Below, in pieces: positions 1 to 64,000 of a stretch of DNA of 64,000 bases (position 1 is its first letter; every line of letters begins with the position of its first letter). The position numbers were made by a program, and so were the translations under genes. The DNA comes from Microbacterium abyssi. GTDB taxonomy: Bacteria; Actinomycetota; Actinomycetes; Actinomycetales; Microbacteriaceae. The stretch spans positions 2,976,001 to 3,040,000 of the forward strand of contig NZ_CP063815.1 in assembly GCF_015277895.1 (NCBI RefSeq), in the 5' to 3' direction. Under the pieces are notes generated by a model that saw nothing but the letters and a program-made list of their open reading frames with translations, searched no databases and had not been told where the DNA came from.

Positions 1-895
1 CAGGCATCTCCAGTTCGGGAATCTCGCTGAACTGCGCCCCGTGGTTTCGGGCGAGCTCCTGCAGCCCCGCCCGGAACGTGGCGACGGCGACCTCCTCTGT
101 CGACGGAGTCATCAACGCGTTCAGCGACTCACGTGCCTGGCGAGCCTGTGCGGCCAGGGCGGGCCGCATCTCGGCCGTCGCCCGCGCGGCGAACGCGAGC
201 GTCGCCAGCACCTCGTCGTGCACGAGCGCCTGCGCCCGGGCATCGACGTCGCGGCGCGCGGCGCTCTCCGCCTCGCGCGCCGCGGCGTCGCGCGCGAGGG
301 CCGCAGCGGCATCCGCTCGCTGCGCGCGGGCGAGCGTCGCACTCGCCAGCGCGCACAGCAGCACGGCCGTCGCGAAGGACTGCACATTGTTCGCGACGGC
401 GTTGGCGGAGCGGTCATCCATCGCGATGCGCAGCAGCGGCACGAACACTCCGAGGGCTCCCAGCACGATCCACCCGCCCGCGGGCCCCCAGGCGATCACG
501 GCCGCGAGAACCGGCAGCGAGGTGACGGTGAGCAACCAGGAGAGCTGACCGCTGGGCGAAGCTCCGCTGAGCGCGAGCACCGGCCAGGCGAGCGCGACGA
601 GAGCGAGGTACCCGCACGCCGCGACGCCGTTCATCACGGCGATCATGCGCCGCCCACTCCACTGTGCGAGCAGACCGACGGCGATCAGGATTCCGATGAT
701 CGTCAGGATCGCGGCCTGGAACGCGGGCGGATGCTCAGCGGGATCACCCTGGACGACGACGGTCGCGACACCCAGCGCGGCGAGCGCAGCCAGAGCGCCG
801 TTGCCGGCGGTCAGCACCCGCGCGGCTAGCAGTTCGTGACGTTCGGCAGACGACTCCTCGGCGCCTTCCGCGCGGAGGGACGCAGTGCGGCTCAT
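1..895 (-). CDS. Sensor histidine kinase, NarL/LytS-like, partial (3' end beyond window)
   Basis: About 298 codons are visible and the C-terminal ATPase domain lies beyond the left edge. Several hydrophobic segments (roughly residues 30-50, 62-78, 90-110, 120-155 and 170-188) are followed by an Ala/Arg/Glu-rich linker and a VHDEVLATL motif with His226, which resembles the phosphoacceptor of HisKA_3-type kinases. The ATG at 895 overlaps the TGA of the response-regulator gene (ATGA), so the two are translationally coupled. Membrane sensing and phosphotransfer to the upstream regulator follow from the family. The ligand is unknown. The fit to HisKA_3 is moderate because the ATPase domain cannot be seen. 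Confidence 0.75.
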   Translation of the reverse strand, partial: MSRTASLRAEGAEESSAERHELLAARVLTAGNGALAALAALGVATVVVQGDPAEHPPAFQAAILTIIGILIAVGLLAQWSGRRMIAVMNGVAACGYLALVALAWPVLALSGASPSGQLSWLLTVTSLPVLAAVIAWGPAGGWIVLGALGVFVPLLRIAMDDRSANAVANNVQSFATAVLLCALASATLARAQRADAAAALARDAAAREAESAARRDVDARAQALVHDEVLATLAFAARATAEMRPALAAQARQARESLNALMTPSTEEVAVATFRAGLQELARNHGAQFSEIPELEMP

Positions 896-1539
896 GTGCG
901 ACCGGGGACGGGGAGGTACCCGTCTTCGACTCCGCGTCGGTACAGCTCGACCTTGGTCGGGGCGGGGCGCCCGAGCCGCTGATAGACCAGTTTGATCCGC
1001 TTGAGGTGGTCATTGACCGTGTTCTCGCTGATCCCGAGTCGCGTCGCGACCTGCTTGGCTCCGATGCCGGAGGCGTACAGTGCGAGCACGCTCCGCTCGC
1101 GGTCGGTGAGCGGAGCGCTCTCCAGGTCGGGGTCCGCGTCGACGGTCACGGCCCATTCGGTGTCGACGATCGGCTCTCCGCGCGCCGCACGCTGGATCGC
1201 CGACAGGATCGCCGACGGCGGCGCGGACTTCCGCACCACCCCCAGCGCGTCGGTGCGGAGCGCCTCGCGAACGAGGAAGCGGTCCTCGCCCGAGGTCAGG
1301 AAAAGCACCGCGGCCTCGCGTTCCCGCAGTCGTTGCACGTTCTCGACGGGGGTGGTCCCATCGCGGAGCATGAGGTCGAGCACCACGAGATCGGGGTGCA
1401 GATCGGCCTGCCGGAGCTCACCGACCGACGAGACGGCTCCGACGAACTCGAGATCGCTCGCGCCGTCGATGAGCGGACCGATCGCCAGACCGACCAGTGC
1501 GTGGTCGTCGACGATCGCGACGCTGAATGTGCCCGCCAT
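892..1539 (-). CDS. LuxR/NarL-family response regulator
   Basis: 215 aa. The receiver domain shows the acidic pair D11-D12, phospho-acceptor Asp55 in LVVLDLML and the conserved Lys104. A C-terminal LuxR helix-turn-helix follows (about residues 145-200, motif GISENTVNDHLKRI). It is the first gene of a two-gene operon with the sensor kinase, which overlaps its stop codon. It should bind DNA after phosphorylation by that kinase. The ATG at 1539 leaves 65 bp to the divergent repair gene, so the promoter lies there. The regulon cannot be inferred from the window. Confidence 0.9.
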   Translation of the reverse strand: MAGTFSVAIVDDHALVGLAIGPLIDGASDLEFVGAVSSVGELRQADLHPDLVVLDLMLRDGTTPVENVQRLREREAAVLFLTSGEDRFLVREALRTDALGVVRKSAPPSAILSAIQRAARGEPIVDTEWAVTVDADPDLESAPLTDRERSVLALYASGIGAKQVATRLGISENTVNDHLKRIKLVYQRLGRPAPTKVELYRRGVEDGYLPVPGRT

Positions 1540-1604
1540 GGCTCAAACCTAGAGCAGTCCAGACATGCCGACACCTGGTTGCCGGTCGGTGCCAGACTGG
1601 ATGC

Positions 1605-2219
1605 ATGGCCCTGCACATCACCGACGACGCCGCTGCCGACCGGCTGCTCACCGAGAATCCGCTCGCCCTCCTGATCGGCATGCTCCTCGACCAGCAGGTC
1701 CCGATGGAGACGGCGTTCGCCGGACCGCTGAAGATCGAGCAGCGCACGGGGCGGGTCGATGCTGTCGCGATCGCCGGGATGGAGCCGGATCGCCTCTTGG
1801 AGGCGTTCAAGGAGACGCCGGCCGTGCACCGGTTCCCCGGCTCGATGGCGACTCGCGTGCAGACGCTGTGCCAGGAGCTCGTCGACTCCTGGGGCGGCGA
1901 TGCCTCGGCCCTGTGGACACAGGGGGACCCGGACGGGGCGGAGGTGCTGCGCCGTCTGAAGAAGCTGCCGGGCTTCGGCGAGCAGAAGGCGAAGATCTTC
2001 CTCGCACTGCTGGGCAAGCAGTACGGATTCACGGGTGAAGGCTGGCGCGAAGCCGCCGGAGCCTACGGCGAGGAGGGGTCGTACCGCAGCGTCGCCGACA
2101 TCGTCTCGCCCGAATCGCTCACCAAGGTGCGCGAGCACAAGCGGGCCATGAAATCCGCCGCGAAACTTGACGGGGCGCGGTTGAGCGAGCGCAGCGAGTC
2201 GAAACCCAGAAAGGGCTGA
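1605..2219 (+). CDS. HhH-GPD-type base-excision DNA repair protein
   Basis: 204 aa. A helix-hairpin-helix motif LPGFGEQKAK (residues 121-130) and the surrounding helical region match a compact HhH-GPD family common in actinobacteria. It probably acts as, or derives from, a DNA glycosylase; Asp165 in YRSVADIV is a candidate catalytic residue. I chose the ATG at 1605 (MALHITDD) because the upstream in-frame codons look non-coding. The last residues (ARLSERSESKPRKG) are translated from an intergenic-type repeat, so the tail is probably a recent extension. The DUF1801 gene starts 2 bp after the stop, suggesting co-transcription. Confidence 0.85.
   Translation: MALHITDDAAADRLLTENPLALLIGMLLDQQVPMETAFAGPLKIEQRTGRVDAVAIAGMEPDRLLEAFKETPAVHRFPGSMATRVQTLCQELVDSWGGDASALWTQGDPDGAEVLRRLKKLPGFGEQKAKIFLALLGKQYGFTGEGWREAAGAYGEEGSYRSVADIVSPESLTKVREHKRAMKSAAKLDGARLSERSESKPRKG
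2179..2207 (+). repeat. REP-like repeat copy inside the 3' end of a gene
   Basis: A 29-bp copy of the repeat with core TTGAGCGAGCGCAGCGAG followed by TCGAAACCC. The same word occurs at 13567-13655, 30943-30966 and 41216-41273, and in reverse orientation at 13451-13513 and 41106-41175. Here it lies inside the coding sequence and is read as LSERSESKP. Confidence 0.85.
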
Positions 2220-2221
2220 TC

Positions 2222-2644
2222 ATGCAGAAGACAGGGGGCAGCGTCGGCGCCTTCATCGCCGATGTCACGCCGGCAGTGCGGCGCCGGGATGCCGAGACGC
2301 TGACCGCGCTGCTGCAGGAGATCTCCGGCCGCGAACCCGAGCTGTGGGGCACGATCATCGGATTCGGCAGCTGCCATTACCGCTACCCGACCGGCAACGA
2401 AGGCGACATGCCGGTGCTCGGCTTCGCCCCGCGCAAGGGCGCGTCGACGCTCTATCTCGACAGCACCTACAGGCACCGCGACGCGCTCGCGGGGCTCGGA
2501 CCGCACACCGTCGGCGCGGGCTGCCTGTACATCAAGGACCTCGAGAAGGTCGACCTCGACGTGCTCCGTCCGATCCTCGAGGACGTACTCGCGTGGACCG
2601 AGGCCGGCGGCGACGACTACGCCCGCATCACCGTGATCGACTGA
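2222..2644 (+). CDS. DUF1801 domain-containing protein
   Basis: 140 aa. The length and the sequence around GFGSCHYRYPTG, GFAPRKGASTLYL and the C-terminal DLEKVDLDVLRPILEDVL match DUF1801 (YdhG-like) proteins, small cytoplasmic proteins with no settled function. It starts 2 bp downstream of the repair gene with no room for its own promoter, so the two form an operon. No membrane segment or signal peptide is visible. Confidence 0.8.
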   Translation: MQKTGGSVGAFIADVTPAVRRRDAETLTALLQEISGREPELWGTIIGFGSCHYRYPTGNEGDMPVLGFAPRKGASTLYLDSTYRHRDALAGLGPHTVGAGCLYIKDLEKVDLDVLRPILEDVLAWTEAGGDDYARITVID

Positions 2645-2728
2645 AGATCGTCCGCGGCGGCGTTGTCAAGGCCGCTGCGCCGCGTCGCCCGACGTCGCAT
2701 GATGGAGGCGGCCGACAGAAGGAGCCGC

Positions 2729-3190
2729 ATGTCGAGGAACGTCCGAAAGCTGCTTTGTCCACCAGATTCCGTGTTCCGCGTCCTCGCGGACGGGTGGCTG
2801 TACCCCTCCTGGGTCGTCGGAGCGTCGCGCATGCGTGACGTCGACCCCGAGTGGCCACGGGCCGGAGCGCGGCTGCACCACTCCGTCGGCGTGTGGCCCG
2901 CGCTGCTCGACGACACCACGAGCAGCGTGAGGTGGCATCCTCCTCACCAGATGGTGATGACCGCGCGAGGATGGCCTCTCGGCGAAGCCCGGGTGACAGT
3001 CGACGTCAAGACCGCGGCAGGAGGATGCCTGGTGCGAATCCAGGAGGAGGCGATCAGCGGGCCGGCCAAGGCGATACCGGCCGCCGTCGCGGACATCCTT
3101 CTGCAGTGGCGCAACGCCGAGACTCTGCATCGGCTGGCGTATCTGGCCGAGGGGCTCGCGCCGCAGCACGTCGCATCGGAGACCGCTTGA
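2729..3190 (+). CDS. SRPBCC-family (START-like) protein
   Basis: 153 aa. The start MSRNVRKLL is supported by AAGGAG about 5 bp upstream; the longer in-frame extension looks non-coding. The pattern of a small lipid/ligand-binding SRPBCC fold is recognisable (YPSWVVGASRMRDVDPEWP, then HHSVGVWPA). The ligand is unknown. Its TGA overlaps by one base the ATG of the oxidoreductase gene, so the two are coupled and may act on the same hydrophobic substrate; this is inference from position. Confidence 0.75.
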   Translation: MSRNVRKLLCPPDSVFRVLADGWLYPSWVVGASRMRDVDPEWPRAGARLHHSVGVWPALLDDTTSSVRWHPPHQMVMTARGWPLGEARVTVDVKTAAGGCLVRIQEEAISGPAKAIPAAVADILLQWRNAETLHRLAYLAEGLAPQHVASETA

Positions 3191-4665
3191 TGGCGCGCTC
3201 GTTCGACGTCGACGCGACCGTCGTCGGAGCAGGTCCCAACGGGCTCGCGGCCGCCGTGACCCTGGCGCGAGCCGGACTCAGCGTGCGTGTCTTCGAGCGC
3301 GCACCGAGCGCCGGCGGCGGAGCGGCGACCGCGGAGCTCACACTGCCGGGATTCCGTCACGATGTGTGCTCGGCGGTGCACCCGCTGGCTTTCGAGTCCC
3401 GGTTCTTCCGCGAGTTCGGGCTGGCTCGGCGGGTGGAGTTCGCCGTGCCGGAGATCTCGTTCGCACACCCGCTCGATGGCGGCCGCGCGGGGATCGCGCA
3501 TCGCTCGCTGGCCCGCACCGCGGAGGGACTCGGTGCCGATGGCACGGCGTACGCACGGCTGATGCGGCCGCTGGTCGACCGCGCGACGCGAGTGTCGGAC
3601 TTCACCGGAGACACGCTTCTGCGCGTGCCGCGTGACATCCCGACCGCGGCCGTGTTCGGCGCGGCGGCTCTGGAGCAGGGCAGCCCGCTGTGGAATCTCC
3701 GATTCCGCGAGGACGTCGCACCGGCCATGCTCACCGGCGTGGCCGCGCACACGATCCTGCCCATGCCGGGTCTCGCGGGCTCGGGCGCGGGGCTCGCGTT
3801 GACGGCGTATGCGCATGCGAAGGGGTGGCCGATCCCGATCGGCGGAAGCCAGGCGATCGTCGACGCCATGATCGCCGACCTTCGCGCGCATGGCGGCGAG
3901 CTCGTGACGGACCACGAGGTGGCATCTCTGGACGAGCTGCCGCCGTCGCGGGTCACCCTGCTCGATGTCACCCCTCGCGCGCTGAGTCGGATGGCCAGCG
4001 ATCGGATGCCGGACGCCTACCGTCGCGCGCTGGCGCGCTTCCGCTACGGAAACGCCGTGGCGAAGGTCGACTTCGCTCTGTCCGACCCCGTGCCGTGGAC
4101 GAATCCGGAACTCCGACGAGCGGGAACGCTCCATCTCGGCGGCACGCGCGAGGAGATCGCTGCCGCCGAGAACGCCGTCACGCGCGGCATCCTCTCCGAC
4201 GCTCCCTATGTTCTCGTCTCACAGCCCTCGATGTTCGACCAGACCCGCGCTCCTGCCGGTCAGCACACCCTCTGGGCCTACACGCACGTGCCGGCCGCAT
4301 CACAAGAGGACAGGTCGGAGGCGATCATCCGGCAGATCGAACGTTTCGCGCCAGGGTTCCGCGACACGATCCTGTCGACCTCGTCGCGGACGGCCATCGA
4401 GGTCGAACGCCACAACCCGAACTACGTGCGCGGCGATATCTCCTCGGGCAGCCCTGACCTCATGCAGCTGCTGCGTCGGCCGGTGCTGAGGCCGGATCCG
4501 TGGTGCACCCCGATGCCGGGCGTCTACCTCTGCGGCGCCTCCACGACCCCTGGCCCCGGCGTGCACGGACTGCCCGGCTGGCACGCGGCCCTGAGCGCGC
4601 TCAGGCACGACTTCGGCAGCCGCGCGCTGCCGGATCTCTCGCCGACCTCCGACGAAGCGGCGTGA
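3190..4665 (+). CDS. Phytoene-desaturase-like FAD-dependent oxidoreductase
   Basis: 491 aa. An N-terminal Rossmann motif VVGAGPNGLAAA (residues 11-22) binds FAD, and a C-terminal segment (VYLCGASTTPGPGVHGLPGWHAAL) matches the second FAD-contact region of the phytoene dehydrogenase/CrtI-related family COG1233. These enzymes remove electrons from, or isomerise, hydrophobic polyene-like substrates, but many members are uncharacterised. No other carotenoid genes are nearby, so a carotenoid role is not supported by context. It starts on the last base of the SRPBCC gene, implying co-translation. Confidence 0.85.
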   Translation: MARSFDVDATVVGAGPNGLAAAVTLARAGLSVRVFERAPSAGGGAATAELTLPGFRHDVCSAVHPLAFESRFFREFGLARRVEFAVPEISFAHPLDGGRAGIAHRSLARTAEGLGADGTAYARLMRPLVDRATRVSDFTGDTLLRVPRDIPTAAVFGAAALEQGSPLWNLRFREDVAPAMLTGVAAHTILPMPGLAGSGAGLALTAYAHAKGWPIPIGGSQAIVDAMIADLRAHGGELVTDHEVASLDELPPSRVTLLDVTPRALSRMASDRMPDAYRRALARFRYGNAVAKVDFALSDPVPWTNPELRRAGTLHLGGTREEIAAAENAVTRGILSDAPYVLVSQPSMFDQTRAPAGQHTLWAYTHVPAASQEDRSEAIIRQIERFAPGFRDTILSTSSRTAIEVERHNPNYVRGDISSGSPDLMQLLRRPVLRPDPWCTPMPGVYLCGASTTPGPGVHGLPGWHAALSALRHDFGSRALPDLSPTSDEAA

Positions 4666-4671
4666 CATCCG

Positions 4672-5490
4672 TCAGCTGCGCCCGTAGCGCGCCACGATCT
4701 CCTCGGTCAGCGACGGCCAGATGCGCTTGTGCTCGTCGCCGAACGCGACGCCCGACAGGAACGCGGCCGCCAGGTCACGGGAGCGGTCGATGAACAGGAA
4801 GCTGCCCTGTCCGCCGAAGTGCCCGGCGGTCTCCGGCGGCATGGCGTCGCCGAGCCAGTGCGGGCTCTTGGCGCCCTTGAGCTCGAACCCCAGCCCCCAC
4901 TGGTTGTCGTCGAAAGAACCGTAGCCGGGCACGACACCGCGCAGTCCGCGCCGCGAGACCATGAGCGCGAGGTCGCGCAGCTCGACGGGGACCAGTGTCG
5001 GACGCAGTACCTCGCGGCCGAACTTCATCAGGTCATCGATCGACGCTCGGTACCCGGCCGACGGACGACCGCTCACGTCGATGTCGCGCATGCCCAGGGG
5101 ACCGGTGACCTCACGAGTCATCCAATCGGCGAACGGCTCGCCCACCGCTTCGGCGACGTGCGCGCCGAGAGCGTCGAACCCGGCGTTCGAGTAGATGCGG
5201 CGCGTTCCGGCAGCCGCCTGTGTCTGCTCGCCCTCGAACGGCAGCCCGCTGGTGTGGTCGAGCAGATTGAGCAGCGTCGACCCTTCCGGGCCGGCCGGCT
5301 CGTCGAGGTCGACCAGCCCGCGCTCGACGGCGATCAGCGCACCCCACGCCGAGATGGGCTTCGACACCGACGCGAGCGCAAGCGCCGCGCGCGCGTCGCC
5401 CTGCACCGCGAGAGTCTGCTCCGAACCGGTCACCCCCACCAGTGCCGCATGAGGGAAGCCTTCTGTCGCTGCGAAAGTCGTCGTCTCCAC
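4672..5490 (-). CDS. Serine hydrolase, beta-lactamase class C / S12 family
   Basis: 272 aa from a GTG start. The S12 signature residues are present: Ser41-V-S-Lys44 (SxxK), Tyr100-Ser-Asn102 (YxN), and a late HFGGQG segment in place of the KTG box (HxG, as in esterase/DD-peptidase-type members). No signal peptide is evident, so a cytoplasmic esterase or peptidase is more likely than a secreted beta-lactamase. An alternative start at 5538 would add 16 residues of poor coding character. It is convergent with the oxidoreductase, with 6 bp between the stops. Confidence 0.85.
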   Translation of the reverse strand: METTTFAATEGFPHAALVGVTGSEQTLAVQGDARAALALASVSKPISAWGALIAVERGLVDLDEPAGPEGSTLLNLLDHTSGLPFEGEQTQAAAGTRRIYSNAGFDALGAHVAEAVGEPFADWMTREVTGPLGMRDIDVSGRPSAGYRASIDDLMKFGREVLRPTLVPVELRDLALMVSRRGLRGVVPGYGSFDDNQWGLGFELKGAKSPHWLGDAMPPETAGHFGGQGSFLFIDRSRDLAAAFLSGVAFGDEHKRIWPSLTEEIVARYGRS

Positions 5491-5543
5491 GCTGCCATCG
5501 TCGCACGACCTGCCATCGGCGCGCGGGGCACGGCACACGTGCG

Positions 5544-7229
5544 TCAGCCGCCGCAGACCTCCGCTCGCCCCTCGCCCACCCGCACGTGCGGCGATCCGGC
5601 CGCGTGCCGAAGCCAGCGGCGATCGTGCGTGACTGTGACGACCGCGCCCGGATGCGACTGGACGGCATGCTCGAGCTGCTCGACCAGTTCGGGGTCGAGA
5701 TGGTTCGTCGGCTCGTCCATCAGCAGCAGATCGCTGGGAACGCTCAGCGCCATAGCCAGGTCGAGCCGGCGCCGCTGACCGATCGACAGATCGCGCACCG
5801 GACGCTCGAACTCCTCCTCAGGCAGCAGTCCCAGCGCCAGCAGCCTCGCCGCCGCATCATCACGGAAGGCCGAGACGGCACGCGCGAACGCGTCGACGAC
5901 CGCGCCGGCTGGTGGTGCCGTGACGTCCTGACGCAGCCAGGAGACGCGCAGTCCGGGTGCCCGTTCGACGAAGCCGGCCTCGGGAGCGAGCTCACCGGCG
6001 AGCAACCGCAGCAACGTCGTCTTTCCCGAACCGTTCGGGCCGATCACGGACCAGCGCTGTCCAGCGTGCAGCATCCATCCTGCCATCCGGATCCGCGGCT
6101 CGGCGTCCCGGCGCACGCCCTCGATCAAGACGAGCGGGCTCTCGGAGGAGGGCGCGGAGCCGGCGCCGAGGTCGGCGGCGAACCGCAGCGGCTCCGGCGG
6201 CGGCGCGACCGGCTCGGCACGCAACCGGGCTACCCGCTCTTTCGCCATGCGGATACGGCCCATGGCGCCGTGATCGCGACTGCGTGCGCGGAACGCGCCA
6301 TGACCGAATCCGTCGAGCTCGAGCTTGCGCGGGATCGCGCTGAGGCGGAAGCCGTTCGCCGCCACGAGCCCCTCGTTGCGGGCGAGCTCGGCCTTCCATT
6401 CCTCGTGCCGCTCGGCCTGACGGCGGCGCTCGGTGGCCCGTGCGACGAGGAATCCGGCGTAGCCGTCGCCATAGCGGCGCAGAGCGGCATCCTGTACGTG
6501 GACGATGTCGTCTGCGAACCTCTCCAGGAAGGCGCGGTCATGCGTCACCACCACCAGAGCCCCGCGGTGGCCGGACAGCCTCTCCTCGAGCCACGCCAGC
6601 GCGGCATCGTCGAGGTCGTTCGTCGGCTCATCGAGCAGCAGCAGTTCGGCCATCGACGACAGCGCCACCGCAAGCGCGAGGCGGGCTCGCTCGCCGCCGG
6701 AGAGTTCGGCGACCGGCCGTCGCCGGTCCAGCCCGCCCACGCCGAGCTGATCCAGAGCCGCGTCGATGCGCGCGTCGACGCGATAGCCGTCGCGCGATTC
6801 GAACCGGTCGATCAGCTCGGCGAGCTCGTCGAGCAGCCCCGACTGCACGGCGCCGACAGCGTGCGCCAGCCGCTCGGAAACGGTCTGAATGTCCTGCTCA
6901 AGAGCGCGCAGGTCGGCAATCAGCAGATCGACGGCATCCTGCACGGTTGCCGCGTCGGGGAAGCGTGGGTCCTGAGCGGCGTGCGCGATGCCACCGGGGA
7001 TGACGACCCGCGCCTCGCCAGAGACCGGAATCACCGGGCCTGCGATCAGATCGAGCAGGGTCGATTTGCCGGCGCCATTGTCGCCGATGATCGCCAGTCG
7101 GTCGGTGCGGCCGACGACCAGATCGACGCGGTCGAGCACGACGCGGTCGGCGAAGCGGACTGTCGCCGACCGCAGAGCGCACATGCGGTGGTCGCGACGA
7201 GATGGTGTGGAAAGAGCAGATGGGAACAT
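5544..7229 (-). CDS. ABC-F family ATP-binding protein, possible ribosome-protection (antibiotic resistance) factor
   Basis: 561 aa with two nucleotide-binding domains and no membrane segments, the ABC-F architecture. Walker A motifs are GDNGAGKST (residues 49-57) and GPNGSGKTT, signatures are LSGGERARL and LSIGQRRRLDL, and Walker B motifs are LLLDEPTNDLD and LLMDEPTNHLD. ABC-F proteins bind the ribosomal E site; some dislodge macrolides, lincosamides or pleuromutilins. The ATG at 7229 has a strong GGAGAGGAG Shine-Dalgarno. Upstream lies a structured leader able to pair with that site, the layout typical of drug-inducible resistance genes. A housekeeping EttA-like role cannot be excluded from the protein alone. 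Confidence 0.9.
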   Translation of the reverse strand: MFPSALSTPSRRDHRMCALRSATVRFADRVVLDRVDLVVGRTDRLAIIGDNGAGKSTLLDLIAGPVIPVSGEARVVIPGGIAHAAQDPRFPDAATVQDAVDLLIADLRALEQDIQTVSERLAHAVGAVQSGLLDELAELIDRFESRDGYRVDARIDAALDQLGVGGLDRRRPVAELSGGERARLALAVALSSMAELLLLDEPTNDLDDAALAWLEERLSGHRGALVVVTHDRAFLERFADDIVHVQDAALRRYGDGYAGFLVARATERRRQAERHEEWKAELARNEGLVAANGFRLSAIPRKLELDGFGHGAFRARSRDHGAMGRIRMAKERVARLRAEPVAPPPEPLRFAADLGAGSAPSSESPLVLIEGVRRDAEPRIRMAGWMLHAGQRWSVIGPNGSGKTTLLRLLAGELAPEAGFVERAPGLRVSWLRQDVTAPPAGAVVDAFARAVSAFRDDAAARLLALGLLPEEEFERPVRDLSIGQRRRLDLAMALSVPSDLLLMDEPTNHLDPELVEQLEHAVQSHPGAVVTVTHDRRWLRHAAGSPHVRVGEGRAEVCGG

Positions 7230-7238
7230 GAGGACTCC

Positions 7239-7353
7239 TCTCCGCAGCGGTCTGCGACCGTCGCGGCGATTCACGCATCACGGATGCGGATCGGAACAGG
7301 GATCTCGAGCGCGCCGGAAGGACGACACGATCGCTCAGGACCCGCTGCGGAGA
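7239..7353 (-). promoter_or_regulatory. Candidate attenuator: 12-bp inverted repeat pairing with the ABC-F ribosome binding site
   Basis: In the minus-strand transcript, TCTCCGCAGCGG (complement of 7342-7353) is perfectly complementary to CCGCTGCGGAGA (complement of 7239-7250). The second arm runs into the GGAGAGGAG Shine-Dalgarno of the ABC-F gene, so pairing would mask initiation. The first arm lies in the last codons of a short upstream ORF, so a ribosome on that ORF would compete with the pairing. The inverted repeat is directly visible; the regulatory role is inferred. Confidence 0.6.
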
Positions 7354-7409
7354 TGTCTCGACGCAGCGTCCCGATCTAGAGAATCAGAGTACCCACGGTC
7401 GACGACCAT
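7335..7409 (-). CDS. Candidate leader peptide upstream of the ABC-F gene
   Basis: A 24-codon ORF (ATG at 7409, beginning MVVDRGYSDS and ending HLRSGS, then TGA) lies between the glyS terminator and the ABC-F gene. Its last codons contain one arm of the inverted repeat that can pair with the ABC-F Shine-Dalgarno. No clear ribosome binding site precedes it. A possible -10 (TATGGT) overlaps its ATG, so the real leader could be shorter, for example the six-codon ORF starting at the GTG of GTGGGTACTCTG. Speculative as a gene. Confidence 0.35.
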   Translation of the reverse strand: MVVDRGYSDSLDRDAASRHLRSGS

Positions 7410-7421
7410 AGCAGAAAAGCA

Positions 7422-7453
7422 GAGCCCCGATTCAGATGTCTGAATCGGGGCTC
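7422..7453 (-). terminator. Intrinsic terminator after glyS
   Basis: Perfect 15-bp inverted repeat GAGCCCCGATTCAGA / TCTGAATCGGGGCTC with a two-base centre, followed on the minus strand by TGCTTTTCTGC. It lies 23 bp past the glyS stop and ahead of the ABC-F leader. Confidence 0.85.
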
Positions 7454-7475
7454 CGGATGCTGCGAATGCTGCGGG

Positions 7476-8861
7476 TCAGGCGCCCTTCAGACGATCCGCG
7501 AGGTATGCGTGCAGGCCGTCGATCGAGATGCGCTCCTGCGCCATCGAGTCGCGGTCGCGCACGGTGACCGCGTGGTCGTCGAGCGAGTCGAAGTCGACCG
7601 TGACGCAGAACGGCGTGCCGATCTCATCCTGACGACGGTAGCGACGGCCGATGGCACCGGCGTCGTCGAAGTCGATCGTCCAGCGGCCGCGGAGCGAATC
7701 GGCGACCTCGCGCGCCAGCGGCGACAGGCGCTCGTTGCGCGACAGCGGCAGGACGGCGACCTTGACCGGCGCCAGGCGCGGGTCGAGCTTGAGCACCGTG
7801 CGGGTGTCGGTGCCGCCCTTGGCATTGGGCACCTCTTCTTCGACGTAGCTGTCGACGAGGAACGCCATCATCGAGCGGGTCAGGCCGAACGACGGTTCGA
7901 TCACGTACGGCGTGTACCGGTCGCCGGAGGCCTGGTCGAAGTAGGTCAGGCTCTGGCCGGATGCCTCGGAGTGGCTGGACAGGTCGTAGTCGGTGCGGTT
8001 CGCGACGCCCATGAGCTCGCCCCACTCCGAGCCCTGGAAACCGAAGCGGTACTCGAAGTCGATGGTGCCGGCCGAATAGTGCGCGCGCTCGTCCTCAGGG
8101 ACGTCGAATTGGCGCATGTTCTCGGGGTCGATACCCAGGTCGATGAACCAGTTCCAGCAGGTCTCCACCCAGTGCTCGAACCACTGCTGCGCCTCGGCGG
8201 GCGGCACGAAGAACTCGATCTCCATCTGCTCGAACTCGCGCGTGCGGAAGATGAAGTTACCCGGCGTGATCTCGTTGCGGAACGCCTTGCCGACCTGGCC
8301 GATGCCGAACGGCGGCTTCTTGCGGCTCGCAGTGAGCACGTTCGTGAAGTTGACGAAGATTCCCTGCGCGGTCTCGGGGCGAAGGTAGTGCAGGCCCGAC
8401 TCGTCATCGACGACGCCGAGGTAGGTCTTCACCAGGCCGGAGAACGATTTCGGCTCGGTCCACTTGCCGCGGGTGCCGCAGTCGGGGCAGACGATGTCGG
8501 CCATGCCGTTCTCGGGCTTGCGGCCCTTCTTCGCCTCGAAGGCTTCGATGAGGTGATCCTCGCGGTGGCGCTTGTGACACTGCAGGCACTCGACCAGCGG
8601 ATCGCTGAACGTGGCGACGTGACCAGAGGCCTCCCACACGCGCTTGGGAAGGATGATCGAGGAGTCCAGGCCCACCATGTCGCCGCGTCCGCGGACGAAG
8701 GCCTGCCACCACTGACGGCGGATATTCTCCTTCAGCTCGGTGCCGAGGGGGCCGTAGTCCCATGCAGATCGCGAACCGCCGTAGATCTCACCCGCTTGGA
8801 ACACGAACCCGCGGTGGCGGGCGAGGCTGATGACCTTGTCAAGACGGGACTGTTCGGCCAC
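7476..8861 (-). CDS. glyS: Glycine--tRNA ligase (single-subunit, alpha2 type)
   Basis: 461 aa from a GTG start ([21 protein letters not shown]). This is the class II alpha2-type enzyme: motif 2 is around [21 protein letters not shown], motif 3 around [10 protein letters not shown], and an anticodon-binding domain follows. A zinc-like CLQCHKRH...CPDCG pair lies in the N-terminal half. It charges tRNA-Gly with glycine in the cytoplasm. The longer reading frame up to 8951 was rejected because the extra codons are promoter/leader-like. A strong hairpin terminator follows, and a candidate -10 and a 16-bp palindrome precede it. Confidence 0.97.
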
Positions 8862-8894
8862 GGTGGCTCCAATGGTCGGATGCGACGGGAATGC

Positions 8895-8922
8895 GCCCGT
8901 GATCACGGGCATCTCAATCCTA
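8895..8922 (-). promoter_or_regulatory. glyS upstream palindrome with candidate -10 box
   Basis: GCCCGTGATCACGGGC (8895-8910) is a perfect 16-bp palindrome 34 bp ahead of the glyS start. A TAGGAT -10-like hexamer (minus strand, 8917-8922) sits just upstream, placing the palindrome at about +1 to +20 of the transcript. No convincing -35 was found. It could be an operator or a 5' UTR hairpin. Confidence 0.4.
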
Positions 8923-8945
8923 TCCGCGCCCCTGCTGTCGATCAG

Positions 8946-8968
8946 CCCCACCCGATCACGGGGTGGGG
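8946..8968 (-). terminator. Hairpin at the 3' end of the HIT-like gene
   Basis: CCCCACCC (8946-8953) and GGGTGGGG (8961-8968) form an 8-bp GC stem with the stop codon of the 8956-9576 gene in the loop. No U-tract follows. Confidence 0.5.
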
Positions 8969-9576
8969 AACGCCTGCCCGCCCTGCTCGGCGAGTGCCTC
9001 GGCCACGATCTCGATGTAGTCGCGCATCATCGTTTCGGGCATCTCCGTCAGCATCCCGTCCCAGTACGACAGGACGGCACCGCGGCCCTGCATCATCCCC
9101 GCCGGGCGCGCGAAAGCCCACAGGTGCAGGTGCGCGGATCCGTCGTTCCAGCGCGAGAAATGGCACCGCGCCACGGATGGGATCGTCTTGACCGCCTGGG
9201 AGATCCGCTGCATCAGCGGTCCGAGCCCGGCGAGCATCTCGACCGGGGCATCCTCGAGCAGCCAGTGCTCGCGCGGCGATATCGCTCCGATGAACGGCAG
9301 TCCTCCGGTCTCCCAGCCGCCTCGCACCTGCCAGTGCTCGTCGTGCCAGATCGTGTGCTCGCTCGGCCGGCAGGAGTGGCAGTCATTCGGGTCGAGCTCG
9401 CCGCCGCGCGGCTTCTCCGGCACGAGGAACGGTTCGAGCGGGCGCATGGTAACGCTCGCGTACGCGTTGGCCGGCCCGCGCGTGACCCACGATCCGTCGG
9501 GAACATCCCCGACCTTCTGCAGGCGGTGCCATTCCGTATCAGCCGGATGCTGTGCGAGATCTTCGTCGAGGGTCAT
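8956..9576 (-). CDS. HIT-like domain protein
   Basis: 206 aa. A C-terminal [12 protein letters not shown] segment resembles the histidine-triad (H-x-H-x) active site of HIT nucleotide hydrolases/transferases, and an N-terminal DCHSC pair could bind metal as in galactose-1-phosphate uridylyltransferase-like proteins. The triad is incomplete (HLHLW, no third His), so catalysis is uncertain. No signal peptide or membrane segment. It lies upstream of glyS on the same strand but is separated by a hairpin and a new promoter-like region. Confidence 0.65.
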
Positions 9577-9598
9577 CCGACCATGAAAGCAGAGGCGC

Positions 9599-10288
9599 TC
9601 ACTCGGTGAACAGGTACCCGCGCTTCACGTAGAAGCCCGCGACGCGCAGACCGCGACCGAGCAGCTCCTCCATCTCGCCGCGCAGACGCATGCGCCACTC
9701 GTGGGCGGCATCCGGATCCGTCTCGCGCATCGCCTCGACATCCGAGGGGATCTCGAGAGTCGCGACGACCACCTCATCCGCCGGCGGCTTCGCGATGTCG
9801 GCGAGCGCCCACTCGACGTCGAGTCGGTCGCTCTCGTCGCCGGCATCCCCTCCGCCGAAGATGCCGTAGTTGTTCACGGAGTAGCCGGTCACCCGTGCGC
9901 CGAGCACGGTGAGGAAGAAGTGCGCGTTGCGCGCGACCAGCGGATCGAATGTCCAGGTGATGCCGCCGACGTCACGGGAGAACGCCCACTGGCGCTGATG
10001 CTCCTTGAGCTCGCGGCCCCAACCGCGCCCACGGTACTCGGGCAGCAACGCGGTGATGTGGGAGTGCATTCGGCGCCGTGCCGGCACACCGAAGAACGCG
10101 ATGGATGCCCCGACCATGCGCTCCTGACCGCCCTCGTCGTCGAAGAGGCCGACCACGTAGTTGCCGGACTGCTGCAGCGCGCGCAGCGTGCCCGCGTCGA
10201 TGACGCGCTCGGGTCCGCGGATGGAGTCCAGCAGGCTCTGCGCGTCGATGATGAGTTCAACGGTGTCGAGGTCACGGATGGTTCGCAC
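9599..10288 (-). CDS. GNAT-family N-acetyltransferase
   Basis: 229 aa. The acetyl-CoA-binding motif A is visible as LLPEYRGRGWGRELKEHQRQWA, and the adjacent segment (WTFDPLVARNAHFFLTVLGA) matches the COG3375-type branch of GNAT proteins. The substrate is unknown. It lies 22 bp upstream of the HIT-like gene on the same strand, so the two may be co-transcribed. The promoter is shared in the 56-bp gap with the divergent MFS gene. Confidence 0.8.
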   Translation of the reverse strand: MRTIRDLDTVELIIDAQSLLDSIRGPERVIDAGTLRALQQSGNYVVGLFDDEGGQERMVGASIAFFGVPARRRMHSHITALLPEYRGRGWGRELKEHQRQWAFSRDVGGITWTFDPLVARNAHFFLTVLGARVTGYSVNNYGIFGGGDAGDESDRLDVEWALADIAKPPADEVVVATLEIPSDVEAMRETDPDAAHEWRMRLRGEMEELLGRGLRVAGFYVKRGYLFTE

Positions 10289-10344
10289 GAACCCAGTCTG
10301 CCCCTCCCACGTCCATCTGCGGAATCGACCGATAGCCTTGACGA

Positions 10345-11787
10345 GTGGATGACAGGGATGAGAGAGCCAGAAAGCGACTCTCCCGCAACCCCAACCGGGC
10401 AGCCACCGTCGCCGTGCTCGCCTTCGCAGGTCTCGCGTCGTCGTTCATGTTCACGCTGGTCGTCCCGCTCCAGGCCGAGCTGCCGACGCTGCTGAACGCG
10501 TCTCGCGAAGACACCACCTGGGTCGTCACGATCACGCTGCTCGTCGCAGCGATCGCGACGCCGATCTCCGGTCGCCTCGGCGACATGTACGGCAAGCGGC
10601 GCATCGTCGTCGCGCTGATGATCATGCTCATCGTGGGATCGGTGATCGCCGCACTGTCGACCTCGATCGTCGGCGTGATCATCGGACGGGCGCTCCAGGG
10701 CGGGGTCACGGGGGTCATTCCGCTCGGCATCGCGATCATGCGCGACATCCTGCCCTCGAAGCACCTCGGCACCGCGGTCGCACTCATGAGCGCGACGATG
10801 GGTGTCGGCGGAGCGCTCGGGATGCCGCTGGCCGCCTACCTCGCCCTGAACGCCGACTGGCACTCGCTGTTCTGGCTCGCCGCCGGACTCGGGGTTGCCG
10901 GTCTCGTACTCGTCTTCCTGTTCGTCCCGGAGGACGTGCTGCTCTCCCCCGGCCGACTCGACGTGCTCGGAGCCATCGGGCTCGCGATCGGCCTGACGGG
11001 CCTCCTACTCTACGTCTCGCGCGGCGCTGAGTGGGGCTGGACGTCGCCGCTCGGCCTCAGCCTCGTGATCGGCGGTGTGCTGGTGCTGCTGCTGTGGGGC
11101 TGGTACCAGTTGCGCACGAAGGATCCACTGCTCGACCTGCGCGTCGCCGCCCGCCCTGCCGTGCTGCTGACGAACATCGCCGCGATCGGAATGGGCTTCG
11201 CCCTGTTCTCCTCCAACGTCACCTTCCCGCAGATGCTCGAGCTGCCGGTCGAGACCGGGTCCGGCTTCGGGCTCGACATGATCACCGCGGCGTTCATCGT
11301 GATGCCGGCGGGCCTCGTCATGATGGTGATCTCACCGCTGTCCGGCTGGCTGGAGCGGACCATCGGCCCGCGGCCACTGTTCACGGCAGGGTCCGCTGCG
11401 ATTGTCCTGGCCTACGGCTACGTGCTCATCTGGTCGTCGGAGTGGATCCACATCCTCATCGCCAACGCGATCATCGGCGTCGGCATCGGCTTCACGTTCG
11501 CGGCCATGCCAATGATCATCATGCGCTCAGTGCCGTCGAACGAGACCGGCGCCTCGAACGGACTGAACGCCCTGTTCCGCTCGGTGGGAACGTCGAGCGC
11601 ATCGGCCGTCATGGGCGGAGTGCTCGCCTCGATGAGCATCGACGTCGACGGCGTCGCCGTGCCCACCCACGAGGCCTTCCAGGTCTGCTTCTGGCTCGCG
11701 ATCGCTGCCGGCCTCATCGCCCTGGTGCTGTCGCTGTTCATCCCGAGGATCCGCCCGTTCGAACGGCATCCCTCGCTTCCCAGCTGA
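10345..11787 (+). CDS. MFS transporter, DHA2-like (14 predicted membrane segments)
   Basis: 480 aa from a GTG start. There are about 14 hydrophobic segments, and motif A (GRLGDMYGKRR) follows the second of them, as in drug:H+ antiporters of the DHA2 type. The length fits that class. It sits in the inner membrane and most likely exports small lipophilic compounds. It is divergent from the GNAT gene and convergent with the following hypothetical gene. No adjacent regulator reveals the substrate. Confidence 0.88.
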   Translation: MDDRDERARKRLSRNPNRAATVAVLAFAGLASSFMFTLVVPLQAELPTLLNASREDTTWVVTITLLVAAIATPISGRLGDMYGKRRIVVALMIMLIVGSVIAALSTSIVGVIIGRALQGGVTGVIPLGIAIMRDILPSKHLGTAVALMSATMGVGGALGMPLAAYLALNADWHSLFWLAAGLGVAGLVLVFLFVPEDVLLSPGRLDVLGAIGLAIGLTGLLLYVSRGAEWGWTSPLGLSLVIGGVLVLLLWGWYQLRTKDPLLDLRVAARPAVLLTNIAAIGMGFALFSSNVTFPQMLELPVETGSGFGLDMITAAFIVMPAGLVMMVISPLSGWLERTIGPRPLFTAGSAAIVLAYGYVLIWSSEWIHILIANAIIGVGIGFTFAAMPMIIMRSVPSNETGASNGLNALFRSVGTSSASAVMGGVLASMSIDVDGVAVPTHEAFQVCFWLAIAAGLIALVLSLFIPRIRPFERHPSLPS

Positions 11788-11799
11788 CCACCCTGAGCG

Positions 11800-12186
11800 T
11801 CAGAAGGTGAAGCCGTCGGGGTCGCCGGGTTGCGGCGGCCGGAGCCGGTGCGGCAGCGGCCACGAGAGCTCGATCGGCTCGGATGCCGGGCGGGTGAGGT
11901 CGCCGTAGTCCTCGGCCTTCACGACGATGCGGCCCGGGATGCCGTCATGATCGGGCGTGACTTCGACGATGCGGACGCGGGTCGGACGGCCCGCATCCTC
12001 CAGCATCCACGGTTCGGCGAGCCATGCGAGCCCGTGCGCCTCGAGCGCTTCCTCCGCGACGAGCCAGTCCACGGCATCCGACACGGTGCGCCCGAGGATG
12101 TCGACGGCGGTCCAGTCGCTCCCGGCGGGGCGGATCCAGCCGAGCAGTTCGCCATCATCACGGCGGTGCGGGGTCCAGTCGTCCAT
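11800..12186 (-). CDS. Conserved hypothetical protein
   Basis: 128 aa beginning MDDWTPHRRDDGELLGWI. I do not recognise a named domain. It is acidic and rich in Trp and Pro, with no signal peptide or membrane segment. The longer frame to 12348 was rejected because its first 54 codons are Arg/Ser-rich and lie in the gap before the next gene. The stop is 12 bp from the convergent MFS stop. Confidence 0.6.
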   Translation of the reverse strand: MDDWTPHRRDDGELLGWIRPAGSDWTAVDILGRTVSDAVDWLVAEEALEAHGLAWLAEPWMLEDAGRPTRVRIVEVTPDHDGIPGRIVVKAEDYGDLTRPASEPIELSWPLPHRLRPPQPGDPDGFTF

Positions 12187-12235
12187 GCGACGAGAGTACC
12201 CGCACCGCGTGCGCGGGTCAGACGCTGTGCGTCGG

Positions 12236-12859
12236 TCAGGCGCGGACGGCGAAGCCGCCGGTCCACCCGATCTGCTCGCGAACGGCGAGCACCATCTGCA
12301 GGAAGCCGAGGGCCTCGAGCTCACGCGCGCGCTTGAGCGCACCGGCATCCGCGACCTTCAGTCCGCCAGCGGTGACCACGTCGGCGAGGAGCTTCTTCGC
12401 GGCATCGTCGTCACCGGCGATCTGCACGACGGTCGGTTCGCCGCCGAGCTCGCCCGCGGCGAGCGTCGCGGCGAAGTTGGTGTTGAAGGCCTTGACGACC
12501 TTGGCTGCCGGGACGAGAGCTGCCAGCTCGGCGGCCGCGGAGGAGTCGGTGGGCACGACGAGGCCGTCGAACGTGGCGAAGTCGACCGGGTTGGTGATGT
12601 CGACGACGGTCTTGCCGGTGAGCTGGGTCCCGTAGGTGTTCGCGATCTCTGCGAGTGCAGGGTACGGCACGGCGAGGACGACGATCTCACCCGTGATCGC
12701 GTCGCCGACGACGCCGGCGCTCGCGCCGATGGATGCCGCGGCAGTCCCGGCCTTCTCGAGGTCGCGCGCCAGGATCTGCACGGCGGAGCCGCCCTTCGCG
12801 GCGATGCCGGCGATGGCCTGCCCCATGTTTCCGGTTCCGATGACGGTGATCGCAGTCAT
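12236..12859 (-). CDS. NADPH-dependent F420 reductase-like NAD(P)-binding protein
   Basis: 207 aa. The dinucleotide motif VIGTGNMGQAIAG (GxGxxG, residues 8-13) is at the extreme N-terminus, followed by VLAVPYPAL, DITNPV and VVKAFNT segments typical of the F420H2:NADP oxidoreductase (Fno) family and its F420-independent relatives. Members transfer hydride between NADPH and F420 or act on other substrates; which applies here is undetermined. I started at MTAITVIG (12859). It is divergent from a MarR gene across a 108-bp region with two repeated operator-like sites, so the MarR protein very likely represses it. Confidence 0.85.
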   Translation of the reverse strand: MTAITVIGTGNMGQAIAGIAAKGGSAVQILARDLEKAGTAAASIGASAGVVGDAITGEIVVLAVPYPALAEIANTYGTQLTGKTVVDITNPVDFATFDGLVVPTDSSAAAELAALVPAAKVVKAFNTNFAATLAAGELGGEPTVVQIAGDDDAAKKLLADVVTAGGLKVADAGALKRARELEALGFLQMVLAVREQIGWTGGFAVRA

Positions 12860-12902
12860 GTGTGATGCCTTTCGTTGAATCTTTGTGAGCCGTCGCACTT
12901 GG

Positions 12903-12947
12903 TTGCTTCGGCAACTAAAGATTCAAACGCGCTTGTCTCGACAACTA
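12903..12947. promoter_or_regulatory. Twin operator for the divergent MarR gene
   Basis: Two copies of a 15-bp site with internal dyad symmetry, TTGCTTCGGCAACTA (12903-12917) and TTGTCTCGACAACTA (12933-12947), begin exactly 30 bp apart, about three helical turns and so on the same face. They lie in the gap between the divergent F420-reductase-like and MarR genes. Confidence 0.7.
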
Positions 12948-12967
12948 TTCCCGACAGAATGGGGAGC

Positions 12968-13441
12968 ATGGCCGTATCGATCGCTCGCATGACGCCGCAG
13001 CAGTCCCGCGCATGGCTGGCGCTGATCAGCACTGCTGAGCTGCTGCCCGCGGCACTGGACGCGCAGCTGCAGCGCGACGCCTCGATGACGCACTACGAGT
13101 TCATCCTGCTGAGCGCCCTGCAGCGCAGCGGCGCCCTGCGCCTGAGCGACCTCGCCGCCGCGACCAACGCCACGCTCCCCCGCACGTCCAAGGTCGTCAG
13201 CCGGCTGCAGCAGCGCGGGCTCGTGACGCGTCAGGAGAGCGAGCAGGATCGGCGCAGCGTGCTGCTCGAGCTCACGAAGCAGGGAAGGCGTCAGCTCGTG
13301 CTCGCGACCCCCGACCATTTCGACACGGCGCACCGGCTCGTGCTCGACCGACTGACACCCGAGCAGCTCGACCAGCTCGCTGACGCGCTGGAGCCCGTCG
13401 TCCAGGCCCTCGACCCGCAGCGGCGGTTCGGGCCGTTCTAG
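12968..13441 (+). CDS. MarR-family transcriptional regulator
   Basis: 157 aa. A winged helix-turn-helix is visible (LRLSDLAAATNATLPRTSKVVSRLQQRGLVTRQESEQDRRSVLLELT), including the D-R wing signature of MarR. It presumably binds the twin operator just upstream and controls itself and the divergent oxidoreductase. The start at 12968 (MAVSIARM) is preferred; ATG at 12959 is an in-frame alternative, and neither has an ideally spaced Shine-Dalgarno. Confidence 0.88.
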   Translation: MAVSIARMTPQQSRAWLALISTAELLPAALDAQLQRDASMTHYEFILLSALQRSGALRLSDLAAATNATLPRTSKVVSRLQQRGLVTRQESEQDRRSVLLELTKQGRRQLVLATPDHFDTAHRLVLDRLTPEQLDQLADALEPVVQALDPQRRFGPF

Positions 13442-13450
13442 TGCCGGGCC

Positions 13451-13655
13451 GGCTTCGACTCGCTCCGCTCGCTCAGCCCGTTTCGTCGCCGTCGCTTCGC
13501 GACTCCGCTCAACGACCCGCATGACGATGTCCACGGAGGAACGAACGGGCGGAGATGCCGCGGGGCGTTGAGCGAGCGCAGCGAGACGAAACGGGTTGAG
13601 CGAGCGCAGCGAGACGAAACGGGTTGAGCGACGAGCGGAGCGAGGAGTCGAAACC
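13451..13655. repeat. REPIN-like composite repeat between convergent genes
   Basis: A reverse-oriented arm (13451-13513, CGACTCGCTCCGCTCGCTCA and relatives) faces a forward arm with two exact 28-bp tandem copies (13567-13594 and 13595-13622, core TTGAGCGAGCGCAGCGAG) and a third diverged copy (13623-13655). The innermost pairing is CGCTCAACG (13506-13514) with CGTTGAGCG (13566-13574). It fills almost the whole gap between the MarR gene and the serine-hydrolase-like gene and could also terminate both. Confidence 0.8.
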
Positions 13656-13668
13656 TCCTCGGTCCGTC

Positions 13669-14577
13669 CTAGTGCGTGTACTCCATGAGCTCGACGCCGA
13701 GCACGCGGAAGGCGTCGTGGGCGCGGAGGCGATGTGCGATCGACAGGTCGTCGAAGCAGACGATCATCGAGTACGCGACGCCCGCGCGGGGCCCTGCGAG
13801 CACACCGGCCTCGGCCCGCACGCCGCGATCCTGCCCCGTCTTGTTGATGAACAGCAGCCCGTGTGCGTCATGGTCGTGCGCGAAAGGGTCGAGCCCCGTG
13901 GATGCCGCCACCAGGCTCAGATCGTGATTGAGGCTCAGCCACTCCGACACCTGTGCGCTCACCGCGGCATCCACCGCTTTGGAGTTCACCAGGGCGGAGA
14001 AGAGGCCGGCCAGCTCGCGGGCGGTGCCCACGGCGACGTGCGGGGCGTCATCCGGTCCGCGCACATCGCGGAACCTGTCGAGCACAGCGGTGTGCTTCAG
14101 CCCGAGGGCCTCGATGCGCTGACGGACGCGGTCGAGTCCGACCTGCTCGAGCAGGATGTTGACGGCGAGCGGGTCGCCGACGGACGCGGCCAGCACGGCG
14201 AGGTCGCTCAGCGGTAGCGCGGGTGCGCGCAGGCTTCGCCAGATACCGGAGGTCGTGACGGCATCCGTCGAGGCGCGATCGACGATCTCGAGCGGGTCGA
14301 GAGTCCCCGACTCGAACCCCGCGGCCACCTCGATCAGCAGTGGCACGACGCCGAGCCCTGCGACCGGCAGCGTCACGTGATCGTCGCCGGCGAGCACCTG
14401 CGACCCGGTGTCGAGGTCGATCACGTGCACCGAGACCTGGGCACCGGCATCCGCCAGCTCTTCCAGCGCGCGCATGGTCGCCACGAAAGAACGCCGCCCC
14501 ACGGCGGCTCGGCGCGGCAGTCGACGCCTGCTGCGCTGCGATCTGCGCATCATCGCAGGCTCGGGGGGAGTGCCCAC
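13669..14577 (-). CDS. Class A beta-lactamase-like protein lacking the SxxK catalytic motif
   Basis: 302 aa from a GTG at 14577 with GGAAGGA upstream. The fold pattern of class A/serine hydrolases is present: a LPVAGLGVVPLL helix where FPMAS-x-x-K is expected, a SVGDPLAVNILL segment where SDN is expected, and an intact KTG box (NKTGQDRG). By this hand alignment Ser70 is Gly and Lys73 is Val, so ordinary acyl-enzyme chemistry should be impossible. The N-terminus is Arg-rich without a convincing signal peptide. It may bind ligands or partner proteins instead. The long extension to 14670 was rejected. Confidence 0.65.
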   Translation of the reverse strand: MGTPPEPAMMRRSQRSRRRLPRRAAVGRRSFVATMRALEELADAGAQVSVHVIDLDTGSQVLAGDDHVTLPVAGLGVVPLLIEVAAGFESGTLDPLEIVDRASTDAVTTSGIWRSLRAPALPLSDLAVLAASVGDPLAVNILLEQVGLDRVRQRIEALGLKHTAVLDRFRDVRGPDDAPHVAVGTARELAGLFSALVNSKAVDAAVSAQVSEWLSLNHDLSLVAASTGLDPFAHDHDAHGLLFINKTGQDRGVRAEAGVLAGPRAGVAYSMIVCFDDLSIAHRLRAHDAFRVLGVELMEYTH

Positions 14578-14686
14578 GCGAGTTCCTTCCGAGAAGGTCG
14601 AAGAGACGCCGATGGCCAGCGCCACCGGCGGCACTGGCCATCGTAACCCCGCCCACCGACGGCGGGTCAAGGATTGCCGGTAACGG

Positions 14687-16651
14687 TCACCAGATCGTCA
14701 CGCGCTGGTCGCCCGGCAGGTGCAGCGCGTCGTCCTCGGTCACCCCGAACGCCTCGTAGAAGGCGTCGATGTTGCGGACGATCTGGTTGCAGCGGAACTC
14801 GTTCGGCGAGTGCGGGTCGATCGTCAGCAGGCGGATCGTCTCGGCTTCGCGGCTCTTCTGCTGCCACACCTGCGCCCAGCTCAGCAGCAGCCGCTGCACG
14901 CCGGTGAGGCCGTCGATGACCGGCGCCTCGGCTCCCCCGAGCGAGAGCTCGTAGGCCTTCAGCGCGATCCCGAGGCCGCCGAGGTCGCCGATGTTCTCAC
15001 CGATCGTGAGAGCGCCGTTGACGCGGTTCTCATCGGCGAGGCCTTCCGGCACGAGTGCATCGTATTGAGCGATGAGCGCCTTCGTCCGCTCCTCGAAGGC
15101 TGCGCGGTCGGCATCCGTCCACCAGTCGTCGAGCTTGCCGGTGCCGTCGTAGCGGCTGCCCTGGTCGTCGAAGCCGTGACCGATCTCGTGACCGATGACC
15201 GCGCCGATCCCGCCGTAGTTCGCCGCCGCGTCGCGGCCGGCGTCGAAGAACGGGTACTGCAGGATCGCGGCGGGAAAGACGATCTCGTTCATCGAGGGGT
15301 TGTAGTACGCGTTGACCATCTGCGGCGGCATGTGCCACTCGTTGCGGTCGATGGGCTTGCCGATCTTGTCGACGTTGCGGTCGTGCTCGAAGATGTTCGC
15401 GCGGCGGACGTTGCCGAAGATGTCCGCGGGGTCGATCTCGAGGGTCGAGTAGTCGCGCCACACCTCGGGATGACCGATCTTCGGGGTGAACGCGTCGAGC
15501 TTGGCGAGCGCACGCTCACGCGTCTCCGGGCTCATCCATTCCAGCGTCGTGATGCTCTGCCGGTACGCCTCGATGAGGTTGGCGACCAGCTCGTCCATCG
15601 AGGCCTTCGCCGTCGGCGGATAGTGCCGCTCGACGTAGACCTTGCCGATCGCCTCGCCCAGCGCGCCCTCAGTGACCGAGACGCCGCGCTTCCAGCGCTC
15701 ACGGATCGTAGGGACGCCGGTGAGCTCGGTGCCGTAGAACGAGAAGTTCTCCTGCACGATGTCGTCCGTGAGGAACGGAGCCGCGGCGTGCACGACCTGT
15801 GCGCGCAGCCACGCCTTCCAGTCATCGAGCCGCCCCGCGACGAGCAGCGTCCCGAGACCCTCGAAGGCGCTCGGCTGGCTGACGACGACCTCGGCGAAGG
15901 CATCCGGGTTCGTGGGCCCCGCGGCATCTCGCCATGGCGCGAGATCGACACCGACGAGCGTCTGGAAGTCGTCCCACGACTTGAGGTTGTAGGTCTTGAC
16001 GGCGTCGCGGCTGGCGACGTTGTCCCAGTGGTGTGCGGCGATCTCGGTCTCGAGGGCGAAGGAGCGCTCGGCGTCCCCTGCGGCATCCGCGACACCGGCG
16101 AGCGTGAGCAGACGCTCGAGGTGGGCGCGGTACGCGGCGCGGGTGCCCTCGAAGCTGTCGAGGCGATAGTAGCTCTCGTCGGGCAGCGAGAGGCCGGACT
16201 GCACGAGGACGGGGACGTACCGCTCGGGATCGCCGGGGTCGCCGTCGATATAGAGGCCGATCAGGTGGGCGCGACCGTCGCGCTCGTACGCGCCGGCCAC
16301 GGCGAGCAGGGCCGGGATGCCGTCGATGGCGTCGATCTCGGCGAGGGTCTCCTGCAGCGGCTCGATCCCCGCGGCGTCGATGCGCTCGGTGTCCATGAAG
16401 CTGGTGAAGAGGTCGCCGATCTTGCGTTCGAGCGTGCCGATCTCGGCATCCTGGGATTCCTCGATGATCGTGCGCACGTCCTTCTCGGCCTGCTCGGCGA
16501 GCATGTGGAAGGATCCCCAGCGCGCCTTGTCACCGGGGATCTCGGTGCGCTCGAGCCAGGCGCCGTTGACGTGACGGTACAGGTCGTCCTGGGGGCGGAT
16601 GTCGGAGCTGAACTCTTCGGTCGAAAGACCGGCGGGAAGAACATCAGTCAT
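14687..16651 (-). CDS. M13-family zinc metallopeptidase (PepO/neprilysin-like)
   Basis: 654 aa. The zinc site HEIGHGFDDQG (HExxH) is in the C-terminal third, with the downstream ENIGDLGG segment giving the third ligand Glu, and the NAYYNPSMNEIVFPAAILQ stretch gives the substrate-binding NAY/F motif of M13 enzymes. It cleaves short peptides. There is no signal peptide or N-terminal membrane anchor, so this form is cytoplasmic, as in other bacterial PepO proteins. It is transcribed away from a hairpin-containing gap at 16652-16765. Confidence 0.95.
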   Translation of the reverse strand: MTDVLPAGLSTEEFSSDIRPQDDLYRHVNGAWLERTEIPGDKARWGSFHMLAEQAEKDVRTIIEESQDAEIGTLERKIGDLFTSFMDTERIDAAGIEPLQETLAEIDAIDGIPALLAVAGAYERDGRAHLIGLYIDGDPGDPERYVPVLVQSGLSLPDESYYRLDSFEGTRAAYRAHLERLLTLAGVADAAGDAERSFALETEIAAHHWDNVASRDAVKTYNLKSWDDFQTLVGVDLAPWRDAAGPTNPDAFAEVVVSQPSAFEGLGTLLVAGRLDDWKAWLRAQVVHAAAPFLTDDIVQENFSFYGTELTGVPTIRERWKRGVSVTEGALGEAIGKVYVERHYPPTAKASMDELVANLIEAYRQSITTLEWMSPETRERALAKLDAFTPKIGHPEVWRDYSTLEIDPADIFGNVRRANIFEHDRNVDKIGKPIDRNEWHMPPQMVNAYYNPSMNEIVFPAAILQYPFFDAGRDAAANYGGIGAVIGHEIGHGFDDQGSRYDGTGKLDDWWTDADRAAFEERTKALIAQYDALVPEGLADENRVNGALTIGENIGDLGGLGIALKAYELSLGGAEAPVIDGLTGVQRLLLSWAQVWQQKSREAETIRLLTIDPHSPNEFRCNQIVRNIDAFYEAFGVTEDDALHLPGDQRVTIW

Positions 16652-16704
16652 GACGCCAGCCTATTCGCGGGTCGGGCGGGCGGCGTCACTGCGCGTCCGC
16701 GACG

Positions 16705-16757
16705 CTGTATGAGTTGTGTCGGTCAGCGCGGCACCAGAACCGGCACAAGTCATACAG
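16705..16757. repeat. Long intergenic hairpin (19-nt arms, 2 mismatches)
   Basis: Arms 16705-16723 (CTGTATGAGTTGTGTCGGT) and 16739-16757 pair at 17 of 19 positions across a 15-nt loop. It lies between two minus-strand genes, downstream of the DUF1992 gene and upstream of the M13 peptidase. No U-tract on either side. Confidence 0.8.
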
Positions 16758-16765
16758 CCTGGGGA

Positions 16766-17308
16766 TCACGGGCGACGGCGGAACAGACCACGGCGCGGCG
16801 GCGGAGCGGGTTCCTGCCGTGCGGGCGCCGGACCGGCTGCGCGCCGCTCTTGCCACGCCGCGATCTCGGCATCCACATCTCGCGTCTTCGTGACGACCGG
16901 CGGCCCGCCCATCAGCTGGCGACGGGCTGCGATGACGCGGCGATTGAAGTCCTCGAGGACCTCGCGTACGTCGCCCTCCCGCCCGAGCCGGTCGAGGTTC
17001 GCGTCGAGCTCGCGGTCCTCGGTGCGCAGCAGGATCGCGGGTGGACCGAGCCCGGTGAGGTTCTCGGTCTCGATCTTGCGACGGATCCACCAGTCCGGAT
17101 CGTGGTGCGTCCCGAGCCCCTCGAGCGGCTTGCCCGCGCCCGGCAGATCATCGAACTCGCCGCGCCGCATCGCGACCTGGATCGCACTCTCCACGAACTG
17201 GTGCTTGTTCTCGGCGGTGAGCTGCATCGGAGCCGGTTCGGTCTCGGCATCCGGCTCACCGTCCTGCCGCGCCCGGTAACGAGCCGCGGCGTCTCGAGGA
17301 TCAGTCAT
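16766..17308 (-). CDS. DUF1992 (DnaJ homologue C28-like) protein
   Basis: 180 aa. The central part, VESAIQVAMRRGEFDDLPG, then GKPLE and DPDWWIRRKIETE, is the DUF1992 domain also found in eukaryotic DNAJC28; no J domain is present. Function is unknown. The C-terminus is Pro/Arg-rich (PAPPPRRGLFRRRP). It is divergent from the MATE gene across a gap holding a perfect 17-bp inverted repeat. Confidence 0.85.
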   Translation of the reverse strand: MTDPRDAAARYRARQDGEPDAETEPAPMQLTAENKHQFVESAIQVAMRRGEFDDLPGAGKPLEGLGTHHDPDWWIRRKIETENLTGLGPPAILLRTEDRELDANLDRLGREGDVREVLEDFNRRVIAARRQLMGGPPVVTKTRDVDAEIAAWQERRAAGPAPARQEPAPPPRRGLFRRRP

Positions 17309-17376
17309 CGTCCACCTCCGGATGCCGGTACGCTCAGCCTACGCGCGCCGGCTCGACGCCGGGCGCGACCGATGCG

Positions 17377-17424
17377 GGATGCTTTCGGTCGGTTTCCGAC
17401 GCTCGAGACCGACCGAAAGCATCC
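17377..17424. repeat. Perfect 17-bp intergenic inverted repeat
   Basis: GGATGCTTTCGGTCGGT (17377-17393) and its exact complement at 17408-17424 flank a 14-nt loop. It lies between divergent genes (DUF1992 and MATE), so it cannot be a terminator for either; it may be an operator or a member of the hairpin family described in the findings. Confidence 0.9.
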
Positions 17425-17471
17425 AGCATCACGACACGCCGACGTCCGACGGCACGCCATAGGCTCGTGGG

Positions 17472-18797
17472 ATGACCGCGCGCCCCGTGACCCTGAATCG
17501 GGAGATCCTGCGCCTGGCGGTCCCGGCCCTCGGCGCGCTGGTCGCAGAGCCTGCGTTCCTGATGGTGGATGCCGCGCTCGTCGGCCACCTCGGCACCGTG
17601 CCGCTCGCGGGGCTCGGCATCGCGAGCGCTGTGCTGCAGACGATTGTCGGTCTGATGATCTTCCTCGCCTACTCGACCACGCCTGCCGTCGCCCGCCGCT
17701 TCGGCGCGGGAGACCACAAGGATGCCGTCTCGGTCGGCATCGACGGCATGTGGCTGGCGCTCGGCCTCGGCGCTGTGCTCGCCATGGCCGGAGCGATGTC
17801 GTCGGGGTGGCTGGTCTCGCTGTTCGGCGCCCCCGATGATGTCGCAGCGCAAGCCGATACGTACCTGATGATCAGCATGTGGGGACTGCCCGCCATGCTC
17901 ATCGTCTTCGCCGCGACCGGGCTGCTGCGCGGCATGCAGGACACCGTGACGCCGCTGTGGATCGCGGGCCTCGGGTTCGGCGCGAACGCGCTGCTGAACG
18001 TCCTGTTCATCTATGGTCTCGGCTGGGGCATCGCCGGTTCCGCCGCAGGCACGATCACCGCCCAGTGGGGCATGGTCGCCGCCTACGTGATCATCGTCGG
18101 ACGACTGGCCCGCAAGCACTCGGCATCGCTGCGGCCGCAGCGCGACGGCGTCCGCGGATCCGCCCGCGCCGGCGGGTGGCTGTTCCTGCGCACGGTCAGT
18201 CTGCGTGCGGCCTTGCTGATCACGGTCGGTGTGGCCACCGGCATCGGAACCGACGAGCTCGCCGGCTGGCAGGTGGTGTTCACGATCTTCTCGGCCGCGG
18301 CGTTCGCCCTGGATGCTCTCGCCATCGCCGCGCAGGCGCTCATCGGCAAGGGCCTGGGCGCGGGTGACATCGTCGGAGTGAGGCACGTGCTGGCTCGCAC
18401 CGTCGCCTGGGGCACCTGGTTCGGCGTGATCGTCGGCGTCGTGATCGGGGCGCTGTCCGGCGTCATCGGCCTGGCATTCACCGGCGACCCCGACCTCGCC
18501 GCGCTCATCCAGCCGGCACTCATCGTTCTCGCCGTCGCGCAGCCGATCGCGGGCATCGTCTTCGTTCTCGACGGGGTGCTCATGGGTTCCGGCGATGTGC
18601 GATATCTGGCGATCGCAGGCGCGCTCAACCTCGTGCCGTTCCTGCCCGCACTGCTGATCATCGCGCTGGTCGGCGCGAACGGCGTCGCCGGAGTCACTTG
18701 GCTCGCCGTGGCATTCTTCGGCGTGTACCTGCTCGCCCGATTCGCGACCCTCGGCTGGCGCGTGAAGACCGGCGGGTGGCTGCGCCAGGACGCGTAG
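17472..18797 (+). CDS. MATE-family efflux transporter (DinF-like)
   Basis: 441 aa with about 12 hydrophobic segments and the MATE pattern (EPAFLMVDAALVGHLGTVPLAGLG near the N-terminus, repeated with variation in the second half). It exports cationic or hydrophobic compounds, typically driven by Na+ or H+. ATG at 17472 lies 48 bp past the 17-bp inverted repeat. The stop is 2 bp from the convergent TrmH gene. Confidence 0.93.
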   Translation: MTARPVTLNREILRLAVPALGALVAEPAFLMVDAALVGHLGTVPLAGLGIASAVLQTIVGLMIFLAYSTTPAVARRFGAGDHKDAVSVGIDGMWLALGLGAVLAMAGAMSSGWLVSLFGAPDDVAAQADTYLMISMWGLPAMLIVFAATGLLRGMQDTVTPLWIAGLGFGANALLNVLFIYGLGWGIAGSAAGTITAQWGMVAAYVIIVGRLARKHSASLRPQRDGVRGSARAGGWLFLRTVSLRAALLITVGVATGIGTDELAGWQVVFTIFSAAAFALDALAIAAQALIGKGLGAGDIVGVRHVLARTVAWGTWFGVIVGVVIGALSGVIGLAFTGDPDLAALIQPALIVLAVAQPIAGIVFVLDGVLMGSGDVRYLAIAGALNLVPFLPALLIIALVGANGVAGVTWLAVAFFGVYLLARFATLGWRVKTGGWLRQDA

Positions 18798-18799
18798 GG

Positions 18800-19414
18800 T
18801 CAGGCGTGCCTTCGGCACCACTCGTACATGATCACGGCGCCCGCGGCGCTGGCGTTGATCGAGCGGGTCGAGCCGTACTGCGTGATCTCGATATGACCGG
18901 ATGCCACGGTGATCGCCTCTTCGGTCAGCCCGGGCCCCTCCTGACCGAACAGCAGCACGCAGCGCTCGGGCAGATCAGCCTTGTCGACGGGGACGGCGCC
19001 GTCGACGTTGTCGACCGCGATGATCGGGATGCCTTCTGCGGCGGCCCACGCGGCGAATGAGGCGACGTCCTCGTGGTGCACGACGTGCTGGTAGCGATCG
19101 GTGACCATGGCCCCGCGCTTGTTCCAGCGTCGACGGCCGATGATGTGCACGGTGTCGGCGAGGAACGCGTTGGCGCTGCGCACGATCGAGCCGATGTTCA
19201 TGTCGTGCTGCCAGTTCTCGATCGCGACGTGGAACGGATGGCGCTTCGTGTCGAGGTCGGCGACGATCGCCTCCATCCGCCAGTAGCGGTAGCGATCGAT
19301 CACGTTGCGGGTGTCGCCGTGCTCGAGCAGCTCGGGGTCGTAGTGGTCGCCCTCGGGCCATTCGCCCTCCCAGGGTCCCAGGCCGTGGGTGCTGCGCTCG
19401 GGGGTCTCGGTCAC
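18800..19414 (-). CDS. TrmH/SpoU-family RNA methyltransferase
   Basis: 204 aa from GTG at 19414. The three SPOUT motifs are visible: NIGSIVRSANAF, LLFGQEGPGLTEEA and STRSINASAAGAVIMYEW, which form the trefoil-knot S-adenosylmethionine site for ribose 2'-O methylation of tRNA or rRNA. The target nucleotide is unknown. The extension to 19576 was rejected because it runs into the divergent DtxR gene and a hairpin region. Confidence 0.9.
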   Translation of the reverse strand: MTETPERSTHGLGPWEGEWPEGDHYDPELLEHGDTRNVIDRYRYWRMEAIVADLDTKRHPFHVAIENWQHDMNIGSIVRSANAFLADTVHIIGRRRWNKRGAMVTDRYQHVVHHEDVASFAAWAAAEGIPIIAVDNVDGAVPVDKADLPERCVLLFGQEGPGLTEEAITVASGHIEITQYGSTRSINASAAGAVIMYEWCRRHA

Positions 19415-19440
19415 TGTCTCAGCGTAGCCTCGCCCGTCGG

Positions 19441-19512
19441 CGCCCCCGCTTGCCGTCCGCGCCCCCAGGTATAGGCGTCGCCAGCCGGGGGCACGGACGG
19501 TAACGGGGGGCG
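19441..19512. repeat. Long GC-rich intergenic hairpin between divergent genes
   Basis: Arms 19441-19466 and 19487-19512 pair at 22 of 26 positions; the inner 14 bp (CCGTCCGCGCCCCC / GGGGGCACGGACGG) carry a single mismatch, and the loop is 20 nt. It lies between the divergent TrmH and DtxR-family genes. Confidence 0.75.
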
Positions 19513-19569
19513 GGGTTCGAGGAGCACGGCCGCCCCGCTGGGCGGGACAGCCGCGGGTAGTCTGGAGCC

Positions 19570-20202
19570 GTGGCATCCCCGGCAGCTGACGACTACCTGA
19601 AGACGGTGTACGCGCACACCGAGTGGCAGGACGCCCCGATCACGCCGTCGGTTCTCGCCGCCAAGCTCGGCATCGCACCGTCGAGCGTGACCGAGATGGT
19701 CAAGAAGCTCGCGGCCGCAGGCCTCGTCTCGCACGTGCCGTACGGCGCGGTGCGTCTCACGGCAGAGGGCGAGGCGCGGGCGCTGCAGATGGTGCGGCGG
19801 CACCGGCTGATCGAGACCTGGCTGGTGCAGGAGTTCGGCTATGCCTGGGACGAGGTGCACGACGAGGCCGAGATCCTTGAGCACACCATCAGCGACCGCC
19901 TGCTGGGGGGCATCGACGCCCGCCTCGGCCACCCCCGTTTCGACCCGCACGGCGATGCGATCCCGGATGCGTCCGGTGAGGTCGTGCGCGAGCCGTTCGT
20001 GCTGCTCGCCTCAGCCACGGCGGGCCACGAGGGACGCGTGCTGAGGGTCAGCGACGTCGACCCGGAGCTGCTGCGGGCACTCGACGCGCTGGGCCTGGCG
20101 GTCTCGTCCGGGGTGCGCGTGACCGCCGAGGGCATCGAGCTCGACGGCGCGCCGGTCATCCTTCCGGACGGTGCCGCCGACGTCGTGTGGCTCAGCGCGT
20201 AG
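19570..20202 (+). CDS. DtxR/MntR-family metal-dependent transcriptional regulator
   Basis: 210 aa from GTG at 19570. N-terminal winged helix (DDYLKTVYAHTEW, ITPSVLAAKLGIAPSSVTEMVKKL), then the metal-binding/dimer segment RLIETWLVQEFGYAWDEVHDEAEILEH with its His and Glu ligands, and a C-terminal SH3-like tail. Family members use Fe2+ or Mn2+ to repress metal-uptake genes. No transporter is adjacent, so the target is elsewhere. The HAD gene follows 41 bp later. Confidence 0.9.
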   Translation: MASPAADDYLKTVYAHTEWQDAPITPSVLAAKLGIAPSSVTEMVKKLAAAGLVSHVPYGAVRLTAEGEARALQMVRRHRLIETWLVQEFGYAWDEVHDEAEILEHTISDRLLGGIDARLGHPRFDPHGDAIPDASGEVVREPFVLLASATAGHEGRVLRVSDVDPELLRALDALGLAVSSGVRVTAEGIELDGAPVILPDGAADVVWLSA

Positions 20203-20243
20203 CATCCGCGGTCGACGCCGGCTCCGACCAATAGGCTGAGCAC

Positions 20244-21044
20244 ATGGCACATCGCGATGACATCGAATGCTGGCTCACCGACATGGATGGTGTGCTCGTC
20301 CATGAGAACGAGGCCATCCCCGGGGCCTCCGAGCTGCTCGCGGGGTGGGAGGCGAACGGCATCCCGTATCTCGTGCTGACGAACAACTCGATCTTCACCG
20401 CGCGCGACCTGTCCGCGCGCCTCCGCGCGAGTGGGCTGAACGTTCCCGAGGAGCGTATCTGGACCTCGGCCCTGGCCACCGCGGACTTCCTCAAGCAGCA
20501 GGTACCGGGCGGCTCGGCGTTCGTCATCGGCGAAGCAGGCATCCTCACCGCCCTGCACGATGCCGGTTTCGTGATGACCGAGACGAACCCCGACTTCGTG
20601 GTGGTCGGCGAGACGCGCACGTACTCCTTCGAGGCGATCACCAGGGCGATCCGCCTGATCAACAGGGGCGCGCGCTTCATCATCACCAACCCGGATGCCA
20701 CCGGCCCGAGCGTCGACGGCGTGCTGCCCGCGACCGGCGCTGTCGCGGCGCTCATCACCAAGGCCACCGGACGCGAGCCGTACGTGGTCGGCAAGCCGAA
20801 CCCGATGATGTTCCGCTCGGCACTGAACAAGATCGGCGCCCACTCGAAGAAGACCGGCATGATCGGCGACCGCATGGACACCGACATCGTCGCCGGCATC
20901 GAGGCGGGCCTGCACACGGTGCTCGTGCTCACCGGCATCAGCGATCAGCGCGAGATCGAGAAGTACCCGTTCCGGCCGGATGAGATCGTCGACTCGGTCG
21001 CCGACCTGCTGCCCACCATCACCGGGACCATCAAGACAGTCTGA
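20244..21044 (+). CDS. HAD-IIA family phosphatase (NagD-like)
   Basis: 266 aa. HAD motifs in order: WLTDMDGVL (nucleophile Asp and acid/base Asp), LVLTNNS (motif II), VGKPNP (Lys) and MIGDRMDTDI (Mg2+ ligands). The cap region between motifs II and III gives the C2 type of HAD-IIA. Members dephosphorylate nucleotides or sugar phosphates; the substrate cannot be read from sequence. It lies 5 bp upstream of the YdeI-like gene, in an operon. Confidence 0.9.
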   Translation: MAHRDDIECWLTDMDGVLVHENEAIPGASELLAGWEANGIPYLVLTNNSIFTARDLSARLRASGLNVPEERIWTSALATADFLKQQVPGGSAFVIGEAGILTALHDAGFVMTETNPDFVVVGETRTYSFEAITRAIRLINRGARFIITNPDATGPSVDGVLPATGAVAALITKATGREPYVVGKPNPMMFRSALNKIGAHSKKTGMIGDRMDTDIVAGIEAGLHTVLVLTGISDQREIEKYPFRPDEIVDSVADLLPTITGTIKTV

Positions 21045-21049
21045 AGCTG

Positions 21050-21619
21050 ATGGGCGTTCTCGACGACGGCGAGCGGATCACGCTGGCGGATGCCGCGGCC
21101 TGGCGCGCCTGGCTCGAAGAGCATCACGCGACCGCCGCAGGTGTGTGGGTGATGAACGTGCGCGGCGCGGGAGCCGGTTCGTCACTCGAGTACGAGGATT
21201 CCGTCCGGCAGGCGCTGTGCTTCGGATGGATCGACGGGCCGGTGCGCACGTTCCCGGAGGGCAACGGGCAGTGGTTCTCGCCGCGGCGGCCGTCAAGCGG
21301 CTGGGCTGCGACCAACAAGGCTCGACTGGCCCTGCTCGAGGAGGCGGGGATGCTGGCGCCGGCCGGCATCCGCGCGATCGAGGTCGCGAAGGCCAACGGC
21401 ACCTGGGAGATGCTCGACGGCCCTGAGGCCGGGATCGAGCCGCACGAGCTCAGCGCGGCATTGGATGCCGTCCCTGCCGCGCGCGCGAACTGGGACGCCT
21501 TCCCGAAGTCGGTGAAGAAGCTTGGCCTGACGCTTATCGCGACGGCGAAGCGGCCGGAGACGAGGTCGGCCCGCATCGCGAAGGTCGTCGCGGATGCCGC
21601 GGACGGAAAGCGCCCATGA
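21050..21619 (+). CDS. YdeI/OmpD-associated family protein
   Basis: 189 aa. GVWVMNVRG, DSVRQALCFGWIDGPVRT, SPRRPSSGWAATNKARLALLEEAGMLAPAG and a Lys/Arg-rich C-terminus match the YdeI-like family of small cytoplasmic proteins of uncertain function, linked in some species to peptide-stress tolerance. Its TGA overlaps the ATG of the small membrane protein gene (ATGA). Confidence 0.8.
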   Translation: MGVLDDGERITLADAAAWRAWLEEHHATAAGVWVMNVRGAGAGSSLEYEDSVRQALCFGWIDGPVRTFPEGNGQWFSPRRPSSGWAATNKARLALLEEAGMLAPAGIRAIEVAKANGTWEMLDGPEAGIEPHELSAALDAVPAARANWDAFPKSVKKLGLTLIATAKRPETRSARIAKVVADAADGKRP

Positions 21620-21777
21620 ATCAGAGCGATCTGCTGTTCCTCGTGATGATCCTCATCGGTCTGTCGACCCTGACGATCATCATCTGGCAGTTCGTGGGAT
21701 CCCGCCGCCGCGGCGGTCGCGGTGACGACCGCTCGGGCAACTGGTGGGAAGGCCCCTGGGACGACGACAAGCGCTGA
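21616..21777 (+). CDS. Small single-pass membrane protein (53 aa)
   Basis: 53 aa, MNQSDLLFLVMILIGLST at the start. One hydrophobic segment spans about residues 6-28, followed by an Arg-rich cytoplasmic-looking patch (GSRRRGGRG) and an acidic/Trp tail (NWWEGPWDDDKR). The start overlaps the preceding stop (ATGA), which makes co-translation likely and supports it as a real gene. No family recognised. A hairpin follows at 21825. Confidence 0.75.
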   Translation: MNQSDLLFLVMILIGLSTLTIIIWQFVGSRRRGGRGDDRSGNWWEGPWDDDKR

Positions 21778-21824
21778 GCGGCCGCCTGCGGGGCGCTCGC
21801 GCTGACCCGGGGAGGTGTCGCTTC

Positions 21825-21853
21825 GTGTCGCTTCGGCGCACCCCGAGCGACAC
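21825..21853. terminator. Hairpin between convergent genes
   Basis: GTGTCGCTTCGG (21825-21836) pairs with CCGAGCGACAC (21843-21853) with one bulged T. It is preceded by a direct repeat of GTGTCGCTTCG. It lies between the small membrane protein gene and the convergent anmK gene. Confidence 0.55.
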
Positions 21854-21904
21854 TCTCGGCCACCTGCCCGATCTACGCTCGGTCAGCGTGCGGAATGCCT
21901 CGGC

Positions 21905-23065
21905 TCAGCGTGCGGTGAGCACCAGGCTGCGCAGCTCGGCGACGGGCTCGGGCATCCGCAGCGGACCGGCACCCGGGGTGATCGTGCCGAGGATGCGCGG
22001 TTCGCGCGCACCGGTGCCGCCGGGGACGACGGCGGCCACGCCGTGCATCGTGCACCAGCCGATCAGCGCGAACAGGATCGCCTCTTTCGCATCGGCCGAG
22101 GCGCCGAGCTCGTCGGCCAAGACGACTTCGGTACCGGGGAGCGCGGCGCGCAGCCCGTCCATGATCAGCGGGTTGTGGCATCCGCCGCCCGACACGGCGA
22201 GGAAGCCGACGCCGGCGTTCCGAACGTCCTGCGCGACGGTGCGAACGGTGAGCTCGGTGAGCGTGCGCACCAGGTCGGCCACCGGGATGTCGCGACCGAG
22301 TGCGGCGACGCGCTCGCGCACGTAGTCGAGGTGGAAGTGCTCCTTGCCCGTGCTCTTGGGGGCGGCGAGCGCGTAGTACGGGTCGGCCAGCAGCTCGCCC
22401 AGCAGCTCGTCGTCGACGGTGCCGGCCAGTGCGATGCGGGCATCCTCGTCGTAGCCGAGCGGGTTGAGTCCGTACGCCGCGATGACCGCGTCGACGAGCG
22501 CGTTCGCCGGGCCGATGTCGTACGCCGACAGTCCATCCCCGACGATCGTGATGTTGGCGATGCCGCCGAGGTTCAGCGCGGCCGAAACGCCCGCGCGCCC
22601 GCGCAGCAGCAACTCGTCGAGGAACGACACCAGCGGGGCGCCGTGGCCGCCCGCGGTGATGTCGCGGATCCGCACATCCGAGACGACCGGGGCGCCGACC
22701 GCCTCGGCGATCCAGGCCGGCTGCCCGATCTGGAGCGTGCCGCGGGCGTGATCGCCCTCGACCCAGTGGAAGACGGTCTGGCCGTGCGTGCTGACCGCGT
22801 CGACGCCGCCGACGGATGCCGCGACATCCCGCGCGACGTCCGCGAACGCCTGACCGATCAGGGTGTCGAGCTCGCACACCTCGGCGAGCGTCGTCGGTGC
22901 GGGCGGGAGCGCGGCGACCAGGCGGGCGCGCAGCGCAGGCGCGTAGGGCACGCTGTCCGAGTGCAGCACCACGCCGCGCAGCATCCCGTCCTGCTCGATG
23001 AAGTCGACGACGGTGACGTCGATCCCGTCATGAGAGGTGCCGGAGAGCAGACCGAGTACGCGCAT
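21905..23065 (-). CDS. anmK: Anhydro-N-acetylmuramic acid kinase
   Basis: 386 aa. The N-terminal MRVLGLLSGTSHDGIDV is the phosphate-binding GTSxDGID signature of AnmK; DAVSTHGQTVFH, NLGGIANIT and VSGGGCHNPLIM are further family blocks. The enzyme hydrolyses and phosphorylates 1,6-anhydro-MurNAc, giving MurNAc-6-phosphate in cell-wall recycling. ATG 23065 was preferred over the adjacent GTG 23068. The next upstream gene on this strand is a ROK sugar kinase, which supports a sugar-recycling context. Confidence 0.95.
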   Translation of the reverse strand: MRVLGLLSGTSHDGIDVTVVDFIEQDGMLRGVVLHSDSVPYAPALRARLVAALPPAPTTLAEVCELDTLIGQAFADVARDVAASVGGVDAVSTHGQTVFHWVEGDHARGTLQIGQPAWIAEAVGAPVVSDVRIRDITAGGHGAPLVSFLDELLLRGRAGVSAALNLGGIANITIVGDGLSAYDIGPANALVDAVIAAYGLNPLGYDEDARIALAGTVDDELLGELLADPYYALAAPKSTGKEHFHLDYVRERVAALGRDIPVADLVRTLTELTVRTVAQDVRNAGVGFLAVSGGGCHNPLIMDGLRAALPGTEVVLADELGASADAKEAILFALIGWCTMHGVAAVVPGGTGAREPRILGTITPGAGPLRMPEPVAELRSLVLTAR

Positions 23066-23104
23066 CACTCGAGCCTACGATGCCCCGATCCGCGGACACC
23101 TTCA

Positions 23105-23143
23105 CGATCTGCGGACGTTCTGGCCGGATTCGTCCGCAGATCG
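23105..23143. repeat. Perfect 13-bp intergenic inverted repeat
   Basis: CGATCTGCGGACG (23105-23117) and CGTCCGCAGATCG (23131-23143) around a 13-nt loop. It lies between two minus-strand genes (after the ROK kinase, before anmK). Could terminate the ROK transcript; no U-tract. Confidence 0.8.
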
Positions 23144-23181
23144 GTACAACCTCAGCAGATCGGGGGCACCAGATCGGCCGG

Positions 23182-24084
23182 CTACCGCAGCACGAACGCG
23201 GCGGCGCCGATGAGCGGGCCCTCGTCGCCGAGCCCCGAGCGCACCACGCGCGCCGCGCGAGAGTAGTCGTGCGCGGCGGATGCCGTCAGCGCCGCCTGCA
23301 CGAGGTCGATGTAGTCGTCCGACACTCGGGAGAAGCCTCCGCCGATCGCGATCACGTCGAGGTCGACGAGGGTCGCGGCATCCGCCAGCGCCTCTCCCAC
23401 CGCACGCGCCGAGCGCTCGATCGCGGCGCGGGCGATCGCGTCGCCGGCTGCGGCATCCCGGGCCAAGTCCTCGCCGGTCGCTCCCGTCCAACCCCGCGAC
23501 TGCGCCCACGAGGCGCTCGCCGGTCCGGATGCGATCTCCTCGAGCGTCAGCCCGCCCTCGCGGCGCATCTGCCCGAGGTGGCCGGCGTTCCCCGAAGCCC
23601 CGGGGACGTACCGGCCGTCGACGACGAACCCGCCGCCGACGCCGGTCGAGACGACGATCGACAGCGATGCCCGCGCCTCTCGCGTGGCGCCCAGCCAGGA
23701 TTCGGCGAGCGCGAGCGCACCGCCGTCGTGCCCGAAGACGGTGCGGATGTCGCGGCCGAGAACGTCGGATGCCGCGGAGCGGACAGCATCCGCCAGTCCG
23801 TACCCGCGGGCGAGGGGCATGTTGACCGGCAGGATCGTGCCGGTGTCGCGATCGACGGGACCCGCGCTGCCGACTCCGGCGCCGACGAGCTCGGCCTCAG
23901 CAGGAAGGGCGGCGAGCGCGTGCGCGACGACGGCGCGGATCGCGGCATCCATCGACGTCGGCGTCGCCTCGCGACCCGTCGCCTGCCTGCTGCGGCTGCC
24001 GGAGACGAGCGTCCCGTCGGCGCCGACCAGCGCCGCTTCGAGCTTGGTGCCGCCGACGTCGACGGCGAGCGCGTAGCGGCTCAC
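23182..24084 (-). CDS. ROK-family sugar kinase
   Basis: 300 aa from a GTG at 24084. The N-terminal phosphate motif VDVGGTKLEAALV, the GVGSAGPVD and GNAGHLGQM segments and the late IGGGFS match ROK glucokinase-like enzymes. The usual ROK zinc Cys motif is not evident in the visible sequence. Likely phosphorylates glucose, GlcNAc or another amino sugar. Its GTG overlaps the pyrE stop (GTGA), so it is co-translated with pyrE; anmK lies just downstream. Confidence 0.85.
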   Translation of the reverse strand: MSRYALAVDVGGTKLEAALVGADGTLVSGSRSRQATGREATPTSMDAAIRAVVAHALAALPAEAELVGAGVGSAGPVDRDTGTILPVNMPLARGYGLADAVRSAASDVLGRDIRTVFGHDGGALALAESWLGATREARASLSIVVSTGVGGGFVVDGRYVPGASGNAGHLGQMRREGGLTLEEIASGPASASWAQSRGWTGATGEDLARDAAAGDAIARAAIERSARAVGEALADAATLVDLDVIAIGGGFSRVSDDYIDLVQAALTASAAHDYSRAARVVRSGLGDEGPLIGAAAFVLR

Positions 24085-24638
24085 TGCGGATCGAGTCCGA
24101 GGTCGTCCAGGTCGAAGGCGGCGAGCCACTGGAGCCCCTCGGCCTCGATGGCTGCCTGCGCGCCGGTCTTGCGGTCGACGATCACGGCGACGGCGACGAT
24201 CTCTGCGCCCTCGCGGCGCAGCGCCTCGACGGCCTTGAGCGCGGACTGTCCGGTGGTGGAGGTGTCCTCCAGCACCACGACGCGCTTGCCCGCGACATCT
24301 GCGCCCTCGATCTGCCGGCCGCGGCCGTGGTCCTTGGGCTCCTTGCGGACCACGAACGCGTCCAGGGCACGATCGGTGGCGACCGAGGCGTGCATGACGG
24401 AGTTGGCGATCGGGTCGGCGCCGAGGGTGAGTCCGCCGACCGCGACGACGTCGAGCCCGCCGATCAGGTCGAGCATGATGCGGCCGATCGCGGGAGCAGC
24501 GCGGTGGTCGAGGGTGAGCTTGCGCATGTCGACGTAGTATGTCGCCTTCTTGCCGCTCGAGAGGGTGAAGTCGCCGTGGAACACCGCCTCATCCTTTATC
24601 AGGGCGAGCAGGGATCGGCGGTCGGCGTCGAGAGTCAC
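24081..24638 (-). CDS. pyrE: Orotate phosphoribosyltransferase
   Basis: 185 aa from GTG at 24638. The PRPP-binding motif VVVLEDTSTTGQSAL and the upstream FVVRKEPKDHGRGRQIEG loop identify the enzyme, which joins orotate to PRPP to make orotidine 5'-phosphate in pyrimidine synthesis. Length is typical of short bacterial PyrE. First gene of a pyrE-ROK unit. Promoter in the 85-bp gap to the divergent YbhB gene. Confidence 0.95.
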   Translation of the reverse strand: MTLDADRRSLLALIKDEAVFHGDFTLSSGKKATYYVDMRKLTLDHRAAPAIGRIMLDLIGGLDVVAVGGLTLGADPIANSVMHASVATDRALDAFVVRKEPKDHGRGRQIEGADVAGKRVVVLEDTSTTGQSALKAVEALRREGAEIVAVAVIVDRKTGAQAAIEAEGLQWLAAFDLDDLGLDPQ

Positions 24639-24723
24639 GGCATCCAGTGTAGGGCGCGCCGCCGGTGGTCACGCATGGCCGTTTCGCCTATCGTGGCGAT
24701 GGATCCGTAACGCAGGGAGGCCC

Positions 24724-25260
24724 ATGTTCTCGTACGACCCCTATGCCGAATTGGCCGCGCTCCGCGACTTCGCTCCTCTCGAACTGACCAGCCCCGACTT
24801 CGAACCCGGCGGCCCGCTGCCGCTGTTCGCCTGGGCGACTGAACGCGGCGGTGAGGATCGCTCACCCGCACTGCAGTGGTCGCAGCCGCCGGCGGGCACG
24901 AAGAGCATCGCGATCTCTTGCTTCGATCCGGATGCACCGACCGGATCCGGGTTCTGGCACTGGGCGGTCTTCAACCTGCCGGCGAGCACCACGACGCTCG
25001 CCAGCGGCATCGGCGACCTCGCCGCGCTCCCGCCGGGCGCGACGGTGTTGCCGAACGAGTCCCGCACCGAGCGCTTCATCGGTGCGGCGCCGCCCGAGGG
25101 CACCGGCGTGCACCGCTACTTCTTCGTCGTCGACGCGCTCGACGTCGACGCCCTCGAGATCGCGCCCGGCTCCACGCCGGCGGTGCTCGGCTTCAACCGG
25201 CACTTCCACTCGATCGCCCGCGGCATCCTGATGGGGACGGCGGATCCGGCCGAGCGCTGA
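24724..25260 (+). CDS. YbhB/YbcL family (PEBP / Raf kinase inhibitor-like) protein
   Basis: 178 aa; ATG 24724 with GGGAGG upstream. The PEBP ligand pocket is visible: DPDAPTGSGFWHWAVFNLP and later GTGVHRYFFVVDALD. Bacterial members are small cytoplasmic ligand-binding proteins with no clear enzymatic role. No signal peptide. The xthA gene starts 28 bp downstream on the same strand. Confidence 0.9.
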   Translation: MFSYDPYAELAALRDFAPLELTSPDFEPGGPLPLFAWATERGGEDRSPALQWSQPPAGTKSIAISCFDPDAPTGSGFWHWAVFNLPASTTTLASGIGDLAALPPGATVLPNESRTERFIGAAPPEGTGVHRYFFVVDALDVDALEIAPGSTPAVLGFNRHFHSIARGILMGTADPAER

Positions 25261-25288
25261 CGTCGTAGGTCGCCCGTAGGCTGGACGC

Positions 25289-26134
25289 ATGCGTCTGGCC
25301 ACCTGGAACATCAACTCGATTCGCACCCGCGTCTCCCGCGCCGTCGACTTCGCCGTACGTGAGGACATCGACGTGCTCGCGCTGCAGGAGATCAAATGCA
25401 CGCCCGAGCAGTTCCCGTACGCACCGTTCGAAGAGGCGGGCTATCACGTCGAGGCGCACGGCCTGAATCAGTGGAACGGCGTCGCGATCGCCAGCAGGCT
25501 GCCGATCACCGATGTCGAGACGTCGTTCGCGGGGATGCCGGGCTTCGCGAAGGGGCATGAGGGCCCGGATGCTCCGCTCGAGGCCCGCGCGATCGGCGCG
25601 ACGATCGACGGCGTCAAGGTGTGGAGTCTCTACGTGCCCAACGGCCGTTCGCTGGGCGACCCGCACTATCTGTACAAGCTGCACTGGCTCGATGAGCTGC
25701 GTCAGGCGACGGCCGCCGAGTTGCGGGCGAATCCCGACCTGCCGCTCGCCCTGGTCGGCGACTTCAACATCATCCCGCTGCCCGAGGACAATGGCGATCC
25801 GGCCATCGTCGAGGGCGTCTCGACGCACGTGTCGCCGCAGGAGCGCGCCGCGTTCTTCGCCCTCGAGACCGCCGGTGTCATCGACGTCGTGCGCCCGCTG
25901 ATCCCCGACGGGTTCACGTACTGGGACTACCAGCGCCTGAAATTCCCCCGCAACGAGGGGATAAGAATCGACTTCATCCTCGGTTCGCGCGCGCTGGCGG
26001 ATGCCGTGACCGGAGCATCCATCCACCGGAACGAGCGCAAGGGCGAGCAGCCCAGCGATCACGTCCCGGTGGTCGTCGACCTCGACTTCGGCGGCGCCGA
26101 CGAAGATGACGACATGCCGATGATCTTCGCCTGA
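25289..26134 (+). CDS. xthA: Exodeoxyribonuclease III
   Basis: 281 aa. Motifs of the EEP nuclease fold: TWNINSIR, LQEIKC (metal Glu), NGRSL, VGDFNI (Asp-Asn), RIDFIL and SDHVPVVVDL (catalytic Asp-His). It incises abasic sites and trims 3' ends in base-excision repair. Length is normal. An acidic C-terminal tail (GGADEDDDMPMIFA) follows the catalytic His. Confidence 0.95.
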   Translation: MRLATWNINSIRTRVSRAVDFAVREDIDVLALQEIKCTPEQFPYAPFEEAGYHVEAHGLNQWNGVAIASRLPITDVETSFAGMPGFAKGHEGPDAPLEARAIGATIDGVKVWSLYVPNGRSLGDPHYLYKLHWLDELRQATAAELRANPDLPLALVGDFNIIPLPEDNGDPAIVEGVSTHVSPQERAAFFALETAGVIDVVRPLIPDGFTYWDYQRLKFPRNEGIRIDFILGSRALADAVTGASIHRNERKGEQPSDHVPVVVDLDFGGADEDDDMPMIFA

Positions 26135-26168
26135 GCGCGGTGGCGGCCGGCCGTCTTCTCAGCTGTCC

Positions 26169-27221
26169 TCAGACGTGGACACGCCCGCGCGACAGGAGCA
26201 GTCCACCGGCCACGAGCATCATCGCCGCGAACACCATGATCAGCACAGGCGTCTCGCTGCCCGTCGCAGCCAGAGAGCCTGTGCTCGCAGTGCCCTCGAC
26301 TGGACGCTCCACCGGATCGACGGGAGCGGCCGGTGCCGCTGGAGTCCCCAACGAGAAGTCGATTCCCGCTCGAACCTCAGTCCCCGCGACCGTGATGGGC
26401 GTTGCCTCCGCAGCGGTGGTGACGTGGTCGAAGTACTGGACCCCCAGGTCGGCTTGGGTCTCCTGGGGGATCGCTGAAGCGCGAACGATGTATGTCCCCG
26501 CCGGGACGTAGAGCGTGTACGTGCCGCTGGTGTTCGCGTACGCCATCGCGAGGAAGACGCCGTTCTGGTCGTAGGCCTCGACGAACCGGTCATAGACGGC
26601 AGCGTCGCCGGTGTCGATGGTGCCGGTGATCAGGGCACTTGGCGCGAGCACGGCGTCGATGCCGACCAACTGATCCTCCTCGGCCACGGTGATCGGCACT
26701 GCGTCCACCTCCGCGCGCGCGTCCGGCCAGTACTCGCTGAGCGCAGCGTCCTCGTAACTGACGAAGTGCAACGTGTACGTCCCCGGCGCAAGAGAGATCG
26801 TGTACGACCCGTCCGCACCGATGTCCACACTGTCGCTGTATCCGCCGGCGTCAGTCACCGAGACGACGCCCACCGCGGGCGCGCCATCGGAGGCACGCGT
26901 CACGGTTCCACTGATGCTCGATGCTGCGGCCGCGAGCGTGACGGCACCGGTCTCGGCGGCGGGATCCTGCTCCTCGACCACGACCTCGTCCCCGATGCTT
27001 TCGTCGAGTGCACCCGTGGGCGCGGCGTCGGCCGGCCCATCCTCTGCATGCTCCGCCTCCTCCGACACCCCCTCCGGCGCAACCGCCTCCGTCGTCTCGA
27101 CCGGCGCAGTCGGGGATTCCTCCGCAGCGTTCGCCGCAGCAGCTCCCGTCATGATCATGACTGCCACTGCCAGTCCCGCAAAATACGCGCGCGCCACAGC
27201 GCGCGACCGCGATCGCACCAT
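26169..27221 (-). CDS. Sortase-anchored surface protein (LAATG motif) with prealbumin-like repeats
   Basis: 350 aa. N-terminal signal peptide (Arg-rich start, hydrophobic AYFAGLAVAVMIMTGAAAANAAE), an acidic Pro/Glu/Ala spacer, then two or three beta-rich modules with the carboxypeptidase-regulatory-like pattern GSYTISLAPGTYTLHF and GTYTLYVPAGTYIVRAS. The C-terminus has LAATG, a hydrophobic helix and SRGRVHV, a cell-wall sorting signal of the LAXTG type used by class E sortases in actinobacteria. ATG 27221 has GAGGG upstream; GTG 27227 is the alternative. No sortase in the window. Confidence 0.85.
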   Translation of the reverse strand: MVRSRSRAVARAYFAGLAVAVMIMTGAAAANAAEESPTAPVETTEAVAPEGVSEEAEHAEDGPADAAPTGALDESIGDEVVVEEQDPAAETGAVTLAAAASSISGTVTRASDGAPAVGVVSVTDAGGYSDSVDIGADGSYTISLAPGTYTLHFVSYEDAALSEYWPDARAEVDAVPITVAEEDQLVGIDAVLAPSALITGTIDTGDAAVYDRFVEAYDQNGVFLAMAYANTSGTYTLYVPAGTYIVRASAIPQETQADLGVQYFDHVTTAAEATPITVAGTEVRAGIDFSLGTPAAPAAPVDPVERPVEGTASTGSLAATGSETPVLIMVFAAMMLVAGGLLLSRGRVHV

Positions 27222-27353
27222 CGTCACCCTCGGATCTCATCGGACACTCGGCGGCCTTGCCGATGCCCGTTCCCCCTGCTCCAAGCGGTGCATTAGGTAT
27301 GAATCTAGCGCCCGAACGGGCTCGCGAGGAAGCGCCGGCTTGGGGCTGTGAAG

Positions 27354-27969
27354 TCACGACTCCATCGTGCCGGTGCGGACGGCGCCGGCCGCTGGCGCGT
27401 AGCGCAGACTCACCGCGCCGTTGTCGCCGGCCTCGACCCCGAGCAGCGTCAGATTTCCCGGAGCGAGCCCGTCCGGGAAGACCTTCTTCCCCTGTCCGAG
27501 CACCAGCGGGTACACCCAGAGCTGCAGCACGTCGAACAGCTGAGCGTCCAGCAGCGTGTGCACGAAGTCGATGCTGCCGATCACGTGCACGTCCTGATGA
27601 TGAGCACGCAGCCACTGCATCTCGGCATCCAGATCGTCGCCGATGCGCGTCGATCCCTGCCAGTCGAGCGGGATACCGGGGTTCCGGGATGCCACGTACT
27701 TCGGAACCCGGTCGAACAGCTGTCCGATCCACCCCTCCGGCCCGGTCGTGTGCTGCGGCCAGTACCCGGCGAAGATGTCGTAGGTGCGGCGCCCGAGCAG
27801 CAGCGGTGGACATGCCCTCCATGACCCACCTTCCGACCGCATCGTCGGGCACTCCGGCCTGCCAGCCACCGAACGGGAACCGCCCCGAGGTGTCCTCCTC
27901 GGGTGCGCCCGGTGCCTGCGCCACGCCGTCGAGCGTGGTGAAGAGGTCGATGATGATGCGACCGCTCAT
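27354..27969 (-). pseudogene. Frameshifted dihydrofolate-reductase-family (RibD C-terminal-like) gene
   Basis: The N-terminal part, MSGRIIIDLFTTLDGVAQAP through GRWVMEGMST, is in one frame; the C-terminal part, LLLGRRTYDIFAGYWPQHT onward to VLGQGKKVFPDG, is in another. The switch falls at about 27800-27812, where the expected codons between STA and LLLGRRTY are missing. Both halves are otherwise intact and family-like, so it is either a recent pseudogene or a base-calling error. The ATG overlaps the stop of a short VOC-like remnant. Confidence 0.8.
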
Positions 27970-28040
27970 GATGCTTCGCCCTGTTCGGCCATGAAGGAGT
28001 CGGGCCCCGTGGGGAGATGGACGAAGATCTTCGTGGACAT
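27966..28040 (-). pseudogene. Internally deleted VOC/glyoxalase-like remnant (24 aa)
   Basis: A 24-codon ORF beginning MSTKIFVHLP, the usual start of bacterial VOC proteins (MSTKIFVNLPV type), then jumping to a tail PDSFMAEQGEAS. It has a strong AAGGAGG Shine-Dalgarno 9 bp upstream. The TGA overlaps the ATG of the DHFR-like gene. Reading: an in-frame or near in-frame internal deletion left the head and perhaps the tail of a roughly 130-aa gene. The identity of the tail is a guess. Confidence 0.5.
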
Positions 28041-28171
28041 GCGGATGGACCTCCTTGTCGCGGTTGTGCTTCCCAGGGTGCGCCTGTTCACGCCCGATGT
28101 CGATGGGTTCTCGGGCCCGAATCCCCCGCAGGGCGGATGCCGTGGCATCCGAGCCCCCGTACCGTTGAGGC

Positions 28172-29434
28172 ATGTCCGCTACTTCCCGTGCGCTGACGCC
28201 GCGTCAGCGTCAGGCCGATGCGCTGCTGGCCGTCGTCGTGTTCCTCACCGGCATCATCAGCGCCGCGCTGTCGGCGATCTCGGAGATCTACGGCGACGAG
28301 CAGGCGCCGCTCTGGCAGGCCCTGATCTACCTGGCGATCATCTCGGCACCGCTCGCCTTCCGCCGGGTCTGGCCCGCACCGGTCGCGATCATCGTCTCCG
28401 TCGCCTACTTCGTCTCGGTCACACTGCACCTCCCCGAGATCTACGCGGGGAACATCGCGGTGTTCATCTCGCTGTACACGGTCGGCGCCTGGATGGCGAA
28501 CCGCCGTGCCGCCATGGTTGTGCGCGCGGCGATCATCGCCGGCATGTTCATCTGGCTGCTGTTCACGATGTACCGCGACGCCGTCGACGCCGCTCGCGAG
28601 GAGGACGTCATCGCGGGCGCGATGTCGCCGTACCTGGCGTTCATGCTGCTGAACCTGCTGATCAACGTGCTCTACTTCGCGGGTGCGTACTACTTCGGCG
28701 AGCATGCCTGGAACGCTGCCATGCAGCGCCAGGCCCTCGAGCAGCGCACCGCCGATCTCGAGCGCGAGCGCGAGGTCACCGCTGCGCAGGCCGTCGCGCT
28801 GGACAGGGTGCGCATCGCCCGTGAGCTGCACGATGTCGTCGCGCACCATGTATCGGTGATGGGCGTGCAGGCGGGTGCCGCGCGGATGGTGATCGACCAG
28901 GATTCTGCGAAATCGAAGGATCTGCTCGGCGGCATCGAGACATCCGCGCGAGAGGCGATCAGCGAGCTGCGGCATCTGCTCGAGACGCTGCGCGCGTCCG
29001 GCGCCGACGGCGAGGATGCGCCCTCCACCGTCGGGCTGGCCGACATCGCGGCGCTCGTCGACGCGTCAAACGCCGCGGGGCTGCACACCGAGTTCTCCGT
29101 CGTGGGCGATGAGCGGCCCGTCCCCTCGGTCGTGCAGGTGAACCTGTACCGGATCGCACAGGAATCGCTCACGAACGCGCGGCGTCATGCGGGTGCCGCC
29201 GCCACGGTGGACCTGCGCCTGCGCTACACGGATGACGACATCGAGCTCGAGGTCGTCAACACCGGCCGTCGCGTGCTCGCGCCGCGTCCGGGTATGGGCC
29301 AGCTCGGTATGCGTGAGCGCGTCCTCGCCTCCGGCGGCACGCTCGAATCGGGGCCGCGTGAACAGGGCGGCTGGCGGGTTCGCGCGCGGATCCCGCTCGT
29401 CGATTCCGCAGACCTCATCGGGGCGTCCGCATGA
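28172..29434 (+). CDS. Sensor histidine kinase, NarL/DesK type
   Basis: 420 aa. Four to six membrane segments in residues 15-180, a coiled linker rich in Glu/Arg, the HisKA_3 dimerisation motif RIARELHDVVAHHVSVMGVQ with the phosphoacceptor His, and a HATPase with QESLTNARRHAGA (N-box) and GMGQLGMRERV (G-box). The response regulator starts inside its stop (ATGA). Signal unknown. The adjacent genes are degenerate or a flavin reductase, giving little hint of the target. Confidence 0.93.
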   Translation: MSATSRALTPRQRQADALLAVVVFLTGIISAALSAISEIYGDEQAPLWQALIYLAIISAPLAFRRVWPAPVAIIVSVAYFVSVTLHLPEIYAGNIAVFISLYTVGAWMANRRAAMVVRAAIIAGMFIWLLFTMYRDAVDAAREEDVIAGAMSPYLAFMLLNLLINVLYFAGAYYFGEHAWNAAMQRQALEQRTADLEREREVTAAQAVALDRVRIARELHDVVAHHVSVMGVQAGAARMVIDQDSAKSKDLLGGIETSAREAISELRHLLETLRASGADGEDAPSTVGLADIAALVDASNAAGLHTEFSVVGDERPVPSVVQVNLYRIAQESLTNARRHAGAAATVDLRLRYTDDDIELEVVNTGRRVLAPRPGMGQLGMRERVLASGGTLESGPREQGGWRVRARIPLVDSADLIGASA

Positions 29435-30105
29435 CCGCTCCGATCCGCGTGCTCCTCGTCGACGACCACTCGATGCTGCGCGCCGGGTTCCGGACGATCC
29501 TTGACAGCCAGGCCGACATGACGGTGATCGGCGAGGCCGCGACGGGCGCCGAGGCGGTGGTGCAGGCATCCGCTCTGCGACCCGACGTGATCAGCATGGA
29601 CGTGCAGATGCCCGACATGGACGGCATCGAGGCGACCCGCCGGATCGTCTCCGACGCGGACGTGCACGCCGCGATCGCGATCGTGACGACCTTCGACCGC
29701 GACGACTACCTGTTCAGCGCCCTGGATGCCGGCGCCAGCGGGTTCCTTCTCAAGAACAGCAGTCCGGAGGATCTCGTCGCGGCGGTCCGCGTGCTCGCCG
29801 CGGGCGACGGGATGCTGGCGCCGGAGGTGACCAGGCGGGTCGTGCAGCGCTATGCGGCGGGAGCGCCGGGCGCTGAGAGTGCGGCCACGGCATCCGCCCC
29901 GCTGGCGCTCGCGGATCCCTTCACCGATCGTGAAGCCGAGGTGTTGGCGCTGATGGCGGAGGCGATGAGCAATGCGGAGATCGCAGCGGCGCTGTTCATC
30001 GGCGAGGCGACGGTGAAGACGCACGTGTCGCGGATCCTGCAGAAGCTCGGCGCGCGCGACCGCGTGCAGGCCGTGGTGCTCGCGTTGCGGGGCGGGCTCG
30101 CGTAG
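29431..30105 (+). CDS. LuxR/NarL-family response regulator
   Basis: 224 aa. Receiver with LVDDHSML, phospho-acceptor Asp in DVISMDVQMPDMDG and Lys in FLLKNSSPEDL; C-terminal LuxR HTH (FTDREAEVLALMAEAMSNAEIAAALFIGEATVKTHVSRIL). It is translationally coupled to the kinase. A 20-bp-arm hairpin follows 9 bp after the stop. Confidence 0.95.
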   Translation: MTAPIRVLLVDDHSMLRAGFRTILDSQADMTVIGEAATGAEAVVQASALRPDVISMDVQMPDMDGIEATRRIVSDADVHAAIAIVTTFDRDDYLFSALDAGASGFLLKNSSPEDLVAAVRVLAAGDGMLAPEVTRRVVQRYAAGAPGAESAATASAPLALADPFTDREAEVLALMAEAMSNAEIAAALFIGEATVKTHVSRILQKLGARDRVQAVVLALRGGLA

Positions 30106-30113
30106 GCCCCGGT

Positions 30114-30167
30114 GAAAGGAGGAAAGTGGTCGGCATCCAACCGAGAACCGACCACTCTCCTCCTTTC
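30114..30167. terminator. Long hairpin between convergent genes
   Basis: 20-nt arms (30114-30133 and 30148-30167) pair with one mismatch around a 14-nt loop. It lies between the response regulator and the convergent flavin reductase gene and would serve both as a terminator, although no U-tract follows on either strand. Same architecture as the other long hairpins. Confidence 0.75.
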
Positions 30168-30178
30168 GAGCCTTGGGC

Positions 30179-30751
30179 TTACGCGTTCAGGAGCTCCGCG
30201 GAGTGCTGCACGCGCGAGATGAGGCCGTTGAACGCCTCGAGGTAACCGACGAGGAAACCGGCCGTCGAGTCGTCCGTGACCTGGCCGTCCTCGGTGAACA
30301 GACCCGGGCGGTCCTGGATGAAGCCCTCCGGCTGACCCATGGTGATCGCGTTGAAGTGGCCGAGAATGGCGCGCAGGTGCTGCTGGGCGGCCGCAGTGGC
30401 GACGCCAGAGCCCGAGGTGCCGATGACGGCGGTGGGCTTGCCGAAGAACGACATCTCACCGTAGGGGCGGGTCGACCAGTCGAGTGCGTTCTTCAGGACG
30501 CCCGGGATGGAGCGGCTGTACTCGGGAGTGAGGATGATGACGCCGTCGACGTCGGCGATCGCCTTCTTGAAGTCGAGGGCGACCTGCGGGAAGTCGGCGT
30601 CGAAATCGGGCGAATAGAAGGGCAGGTCCTTGATCGGGATCTCGACGAGCTCCGTACCCTCAGGTGCAAGGTTCGCCAGCACGCGCGCGAGGCGGCGGTT
30701 GATGGAGGTGCTGGAGATGCTGCCGACGATGTATCCGATGGTGCGGGTCAC
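30179..30751 (-). CDS. NADPH-dependent FMN reductase family protein
   Basis: 190 aa from GTG 30751, with AAGGA upstream. The flavodoxin-like FMN site is seen as GSISSTSINRRLAR, then ILTPEYSRSIPGVLKNALDW and GTSGSGVATAAAQQHLR. Such NAD(P)H:FMN or quinone reductases protect against redox stress. The longer frame to 30922 was rejected as non-coding. A TAGAAT -10-like box lies at 30822-30827 on the minus strand. Confidence 0.9.
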   Translation of the reverse strand: MTRTIGYIVGSISSTSINRRLARVLANLAPEGTELVEIPIKDLPFYSPDFDADFPQVALDFKKAIADVDGVIILTPEYSRSIPGVLKNALDWSTRPYGEMSFFGKPTAVIGTSGSGVATAAAQQHLRAILGHFNAITMGQPEGFIQDRPGLFTEDGQVTDDSTAGFLVGYLEAFNGLISRVQHSAELLNA

Positions 30752-30942
30752 AGGGAGATTCCTTCTGTTCGGGCTCAGGGCGAGCCGGGGATGTTCCGTG
30801 GGTGCAACGACCACCCGAGGGATTCTATTCCGGTGAATGTAGGAGGATTCTGAGCGCTCCACCAAGAGGCGGAGGGCGAAGATCCGCCCTGTGGGGGATG
30901 CCGCGCCCCTGGCTCGCTCCATAGCGTGGAGTCATGGGACGA

Positions 30943-30966
30943 ACTGAGCGAAGGAGCGAGTCGAAG
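30943..30966 (+). repeat. REP-like repeat abutting the ABC ATPase start
   Basis: ACTGAGCGAAGGAGCGAGTC and following GAAG is a diverged single copy of the REP word. It ends on the G of the GTG start of the ABC ATPase gene and contains AAGGAG, the only Shine-Dalgarno-like sequence there, about 10 bp upstream. Confidence 0.65.
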
Positions 30967-31862
30967 TGACTTCAGGAACACTGCAGCTGACCGGCGTCAT
31001 GAAGAGCTACGGCTCTCGGCGCGTGCTCGACGACATCACCTTTCCGGTCCACGCCGGCCGGCTGACGGGGTTCGTGGGCGGCAACGGCGCCGGCAAGACG
31101 ACCACGATGCGCATAATCCTCGGCCTGCTCGTCTCCGACGGCGGCTCGGTCACGCTCGGCGGCACCGCGCTCACCGGCGACGCCCGCCGCCAGTTCGGCT
31201 ACATGCCCGAGGAGCGCGGCCTGTACCCGAAGATGAAGGTGCTCGAGCAGGTCGTGTACTTCGCGCGGCTGCATGGCTTCTCCAAGGCGGATGCCACGGC
31301 GAAGGCCACGGCTCTGCTCACCGAACTCGGGCTCGAGGAGCGACTGAACGACAACATCGAGGCGCTCTCGCTCGGCAATCAGCAGCGCGCGCAGATCGCG
31401 GCATCCCTCGTGCATGAGCCGGAGGTGCTCATCCTCGACGAGCCGTTCTCGGGCCTGGACCCGCTCGCCGTCGAAACGGTCGCCGGCGTACTCCAGGAAC
31501 GGGCGTCGCGCGGCGTCTCCGTGCTGTTCTCGTCGCACCAGCTCGACGTCGTCGAGCGCCTCTGCGACGACCTGGTCATCATCGCGGGCGGCACGATCCG
31601 CGCCGCGGGTCCCCGCGAGGAGCTGCGCGAGCAGCACTCGGCACCGCGCTGGGAGCTCGAGGGAACGAGCGACGTCGGCTGGCTCCGCGACGAACCCGGC
31701 GTCACCGTCGTCGACTTCGAGGGCGGCAGTGCCGTGTTCGACGTCGAGGATCCCGCCACCGCGCAGCGCGTGCTCCGGCGCGCCCTGCAGGACGGCGACG
31801 TCAGCAGGTTCGGTCCGCAGCATCCCACCCTCGCCCAGATCTTCAAGGAGGTCATCCAGTGA
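30966..31862 (+). CDS. ABC exporter ATP-binding protein (ABC-2 type)
   Basis: 298 aa from GTG 30966. Walker A GGNGAGKTT, signature LSLGNQQRAQI, Walker B VLILDEPFSGLDP and the H-loop SSHQLD are all intact. The C-terminal 80 residues form the DUF4162-like tail common in NatA-type exporters. It energises the permease encoded next, whose GTG overlaps its stop (GTGA). The Shine-Dalgarno appears to be supplied by a REP copy. Confidence 0.93.
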   Translation: MTSGTLQLTGVMKSYGSRRVLDDITFPVHAGRLTGFVGGNGAGKTTTMRIILGLLVSDGGSVTLGGTALTGDARRQFGYMPEERGLYPKMKVLEQVVYFARLHGFSKADATAKATALLTELGLEERLNDNIEALSLGNQQRAQIAASLVHEPEVLILDEPFSGLDPLAVETVAGVLQERASRGVSVLFSSHQLDVVERLCDDLVIIAGGTIRAAGPREELREQHSAPRWELEGTSDVGWLRDEPGVTVVDFEGGSAVFDVEDPATAQRVLRRALQDGDVSRFGPQHPTLAQIFKEVIQ

Positions 31863-32956
31863 ACGCCTCATCGACCAACGCCGTCTCCACCGGCCAGGGC
31901 GTCTGGCTCGTCGCCGAACGCGAGCTGAGCACCAAGCTGCGCAGCAAGGCGTACCTGATCTCCACCGGCATCCTGCTGCTGATCGCCCTCGCCGGCGTCA
32001 TCTGGGCCGGCTTCTCCTCTTCGAACACCAGCTCGACGCCCATCGCGGCGACGAGCGCGACGGCATCCGCTCTTTCGGAGGTCGACGGCTACGAGGTGAC
32101 CGAGGTGACGGATCGGGATGAGGCGACCGCGCTCGTCGAATCGGGCGAGGTCGACGCCGCTGTGATCGACGACGCATCGTCCGCGACCGGCCTCGTGATC
32201 ATCGCCGACGAGGAAGCGCCCCAGAGCCTGCTGATGGCACTTTCCGTGTCGCCGGAGGTCGAACTGCTCAACCCGGACGCTGCCAGCGGTCCGCTGCGCT
32301 ACCTCCTCGGCATCGGCTTCGGCCTGGTGTTCATGATGGCCGCCATCACCTTCGGGTCGCCGATCTCCACCAGCGTCGTCGAGGAGAAGCAGACCCGAGT
32401 CATCGAGATTCTGCTCTCGACCATCCCGGCACGCGTGCTGCTGGCCGGCAAGGTGATCGGGAACACGATCCTCGCGATCTCGCAGATCCTCCTGCTGGTG
32501 GCTGTGGGCACCGTCGGCCTCATCGTCACAGGGCAGACCGCGCTCCTCGCCGGGCTCGGCGGTCCGGTGATCTGGTTCGCGGTGTTCTTCCTGTTCGGAT
32601 TCATCCTGCTCGCGGCGATGTTCGCGGCCGCAGGATCGATGGTGTCGCGCCAGGAGGACGTCGGCGCCACTCTGACCCCGGTGATGTACCTGACGATGAT
32701 CCCGTACTTCCTGGTGATCTTCTTCGGCGACAACCCGGTCGTGATGACCGTGCTCTCTTACGTGCCGTTCTCTGCCCCGGTCGGGATGCCGATCCGGCTT
32801 TTCTTCAACGAGGCGGAGTGGTGGGAGCCGCTCGCGTCGCTGGCGATCATGCTCGTCGCGTGCGTGCTGGTGATCCTGCTCGGCGCGAAGATCTACGAGA
32901 ACTCGCTGCTGAAGATGGGCGCGCGGGTGAAGTTCCGCGAGGCGCTGCGGGGCTGA
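31859..32956 (+). CDS. ABC-2 type exporter permease (NatB-like)
   Basis: 365 aa from GTG 31859. One N-terminal membrane helix (AYLISTGILLLIALAGVIW), a large extracytoplasmic domain (about residues 60-140), then five to six helices, the ABC-2 NatB arrangement. SVVEEKQTRVIEILLSTIPARVLLAGKVIG is the coupling helix region. Substrate unknown (Na+, drugs or peptides in relatives). Forms one unit with the ATPase gene. Confidence 0.92.
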   Translation: MNASSTNAVSTGQGVWLVAERELSTKLRSKAYLISTGILLLIALAGVIWAGFSSSNTSSTPIAATSATASALSEVDGYEVTEVTDRDEATALVESGEVDAAVIDDASSATGLVIIADEEAPQSLLMALSVSPEVELLNPDAASGPLRYLLGIGFGLVFMMAAITFGSPISTSVVEEKQTRVIEILLSTIPARVLLAGKVIGNTILAISQILLLVAVGTVGLIVTGQTALLAGLGGPVIWFAVFFLFGFILLAAMFAAAGSMVSRQEDVGATLTPVMYLTMIPYFLVIFFGDNPVVMTVLSYVPFSAPVGMPIRLFFNEAEWWEPLASLAIMLVACVLVILLGAKIYENSLLKMGARVKFREALRG

Positions 32957-32975
32957 AGCGCCCGAATCCTCTGAG

Positions 32976-33034
32976 ACTGCATTCCGCGGACGAGACGCAC
33001 CGGATTCCGGGCGATCTCGGCCGCGGAATGCAGT
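32976..33034. repeat. Long intergenic hairpin (perfect 14-bp stem)
   Basis: ACTGCATTCCGCGG (32976-32989) and its exact complement (33021-33034) around a 31-nt region containing a secondary CGAG/CTCG pairing. The loop holds ACGCACCGGAT, which recurs in the hairpin at 55519-55562. Lies between two plus-strand operons, 20 bp after the ABC permease stop. Confidence 0.85.
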
Positions 33035-33105
33035 TTCGTGTGGGTGGTGCCCGATTCAGCGATGGGTATTGCGCTTGGGCGTCGGGCGTGTTTCACTCCT
33101 ATTAC

Positions 33106-33161
33106 AACTTTCAGTAATCCCTGAAAGTTCATTGACGATTGAACCGGATTCCTTCTAGCGT
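33106..33161 (+). promoter_or_regulatory. Promoter and operator of the peptide-uptake operon
   Basis: A 9-bp perfect inverted repeat AACTTTCAG-TAATCC-CTGAAAGTT (33106-33129) directly precedes a promoter candidate: TTGACG (33132-33137), 18-bp spacer, TAGCGT (33156-33161). The predicted transcript start is about 75 bp before the binding-protein gene. The GbsR/MarR protein encoded in the operon is a candidate ligand-responsive binder. Confidence 0.5.
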
Positions 33162-33244
33162 TCTGGGAACACGGCTGCGAACCCGAGCAGCCCGTCCCCG
33201 CCGCACCGAGACGGATTCCAGACGGTGTGGCTCAAGGAGGAGTT

Positions 33245-34840
33245 ATGCACAGCAAGGCACGACTGGTGGCGGCCGCGTCGGCGGTGGCAGCGCTGACGCT
33301 CGCAGGATGCTCGGCAGGTCAGACGGATGACGGCGGCGGCACCGCCGACCCGATCCGGTACGCCGTCGAGCAGCCGGACTCGATGATCCCCGGCAACCAG
33401 TTCAGCTCATACGTCATCCTGGAGTCGATCTTCGCTCCGCTCACGCAGGTCGACGAGGACGGCGAGGTCTCCTTCGTCGCGGCCGAGTCGGTGGAATCCG
33501 ACGATGCGCAGACCTGGACGATCACGCTCCGCGACGGCTGGACCTTCCACGACGGCGAGCCCGTCACCGCGCAGGACTACGTGGACACGTGGAACTACGC
33601 CGCCTACGGCCCGAACGCGTGGGTGAACGGCCCGCAGCTGGCGAACGTCGCCGGCTACGCCGACCTGAACCCCGCCGAGGGAGAGCCGACCGCGACCGAG
33701 CTCGCAGGGCTCTCGGTCGTCGACGACCGCACCTTCACGGTCGAGCTGTCGGCCCCCGACCGCCAGTACCCGCTGCAGCTCGGCATCGGCCAGACCGGCC
33801 TGTACCCGCTGCCCTCCGAGGCGCTGGACGACTTGGAGGCCTGGGAAGCGGCGCCGGTCGGCAACGGACCGTTCGAGCTCACGGACGGCTGGAGCGAGTC
33901 CGACCCGATCGAGGCCGTGGCCTACGACGACTACGCCGGGGATGCGCCCACGCTCGACGCCGTGACGTTCGTGCCGTACCTCGACACCGCCACCGCCTAC
34001 ACCGACGCTCTCGCGGGCGACATCGACATCGCCGCGATCGCGGCCGGTCAGGCCGTGCAGGCGCGCAACGACTTCGGCGAGAGCGTCTACGAGCTCGACG
34101 CCCCCGGTGTCGACTTCCTCGGCTTCACCCTGTCCGACCCGCGCTTCTCGGACATCCGCGTCCGCCAGGCGATCTCGATGGCCATCGACCGAGAGGCCAT
34201 CAACGATGCCGTGTTCGGCGGATCCCAGGTGCCGGCCACCTCGCTCACCGCGCCCAGCATGCCCGGCGATCCCGAGGGCGTGTGCGGCGAGTACTGCGAG
34301 TTCGACCCGGATGCCGCGAAGGCACTGCTCGAAGAGGCCGGCGGCTTCGACGGCGAGATGAAGATCCACTTCGTCGCCAACTGGGGTCAGGAGGACTACT
34401 TCGAGGCGATCGCGAACCAGCTGCGCCAGAACCTCGGCATCGAGTCCGTCATCGCCAGCCCCTCGGCCGATTTCGCCGCCTTCACCGACGCCGTGCAGAA
34501 AGGGGAGACCGACGGGCCGTTCCGCGCTCGCTGGGGTGCTCTCTACCCCAGCCAGCAGAACACGCTCACCGCGGTGTTCACCGCCACGGGCGAGGGCAAC
34601 TTCGGCGCCGGCGGCTACAGCAGCCCCGAGGTCGACGAACTGCTGCGACAGGCGAACGCCGCTGACACGCTCGAGGAGTCCCTGGCCGGATACGTGGCCG
34701 CACAGGAGCGGATCCTGCAGGACTTCCCGACCGTGCCGATGTTCGGCAACCGCTACCTGTACGTGACCTCGGACCGCATCGCCGAACTGCACACCAACGC
34801 GGGCGCGATCGATGTGCCCAAGATCGCCGTCGCCGACTGA
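33245..34840 (+). CDS. Peptide ABC transporter substrate-binding lipoprotein (SBP family 5)
   Basis: 531 aa; ATG 33245 preceded by AAGGAGG. Lipoprotein signal peptide with lipobox LAGC (Cys22), then the SBP_bac_5 domain (WTITLRDGWTFHDGEPVTAQDYVDTWN is the family block). It is anchored outside the membrane and delivers oligopeptides to the permeases encoded downstream. First gene of the operon; the M14 peptidase gene lies 42 bp downstream. Confidence 0.95.
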   Translation: MHSKARLVAAASAVAALTLAGCSAGQTDDGGGTADPIRYAVEQPDSMIPGNQFSSYVILESIFAPLTQVDEDGEVSFVAAESVESDDAQTWTITLRDGWTFHDGEPVTAQDYVDTWNYAAYGPNAWVNGPQLANVAGYADLNPAEGEPTATELAGLSVVDDRTFTVELSAPDRQYPLQLGIGQTGLYPLPSEALDDLEAWEAAPVGNGPFELTDGWSESDPIEAVAYDDYAGDAPTLDAVTFVPYLDTATAYTDALAGDIDIAAIAAGQAVQARNDFGESVYELDAPGVDFLGFTLSDPRFSDIRVRQAISMAIDREAINDAVFGGSQVPATSLTAPSMPGDPEGVCGEYCEFDPDAAKALLEEAGGFDGEMKIHFVANWGQEDYFEAIANQLRQNLGIESVIASPSADFAAFTDAVQKGETDGPFRARWGALYPSQQNTLTAVFTATGEGNFGAGGYSSPEVDELLRQANAADTLEESLAGYVAAQERILQDFPTVPMFGNRYLYVTSDRIAELHTNAGAIDVPKIAVAD

Positions 34841-34882
34841 CGCGCCCCGACGCACACTTCCTCAGGACGGAGCAGTATCACC

Positions 34883-36265
34883 GTGCACGACCCCCAGGCT
34901 GCGCTCGGCACGACGGAGGACATCCTCCGCCGTGCCGGCGCGGTGCCGCAGCTGACCAGCATCCCCACCGTCGACGAGCTGAACGCCGGCCTCGAGCGAC
35001 TGCGTTCCGAGTACCCGGATCTCATCTCGTGCGAGCGCATCGGCACGAGCCGGCTCGGCGAGCCGATCCGGCTGTATCACGTCGGCTCGGGTCGCCGATC
35101 GGCGCTCATCGTGGGCGGGGTGCACCCGAACGAACCGATCGGTTCACTGACGATCCTGCACCTGGTCGAGCAGCTCGCCGTCGACGAAGCGTTCCGCACC
35201 GGCTGCGACACCGCGTGGCACATCGTGCCGTGCGCCGACCCCGATGGCATGCGTCTGAACGAGGGCTGGTTCGCGAATCCGTCCGATCGCGGGCTCTACA
35301 CCCGCGAGTTCTTCCGTCCCGCACCCGACGAGCAGGTGGAGTGGACGTTCCCGTTCGCCTACAAGGACGCCTACTTCGACGCCATGATGCCCGAGACGGT
35401 CGCCCTCGCCAGGGCCATCGATCTCACCACCCCCGACCTGTACGTCCCGCTGCACAACAGCGAGGGCGGCGGAGCGTACTTCTACCTGTCGCGCCCCGTG
35501 CCGGCTCTGTATCCGCTGCTGCACGAGATCACGGCATCCTGCGGGGTGCCGCTGCACACCGGCGAACCGGAGGGCGCGCACTTCACCGTGCTCGCCGACG
35601 CGATCTATGAGATGGGCACTCTGCAAGACGCCTACGACTGGACCGAGGAGGCCGGCCTCGACCCGTATCCGCCCGGCAGCGCCGGCGACGCGTCGACCTC
35701 GTACGCGAGCCGCTACGGAACCCTGTCGCTGATCGCCGAGCTGCCTCAGTTCGGCGACCCGGCCGCCGATGACTCGTCGCTGACCGACACCGTGCATCGC
35801 GATGCCCTGCGTCGCTGCGGAGAGCGGCTCGTCGACACCGGCCGCATCCTCACCGAGGTGATCGCCTCGGTCGACGCGCACGTGCGGATGGACACGCCGC
35901 TGCTGCGAGCCGCGCGCGTCTTCTCACCGATGGCCACCGGCGCCGGCAGGGCGGATCTCCTCCGCGCCGAGAAGGAGGACGACCGCCGCGCCACCGTGGC
36001 CGAGCTCAGCAGCCTCGACGGCGTGGTGAACCTGCACCGTCTGCGCTGGGGCGGGATGCTGCGGCGTGCACTGAACGCCGAGGTCGCAGCGGGCGTCGCA
36101 AGCCCCGAGGTTCGGCGAGCCGCGGCGGAGATCCAGAGCGTCTTCGACGGATGGCTCGCCGAGGCCCGAGCGGGAGGCGACGCTCCCCCGCTGCCGCTGG
36201 CACAGGTCGTCGGTGTGCAGTACGGGGCTATCCTCGCCGCACACGCCCAGTTGGAACGATCCTGA
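34883..36265 (+). CDS. M14-family zinc carboxypeptidase
   Basis: 460 aa from GTG 34883. HPNEP in VGGVHPNEPIGS gives the HxxE zinc pair and the later PLHNSEGGG the third His of the M14 (carboxypeptidase A / MpaA-like) fold. No signal peptide is present, so it works in the cytoplasm on imported peptides. Its place between the binding protein and permeases suggests it trims what the transporter brings in; gamma-D-glutamyl peptides of the wall, as for MpaA, are one possibility. It has about 120 C-terminal residues beyond the catalytic domain. Confidence 0.88.
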   Translation: MHDPQAALGTTEDILRRAGAVPQLTSIPTVDELNAGLERLRSEYPDLISCERIGTSRLGEPIRLYHVGSGRRSALIVGGVHPNEPIGSLTILHLVEQLAVDEAFRTGCDTAWHIVPCADPDGMRLNEGWFANPSDRGLYTREFFRPAPDEQVEWTFPFAYKDAYFDAMMPETVALARAIDLTTPDLYVPLHNSEGGGAYFYLSRPVPALYPLLHEITASCGVPLHTGEPEGAHFTVLADAIYEMGTLQDAYDWTEEAGLDPYPPGSAGDASTSYASRYGTLSLIAELPQFGDPAADDSSLTDTVHRDALRRCGERLVDTGRILTEVIASVDAHVRMDTPLLRAARVFSPMATGAGRADLLRAEKEDDRRATVAELSSLDGVVNLHRLRWGGMLRRALNAEVAAGVASPEVRRAAAEIQSVFDGWLAEARAGGDAPPLPLAQVVGVQYGAILAAHAQLERS

Positions 36266-36281
36266 TGCGGATCATGCCCTG

Positions 36282-37214
36282 ATGCGAATGACACTCAGCG
36301 TCCTGCAACGCCTGGCCGGCTTCGCGCTGGTCTTCATCGGCGTGACCTTCATCATCTATGTGGCCGTCTTCAGCCTGCCCGGTGACCCCATCCGCGCGCT
36401 GGCGGGCGACCGGCAGCTTCCGCAATCGGTGGTGGATGCCATCAACGCGAAGTACCTGCTCGATCAGCCGCTGTGGGTGCAGTACACGAACTACCTCGGC
36501 AATCTGCTGCAGGGCGATCTCGGCCTCGATCTCACCGGTCGTGCCGTCGCCGACAAGCTCGCCGCCCGCTGGCCGGTCACCATCACACTCGCGCTCACGG
36601 CCTGGGTGATCCAGGTCGTCCTCGGGCTCGCAGTGGGCATCGTCTCGGCGCTGAAGAACGGCACCGTGATCGACAAGGGACTGCTGGTGATCACGATCGG
36701 CTTGAGCTGCATCCCGGTCTTCGTCCTCGGCATCACCGCCCAGATCATCTTCGGCGTACGGCTGGACTGGCTGCCCGTCGCCGGCATCAGCGACGGATGG
36801 CCGCTGTCGTATCTGCTGCCGTCGCTGGTGATCGCCGCGATCGGCCTCGCCTCGGTGTCGCGGCTCGTGCGCGGTTCGATGATCGAGAACCTCGAGGCCG
36901 ACTACGTGCGCACGGCACGGGCCAAGGGCATCGGCGAGGGCCGCGTGGTAGGTCTGCACGTCATGCGGAACTCCCTCATCCCGACGGCGACGTTCCTCGC
37001 GACCGACCTCGGGTTCCTGCTCGGCGGGACGGTCGTCATCGAAGGGATCTTCAACCTGCCCGGCGTCGGAAACCTGCTCTTCACGGCGATCCGCGACCAT
37101 GAGGCGGCGATGGTGGTCGGGATCTCCACCGCGCTGATCGTCATCTTCCTGCTCACCTCGCTGCTCGTGGACGCCATCCATGCGCTGCTCGACCCGAGGA
37201 TCCGACGTGCCTGA
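36282..37214 (+). CDS. Peptide ABC transporter permease (DppB/OppB-like)
   Basis: 310 aa from ATG 36282. Six hydrophobic segments, the EAA-like loop (VRTARAKGIGEGRVVGLHVMRNSLIP) and the N-terminal SLPGDPIRALAG typical of DppB. With the next gene it forms the membrane pore. Overlaps the next start by 8 bp. Confidence 0.95.
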   Translation: MRMTLSVLQRLAGFALVFIGVTFIIYVAVFSLPGDPIRALAGDRQLPQSVVDAINAKYLLDQPLWVQYTNYLGNLLQGDLGLDLTGRAVADKLAARWPVTITLALTAWVIQVVLGLAVGIVSALKNGTVIDKGLLVITIGLSCIPVFVLGITAQIIFGVRLDWLPVAGISDGWPLSYLLPSLVIAAIGLASVSRLVRGSMIENLEADYVRTARAKGIGEGRVVGLHVMRNSLIPTATFLATDLGFLLGGTVVIEGIFNLPGVGNLLFTAIRDHEAAMVVGISTALIVIFLLTSLLVDAIHALLDPRIRRA

Positions 37215-38127
37215 GAACATCCCGCCGACCACGGCGAAGATCCCCGCGCCCAAGACCACCCGGATCGCCGTGCCTCAGAAGCGGCAGAGCCCGTGGCGGA
37301 TGCTGCTGCGCCGGCCGCTGTTCTGGATCGCGGCGGTCATCCTGCTCGTCATGCTGGCGTTCGCAGTGGCGCCGGCACCGTTCGCCGGCCTCTTCGGCAA
37401 CGGCGATCCGCGCGCCTGCGATCTCGCGAACAGCAAGGTCGAGTCCGCTCCGGGGCATCCGTTCGGGTTCGATCTGCAGGGCTGCGATATCTGGGCCGGC
37501 GCTGTCTACGGAGCGCAGGCGTCGATCTCGGTCGGCCTGCTCGCGACGACCATCGCGCTGGCGATCGCGCTCATCATGGGGCTCATCGCCGGCATGGGCG
37601 GGCGCGCGGCCGACTGGATCGTGTCCCGCCTGACCGAGGTGTTCCTGGGATTCCCGTTCCTGCTCGCGGCGATCGTCGTCCTGAACATGCTCGGCACGCG
37701 CAGCGTCCTGACGGTCGGCGTCGTGCTCGGGGTGTTCGGCTGGCCCATGATGGCGCGGCTGATGCGCGCCTCGGTGCGATCGGTGACGGGAGCGGACCAC
37801 GTCCTCGCCGCGCGCACCATGGGCCTCGGCACCGGACGGATCATCGCCCGCTACGTCGTTCCGAACGCGGTCCAGCCCGTGCTGCTGCTCGCCACGCTCA
37901 CGATCGGCGGGGTGATCGTCGCCGAGAGCACGCTGACGTACCTCGGCATCGGGCTCTCCTCGCCCGCCATCTCGTGGGGCCTGCAGATCGCGGCGGGCTC
38001 CCGGGTGTTCCAGACCTCTCCGCACGTGCTCGTGCTGCCGAGCATCATGCTCGCCCTCACCGTGCTCGCCGTGGTCGCGCTGGGCGAAGAGCTGCGCAGC
38101 GTCTTCGATCCGCGCGAGCGCCGGTGA
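37207..38127 (+). CDS. Peptide ABC transporter permease (DppC/OppC-like)
   Basis: 306 aa from GTG 37207. Cytoplasmic N-terminus of about 35 residues rich in Pro/Thr/Lys, then the DppC pattern: HPFGFDLQGCDIWAGAVYGAQASISVG, six membrane helices, and the EAA loop VLAARTMGLGTGRIIARYVVPNAVQP. Partner of the preceding permease. Confidence 0.95.
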   Translation: MPENIPPTTAKIPAPKTTRIAVPQKRQSPWRMLLRRPLFWIAAVILLVMLAFAVAPAPFAGLFGNGDPRACDLANSKVESAPGHPFGFDLQGCDIWAGAVYGAQASISVGLLATTIALAIALIMGLIAGMGGRAADWIVSRLTEVFLGFPFLLAAIVVLNMLGTRSVLTVGVVLGVFGWPMMARLMRASVRSVTGADHVLAARTMGLGTGRIIARYVVPNAVQPVLLLATLTIGGVIVAESTLTYLGIGLSSPAISWGLQIAAGSRVFQTSPHVLVLPSIMLALTVLAVVALGEELRSVFDPRERR

Positions 38128-38164
38128 GGGTGGGATGCTGAGGATGCAGGAGAAGGGATCGAAC

Positions 38165-38680
38165 ATGGCGGATGACACCACCGAAGAGGCCGACGAGCGC
38201 GAGCAGTACCGGCGCGAGTTCGCCGAGGAGATCAGTCTGATCTGGGAGATGACGGGCACTTCCCGCATGGACGGCAAGGTGCTCGGTTATCTGATGATCA
38301 TGGACAAGCCGTACATCTCGTCGGCCGAGCTGGCCGAGGCGCTGAGCGCCAGCACCGGGGCTGTCTCGATGGCGACGCGGCGCCTGATCGACACGAACTA
38401 CATCCGGCGTCACCCGGTGCCGGGCGACCGCAGCCACTATTTCAAGGCCGAAGAGGATCCGTGGGGAAGCTTCCTCGCGAACGAACGCCGCTACTTCGAT
38501 CGGCACATCCGCTCGATCGACACGGCGCTGCACTGGCTCGGTCCCGGTGAGGATGATGCCCGCATCCGCCTCACCAACGGCCGCGACTACCTGGAGTGGG
38601 TGCAGGACTACCACCACAAGATGCTCGCCGACTGGCAGGAGCACAAGCGCGCCCGCGACGAGGGCGCAGACAAGGGCTGA
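38165..38680 (+). CDS. GbsR/MarR-family transcriptional regulator
   Basis: 171 aa; ATG 38165 with GGAGAAGGG upstream. Winged-helix region ISSAELAEALSASTGAVSMATRRLIDTNYIRRHPVPGDR is typical of GbsR-like MarR proteins, followed by a helical C-terminal half. Encoded inside the operon between the permease and ATPase genes, so it likely senses an imported compound and controls the operon promoter. Confidence 0.88.
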   Translation: MADDTTEEADEREQYRREFAEEISLIWEMTGTSRMDGKVLGYLMIMDKPYISSAELAEALSASTGAVSMATRRLIDTNYIRRHPVPGDRSHYFKAEEDPWGSFLANERRYFDRHIRSIDTALHWLGPGEDDARIRLTNGRDYLEWVQDYHHKMLADWQEHKRARDEGADKG

Positions 38681-38682
38681 CG

Positions 38683-40350
38683 ATGAGCGCACCGACCGAC
38701 GACTCCGTGCTCGACGCTGCGACCGCCGTGCTCGGCATCCGCGATCTGCGGGTGCGATTCGGCAGGCGCGATCCGATCGAGGTCGTCCACGGACTCGATC
38801 TCGACATCGCACAGGGCGAGGTCGTCGCCGTGGTCGGCGAGTCCGGATCAGGCAAGTCGGTGACGGCGCTGTCGGTGATCGGGCTGCTGCCCGAGAACGC
38901 GCACGCCACCGGGTCGATCACCCTGCAGGGGCGCGAGCTCCTGGGGCTGGGGGCGAGCGAGATGCGGCGCCTCCGCGGATCCGAGATCGCGATGATCTCG
39001 CAGGATCCCGTGGCATCCCTCAACCCGGTCTTCACCATCGGGTTCCAGGTGGTCGAGGCCGTGCGCGCGCACGACCGCACGCTGAGCACCCGCGCCGCGC
39101 GGCGGCGGGCGATCGAGCTGCTCGAGCTCGTCGATCTGCCCGAGCCCGCGCGGCGCATGAAGCAGTACCCGCACGAACTCTCGGGCGGGCAGTGCCAGCG
39201 CATCGGTATCGCGATGGCCCTGGCATCGGACCCGCGGCTGCTGATCGCCGATGAGCCGACGACCGCGCTCGATGTGACCGTGCAGGCCGAAGTGCTCGAC
39301 GTGCTCGCGCGCGTCGGACGGCGAGAGGGTCGCGCCATTCTGCTCATCACGCACGACATGGGTGTGGTCGCCGAGCTCGCTGACCGCGTGGTGGTCATGC
39401 GCGACGGAGAGCTCGTCGAGCAGGGCTCCGTGCGAGGGGTGCTGATGAAGCCGACCGCGCCGTACACGAAGCAGCTGCTCAGCGCCGTGCCGCGCATCGG
39501 CTCGCGGGTCGCTTCTGACGCGGGCGCGGAAGCGGATGCGGCGCTCGTGCTGGACGTCGCGGATCTCGAGGTCACATACGGCGGCCGGATCCGCGGGCTG
39601 TACCGAGCCGTCGAAGGGGTCAGCCTCCAGGTGCGTCGCGGAGAGATCCTCGGACTGGTCGGCGAGTCCGGCAGCGGCAAGTCGACGATCGGGCGTGCGA
39701 TCATCGGCGCAGCGCCCGCCACCGGCGGATCGATCCGGGTGGACGGAGTCGACATGCTCGGTGCGTCCAGGGCCGTGCGGCGGGAGACCCGGCGGCGGAT
39801 CGGCGTCGTGTTCCAGAACCCGGCGCTGTCGCTGAATCCCCGGTACACCGTGCGGCAGAGCGTCGCCGAGCCGCTGCATGCCATCCGCGGATTGCAGGGC
39901 AGCGAGCTTCGCGACCGGGTGGATTCGCTGCTGGACTCTGTCGGGCTGCTCGAGCGCGCCGGGCGCTACCCGCATGAGCTCTCCGGCGGCCAGAAGCAGC
40001 GCGTCGCCATCGCCCGCGGTGTGGCGCTGGATCCTGCTCTGCTCATCGCCGACGAGCCGACCAGTGCCCTTGACGTCTCCGTGCAGGCACAGGTCCTGGA
40101 TGTGTTCCGCGAGCTGCAGGAGCGGCTGAAGTTCGCATGCGTGTTCGTCAGCCACGATCTGGCCGTCGTCGACGAGTTGTGCGACAGCGTGACCGTGCTG
40201 CGCCGTGGAGTCGTGGTCGAGTCCGGCTCGCGCGAGCAGGTGCTGCAGCATCCGTCCGACGACTACACCAGGCGTCTGCTGGCGGCGGCGCCCGTGCCGG
40301 ATCCCGACCTGCAGAAGGAGCGGCGCGCCGCGCGCCTCGCGATGGCGTGA
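38683..40350 (+). CDS. Peptide ABC transporter ATPase, fused DppD-DppF
   Basis: 555 aa with two full nucleotide-binding domains. Half 1: GESGSGKSVT, LSGGQCQRIGI, LLIADEPTTALDV. Half 2: GESGSGKSTI, LSGGQKQRVAI, LLIADEPTSALDV. Each half ends in the oligopeptide-transporter C-terminal region. The fusion replaces separate DppD and DppF subunits. Starts 2 bp after the regulator stop. Confidence 0.95.
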   Translation: MSAPTDDSVLDAATAVLGIRDLRVRFGRRDPIEVVHGLDLDIAQGEVVAVVGESGSGKSVTALSVIGLLPENAHATGSITLQGRELLGLGASEMRRLRGSEIAMISQDPVASLNPVFTIGFQVVEAVRAHDRTLSTRAARRRAIELLELVDLPEPARRMKQYPHELSGGQCQRIGIAMALASDPRLLIADEPTTALDVTVQAEVLDVLARVGRREGRAILLITHDMGVVAELADRVVVMRDGELVEQGSVRGVLMKPTAPYTKQLLSAVPRIGSRVASDAGAEADAALVLDVADLEVTYGGRIRGLYRAVEGVSLQVRRGEILGLVGESGSGKSTIGRAIIGAAPATGGSIRVDGVDMLGASRAVRRETRRRIGVVFQNPALSLNPRYTVRQSVAEPLHAIRGLQGSELRDRVDSLLDSVGLLERAGRYPHELSGGQKQRVAIARGVALDPALLIADEPTSALDVSVQAQVLDVFRELQERLKFACVFVSHDLAVVDELCDSVTVLRRGVVVESGSREQVLQHPSDDYTRRLLAAAPVPDPDLQKERRAARLAMA

Positions 40351-40457
40351 ATGACGCCGTGTGACTGACGCACAGGCGGGCCGTATTAGCCTGAATGGAT
40401 CGAGGACGAAGGGGTCCGCAGTTCCGATCGGTCGCCCCTTCGACCCCGAAAGGCATC

Positions 40458-41045
40458 ATGAGCACTCCCATCCTCGAGCGCACCGCTGAGACCTCCGTAC
40501 CCGTTCTCGACGTCCTCGCCGCGCGGTGGAGTCCGCGCGCCTTCGACCCGAGCAGCCCGATCGACGAGGGCAAGCTCACCGCAGCGCTGGAGGCGGCGCG
40601 CTGGTCGCCGTCGGCCAGCAACACCCAGCCGTGGCGCTTCATCGTCGCCCGACGCGGCACAGACCTGCACGCCGCGATCGACGGCGCGCTGATGGGCTTC
40701 AACCGCGAGTGGGCCGGCAACGCGCAGGTGCTGATCGCCGCGTTCGCGGAAGAGACGGATGCCGATGGCAACCCCCGTCCCTGGGCGCAGTACGACCTGG
40801 GCCAGGCAGTCGCGCACCTGTCGGTGCAGGCGCACGCCGACGGCCTGTTCGTGCACCAGATGGGCGGCATCGAGCGCGACGCGCTGCAGGCGCTGCCCGG
40901 GGTCGAAGACCGCTTCACGCCGGTGTCCGTGATCGCACTCGGCGAGATCGGCGACGCGTCGACCCTGTCCGAGAAGCTTCAGCAGCGCGAGGTCGCTCCC
41001 CGCGCCCGCCGGCCCCTCGCAGAGACGGTCATCGCCTCTGCCTGA
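40458..41045 (+). CDS. Nitroreductase-family flavoprotein
   Basis: 195 aa from ATG 40458. The FMN-binding RWSPRAFDPSSPI and ARWSPSASNTQPWRFIVARR segments identify the nitroreductase family; DLGQAVAHLSVQAHADGLFVHQMGG gives the dimer/FMN region. Reduces quinones or nitro compounds with NAD(P)H. The C-terminus RRPLAETVIASA is echoed out of frame just downstream. Confidence 0.9.
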   Translation: MSTPILERTAETSVPVLDVLAARWSPRAFDPSSPIDEGKLTAALEAARWSPSASNTQPWRFIVARRGTDLHAAIDGALMGFNREWAGNAQVLIAAFAEETDADGNPRPWAQYDLGQAVAHLSVQAHADGLFVHQMGGIERDALQALPGVEDRFTPVSVIALGEIGDASTLSEKLQQREVAPRARRPLAETVIASA

Positions 41046-41050
41046 CGCCG

Positions 41051-41101
41051 CGTCGGCTCGGCCGCCGGCGCCTGGACGAGACGATCATCGCGAGCGCCTG
41101 A
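41051..41101 (+). pseudogene. Fossil C-terminus of a second nitroreductase copy
   Basis: Just after the nitroreductase stop, in a different frame, the codons read RRRLDETIIASA then TGA, against RRPLAETVIASA then TGA of the intact gene (9 of 12 identical). Codons differ synonymously, for example ASA as GCGAGCGCC versus GCCTCTGCC, so this is an old paralogue remnant, not a recent slip. Confidence 0.55.
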
Positions 41102-41103
41102 GC

Positions 41104-41275
41104 CTGGCTTCGACTCCCTGCGGTCGCTCAGCCCGTTTCGTCTTCGGCGCTGCGCGCCTGCGCTCAACGACCCGCATCAGCTGCCGAGCTATTCAAGGGC
41201 GTCCTTCCGCGGGTCGTTGAGCGAGCACAGCGAGACGAAACGGGGTGAGCGAGCCGAAAGCGAGTCGAAGCCTCC
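41104..41275. repeat. REPIN-like composite repeat between convergent genes
   Basis: Reverse arm (about 41106-41175) and forward arm (41209-41273) carry the same words as the element at 13451-13655. The innermost 15 bp pair perfectly: CGCTCAACGACCCGC (41161-41175) with GCGGGTCGTTGAGCG (41209-41223). The 33-nt centre is unrelated to the centre of the first element. Confidence 0.8.
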
Positions 41276-41282
41276 TGGGACG

Positions 41283-41882
41283 TCAGGGCTTCACGAGACC
41301 ATTCAGTGCGACAGCCAGCACGTCGCGCGCGAGCTCGGCGGCATCCTCGCCGCCGCTCGGCCGGTACCACTCGACGATCGAGTTGACCATGCCGAACAGC
41401 AGACGCGTGGCGACCGACGGATCGACGTCCGACCGCACCGTCCCCTCGGCCTGTGCCGACCGCACGAGCCCCGTCACGTCCCGGTCGAATGCGCGACGCC
41501 GCTCGAGTGCGGCCCGCTCGACATCACTGTTTCCGCGCACCCGCAGCAGCAGAGTGACGTAGGGCAGCTTGTCGACGAGCACGAGCACCGCTCCGTGCAG
41601 CACCTGCTCGAGCCGGGCGCGGGCGGAACCATCACCGGCATCCTGCAGCACCCCTTCGAGCCCGCCGAGCGCCTCCTCGAGCGCGACCTCGAGCAGCTCC
41701 TCCTTCGAGGCGAAGTGGTGGTACAGCGCAGACTTCGAGAGTCCGAGGCGCATCGCGAGCGACGCGACCGAGGTCGCGTCGTATCCCTGCTCGATGAACA
41801 CCTGCACTGCGATCTCGAGGATCTGGTCCCGGTCGTAGCCGGGGCGTCCTCGGCGTGCGGGTGTCTGGTCGGCGTCTGACAC
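41283..41882 (-). CDS. TetR-family regulator, probable repressor of phenylacetate genes (PaaR-like)
   Basis: 199 aa from GTG 41882. N-terminal TetR HTH (GYDRDQILEIAVQVFIEQGYDATSVASLAMRLGLSKSALYHHF). The C-terminal domain carries the TetR_C region seen in actinobacterial PaaR-like proteins. Divergent from the paa beta-oxidation genes; a palindrome overlapping the promoter start at 41955-41978 recurs in front of paaA. The ligand is expected to be a phenylacetyl-CoA pathway intermediate. Longer frame to 41984 rejected because it crosses the operator. Confidence 0.85.
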   Translation of the reverse strand: MSDADQTPARRGRPGYDRDQILEIAVQVFIEQGYDATSVASLAMRLGLSKSALYHHFASKEELLEVALEEALGGLEGVLQDAGDGSARARLEQVLHGAVLVLVDKLPYVTLLLRVRGNSDVERAALERRRAFDRDVTGLVRSAQAEGTVRSDVDPSVATRLLFGMVNSIVEWYRPSGGEDAAELARDVLAVALNGLVKP

Positions 41883-41923
41883 GCTGTCCAGTCTGGCACG
41901 CGCGGCAGGGTCGACATCCGTGA

Positions 41924-41978
41924 TTGCCGGGCTGCGGCATCCTTGCCATAATCGATTACTGAACGAACGGTCAGAAAT
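41924..41978 (+). promoter_or_regulatory. Promoter and operator of the paa beta-oxidation block
   Basis: TTGCCG (41924-41929), 16-bp spacer, CATAAT (41946-41951), then a palindromic operator at 41955-41978 whose core is ACTGAACGAACGGTCAG. Placed at the expected transcript start, it would block initiation when bound. Confidence 0.65.
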
Positions 41979-42011
41979 TGCCACGTTCCGACGACGCGGT
42001 CAGGAGGGCAG

Positions 42012-42752
42012 ATGCACGAGGCACTCCTCGTCGACCGACGGCCCGACCGTGTGATCGCGCAGCTGAACCGACCAGACAGGCGCAACGCGATCGACCGCGA
42101 GACGATCGACGCGCTGCATTCGCTCTGCGCGGAGCTCGAGGCCCTGCCCCGCGTGCTCATCCTCATCGGCAGCGGCGACGACTTCGCGGCCGGTGCCGAC
42201 ATCGCTCAGCTCCGCGCCCGCCGCGCCGAAGACGCGCACCTCGGCATCAATGCGATGGCGTTCATCCGCATCGCCGCGCTCCCGATGCCGGCGATCGCCG
42301 CGCTCGACGGCTATGCGCTCGGCGGCGGCGCCGAACTCGCCTATGCCGCGGACATCCGAATCGCCACCCCGCGTCTGAAGATCGGCAATCCCGAGCCCAC
42401 CCTCGGCATCATCGCCGCGGCGGGGGCGACGTGGCGCCTCCGCGAGATCGTCGGCGACGGCCTCGCAGCCGAGATGCTGCTGACCGGACGCACATTGACG
42501 GCTGATGAGGCCCTCGCCGCTGGCCTGGTGTCCGGCATCCACGCGCCCGACGAGCTAGTGCCTGCAGCGCACGCGATCGCCGACCGGATCGCGGCCGCGG
42601 ATCCGCTCGCGATCCGGCACACGAAGACCGCGCTGCGCGCACCGCGCGACGCCCACCCGTCGATCGACGGCGACCTGCAGGCGGAGCTGTTCGAAAGTCC
42701 GGAGAAGATGCGCCGGATGACCGAGTTCCTTGAGCGGAAGGGGCGCCGGTGA
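42012..42752 (+). CDS. Enoyl-CoA hydratase/isomerase of the phenylacetate block (PaaF-like)
   Basis: 246 aa. Crotonase fold: RPDRRNAIDRETIDAL, GDDFAAGADIAQL (first oxyanion loop), ALDGYALGGGAELAYAADIRIA (second) and IGNPEPTLGIIAAAGATWRL. In phenylacetate catabolism PaaF hydrates the ring-opened dehydroadipyl-CoA; sequence alone does not separate PaaF from other crotonases. Its stop overlaps the next GTG. Confidence 0.85.
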   Translation: MHEALLVDRRPDRVIAQLNRPDRRNAIDRETIDALHSLCAELEALPRVLILIGSGDDFAAGADIAQLRARRAEDAHLGINAMAFIRIAALPMPAIAALDGYALGGGAELAYAADIRIATPRLKIGNPEPTLGIIAAAGATWRLREIVGDGLAAEMLLTGRTLTADEALAAGLVSGIHAPDELVPAAHAIADRIAAADPLAIRHTKTALRAPRDAHPSIDGDLQAELFESPEKMRRMTEFLERKGRR

Positions 42753-43588
42753 AGGTCGGGGTCCTCGGCGGCGGGCGCATGGGCGCCGGCATCGCGCACG
42801 CGTTCCTGCTGGCCGACTGCGAGGTCGTGGTCGTCGAGCGCGATGACCAGACGGTGGATGCCGCCGCGCAGCGCATCAGCGAGAGCATCGCGCGTTCGAT
42901 CGAGCGCGGAGCGACCGGTCGTGGTGCCGACGAGCTGGAAGCCGCGCTGACGGTCGGACGCGACATCGCGGCGTTCTCAGTGTGCGAGACCGTGATCGAG
43001 GCGGTGCCGGAGGATCGTGCGGTGAAGGCCGAGGCCCTGTCGCGGATCGCGGGCGCGGCACCGGATGCCGTGATCGCATCCAACACGTCATCCATCTCGA
43101 TCGACGATCTGGCCGCGTCGCTCGCCCGGCCCGATCGCTTTCTGGGGCTGCACTTCTTCAACCCGGTGCCGGCTTCGACACTGGTCGAGGTCGTCGCCGG
43201 CGCAGCGACCGCGCCCGCCGTGCTCGACCGGGCGCGCGGCTGGGTCGAATTGCTCGGCAAGACGCCGATCGTCGTCCGCGACTCCCCCGGCTTCGCGTCC
43301 AGCCGCCTCGGGATCGTGCTCGCGCTGGAGGCGATCAGGATGCTGGAATCCGGCGTCGCTTCGGCGGAGGACCTCGATCGTGCGATGGAGCTGGGGTACC
43401 GGCATCCGATGGGTCCGCTCCGCACCACCGACATCGTCGGACTCGACGTGCGCCTCGGCATCGCCGAGGAGCTCCAGGCGGCGCTCGGCGAGCGGTTCGC
43501 GCCGCCCGCGCTGCTGCGGCAGCTCGTCGCCGAGGGAAAACTCGGCCGCAAGAGCGGCGAAGGCTTCTACAGGTGGGAGAGACCATGA
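42749..43588 (+). CDS. 3-hydroxyacyl-CoA dehydrogenase (PaaH-like)
   Basis: 279 aa from GTG 42749. NAD motif VGVLGGGRMGAGIAHAFLL at the N-terminus, SNTSSISIDDLA and LHFFNPVPASTLVEVV in the middle, and the catalytic His in that block. Oxidises 3-hydroxyadipyl-CoA in the pathway. GTG overlaps the upstream stop and its own stop overlaps the paaZ ATG (ATGA). Confidence 0.9.
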   Translation: MKVGVLGGGRMGAGIAHAFLLADCEVVVVERDDQTVDAAAQRISESIARSIERGATGRGADELEAALTVGRDIAAFSVCETVIEAVPEDRAVKAEALSRIAGAAPDAVIASNTSSISIDDLAASLARPDRFLGLHFFNPVPASTLVEVVAGAATAPAVLDRARGWVELLGKTPIVVRDSPGFASSRLGIVLALEAIRMLESGVASAEDLDRAMELGYRHPMGPLRTTDIVGLDVRLGIAEELQAALGERFAPPALLRQLVAEGKLGRKSGEGFYRWERP

Positions 43589-45621
43589 CTTCAGCGACCG
43601 GGATCGTGCCGAGCTACCTGCAGGACGCGTGGTGGACGCCAGAGCCGACCGGCGATACGACCGTCATCCGGGATGCCTCGACCGGTGAGGAGATCGCGCG
43701 CGTCAGTACCGAGGGCCTTGATCTCGCCGCGGCTCTCGAGCATGCGCGCACCGTCGGCCAGACCTCGCTCGGTGAGCTGACCTTCCATCAGCGCGCCCTG
43801 CTGCTGAAGCAGTTCGCGCTCGCGCTGACGGAGCGCAAGGACGAGCTGTACGCGCTGTCGGCGCGCACCGGTGCGACCAGGGCCGACTCGTGGGTCGACA
43901 TCGACGGCGGCATAGGCGTGCTGTTCGCCTATTCGGGCAAGGGACGCCGCGAGCTGCCGAACGCGCAGGTGTACGTCGACGGACCGGTCGAACCGCTGTC
44001 GAAGGACGGCAGCTTCCTCGGTCGTCACGTGTACACCCGGCTACCGGGGGTCGCCGTGCAGATCAACGCGTTCAACTTCCCCGTGTGGGGGCCGCTGGAG
44101 AAGTTCGCGCCCGCGTTCCTCGCCGGGATGCCGTCATTGATCAAGCCCGCCACACCCACCGGGTACCTGACCGAGGCGATGGTGCGGATCCTCGTGGACT
44201 CCGGCCTGCTGCCGGCGGGGTCGCTGCAGCTCGTCAGCGGCAGCGTGCCGACGCTGTTCACTGAGCTGCGGCTCGGGGACGTCATCGGGTTCACCGGCAG
44301 TGCGTCGACCGCCGCCTCATTGCACTCGCGGACGCCGTCCGGCGTGCGATTCACCGCAGAGACGGATTCGATCAACGCCTCTCTGCTCGGACCGGATGCC
44401 GTCGCCGGCACACCGGAGTTCGACGCGTACATCCGTCAGCTCGTCGTCGAGATGACGTCGAAGGCCGGGCAGAAATGCACTGCCATCCGGCGCGCGGTCG
44501 TGCCGACAGCACAGGCGGATGCCGTGATCGACGCCGTCCGCGCGCGCATCGACGAGAAGACCGTCCTCGGTGATCCTCGGGACGAGGGCGTGACGATGGG
44601 TCCGCTCGTGTCGCTCGAGCAGCGCGATGAGGTGCTGCGTCAGGTGCAGGCTCTCGTCGACGGCGGCGGGCGGATCGTCATCGGCTCTTCGGAAGCGCCC
44701 GCGGAAGCACCCGCGCGTGACGGCGCGTTCGTGCCGCCCGTGATGCTGCGCTTCGACGACGCGCATGCCGATGCCGTCCACACCGTGGAGGCGTTCGGCC
44801 CCGTGTCCTCACTGATCACGTACGACACCGTGGCACAGGCATCCGACATCGTCGCCCGCGGCGGCGGTTCCCTCGTCACCAGCGTCGCGACGCACGACGC
44901 GGAGTTCGCGGCGCGGATCATGGCCGGCATCGCCGCGTCGAACGGACGCGTGCTGTTCCTGGATCGCGACGACGCCCGCTCGTCCACCGGCCACGGCTCT
45001 CCGATGCCGGGCCTGGTGCACGGCGGGCCGGGTCGCGCGGGCGGCGGCGAGGAGCTGGGCGGCATCCGCGCGGTGCTGCATCACATGCAGCGGACGGCTG
45101 TGCAGGGCTCGCCGGAGATGCTCACGGCGATCACCGGGGTGTGGCACGCGGGGGCGGCCGCACGCGAGGACGGCGTGCACCCCTTCCGCAAGCCGCTCGC
45201 GCAGCTGCGGATCGGCGACCGCGTCGCCTCGGCATCCCGCGAAGTCACGCTCGAAGACATCGAGACGTTCGCGCACTTCACCGGCGACACGTTCTACGCG
45301 CACATGGACGAGGAGGCCGCCGCCGCCAACCCGTTCTTCCCCGGTCGCGTCGCGCACGGCTATCTGCTGGTGTCGTGGGCCGCTGGCTTGTTCGTCGATC
45401 CCGACCCCGGCCCCGTGCTCGCGAACTATGGACTGGAGGACCTGCGCTTCGTGACGCCCGTGTCTCCCGGCGACAGCATCCGCGTCGAGTTGACGGCCAA
45501 GCAGATCACGCCGCGCGAGACCGACGAGTACGGCGAGGTGCGCTGGGATGCCGTGATCCGCAACCAGGACGACGAGACCGTCGCGACGTATGACGTGCTG
45601 ACGCTGGTGGCGAAGGAGTAG
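43585..45621 (+). CDS. paaZ: PaaZ: oxepin-CoA hydrolase / semialdehyde dehydrogenase fusion
   Basis: 678 aa, close to the usual 680. N-terminal aldehyde dehydrogenase (INAFNFPVWGPLEKF, catalytic Cys in GQKCTAIRR, EAFGPVSSL) and C-terminal MaoC-like hydratase (HFTGDTFYAHMDEEAA, HGYLLVSWAAG). The hydratase opens the oxepin-CoA ring and the dehydrogenase oxidises the aldehyde with NADP+. The upstream in-frame extension belongs to the antisense/shifted reading of paaH and was dropped. Confidence 0.96.
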   Translation: MTSATGIVPSYLQDAWWTPEPTGDTTVIRDASTGEEIARVSTEGLDLAAALEHARTVGQTSLGELTFHQRALLLKQFALALTERKDELYALSARTGATRADSWVDIDGGIGVLFAYSGKGRRELPNAQVYVDGPVEPLSKDGSFLGRHVYTRLPGVAVQINAFNFPVWGPLEKFAPAFLAGMPSLIKPATPTGYLTEAMVRILVDSGLLPAGSLQLVSGSVPTLFTELRLGDVIGFTGSASTAASLHSRTPSGVRFTAETDSINASLLGPDAVAGTPEFDAYIRQLVVEMTSKAGQKCTAIRRAVVPTAQADAVIDAVRARIDEKTVLGDPRDEGVTMGPLVSLEQRDEVLRQVQALVDGGGRIVIGSSEAPAEAPARDGAFVPPVMLRFDDAHADAVHTVEAFGPVSSLITYDTVAQASDIVARGGGSLVTSVATHDAEFAARIMAGIAASNGRVLFLDRDDARSSTGHGSPMPGLVHGGPGRAGGGEELGGIRAVLHHMQRTAVQGSPEMLTAITGVWHAGAAAREDGVHPFRKPLAQLRIGDRVASASREVTLEDIETFAHFTGDTFYAHMDEEAAAANPFFPGRVAHGYLLVSWAAGLFVDPDPGPVLANYGLEDLRFVTPVSPGDSIRVELTAKQITPRETDEYGEVRWDAVIRNQDDETVATYDVLTLVAKE

Positions 45622-45631
45622 AGCGGGGCTT

Positions 45632-46054
45632 TCAGTCCGGTCGCCGCAGAGCTGCGGAGAGCAGTCGCGCCAGTTGCGCTCTGGCGTCGGCGTCAGATGG
45701 CATCCCTGGTTCGAAGGGCGACTCCATTCGATCCTTGCTCTTGTCTCGATAGCGTGGGATCACGTGCAGGTGAAAGTGGAAGACGGTCTGCCACCCGACG
45801 TCTCCGTTGCAGTTCAGCAGGTTCACGCCTTCAGCCCCGAATTGGCTGTGCACGGCCTTCGCAATCCGTTGTGCGGCGAGCGTGGTCGCGACCAGGTCCT
45901 CGGGCGCAACGCTGAGAAGGTCGGCACTGTGACGTTTCGGGATGACGAGCAGATGGCCATCTGATCCAGGGTCGATGTCCATGAACGCCAGGGTTGTCGC
46001 ATCCTCGGCGACTTTGTCGCACGGCGCACGTCCGGCGACGATCTCACAAAACAC
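45632..46054 (-). CDS. HIT-family protein
   Basis: 140 aa from GTG 46054. The HIT active site is intact as FHFHLHVIPR (H-x-H-x-H-x-x). N-terminal FCEIVAG and FMDIDPGSDGHLLVIPKRH are standard. Hydrolyses adenosine phosphoramidates or dinucleoside polyphosphates. Convergent with paaZ, 10 bp between stops. It lies between the two paa blocks and has no known link to the pathway. Confidence 0.92.
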   Translation of the reverse strand: MFCEIVAGRAPCDKVAEDATTLAFMDIDPGSDGHLLVIPKRHSADLLSVAPEDLVATTLAAQRIAKAVHSQFGAEGVNLLNCNGDVGWQTVFHFHLHVIPRYRDKSKDRMESPFEPGMPSDADARAQLARLLSAALRRPD

Positions 46055-46228
46055 GCACGAATCGTCTGGTGCGTCCTGAGCAACTCAACCGCTTGAATCA
46101 CCCATTCACTGGTCGAGAAACTGGAGCGAGTGCGCACTTCTGCAGCGCGTTCGAGATCGTTTCGAAAAGTCCCCTGATCGGCCAGTTCTTCAGGTCCGAA
46201 TGTCGGTGGCCCTCGCTCTAATAGAGGT

Positions 46229-47701
46229 ATGAACAGCATCACTGCTCACCTCGAAGACCTGGACAGGTCTCTCGCCGAGGCGAGCAGTGATGCGTTCGGA
46301 CGCGAAGAGATTCCCGACCTCTCGGATGCTGACATCGCCGCGCTGCTCGAAGCGAGCGGCCGCATCCAGAAGCGGATCGAGGGGCTGCAGGTCGAGGCGA
46401 CAGTGCAGGTCATCGAACGGTCGGCGCCGATGCGCGATGACAAGATGACGGCGAAATACGGGTGGTCGCGGCCGGTCGACCTGGTGCGAGTCCTGACGCG
46501 CTCGGAGTCACGCGACGCGAACCGCGTGGTGAAGACAGCCCGACTGCTGACCCGCAACCGGGGGATGTCGAGCGGAGAGTTCGTGCCCGCCCGCTACCCG
46601 GAACTACGCCAGGCGATGGTGTCTGGAGCAATGGGCGTCGCGGGACTTCTGGCGGCGATGGAGCCGCTGGAGCAGTCCCGCGACCGAATCTTCGACGACG
46701 ACCGTCTGGAAGCCGACCGTCAGCTCGCCGACCTCGCCTGCGGGATCATCCGCGACGACGACAGGCAGACGGGCACGGTTCCATTGCCGACGCCGGAGGA
46801 TCTGCGGATGCTGTCGCGCGTACTGGTCGCCTATCTCGACCCCGACGGCGCCGAGCCGGCAGACAAGGCCGGCGCGCGAGGACGCAGCTTCATGATCGGG
46901 CGCGAACGCAACGGCAACGTGCCGGTACGCGGCAACATCCTGCCGGAGGTGGCCGGGCAATTGCAGTTGCTGATGGACAGCACGTGCAACCCGCGCGTCG
47001 ATGGCCCGGACGACCCGACCGCCGGAGTGCGATTCGAGGAGAGCCCCGACGAGGAGCTCACCCCGAACGGCGAAACGCACAGCACCGCACGGATCGATGA
47101 GCGCACCCGCACGCAGAAGATGCACGACGCGTTCGCGATGATCGTAGGCGTCGCCGCCCGCGCCGGCGAGTTCCCCGACATCGGCGGCGCCGCGCCCACC
47201 CTGGTCGTGACGGTGACCGCCGAGGACTACGCATCCGGCAGCGGATGGGCGACCGTCCTCAACACCGGCGACCGCATCCCCTCACGCGTCGCCGCGCAGA
47301 CCGGGTGCGCGGGCGGCATCCAGCGCGTCATGTTCGACGAGAACGGCCGCATCGCCGCAATCGGCACATCCGCACGAATCTTCAATGCCCTGCAACGGCG
47401 CGCGATCACCTTGCGTGACGACGGCTGCATCATTCCTGGTTGCACGGTGCCGGCATCCTGGTGCGAGATCCACCACGTCACCGAGCACGCCGACGGCGGT
47501 CCGACACACACCGACAACGGCGTCCTGCTGTGCTGGTGGCATCACCGCAACCTCCATCTCTCCGAGTGGCGGATCCGCATGAATCGAGGCATCCCGGAGG
47601 TACGCGGACCGCGGTGGTGGGATCACGAACAACGCTGGCACCCAGCCGGATCGCCTCGCCCTCGAGTACACGCTGGCGGCGCCGGGATCCGCACCGGGTG
47701 A
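46229..47701 (+). CDS. DUF222 / HNH endonuclease-domain protein
   Basis: 490 aa. N-terminal DUF222 (about residues 1-300) and C-terminal HNH domain with CIIPGCTVPASWCEIHHVTEHADGGPTHTDNGVLLCWWHHRNLH, including zinc Cys and catalytic His residues. This is the 13E12-type family found in many copies in actinobacteria; function is unknown and a mobile or defence role has been suggested. It sits between the paa blocks with its own promoter region. Confidence 0.92.
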   Translation: MNSITAHLEDLDRSLAEASSDAFGREEIPDLSDADIAALLEASGRIQKRIEGLQVEATVQVIERSAPMRDDKMTAKYGWSRPVDLVRVLTRSESRDANRVVKTARLLTRNRGMSSGEFVPARYPELRQAMVSGAMGVAGLLAAMEPLEQSRDRIFDDDRLEADRQLADLACGIIRDDDRQTGTVPLPTPEDLRMLSRVLVAYLDPDGAEPADKAGARGRSFMIGRERNGNVPVRGNILPEVAGQLQLLMDSTCNPRVDGPDDPTAGVRFEESPDEELTPNGETHSTARIDERTRTQKMHDAFAMIVGVAARAGEFPDIGGAAPTLVVTVTAEDYASGSGWATVLNTGDRIPSRVAAQTGCAGGIQRVMFDENGRIAAIGTSARIFNALQRRAITLRDDGCIIPGCTVPASWCEIHHVTEHADGGPTHTDNGVLLCWWHHRNLHLSEWRIRMNRGIPEVRGPRWWDHEQRWHPAGSPRPRVHAGGAGIRTG

Positions 47702-47727
47702 TGCGCGATCCGCGCGGGTGTGCGAGA

Positions 47728-47751
47728 ATTACTGAACGTACGGTCAGTAAT
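47728..47751. promoter_or_regulatory. Second paa operator, upstream of paaA
   Basis: 24-bp palindrome with one mismatch; core ACTGAACGTACGGTCAGT. It matches the operator at 41955-41978 in 22 of 24 positions. The paaA ATG at 47780 lies 29 bp downstream. Confidence 0.8.
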
Positions 47752-47779
47752 GACGCACCATGACGACGAAGGGGTCGTG

Positions 47780-48748
47780 ATGACCGAGGCCACCCGCGAC
47801 GAAGAGACCACCGCCGAGCAGCGCCGGTTCGACGAGATCATCTCGGCGGACTCGCGCATCGAGCCGCGCGACTGGATGCCGGATGCCTACCGCAAGACGC
47901 TCATCCGGCAGATCTCGCAGCACGCGCACTCCGAGATCATCGGCATGCAGCCCGAGGGCAACTGGATCAGCCGCGCACCGAGCCTCAAGCGCAAGGCGAT
48001 CCTCATGGCGAAGGTGCAGGACGAGGCAGGCCACGGCCTGTACCTCTACTCCGCCGCGCAGACGCTCGGCATCACGCGCGACGAGATGACCGACCAACTC
48101 ATCACCGGCAAGGCGAAGTACTCGTCGATCTTCAACTACCCCACGCCGACGTGGGCCGACATGGGCGCGATCGGCTGGCTCGTCGACGGCGCCGCGATCT
48201 GCAACCAGGTGCCGCTGTGCCGCGCGTCGTACGGACCGTACGGGCGTGCCATGGTGCGCGTCTGCAAGGAGGAGTCGTTCCACCAGCGGCAGGGTTTCGA
48301 GATCCTGCTGACCCTCATGCAGGGCAGCGACGCGCAGCGCGAGATGGCGCAGGATGCCGTGAACCGCTGGTACTGGCCGAGCCTGATGATGTTCGGTCCG
48401 CCCGACGGCGACTCCCCGAACTCGGCCCAGTCGATGGCCTGGAACATCAAGCGCTTCTCGAACGACGAGCTGCGTCAGCGCTTCATCGGGATGCTGGTAC
48501 CGCAGGCCGAGGTGCTCGGCATCACCCTCCCTGATCCTGAGCTGCGCTTCGACGAGGAGACCCAGCAGTACGTCGGCGGCGAGATCGACTGGACCGAGTT
48601 CTTCGAGGTGCTCGCCGGTCGCGGCCCGATGAACGCCGAGCGGGTCAGGGCACGGCGCGAGGCGCACGAAGAGGGTGCCTGGGTGCGCGCGGCCGCAGCC
48701 GAGTACGCGCGCAAGCAGGCAGCGCGGGCAGAGGAGGTAGCGGCATGA
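47780..48748 (+). CDS. paaA: Phenylacetyl-CoA epoxidase catalytic subunit
   Basis: 322 aa from ATG 47780, with AAGGGG 5 bp upstream; ATG 47750 was rejected because it overlaps the operator. Di-iron ligands are in [14 protein letters not shown] (ExxH) and [14 protein letters not shown] (ExxH). PaaA, with PaaB, PaaC and PaaE, epoxidises the ring of phenylacetyl-CoA. First gene of paaABCDE-paaG. Confidence 0.97.
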
Positions 48749-49047
48749 GTGAGACAGCATCTTCGTCTGAGATGTGGCCGCTGTGGGAGGTGTTCGTCCG
48801 CGCGAACCGCGGAATGAGCCACGTGCACGCGGGGTCGTTGCACGCTCCGGATGCCGAGCTCGCGGTGCGCAACGCCCGCGACCTGTACACGCGGCGCGGC
48901 GAGGGCACCTCGATCTGGGTGGTGCCGTCGGATGCCATCACGGCCAGCGACCCGGACGCCAAGGGCTCGTTCTTCGAGAGCCCCGCCGGTAAGAACTACC
49001 GCCATGCGGTGTACTACACCGCATCCGAGGGGGTGCCGCACCTGTGA
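48745..49047 (+). CDS. paaB: Phenylacetyl-CoA epoxidase subunit PaaB
   Basis: 100 aa. [44 protein letters not shown] is characteristic of PaaB, a small bridging subunit of the epoxidase complex. Start overlaps the paaA stop by 4 bp and its stop overlaps paaC. Confidence 0.96.
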
Positions 49048-49868
49048 TGTCCCATGACCCGCACGGCGCCGTCACCGTCGACGAGCTCGAGCTCAGCGCT
49101 GAGCTCGCAGGCAGTGGAGACGCCGTCGCCTCCGCCGCCGTCGCCGAGTACGCCCTCTGGCTCGGCGACGATGCGCTGATCCTCTCGCAGCAACTCGGCG
49201 CCTGGATCGCCCGCGCCCCAGAGCTCGAAGAGGATGTCGCGCTCGGCAACATCGCCCTCGACCTGCTCGGCCATGCGCGCTCGCTGCTCCGCTACGCCGG
49301 CACCGCCGACGGGCGCACCGAGGACGACCTCGCCTACTTCCGCGACGAACCGGAGTTCCGCAGCGCCTGGCTCTTCGAGCAGCCGAACGGCGACTTCGCG
49401 CAGACGATCGCGCGGCAGCTCGCGGCATCCGCGTACCTGTTCGAGCTGTACTCCGCCCTGCGCCTCTCACGCGACGCGACGCTCGCAGCCATCGCCGAGA
49501 AGTCGCTCAAGGAGGTCGACTATCACCGCGACCACGCCGTCCAGTGGACGCTGCGCCTCGCGGGCGGCACCGACGAATCGCGCCGCCGCATGATCCGTGC
49601 GGTGACCGATGTCTGGCCGTACGTCGACGAGCTGTTCCGCGACGAGCCGTTGATCGACGAGCTCGACGGCATCGCGGTGCGCCCATCGGTCCTGCGCGAC
49701 GGGTTCGACGCCGCGGTCGACGTCGTCTTCGCCGAAGCCGACCTCCACCGTCCCGAAGGCCAGCCGTCCGCCGGCGGCGGGCGCCGCGGCATCCATTTCC
49801 CCGCCCTGTCGCGCATCCTCGCCGAGATGCAGGTTCTCGCAAGACAGCATCCGGGGGCGACATGGTGA
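49047..49868 (+). CDS. paaC: Phenylacetyl-CoA epoxidase structural subunit PaaC
   Basis: 273 aa from ATG 49047 (GTG 49044 adjacent). The ferritin-like PaaC pattern is seen in YALWLGDDALILSQQLGAW and LGNIALDLLGHARSLL, and LKEVDYHRDHAVQWTLRLAGG. It pairs with PaaA but lacks the full di-iron centre. Confidence 0.95.
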   Translation: MSHDPHGAVTVDELELSAELAGSGDAVASAAVAEYALWLGDDALILSQQLGAWIARAPELEEDVALGNIALDLLGHARSLLRYAGTADGRTEDDLAYFRDEPEFRSAWLFEQPNGDFAQTIARQLAASAYLFELYSALRLSRDATLAAIAEKSLKEVDYHRDHAVQWTLRLAGGTDESRRRMIRAVTDVWPYVDELFRDEPLIDELDGIAVRPSVLRDGFDAAVDVVFAEADLHRPEGQPSAGGGRRGIHFPALSRILAEMQVLARQHPGATW

Positions 49869-50356
49869 CCACCACACGCCGACAGGACGCCTGGCGCGTC
49901 GCTGCGACCGTGACCGACCCCGAGGTCCCCGTCCTGACGATCGAAGACCTCGGCGTCCTGCGAGACGTAACGGTCGACGGCGAGCGCGTCACGGTCACGC
50001 TCACGCCGACGTACAGCGGATGCCCGGCGCTGGACGCCATGCGCGACGACGTGATCCTCGCGCTCACCGCCGCCGGCTTCGACCACGTCGATGTGCGCAC
50101 CACGCTCTCTCCCGCGTGGACGACGGACTGGATGACGGATGCCGGGAAGCGCAAGCTCACCGAGTTCGGCATCGCCCCGCCGACCGGTCGTGCGGCGCTG
50201 GGGCGGGGACCGGTGAAACTCCGGCTCGCCGTGAAGTGCCCGCGCTGCGGATCACCTGACACCCGCGAGATCGCGCGCTTCGGCTCGACCTCCTGCAAGG
50301 CGCTCTACGAATGCCGCGCCTGCCTCGAGCCCTTCGACCACTTCAAAGTGCTGTGA
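49862..50356 (+). CDS. paaD: Phenylacetate degradation protein PaaD (iron-sulfur assembly-like)
   Basis: 164 aa from ATG 49862 (GTG 49865 alternative), 7-bp overlap with paaC. N-terminal MIP18/SufT-like domain (DPEVPVLTIEDLGVLRDV, YSGCPALDAM) and a C-terminal zinc/Fe-S Cys cluster CPRCG...SCKALYECRACLEPFDHFK. Thought to help mature the epoxidase metal centres. Confidence 0.95.
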   Translation: MVTTTRRQDAWRVAATVTDPEVPVLTIEDLGVLRDVTVDGERVTVTLTPTYSGCPALDAMRDDVILALTAAGFDHVDVRTTLSPAWTTDWMTDAGKRKLTEFGIAPPTGRAALGRGPVKLRLAVKCPRCGSPDTREIARFGSTSCKALYECRACLEPFDHFKVL

Positions 50357-51459
50357 ACGCCACCACGCGCACACGCCGCCGCGGGCGCTTCCACGAGCTC
50401 GAGGTCACCGAGGTCAGGCCGCTCACCGCGGAGAGCATCGAGGTCACATTCGCCGTGCCACCGGAGCTGCATGACGACTACCAGTACCTTCCTGGCCAGT
50501 ACGTGGCGCTGCGCGCCCACGTCGACGGCCAAGAGGTGCGCCGCAGCTACTCGATCTGCCGGCCGCCGAGCCCCGGCCGCATCAGCGTCGGCATCAAGCG
50601 CGACCTCGGCGGACTGTTCTCGGTCTGGGCGCACGAGAACCTCAAGCCCGGCGACCGCATCGAGGTGATGAGCCCGGAGGGGAAGTTCACCACCAACCTC
50701 CCCGACCTCGACCACGCGCATATCGCGGGCATCGCCGCGGGTTCGGGCGTGACGCCGATGATGGCGCTGGCGGCTCACGTGCTGGCATCCTCGCCGACGG
50801 CGCAGTTCAGTCTCGTCTACACGAACCGCGCCACTCAGGACGTCATGTTCCTCGACGACCTCGCCGACCTGAAGGACCGCTACCCGTCCCGCCTCGCACT
50901 GCACCATGTGCTCTCGCGCGAGCAGCGCACCGCTCCCCTGCTGTCCGGGCGCATCGACGGCGAGAAACTCGGTGCGATCCTCGACGGGCTGGTACCGCCG
51001 GGGACCGTCACGGAGTGGTTCCTGTGCGGGCCGTTCGACCTCGTCGCACTGTGCCGCGAGACGCTCGAGGCGCGCGGAGTGCCGACGGGCAGCATCCGCT
51101 TCGAGCTGTTCACGAGCGACGCCGATGGCCCGCGCGTCGATCGCGGGCGCCCCGTCGTGATCGACAAGGGCGACGAGGTGCGGAAGATCGAGTTCACGCT
51201 CGACGGCCTGTCGTCGACGGTCGAGTCGCCGGTGTCGGCGAACGAGGCGATCCTGGATGCCGCGTTGCGCGTCCGCGGAGACGTGCCGTTCGCGTGCGCC
51301 GGAGGGGTCTGCGGCACGTGCCGGGCCCGCCTGCTCGAGGGCGAGGTGCGGATGACGCAGAACTTCGCGCTCGAGCCGGAGGAGCTCGAACGCGGCTATG
51401 TGCTGACCTGCCAATCCCACCCGACCACGGCATCCGTGGTCGTCGACTACGACGCGTGA
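50353..51459 (+). CDS. paaE: Phenylacetyl-CoA epoxidase reductase PaaE
   Basis: 368 aa from GTG 50353 (GTGA overlap with paaD). FAD domain (RRSYSICRPPS), NADP domain (GIAAGSGVTPMMALA) and a C-terminal plant-type ferredoxin cluster CAGGVCGTCRARLLEG with the last Cys in VLTCQSHP. Passes electrons from NADPH to the PaaAC di-iron centre. Confidence 0.97.
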   Translation: MNATTRTRRRGRFHELEVTEVRPLTAESIEVTFAVPPELHDDYQYLPGQYVALRAHVDGQEVRRSYSICRPPSPGRISVGIKRDLGGLFSVWAHENLKPGDRIEVMSPEGKFTTNLPDLDHAHIAGIAAGSGVTPMMALAAHVLASSPTAQFSLVYTNRATQDVMFLDDLADLKDRYPSRLALHHVLSREQRTAPLLSGRIDGEKLGAILDGLVPPGTVTEWFLCGPFDLVALCRETLEARGVPTGSIRFELFTSDADGPRVDRGRPVVIDKGDEVRKIEFTLDGLSSTVESPVSANEAILDAALRVRGDVPFACAGGVCGTCRARLLEGEVRMTQNFALEPEELERGYVLTCQSHPTTASVVVDYDA

Positions 51460-51480
51460 CCCCACAACAGACGGAGCGCC

Positions 51481-52251
51481 ATGATCGACCTGACCATCGC
51501 CGATGACATCGCCCACGTGGTGCTGAACGCGCCGGAGAAGCGCAACGCGCTGGACGTCCAGGCGCTCGCCGACCTCGGCGCCGCGTACGACGACGCCGAA
51601 GCCGCGGGCGTGCGGTCGCTCGTGCTGCGCGGCGAAGGGCCGGGCTTCTGCGCGGGTCGAGACATCGCCGGCGTCGACCCGGCGACGGACGACGTGACCG
51701 GCTACCTCGACGGGCTCGTCACGCCGCTGCTGAAGAAGATGTCGTCGTTTCCCGCACCGACCTTCGCGGCCGCGCACGGTGCCTGCCTCGGGGTGGGTCT
51801 CGGTCTGCTCATCGCCACGGACGTCGTCTACGTCGCGGACAACGCGAAGATCGGCTCTCCCTTCGCCGCCCTCGGAGCAACGCTCGACTCCGGCGGACAT
51901 GCGCTGTTCTACGAGCGGCTCGGCGCGCACAGGACGCTCGACCTCATCTACACGGGCCGGCTCATGAGCGGCGCGGAGGCCGTGCAGTCCGGCCTGTTCT
52001 CGCAGGTGTTCCAGGAGGATAAGGTGCAGGCGGCGACGGAAGACGCGGCATCCCGCGCCGCCCGGGGCGCGACACAGGCGTTTCTCGCGAGCAAGCGCCT
52101 CGTCGCCCGGCTGCGCGACGAGCGACTCGCGCTCTGGGATGCCGTCGCCGTCGAGAACGCGAATCAGGCGTCGCTGCGCGACACCGCCGACTACCGCGAG
52201 GGATTCGCGGCGTTCCAGCAGAAGCGGAAGCCGGAGTTCACCGGGCGCTGA
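51481..52251 (+). CDS. Enoyl-CoA hydratase/isomerase, probable PaaG
   Basis: 256 aa. Crotonase fold: NAPEKRNALDVQAL, GPGFCAGRDIAGV and AAAHGACLGVGLGLLIATDVVYVAD. At the end of paaABCDE it is best explained as PaaG (epoxide-to-oxepin isomerase), but this is from context. Starts 21 bp after paaE. A 21-nt-arm hairpin starts 2 bp after its stop. Confidence 0.85.
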   Translation: MIDLTIADDIAHVVLNAPEKRNALDVQALADLGAAYDDAEAAGVRSLVLRGEGPGFCAGRDIAGVDPATDDVTGYLDGLVTPLLKKMSSFPAPTFAAAHGACLGVGLGLLIATDVVYVADNAKIGSPFAALGATLDSGGHALFYERLGAHRTLDLIYTGRLMSGAEAVQSGLFSQVFQEDKVQAATEDAASRAARGATQAFLASKRLVARLRDERLALWDAVAVENANQASLRDTADYREGFAAFQQKRKPEFTGR

Positions 52252-52252
52252 C

Positions 52253-52311
52253 TTCAGGTCGCACTTTCTGCCGGTCTCAGCACGCCAGAGCGGCAGGAAG
52301 TGCGACCTGAA
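52253..52311. terminator. Long hairpin between convergent paaG and pntB
   Basis: 21-nt arms (52253-52273 and 52291-52311, inner part GCACTTTCTGCCG) pair with one mismatch over a 17-nt loop. It fills nearly the whole gap between the convergent genes, so it likely terminates both; no U-tract. Confidence 0.75.
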
Positions 52312-52317
52312 CGAGGG

Positions 52318-53730
52318 TTACAGCGCTCGCAGGATGTCGTCCACCCGATCCTTCGCATCACCGAACAGCATCTGCGCGTTCTCGCGGAAGAACAGCGGGT
52401 TCTGCACGCCGGCATACCCCGAGGCCATCGAGCGCTTGAACACGATCACGTTCTCGGCTTCCCACACGCGCAGCACCGGCATTCCGGCGATCGGGCTGCT
52501 GGGATCCTCGGCCGCCGCGGGGTTCACGGTGTCGTTCGCGCCGATCACGAGGACGACGGCGGTGGATGCCAGGTCGTCGTTGATCTCGTCCATCTCGAGC
52601 ACGATGTCGTACGGCACCTTGGCCTCGGCCAGCAGCACGTTCATGTGCCCGGGCAGGCGTCCGGCGACGGGATGGATGCCGAACCTGACGTCCACGCCGC
52701 GATCGCGCAGTTTCTGCGTGAGCTCGGCGACCGGGTACTGCGCCTGTGCGACGGCCATGCCGTAGCCGGGTGTGATCACGACGGTCGAGGCGCTGCCGAG
52801 CATGTCGGCCACGGACGCCGCGTCGATCTCACGATGCTCGCCGTGGTCGACGTCATCCTTCGTCGGCGCCGCGATGCCGAACCCGCCGGCGATCACCGAG
52901 ATGAACGACCGGTTCATGGCCTTGCACATGATGTACGACAGATACGCACCGGAAGATCCGACCAGCGCACCCGTGACGATCAGCAGGTCGTTGTTCAGCA
53001 GGAAGCCCGCGGCGGCGGCGGCCCAGCCGGAGTAGCTGTTCAGCATCGAGACGACCACCGGCATGTCGCCGCCGCCGATCGAAGCGACCAGGTGCCACCC
53101 GAGCGCCAGAGACAGGGCGGTGACGACGATCAGCAGCACGAGCGACGGCGTCATGACGTACCAGACCGTCAGGCCGATGAACACGACGATCGCACCGAGG
53201 TTCAGCACGTTCTTGCCCGGCAGCATGAGCGGCTTCGACGAGATGCGCCCCGACAGCTTCAGGAACGCGACGATGGATCCGGTGAACGTCACGCCGCCGA
53301 TGAAGATGCCGATGAACACCTCGGCGTGGTGGATGTCGGCGAGCGCGCCGGTGAGCCCGGGGCTGTGCAGGTGGCCGTTCCAGCCGACGAGCACGGCCGC
53401 GAGACCCACGAAGCTGTGCAGCAGCGCGATGAGCTCCGGCATGCCGGTCATCTCGACGCTGCGCGCCCGCCAGAGGCCGATGACCGCGCCGACGAGCATC
53501 GCGACCAGCAGCAGCACGAGCCCGAGGATCGCCTGCGGCTGCCCCCACGCACCCTGGAACGTGACCCAGATCGTGGCGACCAGGGCGATCGCCATGCCGA
53601 CCATGCCGTAGGTGACGCCGGCGCGCGAGGACTCGTGGCGACTGAGCCCTGCGAGGCTCATGATGAACAGCAGAGCGGCGACGATGTACGCGGCGCCCGC
53701 GACGGATGCGGAGAGTTCGACGGCGCTCAT
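52318..53730 (-). CDS. pntB: NAD(P) transhydrogenase subunit beta
   Basis: 470 aa. About eight or nine membrane segments in the first 280 residues, then the NADP(H)-binding domain with [16 protein letters not shown] and [10 protein letters not shown], typical of PntB. With PntA it uses the proton gradient to reduce NADP+ with NADH. ATG overlaps the pntA stop (53727-53730). Confidence 0.97.
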
Positions 53731-55301
53731 CGGCCGGCCCCCTTCTCAGAAGTCGAGGGCGCGTCCTTGGAGAACATCTTCAGCATGCGGCGCGTGACCG
53801 CGAACCCTCCGAAGATGTTGATGGATGCCACGAGCACGGCGATCGCGGACAGGATCTGCACCACGAGGTTCGGCGTCGCGATCTGCACGATCGCGCCGAC
53901 GATGATGATGCCCGAGATGGCGTTGGTGACGCTCATGAGCGGCGTGTGCAGGGCGTGCGAGACCTTGCCGATGACATAGAAGCCGATCACGACCGACAGC
54001 ATCAGCACGGTGAAGTGCTGCGGCAGAGGCGCCGGCGCGACCGCGTTGACGAGGAACAGCGCGGCGATGCCTGCCGCGACCAGCGCGACCTTCGCACCGG
54101 CCGACAGGCCCTTCTTCTTCGCAGGGGCGGCGGGTGCGGCATCCACAGCCTTCGAAACAGGCGCCGCCGACACCTGCACCGGCGGTGGCGGCCAGGTCTC
54201 CTCGCCGTCGCGCACGACCGTCACGGTCCGCTGCACGACGTCGTCGAAATCGAGCACGAGCTGCCCGTCCTTGGCCGGCGTGAGCAGCTTCAGCAGATTG
54301 ACGAGATTCGTGCCGTACAACTGCGAGGCCTGGGTGGGCAGGCGCCCGGCGAGGTCCGTGTAGCCGAGGATGATGACGCCGTTCGCCGTGACGACGCGCT
54401 CGCCTGCGACCGAGCCCTCGACGTTTCCGCCCTGTGCGGCTGCCATGTCGACGATGACGCTGCCCGGTTTCATGCTCGCGACATCCGCCGCCGTGATGAG
54501 CCGCGGGGCGGCGCGGCCCGGGATCAGAGCGGTGGTGATGATGATGTCGACGTCCGCGGCCTGCTCGGAGTAGAGCTCTGCGGCGCGGCGGTCATACGCC
54601 TCGCTGGTCGCCTTGGCGTAGCCGTCGCTGGAGATCTCCTTCTGCTCCTCGGGCACGATGACCTCGAGGTACGTGCCGCCGATCGACTTCACCTGATCGG
54701 CGACTTCTGGACGCGGATCGGTCGCGCGCACGATCGCGCCGAGGCTGGATGCCGCACCGATGGCGGCGAGCCCGGCGACACCGGCACCGGCCACGAGCAC
54801 CTTCGCCGGCGGCACCTTGCCCGCAGCGGTGACCTGTCCGGTGAAGAACCGGCCGAACTCGTTCGCCGCTTCGACGACCGCGCGGTAGCCCGAGATGTTC
54901 GACATCGAGCTGAGCACATCCATCGACTGCGCCCGCGAGATGCGCGGCACCGCATCCAGCGCCAGCGCGGTGATGCCGCGCGTCGCGAGCGCCTGACGCA
55001 GCTCAGGGCGCAGGTTCGGGCTCAGCTGTGCGATGAGCGTCGCGCCGTCCGCGATTCTGGCGATCTCGGCATCCGTCGGGGCGTTGACCTTCAGCAGGAT
55101 GGGCGACGCCCACGCCTGATCGGCGCTGACGATCACCGCGCCGGCGGTCGCGTAGGCGTCGTCGGGATAGGCGGATGCCACGCCCGCACCTGTTTCGACC
55201 GCGACGTCGTAGCCGAGCTTGCGCAGGGCCCCTACGGTCTGCGGCGTGGCGGCGACCCGCGTCTCGCCGTCCTGCTCACGCACGATGCCGATCTGCGTCA
55301 T
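53727..55301 (-). CDS. pntA: NAD(P) transhydrogenase subunit alpha
   Basis: 524 aa from ATG 55301, with AGGAG 6 bp upstream. NAD-binding domain ([34 protein letters not shown]), an Ala/Pro linker near residue 390, and three or four C-terminal membrane helices ([29 protein letters not shown]). This is the fused form. A promoter candidate lies at 55365-55392. Confidence 0.97.
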
Positions 55302-55364
55302 CACAGCTCCTGTCTCCCGTCGGCGACGAACGGAACAGTCCGCCGTCGACACACATGAGACGAG

Positions 55365-55424
55365 ACTCTATCGACGGGACACCGAAGCGCAAGGGGATAT
55401 TTCGTTCGATCGGATCGAAAGAAA
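55365..55424 (-). promoter_or_regulatory. pntA promoter and upstream palindrome
   Basis: On the minus strand TTGCGC (55392-55387), 16-bp spacer, TAGAGT (55370-55365). Just upstream lies an imperfect palindrome at 55400-55424 with the perfect core TTCGATCGGATCGAA (55405-55419). The rest of the 317-bp gap 55302-55618 holds the hairpin at 55519-55562 and a third partial copy of its TTCTGAGACACGC word at about 55588; I see no gene in it. Confidence 0.5.
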
Positions 55425-55518
55425 TCCTGTTCTTGAGATTTCATCAACTCCAGCGCCGCGCGTGCATCCATGGGCGCGCTCCAGGTCACACAAAGTGCGG
55501 GTTCGGCGGCCGAGCACC

Positions 55519-55562
55519 CGCATGTTCTGAGACACGCACCGGATGATGTCTCAGAACATGCG
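55519..55562. repeat. Perfect 16-bp intergenic inverted repeat
   Basis: CGCATGTTCTGAGACA (55519-55534) and TGTCTCAGAACATGCG (55547-55562) around 12 nt. It lies between two minus-strand genes, after clpB and before pntA. Loop and arm share ACGCACCGGAT (55534-55544) with the hairpin at 32976-33034. Confidence 0.9.
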
Positions 55563-55618
55563 AGTTCATGCCCCTCGCGGTCGCCACTTCTGAGACACGC
55601 GCCGCGGCGCCCGGCCGC

Positions 55619-57766
<2,148 letters not shown>

Positions 57767-57788
57767 CTGCTTCCTCCTGGAGGACTCC

Positions 57789-59006
57789 TTACAAAGTTGA
57801 GTGTTGTTGACTCAAGTTTAGCACCGCGTCCCAGATCGCGCGAGCGACCTCGCGCTTGGATCCCTCGGCCGACGCCACCACCGCTCCGCCGTCGCCGATG
57901 ACCTCGACCGCGTTGTCAGGGTTCTCGAATCCATGCGCGGCGTCGGCGAGATTCACCGCGAGCAGGTCGACGCCCTTGCGGTCGCGCTTGCGTCTGGCGC
58001 GCTCGCGCCGCGCGTCGGCATCCGTGAGCGTCTCGGCGGCGAACGCGACGACGATCTGGCCGTTCGGGCGTGAGGCGGCCAGCCCGGTGACGATGTCGTC
58101 GTTCTCGACGAGATCGATCCGGTCGAGGACGCCCTCCTCCTTGGTGAGCTTCTGTTCGGCGGCGCTCGTCGGACGGTAGTCGGCGACCGCGGCCGCCATG
58201 ATCACGACGGCGGCGGATGCCGCGGCATCCCGCATCGCCTCGCCGAGCTCTGCGGCGGCGCCGACCGTGCGGACGTCGATGAGCGGATGCCGCGCTCCGG
58301 CGAGCACGTCTGCGGAGATGTTCGCCGCGACGAGGGTGACCTGCGCACCGCGCGCTGCCGCCTCGGCGGCGAGCGCGACGCCCTGCCGACCGCTGGAGCG
58401 GTTGCCGAGGAAGCGCACCGGATCGATCGGCTCGCGCGTGCCGCCCGCGGAGATCGCGACGCGCGTGCCGGCCAGATCCTGCGGGGTGAGGAGGGCGAGG
58501 GCTGCGTCGAAGATCTCCTCGGGTTCGAGCATCCGTCCCGGGCCCGAGTCGCCGCCGGTCAGTTCGCCGTCGGCGGGGCCGAGGATGTGCACGCCGCGCT
58601 CGCGGAGGGTCTGGATGTTGGCCTGCGTGGCCGGATGCCGCCACATCTCGGTGTGCATCGCGGGGGTGATCGCGACAGGGGCGGTCGTCGCGAGGAGGGT
58701 GGTGCCGAGCAGGTCGTCGGCGAGGCCGACGGTCATCTTCGCGATGGTGTTCGCGGTGGCCGGCGCCACGATGATGAGCTCAGCGGCCTGCCCGAGTGCG
58801 ACGTGGCGCACCTTCGCGACGTCGTCGTGGACGCTGGTGGTGACCGTGTTGCGGCTCACCGCCTCCCAGGTCGGAGTGCCGACGAACCGCAGCGCGTCCT
58901 CGGTGGGGATGACCGTCACCTCGTGTCCGGCCTTGATGAGCAGCCGCACCAGCTGCACCGTCTTGTACGCGGCGATGCCGCCCGTGACTCCGACGACGAT
59001 GTTCAT
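57789..59006 (-). CDS. coaBC: CoaBC: phosphopantothenoylcysteine synthetase/decarboxylase
   Basis: 405 aa from ATG 59006. N-terminal flavoprotein decarboxylase CoaC ([27 protein letters not shown]) and C-terminal CoaB ligase ([29 protein letters not shown]). It makes 4'-phosphopantetheine for coenzyme A. The in-frame extension to 60011 was rejected as antisense to a TANGO2 gene. Its last codons (LSQQHSTL) lie in the clpB HAIR operator. Confidence 0.97.
57796..57816. promoter_or_regulatory. HAIR operator (HspR site) for clpB
   Basis: GTTGAGT-N7-ACTCAAG reads on the minus strand as CTTGAGT-N7-ACTCAAC, one base from the HspR consensus CTTGAGT-N7-ACTCAAG. It lies 30 bp before the clpB ATG, and inside the coaBC coding sequence. 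Confidence 0.85.
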
Positions 59007-59096
59007 GCCTCGATTCTGCCCGACGCGTGGATGCCGCGGGGCCTGGCGTGAGCCGACCCGCGGGTCCGCACACCGGCACGCACCTAGACTGGGCGC

Positions 59097-59789
59097 GTGT
59101 GCACGGTCGTCATCGATGTCGCAGAGCCCGGCGGTTCGCGGCTGCTCGCCGTCCGCGACGAGGATCCTGAGCGGGCCTGGGATTCCCTCGGCGAGTGGTG
59201 GCCGGAGCAGTACCCCGGAGTGGTCGGCATCCGCGATCGGCGGGCGGGAGGAGCCTGGCTCGCGGTCGACCGCACCACGCACCGCCTCGCCGTGCTGCTG
59301 AACCGCGCCGACGTCCTCGACCTTCCAGAGGATCGAGTGCGCAGTCGGGGCAGTCTCGCGCTCGAGTCCGTCGCGGGGCGCTCCCCCGAAGGCCCACTGC
59401 CGATGCACGGCTTCAATCTTCTCGAGATCGGCCCGGATGCCGCCCGCGTGCTGTCGTGGGACGGGCGGATGCTGCGCGAGACGCCCGTGCCGCGCGGCGT
59501 CCACATGATCGCCCACGACGACCTCGACGATCAGGCGACCGCCCGCATCGCACGCTGGCTGCCGGAGTTCCGCGAGCGCCCTGCGCGCACGGACGGGTGG
59601 GAGCGACGCTGGATCGACCTGCTCGCGGCATCCGCTCGTCTGGACCCGACCGACGACGCCGCGATCATTCGCGACAACCGTCCGCACGGATACCCGACGC
59701 AGTCGCTGCTGTACTGCGTCGCGGACGTCGGGCACCACGGCGTCGAGATCGACGAGTCGAAGCTGACCGCGCCGGGCCACTGGGGCTGA
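59097..59789 (+). CDS. NRDE/TANGO2-family protein
   Basis: 230 aa from GTG 59097. N-terminal CTVVIDV with Cys2 and a VRDED segment in place of the NRDE motif, then WLAVDRTTHRLAVLLNR and the late HGYPTQSLLYCVADVG. The family (Ntn-hydrolase-like) is of unknown function, linked to heme handling in eukaryotes. Divergent from coaBC. Confidence 0.8.
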   Translation: MCTVVIDVAEPGGSRLLAVRDEDPERAWDSLGEWWPEQYPGVVGIRDRRAGGAWLAVDRTTHRLAVLLNRADVLDLPEDRVRSRGSLALESVAGRSPEGPLPMHGFNLLEIGPDAARVLSWDGRMLRETPVPRGVHMIAHDDLDDQATARIARWLPEFRERPARTDGWERRWIDLLAASARLDPTDDAAIIRDNRPHGYPTQSLLYCVADVGHHGVEIDESKLTAPGHWG

Positions 59790-59806
59790 CGGAGCCCCGG
59801 GCCGGC

Positions 59807-60784
59807 TCAGGCCACCGGAACCGCGTCCTCGCTCGTCGTGCATGAGAAGGTCGCGCGGTACGCGGTCGGCGTCGTGCCGAGCACGCGGGCGAAGTTCTGG
59901 CGGAGCACCGCCGCCGAGGCGAACCCGCATTCCGTGGCGATGACCTCCAGGCCGAGATCGGTGCGCTCCAGCAGCCGTTGCGCCTGGATGATCCGCTGCC
60001 GGGCGAGCCATGCGGCCGGGGTCGCACCGTGCTCCGCCTTGAACCGGCGGGCGAACGTGCGCGGAGACATGTGCGCGCGTCCGGCGAGATGATCGACGGT
60101 CAGCTCTTCACGGAGATTCTCCATCGCCCACTCGGTGACGGCGGCGAGCGAGTCGCTCTGCACGGCGCTGATCGGCCGGTCGATGAACTGCGCCTGGCCC
60201 CCGTCGCGCTGCGGCGGCACGACCATGCGGCGCGCGACGCGGTTCGTCAGCTCCGCACCGATCTCCTGGCGCAGCAGGTGCAGGCAGGCGTCCAGGCCCG
60301 CGGCCGTGCCGGCGCTGGTGATGATGCGCCCGTCCTGCACGAACAGCACGTCGGGATCGACGTCGATCTGCGGATACATCGTCATCATGGTGTCGGAGTA
60401 CATCCAGTGCGTCGTGGCCCTGCGCCCGTCGAGCACCCCCGCCTGCGCGAGCACGAAAGAGCCGCTGCAGACGCTGAGCAGCCAGGCGCCGCGCGCCGCG
60501 GCATCCCGCACCGCGTCGAGGACGCGCGGATCGGTGTGCCCCCACCACTCGCGCGGGATCGGGCACACGACGACGAGGTCGGCCTCGTAGGCGAAGGAGA
60601 GGTCGTTCTCCACGTTGACGGAGAAGCCCATCTTGGATGCGACGCGCCCTGCGTCTGCGGCGACGACGCGGAAGTCGAAGTTCGGGACGCCGTCGTCAGA
60701 ACGGTCAAGCCCGAACGCCTCGCACGCGACGCCGAACTCAAAGGGCGCGAAGCCGTCCTGGAGGATGCACGCGACGGTCTTCAT
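59807..60784 (-). CDS. GlxA-family transcriptional regulator (DJ-1/PfpI + AraC HTH)
   Basis: 325 aa. N-terminal DJ-1/PfpI-like domain (VACILQDGFAPFEFGVACEAFGL, WLLSVCSGSFVLAQAGVLDGRRATTHW, the nucleophile-elbow Cys present) and C-terminal AraC domain (MSPRTFARRFKAEHGATPAAWLARQRIIQAQRLLE). Ligand unknown. Operator-like repeats lie just upstream, before the divergent small gene. Confidence 0.92.
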   Translation of the reverse strand: MKTVACILQDGFAPFEFGVACEAFGLDRSDDGVPNFDFRVVAADAGRVASKMGFSVNVENDLSFAYEADLVVVCPIPREWWGHTDPRVLDAVRDAAARGAWLLSVCSGSFVLAQAGVLDGRRATTHWMYSDTMMTMYPQIDVDPDVLFVQDGRIITSAGTAAGLDACLHLLRQEIGAELTNRVARRMVVPPQRDGGQAQFIDRPISAVQSDSLAAVTEWAMENLREELTVDHLAGRAHMSPRTFARRFKAEHGATPAAWLARQRIIQAQRLLERTDLGLEVIATECGFASAAVLRQNFARVLGTTPTAYRATFSCTTSEDAVPVA

Positions 60785-60812
60785 GGCACTCCTTCGTGGT
60801 GATCGAATCAGC

Positions 60813-60857
60813 GTGGCAGTTTTTCGATGATCTATGTCTATTCTGCCACTCGTGGCA
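60813..60857. promoter_or_regulatory. Operator-like repeats of the GlxA-type regulator
   Basis: Three half-sites: GTGGCAG (60813-60819), CTGCCAC (60843-60849) and GTGGCA (60852-60857). The last two form the palindrome TGCCACTCGTGGCA; the first and second form a 7-bp inverted repeat 23 bp apart. Likely autoregulatory. Confidence 0.5.
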
Positions 60858-60885
60858 CGATTCCACCAGGCGTAGCTTTTCTGCC

Positions 60886-61047
60886 ATGATCATCGTCATC
60901 CTTCTCGCAGCACTCGCCCTGATCGGCCTGGTCGCGACAGTGGTCGAGATCCACCGCGACGGATACCGGGCAGCGCCCACGGACTGGACGCGCGTCGCCG
61001 AGCACGACACCCTCAGGGACGCCGAGTCCACAGTCGCGTACCGCTGA
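60886..61047 (+). CDS. Small single-pass membrane protein (53 aa)
   Basis: MIIVILLAALALIGLVATVV at the N-terminus forms one membrane helix; the rest (EIHRDGYRAAPTDWTRVAEHDT) is polar. Divergent from the GlxA-type regulator gene. Unrecognised. No clear Shine-Dalgarno (CTTTTCTGCC precedes it), so confidence is moderate. Confidence 0.6.
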   Translation: MIIVILLAALALIGLVATVVEIHRDGYRAAPTDWTRVAEHDTLRDAESTVAYR

Positions 61048-61094
61048 ACGGCACCCGTACTCCGGAGACGCGCGAAGCAGCCCCCGCGCGCCGA

Positions 61095-62276
61095 TCAACC
61101 CGCGCGCAGCACGCGCTCGTAGATCTCGATCATCGCCGCCGTGCGCGATGACTGGCGGAAGGCCGCGGCGACCTCGGGATCGGGCGTCGGCGCGCTGCCG
61201 GCCGAGAGGTCGGATGCCGCCTGCTTCAGCGTCGCGGCGAGCGCGGCGACCGACCCGTCGGACACGGCCCACAGTCCCCCGCGCAGTTCGGCGGCGATGT
61301 CGGGGTCGCTGACGATCGTCGGGGTGCCGAGCGTCGCCGCCTCGAACGGAGTCATACCCTGCGTCTCGAATCCGATGGAGGTCTGCACCACAGCATCCGC
61401 CGCCGCGATCCGCGCGAGCGTCTCGGCGTAGGGCAGGCGCCCGGCGAAGCGGATGCCGTCATGCCTGCGGGCGATCTTCTCCGCTGCGCGCAGCTGCCCT
61501 CCCCCGCCGATGACCTCGATGTCGGCATCCACCTGCGATTCGACGACCGCCTCGAGGAACGGCAGGAGCCTCTTCTCGGGACTCATCCGTCCGAGCCAGA
61601 CGAACCGCGGGCGCCGGTCGCCCCGCTCCTCCCGCGCGGCCAGAACCGACGCGAGCAGGTCGTCGTCGATGCCGTTCCAGATGACGTCGACATCACCGAA
61701 GACATCGTGCTGCTCGAGGCGGCGCGCGAAATGCCCCGACGGTGCGGTGACGGCGTTGGCGACCTGGGCGATGCCGCGCAGGAAGGCCCAGCCATCGCTG
61801 CCGGACACCGGCCGGCCGATCCCGCGCATCGCCCGGCGCCGCCACAGGTTCAGCACGGCCAGCACCTGACGGTGCAGGGGCGTGACGGCCGCCATACCGA
61901 CGTCGACGCGGTTGTGCATCGTGTGGACGACCGGGATGCCGTGCCGATGTGCGAAGCGATGGCCGATGAACGCGCCCCAGAAGTCGGCCTGCACGTGCAC
62001 GAGGTCGACGGGCGGACGCGAGGCGAGAGCACGATCGAGGTATCGGTCGGTTCTGCGGCCTGGCCACGACATCGAGTACTCGCGGTCGAGCGTGATCGGG
62101 ATCGAGGGGAGATCCAGGTAACCCGCATCCGACGACCCGCGCGACGCGTGCATCCTCGGCGCCACCGCCGTGACGGTGTGCCCGGCGCGCTCGAGGAATC
62201 GCCGCTGCAGCCGCATCGACACCTGCGCTCCGCCGAGGGACTCGAGGTGCTGATCGCCGAAGAAGACGATGTGCAT
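61095..62276 (-). CDS. GT4-family glycosyltransferase
   Basis: 393 aa. N-terminal GT4 loop GDQHLESLGGAQVSMRLQRRFLERAGH, HVQADFW, and the C-terminal donor site FVWLGRMSPEKRLLPFLEAV...ETQGMTPFEAATLGTPTIVSD (E-x7-E). Likely a nucleotide-sugar-dependent glycosyltransferase for cell-envelope glycolipid or polysaccharide. Start 4 bp after the stop of the preceding GT4 gene. Confidence 0.92.
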   Translation of the reverse strand: MHIVFFGDQHLESLGGAQVSMRLQRRFLERAGHTVTAVAPRMHASRGSSDAGYLDLPSIPITLDREYSMSWPGRRTDRYLDRALASRPPVDLVHVQADFWGAFIGHRFAHRHGIPVVHTMHNRVDVGMAAVTPLHRQVLAVLNLWRRRAMRGIGRPVSGSDGWAFLRGIAQVANAVTAPSGHFARRLEQHDVFGDVDVIWNGIDDDLLASVLAAREERGDRRPRFVWLGRMSPEKRLLPFLEAVVESQVDADIEVIGGGGQLRAAEKIARRHDGIRFAGRLPYAETLARIAAADAVVQTSIGFETQGMTPFEAATLGTPTIVSDPDIAAELRGGLWAVSDGSVAALAATLKQAASDLSAGSAPTPDPEVAAAFRQSSRTAAMIEIYERVLRAG

Positions 62277-62280
62277 CGGA

Positions 62281-63462
62281 CTACTCCGGCAGCGGCTGGT
62301 CGCGGTAGAGCGCCTCGAAGGTGTCGAGGGTGCGGTTGATGTCGTGCACGATGACGCCGTCGAGCGAGGCCTGCTGCATCCGCTCATACTCCTCGGTCGA
62401 CGCGGTGAACACATCCGTGAGCCGCGCGGCGAGCTCGTCGACGTCGCCGGGCTCGAACAGGTATCCGTTCTCGCCGTCGTGGACGAGGTGAGGGAGGGCG
62501 ACGGCATCCGCGGCGACGACCGGCAGGGCGGATGCCATCGCCTCCATCGTCGCGATGGACTGCAGCTCGGCGATCGACGCGATGACGAACAGGCTCGCGC
62601 GCGACAGCACGGCGCGCAGCTCCTCGTCGGTCGTGCGGCCGTGGAACGTGACGCGATCGGACAGGCCGAGCTCGCCGGTGAGTCGTTCAAGGCTCTTGCG
62701 CTGATCTCCGCCGCCGACGATGTCGAAGCTGACATCGAGCGCCGGGTCGAGCTTCGTCATGGCCTCGAGGATGATCTCGACCTGCTTCTCGGCGGTCAGA
62801 CGCCCGACGAAGACCATCCGGTTCTTCTCGCGCTGCCCCATCGTCGGGGTGTACTGCGTGCGGTCGATGCCGCAGCTCACCGGGATCACGCCGCTGACCT
62901 CGACCGTGCGCTCGAGGAAGTCGGCTGCGCGGCGGGTCGGGGTGGTGATCGCGCGGGTGAGGTCGAACGTGCGCTTGGCGTCGGCCCACGCGAGCTTCAG
63001 CACGATGTCGTCGACGAACTTCGGCATCGTGGTGTGATCGAGGATGTTCTCGGCCATCACGTGGTTGGTGGCGATGACCGGGATGCCGCGCTGGTGCGCG
63101 ATGCGCGAGAGCCCGCGCCCGATCACGATGTGCGACTGGATGTGCACGACGTCGGGCTTCACACGGTCGAGCACCTTGCGGGCGTAGTGCTTGGAGCGCC
63201 ACGGCCACACGAACCGCAGCCAGTCGTGAGGCGCCCAGCGCACCGACGGCAGACGATGCAGCGTCATCGGCTCGCCCTCGATGACCTCGGTTGCGGGCTG
63301 CGCACGGCGATATTTCCGATTCGGCGCGACCACGTGCACGTCGTGCCCGCGCTGCACGAGCCCTGCGGCCAGGCGCTCAGCGAACCGTGCGGCTCCGTTG
63401 ATGTCGGGAGCGAAGGTGTCGCAGCCGATGAGGATCTTCAGCGGGGCGTCAGGGGAGGTCAC
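62281..63462 (-). CDS. GT4-family glycosyltransferase
   Basis: 393 aa from GTG 63462. GCDTFAPDINGAARFAERLAAGLVQRGHDVHVVAP is the acceptor loop; MVFVGRLTAEKQVEIILEAM and IASIAELQSIATMEAMASALPVVA give the donor site. Similar to GDP-mannose-dependent mannosyltransferases; the sugar is inferred only by family. Forms an operon with the next GT4 gene. Confidence 0.92.
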   Translation of the reverse strand: MTSPDAPLKILIGCDTFAPDINGAARFAERLAAGLVQRGHDVHVVAPNRKYRRAQPATEVIEGEPMTLHRLPSVRWAPHDWLRFVWPWRSKHYARKVLDRVKPDVVHIQSHIVIGRGLSRIAHQRGIPVIATNHVMAENILDHTTMPKFVDDIVLKLAWADAKRTFDLTRAITTPTRRAADFLERTVEVSGVIPVSCGIDRTQYTPTMGQREKNRMVFVGRLTAEKQVEIILEAMTKLDPALDVSFDIVGGGDQRKSLERLTGELGLSDRVTFHGRTTDEELRAVLSRASLFVIASIAELQSIATMEAMASALPVVAADAVALPHLVHDGENGYLFEPGDVDELAARLTDVFTASTEEYERMQQASLDGVIVHDINRTLDTFEALYRDQPLPE

Positions 63463-63592
63463 GGATTTGCAGCCTTTGGTACGCGGGAACCCGGATCCGG
63501 GCGCTGGCAACTCTACCCGAGGGCCCTGCGGACACCGGGGAGCACTGCCGTCGACCCGAGGACGACGCGCGCACAGCTGACAGTGAAGAGAT

Positions 63593-63605
63593 TCAATATA
63601 ATTGA
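63593..63605 (+). promoter_or_regulatory. AT-rich promoter palindrome before the XRE gene
   Basis: A perfect TATAAT (63597-63602), rare in this GC-rich sequence, lies inside the palindrome TCAATATAATTGA (63593-63605). The -35 is not clear (CTGACA at 63577 is only 14 bp away). Overlap suggests autorepression. Confidence 0.5.
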
Positions 63606-63631
63606 GGAACCTTCAACCCGGGAGCCACACC

Positions 63632-64000
63632 ATGGGTACTACTTCCACACCGGCCGGACCGGCCGTCGCGAACCTGCTCGAGGGCATCGGCGAGACCGTC
63701 CGGTCGATGCGCAAGAAGAAGAAGCTCACGCTCGCAGACCTCGCCGAAGCCACCGGTTTGAGCGCGGCGATCATCAGCCAACTCGAGCGAGGGCGCGCGA
63801 ACCCCTCGTTCAGTACGCTTGCGCAGCTCGCCCACGGCCTCGACATCCCGGTCGGCAAACTCCTGCCGTCATATCACGAGACGAAATCTCCAGTGGTGCG
63901 ACGCAGTGAGCGCCGCGACCTCCGCCGAAGCACACCGGAAGGCATGGGGCAGGCAGTGTACGAGCTGCTCGTGCCCGACCTCAACGGCGCTCTCGAGGCG
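63632..64000 (+). CDS. XRE-family regulator, probable cupin domain (partial)
   Basis: 123 codons visible, 3' end beyond the window. Helix-turn-helix with KLTLADLAEATGLSAAIISQLERGRANPSFSTLAQLAHGL (residues 31-70), then a linker and the start of what may be a cupin (VYELLVPDLNGALEA), the SinR-cupin arrangement. ATG 63632 has GGGAGC upstream. Confidence 0.85.
   Translation, partial: MGTTSTPAGPAVANLLEGIGETVRSMRKKKKLTLADLAEATGLSAAIISQLERGRANPSFSTLAQLAHGLDIPVGKLLPSYHETKSPVVRRSERRDLRRSTPEGMGQAVYELLVPDLNGALEA

Follow-up and report, generated by a model that had tools for sequence, protein, structure and literature searches.

We found that the eight intergenic hairpins of the window (the whole 64,000-nt stretch of Microbacterium DNA analysed here) are a mixed set, and that families of fixed architecture cover four of them. 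We judge it probable, at roughly three chances in four, that the hairpins at 16705, 17377, 32976 and 52253, perhaps together with those at 19441 and 55519, are short dispersed palindromic repeats (family A, 65 nt; family B, about 59 nt; family F1, 58-59 nt; and a composite family C) that resemble non-autonomous mobile elements of the REP, RPE or MITE kind and are tolerated or used as putative 3′-end hairpins. Distinct families, fixed lengths, a patchy distribution, presence or absence in close relatives, placement after stop codons and in-frame copies within genes were all observed. The original prediction of an element class with a fixed architecture holds for the four (fixed length, palindromic arms, variable centres).

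All eight inverted repeats lie at the predicted positions and score 13 to 20, when each pair counts +1 and each mismatch -2. In an 864-kb sample of the own genome, 62 intergenic hairpins scored at least 13, whereas the counts from five Markov shuffles were 1, 0, 0, 1 and 2, so that such hairpins far exceed chance. The gap types were also as predicted: 16705, 23105, 32976 and 55519 are in tandem gaps, 30114 and 52253 in convergent gaps, and 17377 and 19441 in divergent gaps. Rfam gave no match above the gathering score within the window. The own-genome sample for the family searches comprised 1.264 Mb (39% of the Microbacterium genome), M. aerolatum was the main comparison genome, and genes were called with a home-made caller that leaves some gene starts uncertain. 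Palindromes, hairpins, repeats and sites without an element are given as unstranded. Inside called genes, 26 hairpins of score 13 or more were seen, mostly of no known family, and other gaps hold G+C-rich hairpins with short loops.

Family A is present in the window as a 65-nt palindrome at 32973..33037, 16 nt after the stop of an ABC-2 permease gene, with a counterpart in the same M. aerolatum gap (L237:1001-1065). Once chance hairpins with scores below 16 and the duplicates at loci L002, L003 and L007 had been removed, all 25 aligned copies (4 own, 21 from M. aerolatum) are 65 nt long and their arms are near-identical. Each of the four own copies has an M. aerolatum counterpart, and M. aerolatum holds at least 17 more (at least 21 in all). 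Of 149 Microbacterium genomes, three contain the half-site pattern of the family, with the control pattern at zero among the matches listed; among the M. aerolatum half-sites listed, most pair at 46-nt spacing and none marks a long element. Plasmids and phages gave no family A match, and viral contigs did not contain the exact A pattern. All 16 intergenic copies of M. aerolatum lie within 43 nt of a stop. Between M. aerolatum copies compared pairwise, arms differ by 3.3% and centres by 31.4%, and the four own/M. aerolatum counterpart pairs differ at 9 of 136 arm positions and 16 of 124 centre positions. These values suggest that centres change faster than arms at copying; the nearest-neighbour comparison of the two was not significant (p = 0.11). 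Covariation in family A did not exceed that of shuffles. The commonest difference class in the centres was C<->G, at 38% before and 34% after the copies were oriented, with 28% expected from centre composition.

The site at 12198..12235 is without an element and is the counterpart of an M. aerolatum family A copy (L235). Here the own segment is 36 nt long versus 101 nt in M. aerolatum, and the difference of 65 nt equals the element length. Of the 17 copies specific to M. aerolatum, 10 had an own counterpart that was located; two of these counterparts are short and lack the element, and the other eight hold other DNA, seven of them another palindrome or repeat. Because eight of the ten hold other DNA, a clean insertion is demonstrated at one or two sites only. 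No target-site duplication was seen: the net difference of exactly 65 nt at one site leaves no room for it, and the other sites are too diverged. Against mobility, no mobiliser was found: a search covering the Y1_Tnp class (PF01797, RAYT-type transposase) detected it in 0 of 4 genomes and in 5 of 14 control rings. Between close relatives, these elements come and go.

Three of the four own family A copies lie in frame within genes, namely those for a TetR regulator, a sugar transporter (MFS_2) and an unknown protein (loci L010/L233). The TetR gene with the copy encodes 197 aa versus 174 aa in five of eight aligned relatives; the remaining three (191, 197 and 288 aa) likewise do not have the element peptide, and the matches of many relatives to the TetR protein are split at residues 73/98. 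In the linker of the MFS_2 transporter, the peptide is missing in all seven aligned relatives. As in Rickettsia palindromic elements, a multi-copy palindrome thus lies both between genes and, in frame, inside unrelated ones, and relatives without the insert were found for two of the three genic A copies. A family B copy in NadB (L022) was considered as a clean insertion and rejected, the linker differing in all seven aligned relatives.

Two palindromes of family F1 lie on either side of the DJC28-domain gene (16766-17227, minus strand). The first (16702..16760, 59 nt) follows the stop of this gene by 5 nt, in a tandem gap, and the second (17372..17429, 58 nt) is in the divergent gap DJC28(-)/MatE(+). 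They score 66.6 and 76.9 bits with CM R1, of which both sequences were model members, and their M. aerolatum counterparts are quasi-palindromic (L099:9223-9285) and imperfect (L099:9899-9962), respectively. The family occupies 12 places in 1.264 Mb, with a length of 58-59 nt in 11 and of 65 nt in the weakest, and a pure 3′-end rule is weakened because 3 of the 12 places are in divergent gaps. It was abundant in 3 of the 149 genomes searched. Family B, with a unit of about 59 nt, is present at 52250..52314 in the convergent gap enoyl-CoA hydratase(+)/PntB(-). In M. aerolatum and in strain AK031 this site is occupied by about 0.5 kb, in which a gene of 441 or 459 nt was called. CM R2 found family B at nine own places in 1.264 Mb (five being model members), and all eight intergenic copies are within 15 nt of a stop; plasmids gave no match and viral contigs no exact B pattern. 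A B-like palindrome at L025:5749 was grouped by its arm words, yet was not matched by CM R2. The B and F1 models cross-match weakly (E 0.0009-0.003). The inner arms of both families show coupled changes between copies, a claim limited to B and F1 and biased in its favour, since most members were first found as palindromes. Family C, with repeats in convergent gaps at 13506..13574 (arms CGCTCAACGACCCGC) and 41161..41223, is composite, and its word GGGTCGTTGAGCG occurs 46 times in 1.264 Mb.

These families largely reverse the predicted picture of individual arms and shared loops, since in the 1.264-Mb sample and M. aerolatum the arms are common to a family and the centres are variable. The arms had been described as unrelated, but 16705 and 17377 are both members of F1, and the outer arms of 32976 and 52253 recur in relatives elsewhere. 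What survives of individual arms are the inner arms of B and F1, which differ by coupled changes; genome-wide, outer arms are common within a family. The proposed loop words were not confirmed: ACGCACCGGAT occurs four times in 1.264 Mb and is missing from the M. aerolatum counterpart of 55519, so we do not read it as a class marker, and GTCGG...AGAACCG is similar to the inner arm conserved in F1, whose model did not recover 30114 at E<=1. Clustering by loop into loop-word families was not upheld by word counts.

The G+C-rich hairpin at 19441..19512 ('D') is in the divergent gap SpoU(-)/DtxR(+) and is missing in all five aligned relatives (L099-L103). Only 4 nt of L099 lie opposite 19445-19549 of the window, leaving about 100 bp without a counterpart in relatives; one weak relative was found (L009:10912-10983, 71% over 72 nt, E 0.003). 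The hairpin at 55519..55562 (inner arm TTCTGAGACA/TGTCTCAGAA) follows the stop of a Clp-type ATPase gene by 56 nt, in a tandem gap, and M. aerolatum retains its inner arms in the corresponding gap. It gave no blastn relative (1.264 Mb, E<=0.05), and one further paired match was seen with a mismatch allowed (L041:8854-8883). Both are perhaps members of dispersed palindrome families. The hairpins at 23105..23143 (tandem gap after a ROK gene) and 30114..30167 (convergent gap response regulator(+)/FMN reductase(-)) have no relatives at E<=0.05 in 1.264 Mb and may be ordinary hairpins; for 23105, the gap in M. aerolatum has diverged and holds no such hairpin. Across the sister gaps, the hairpins at 19441, 23105 and 30114 are absent in the M. 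aerolatum gap (an aligned one for 30114), and those at 32976, 55519, 16705 and 17377 have counterparts there.

Intrinsic terminators without a U-tract function in actinobacteria, and like them the Microbacterium hairpins stand close after stops and are two-sided in convergent gaps. Hairpins are found in 34 of the 82 convergent gaps, 46 of the 322 tandem gaps and 8 of the 167 divergent gaps (Fisher test, convergent versus divergent, p = 2e-12), and 43 of the 48 hairpins in tandem gaps stand closer to the upstream stop, at a median distance of 14 nt. This strong 3′-end bias would be expected if they were ordinary bidirectional terminators of a high-GC actinobacterium, each evolved in place, with arms shared incidentally or by occasional duplication. 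The G+C-rich hairpins with short loops that occur in gaps of these types, the coupled arm changes of families B and F1 and the two of eight hairpins without relatives point the same way, and seven of the ten own counterparts located for M. aerolatum-specific A copies contain a different palindrome or repeat, as though these places required a hairpin. The 3′-end hairpin of an intrinsic terminator is thus present and its U-tract is not: as predicted, no general U-tract was seen, the richer of the two 10-nt flanks having 0-3 T in 70 of 92 hairpins and at least 5 in 6 of 92. We nevertheless consider this explanation unlikely, since it does not account for dispersed shared arms, for the same length and near-identical arms of all 25 family A copies aligned, for the limitation of family A to 3 of 149 genomes, or for presence and absence between relatives, including the net 65-nt difference at one site. 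Copies in frame inside genes argue against it too, as do the divergent-gap copies of F1 and D; both bear out the prediction that ordinary termination does not explain all hairpins. In the 3′-end placement itself, insertion preference and terminator role cannot be separated.

The own F1 sites are crowded, a finding that we also count in favour of dispersed repeats, with 14 of 16 within 0.93 Mb (2.30-3.23 Mb; binomial p ~1e-6 for a region picked post hoc; KS versus uniform, p 1e-5) and three neighbouring pairs less than 1 kb apart. Protein-binding palindromes under selection (nucleoid, segregation or recombination sites, with the crowding as a domain signal) would fit this and the palindromic symmetry and fixed length, but are highly improbable given that, of the 149 genomes searched, three have A and three are rich in F1, that copies are often elsewhere in a close relative, and that a stop-codon bias is unexpected for such sites.

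If the families are dispersed mobile repeats, an enzyme recognising the arms or the hairpin would spread the copies, and insertions would survive where they are least harmful, in 3′ gaps and interdomain linkers. A copy behind a stop codon could then become a replaceable, often bidirectional 3′-end hairpin without a U-tract, as a putative terminator or RNA-end protection. More tentatively, and with some doubt on our part, A, B, F1 and their kin may form a hairpin superfamily of fixed length, with arms evolving as coupled pairs and moved by a hairpin-reading enzyme; it would colonise gene 3′ ends, one family replacing another as the 3′ hairpin, and interdomain linkers, adding a peptide of 20-odd residues, and its centres would diversify faster than its arms.

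Rickettsia palindromic elements (RPE), as described in passages of two papers (PMC10969869, PMC3733652), comprise several families per genome, both intergenic and in frame in unrelated genes, and the Microbacterium repeats are like them in these traits. They differ in that the units are 58-65 nt versus the ~150 bp given for Rickettsia in a passage of PMC10969869, in phylum, and in that intergenic copies are mostly directly after stops. REP/REPIN sequences are likewise short dispersed palindromes, mostly extragenic, but their units are 20-40 bp (a passage of PMC3733652), and Y1_Tnp is absent from the four genomes; by eye, the ends of A, B and F1 sequences carry no GTAG or CGTC tag, a REP/REPIN trait. 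With MITEs and SPRITEs (the latter a terminator-like repeat by name in a passage of PMC10969869), the repeats share inverted termini and no coding capacity; unlike them, they are near-complete palindromes rather than termini and body, and no parent insertion sequence or target-site duplication was found.

Taken as a whole, the sequence comparisons indicate that the families have dispersed through a small number of Microbacterium genomes. By the title of Ogata et al. 2002, in-frame palindromic repeats are reportedly a unique feature of Rickettsia, and no paper on Microbacterium palindromic repeats was found, judged by title or abstract start. With in-frame palindromes in a high-GC actinobacterium and insert-free relatives at hand, the uptake of such peptides by proteins becomes testable, and the 3′-end copies offer a set of naturally exchanged hairpins with which to study how actinobacterial genes gain 3′ ends without a U-tract.

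All eight inverted repeats of the original prediction (starting at window positions 16705, 17377, 19441, 23105, 30114, 32976, 52253 and 55519, by which they are named here) are present in the window (C1:2976001-3040000 of the 3,267,287-bp genome). With hairpins scored at +1 per pair and -2 per mismatch, 864 kb of own sequence held 62 intergenic hairpins of score ≥13 compared to 0-2 in each of five Markov shuffles, so shuffled sequence does not give as many, and coding DNA of the same sample held 19 compared to 10 in one shuffle. A protein scan gave 80 loci, of which 77 carry Microbacterium in their titles, and the closest relative was M. aerolatum NBRC 103071 (95% protein identity), whose syntenic DNA is 88-92% identical. 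A 14-bp hairpin with a 4-nt loop at 7422-7453, matched in M. aerolatum (syntenic locus L099:52-87), looks like an ordinary terminator. An inverted repeat with 18-bp arms lies at a DUF222 gene start (46236-46293), and an identical pair of 76-nt inverted-repeat stretches with 52-nt loops is found far apart in the own genome (L013:278-353, L038:16106-16181).

The arms had been described as unrelated in sequence; instead, three families, A (32976), B (52253) and F1 (16705 and 17377), share arms across the own genome. Querying with 32900-33100 found these arms in three more own palindromes and in many from M. aerolatum, where counts are lower bounds because 40 candidates per genome were scored. The 25 aligned family A copies (4 own, 21 from M. 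aerolatum) are all 65 nt without indels, with nearly invariant 17-nt outer arms, GAGA(T/C)TGCATTCCGCGG, and a variable centre. Across these constant-length centres, C<->G is the commonest inter-copy difference (34% after orienting compared to 28% expected from composition). In 1.264 Mb of own sequence, family B (TCAGGTCGCA...TGCGACCTGA) occupies 9 places and F1 (ATGCTGTATG...CATACAGCAT) 12, counts in which five own sequences per family are members of the model itself. The F1 place with the lowest score (L026, 28 bits) is inside a called gene, and the two models match each other's members weakly (E 0.0009-0.003). At E≤0.05, blastn found one relative of 19441 in the sample and none of 55519, 23105 or 30114; a pattern search gave one paired match for 55519. 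Covariation exceeded all 500 shuffles and six slid controls in B (8 aligned sequences, 0.224 compared to 0.140) and F1 (7 aligned sequences, 0.300 compared to 0.142), and none above shuffles was found in A. Arm changes would then be coupled in B and F1, a claim that is weakened by relatedness and by the choice of palindromic members. Composite repeats (family C, GGGTCGTTGAGCG...GAGCGAAGCGAGACGAAACG) lie at 13506-13574, 41161-41223, L282:4797-5024 and L276:18190-18417, and the word GGGTCGTTGAGCG occurs 46 times in 1.264 Mb.

Matching gaps were compared for a missing element, as had been proposed. The 19441 hairpin is absent from 5/5 aligned relatives and sits in about 100 bp facing 4 nt in M. 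aerolatum. For the 17 A copies specific to M. aerolatum, the sample contained ten own counterparts (that of L236 located from the right flank alone). Two (L231, L235) are short sites without the element, that of L235 shorter by exactly 65 nt; three carry family C words (L224, L226, L227), one has a palindrome resembling family B (L225), another three have palindromes or repeats of other kinds (L232, L236 and, weakly, L222) and one has an extra reading frame (L229). At 16705 and 17377, the right arm in M. aerolatum is nearly identical and the left arm differs, giving a quasi-palindrome. Between ECH and PntB, the own gap is 66 nt and contains the B element (52251-52318); in M. aerolatum and strain AK031 this interval is about 0.5 kb long and includes a called gene (441 or 459 nt).

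Of the four own A copies, three sit inside reading frames, for an MFS_2 transporter, an unknown protein and a TetR regulator, and M. aerolatum shares all three. The TetR protein has 197 aa compared to 174 aa in 5/8 aligned relatives (the other three 191, 197 and 288), and many relatives' matches break at residues 73 and 98; the insert is missing from the TetR relatives. In the transporter the insert occupies a central linker of variable length, and the element peptide is absent from 7/7 aligned relatives. Two M. aerolatum copies (L220, L234), in frames with seemingly misplaced starts, were left out of the in-gene count. Family C lies inside a methyltransferase linker, which is shorter or has other repeats in other species. 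The linker (L009:13363-13413) and its homologues (L302, L304) hold different in-frame repeat-like stretches per species, of CTTCGACAAGCTCAGG type in L302. Family B in NadB was considered as a clean insertion and rejected. Passages of two papers describe RPE inserted in frame in Rickettsia genes (PMC3733652, PMC10969869); since titles report coding palindromes in Nematomorpha mitochondria (PMC6649704) and intragenic small mobile sequences in enterobacteria (PMC2759123), in-frame small repeats seem not to be confined to Rickettsia.

Among gaps ≥40 nt, hairpins of score ≥13 occur in 34/82 convergent, 46/322 tandem and 8/167 divergent ones, and called genes hold 26 more. In tandem gaps, 43 of the 48 hairpins are closer to the upstream stop (median 14 nt). 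T counts behind the hairpins are low, which bears out the predicted absence of a U-tract. The 21 M. aerolatum A copies divide into 10 tandem, 6 convergent, 5 in reading frames and 0 divergent, and the 12 F1 places into 5 tandem, 3 convergent, 3 divergent and 1 in a gene. This placement agrees either with a 3'-end hairpin role or with insertion surviving mainly at 3' ends.

A search for the Y1 class of transposase found none in the own genome, M. aerolatum (G039), G040 or G041; family A had no match in plasmids or phages, family B none in plasmids, and viral contigs held no exact A or B pattern. We infer the means by which the families spread. The A half-site occurs in 3/149 Microbacterium genomes (4 own, 37 in G081, whose coordinates match those of M. 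aerolatum, and 1 in G126), with one more copy on a MAG contig (L101). At E≤0.001 with strict filters, the F1 model matched 22/149 genomes and is abundant in three (strand-wise matches: 32 own, 24 in G081, 32 in G149), the remaining 19 having 1-5. Fourteen of 16 own F1 sites fall within 0.93 Mb (C1:2304903-3222115), 28% of the chromosome (KS p 1e-5, the region having been picked after looking), and three pairs are <1 kb apart. This clustering and these close pairs are what local hopping of F1 would give.
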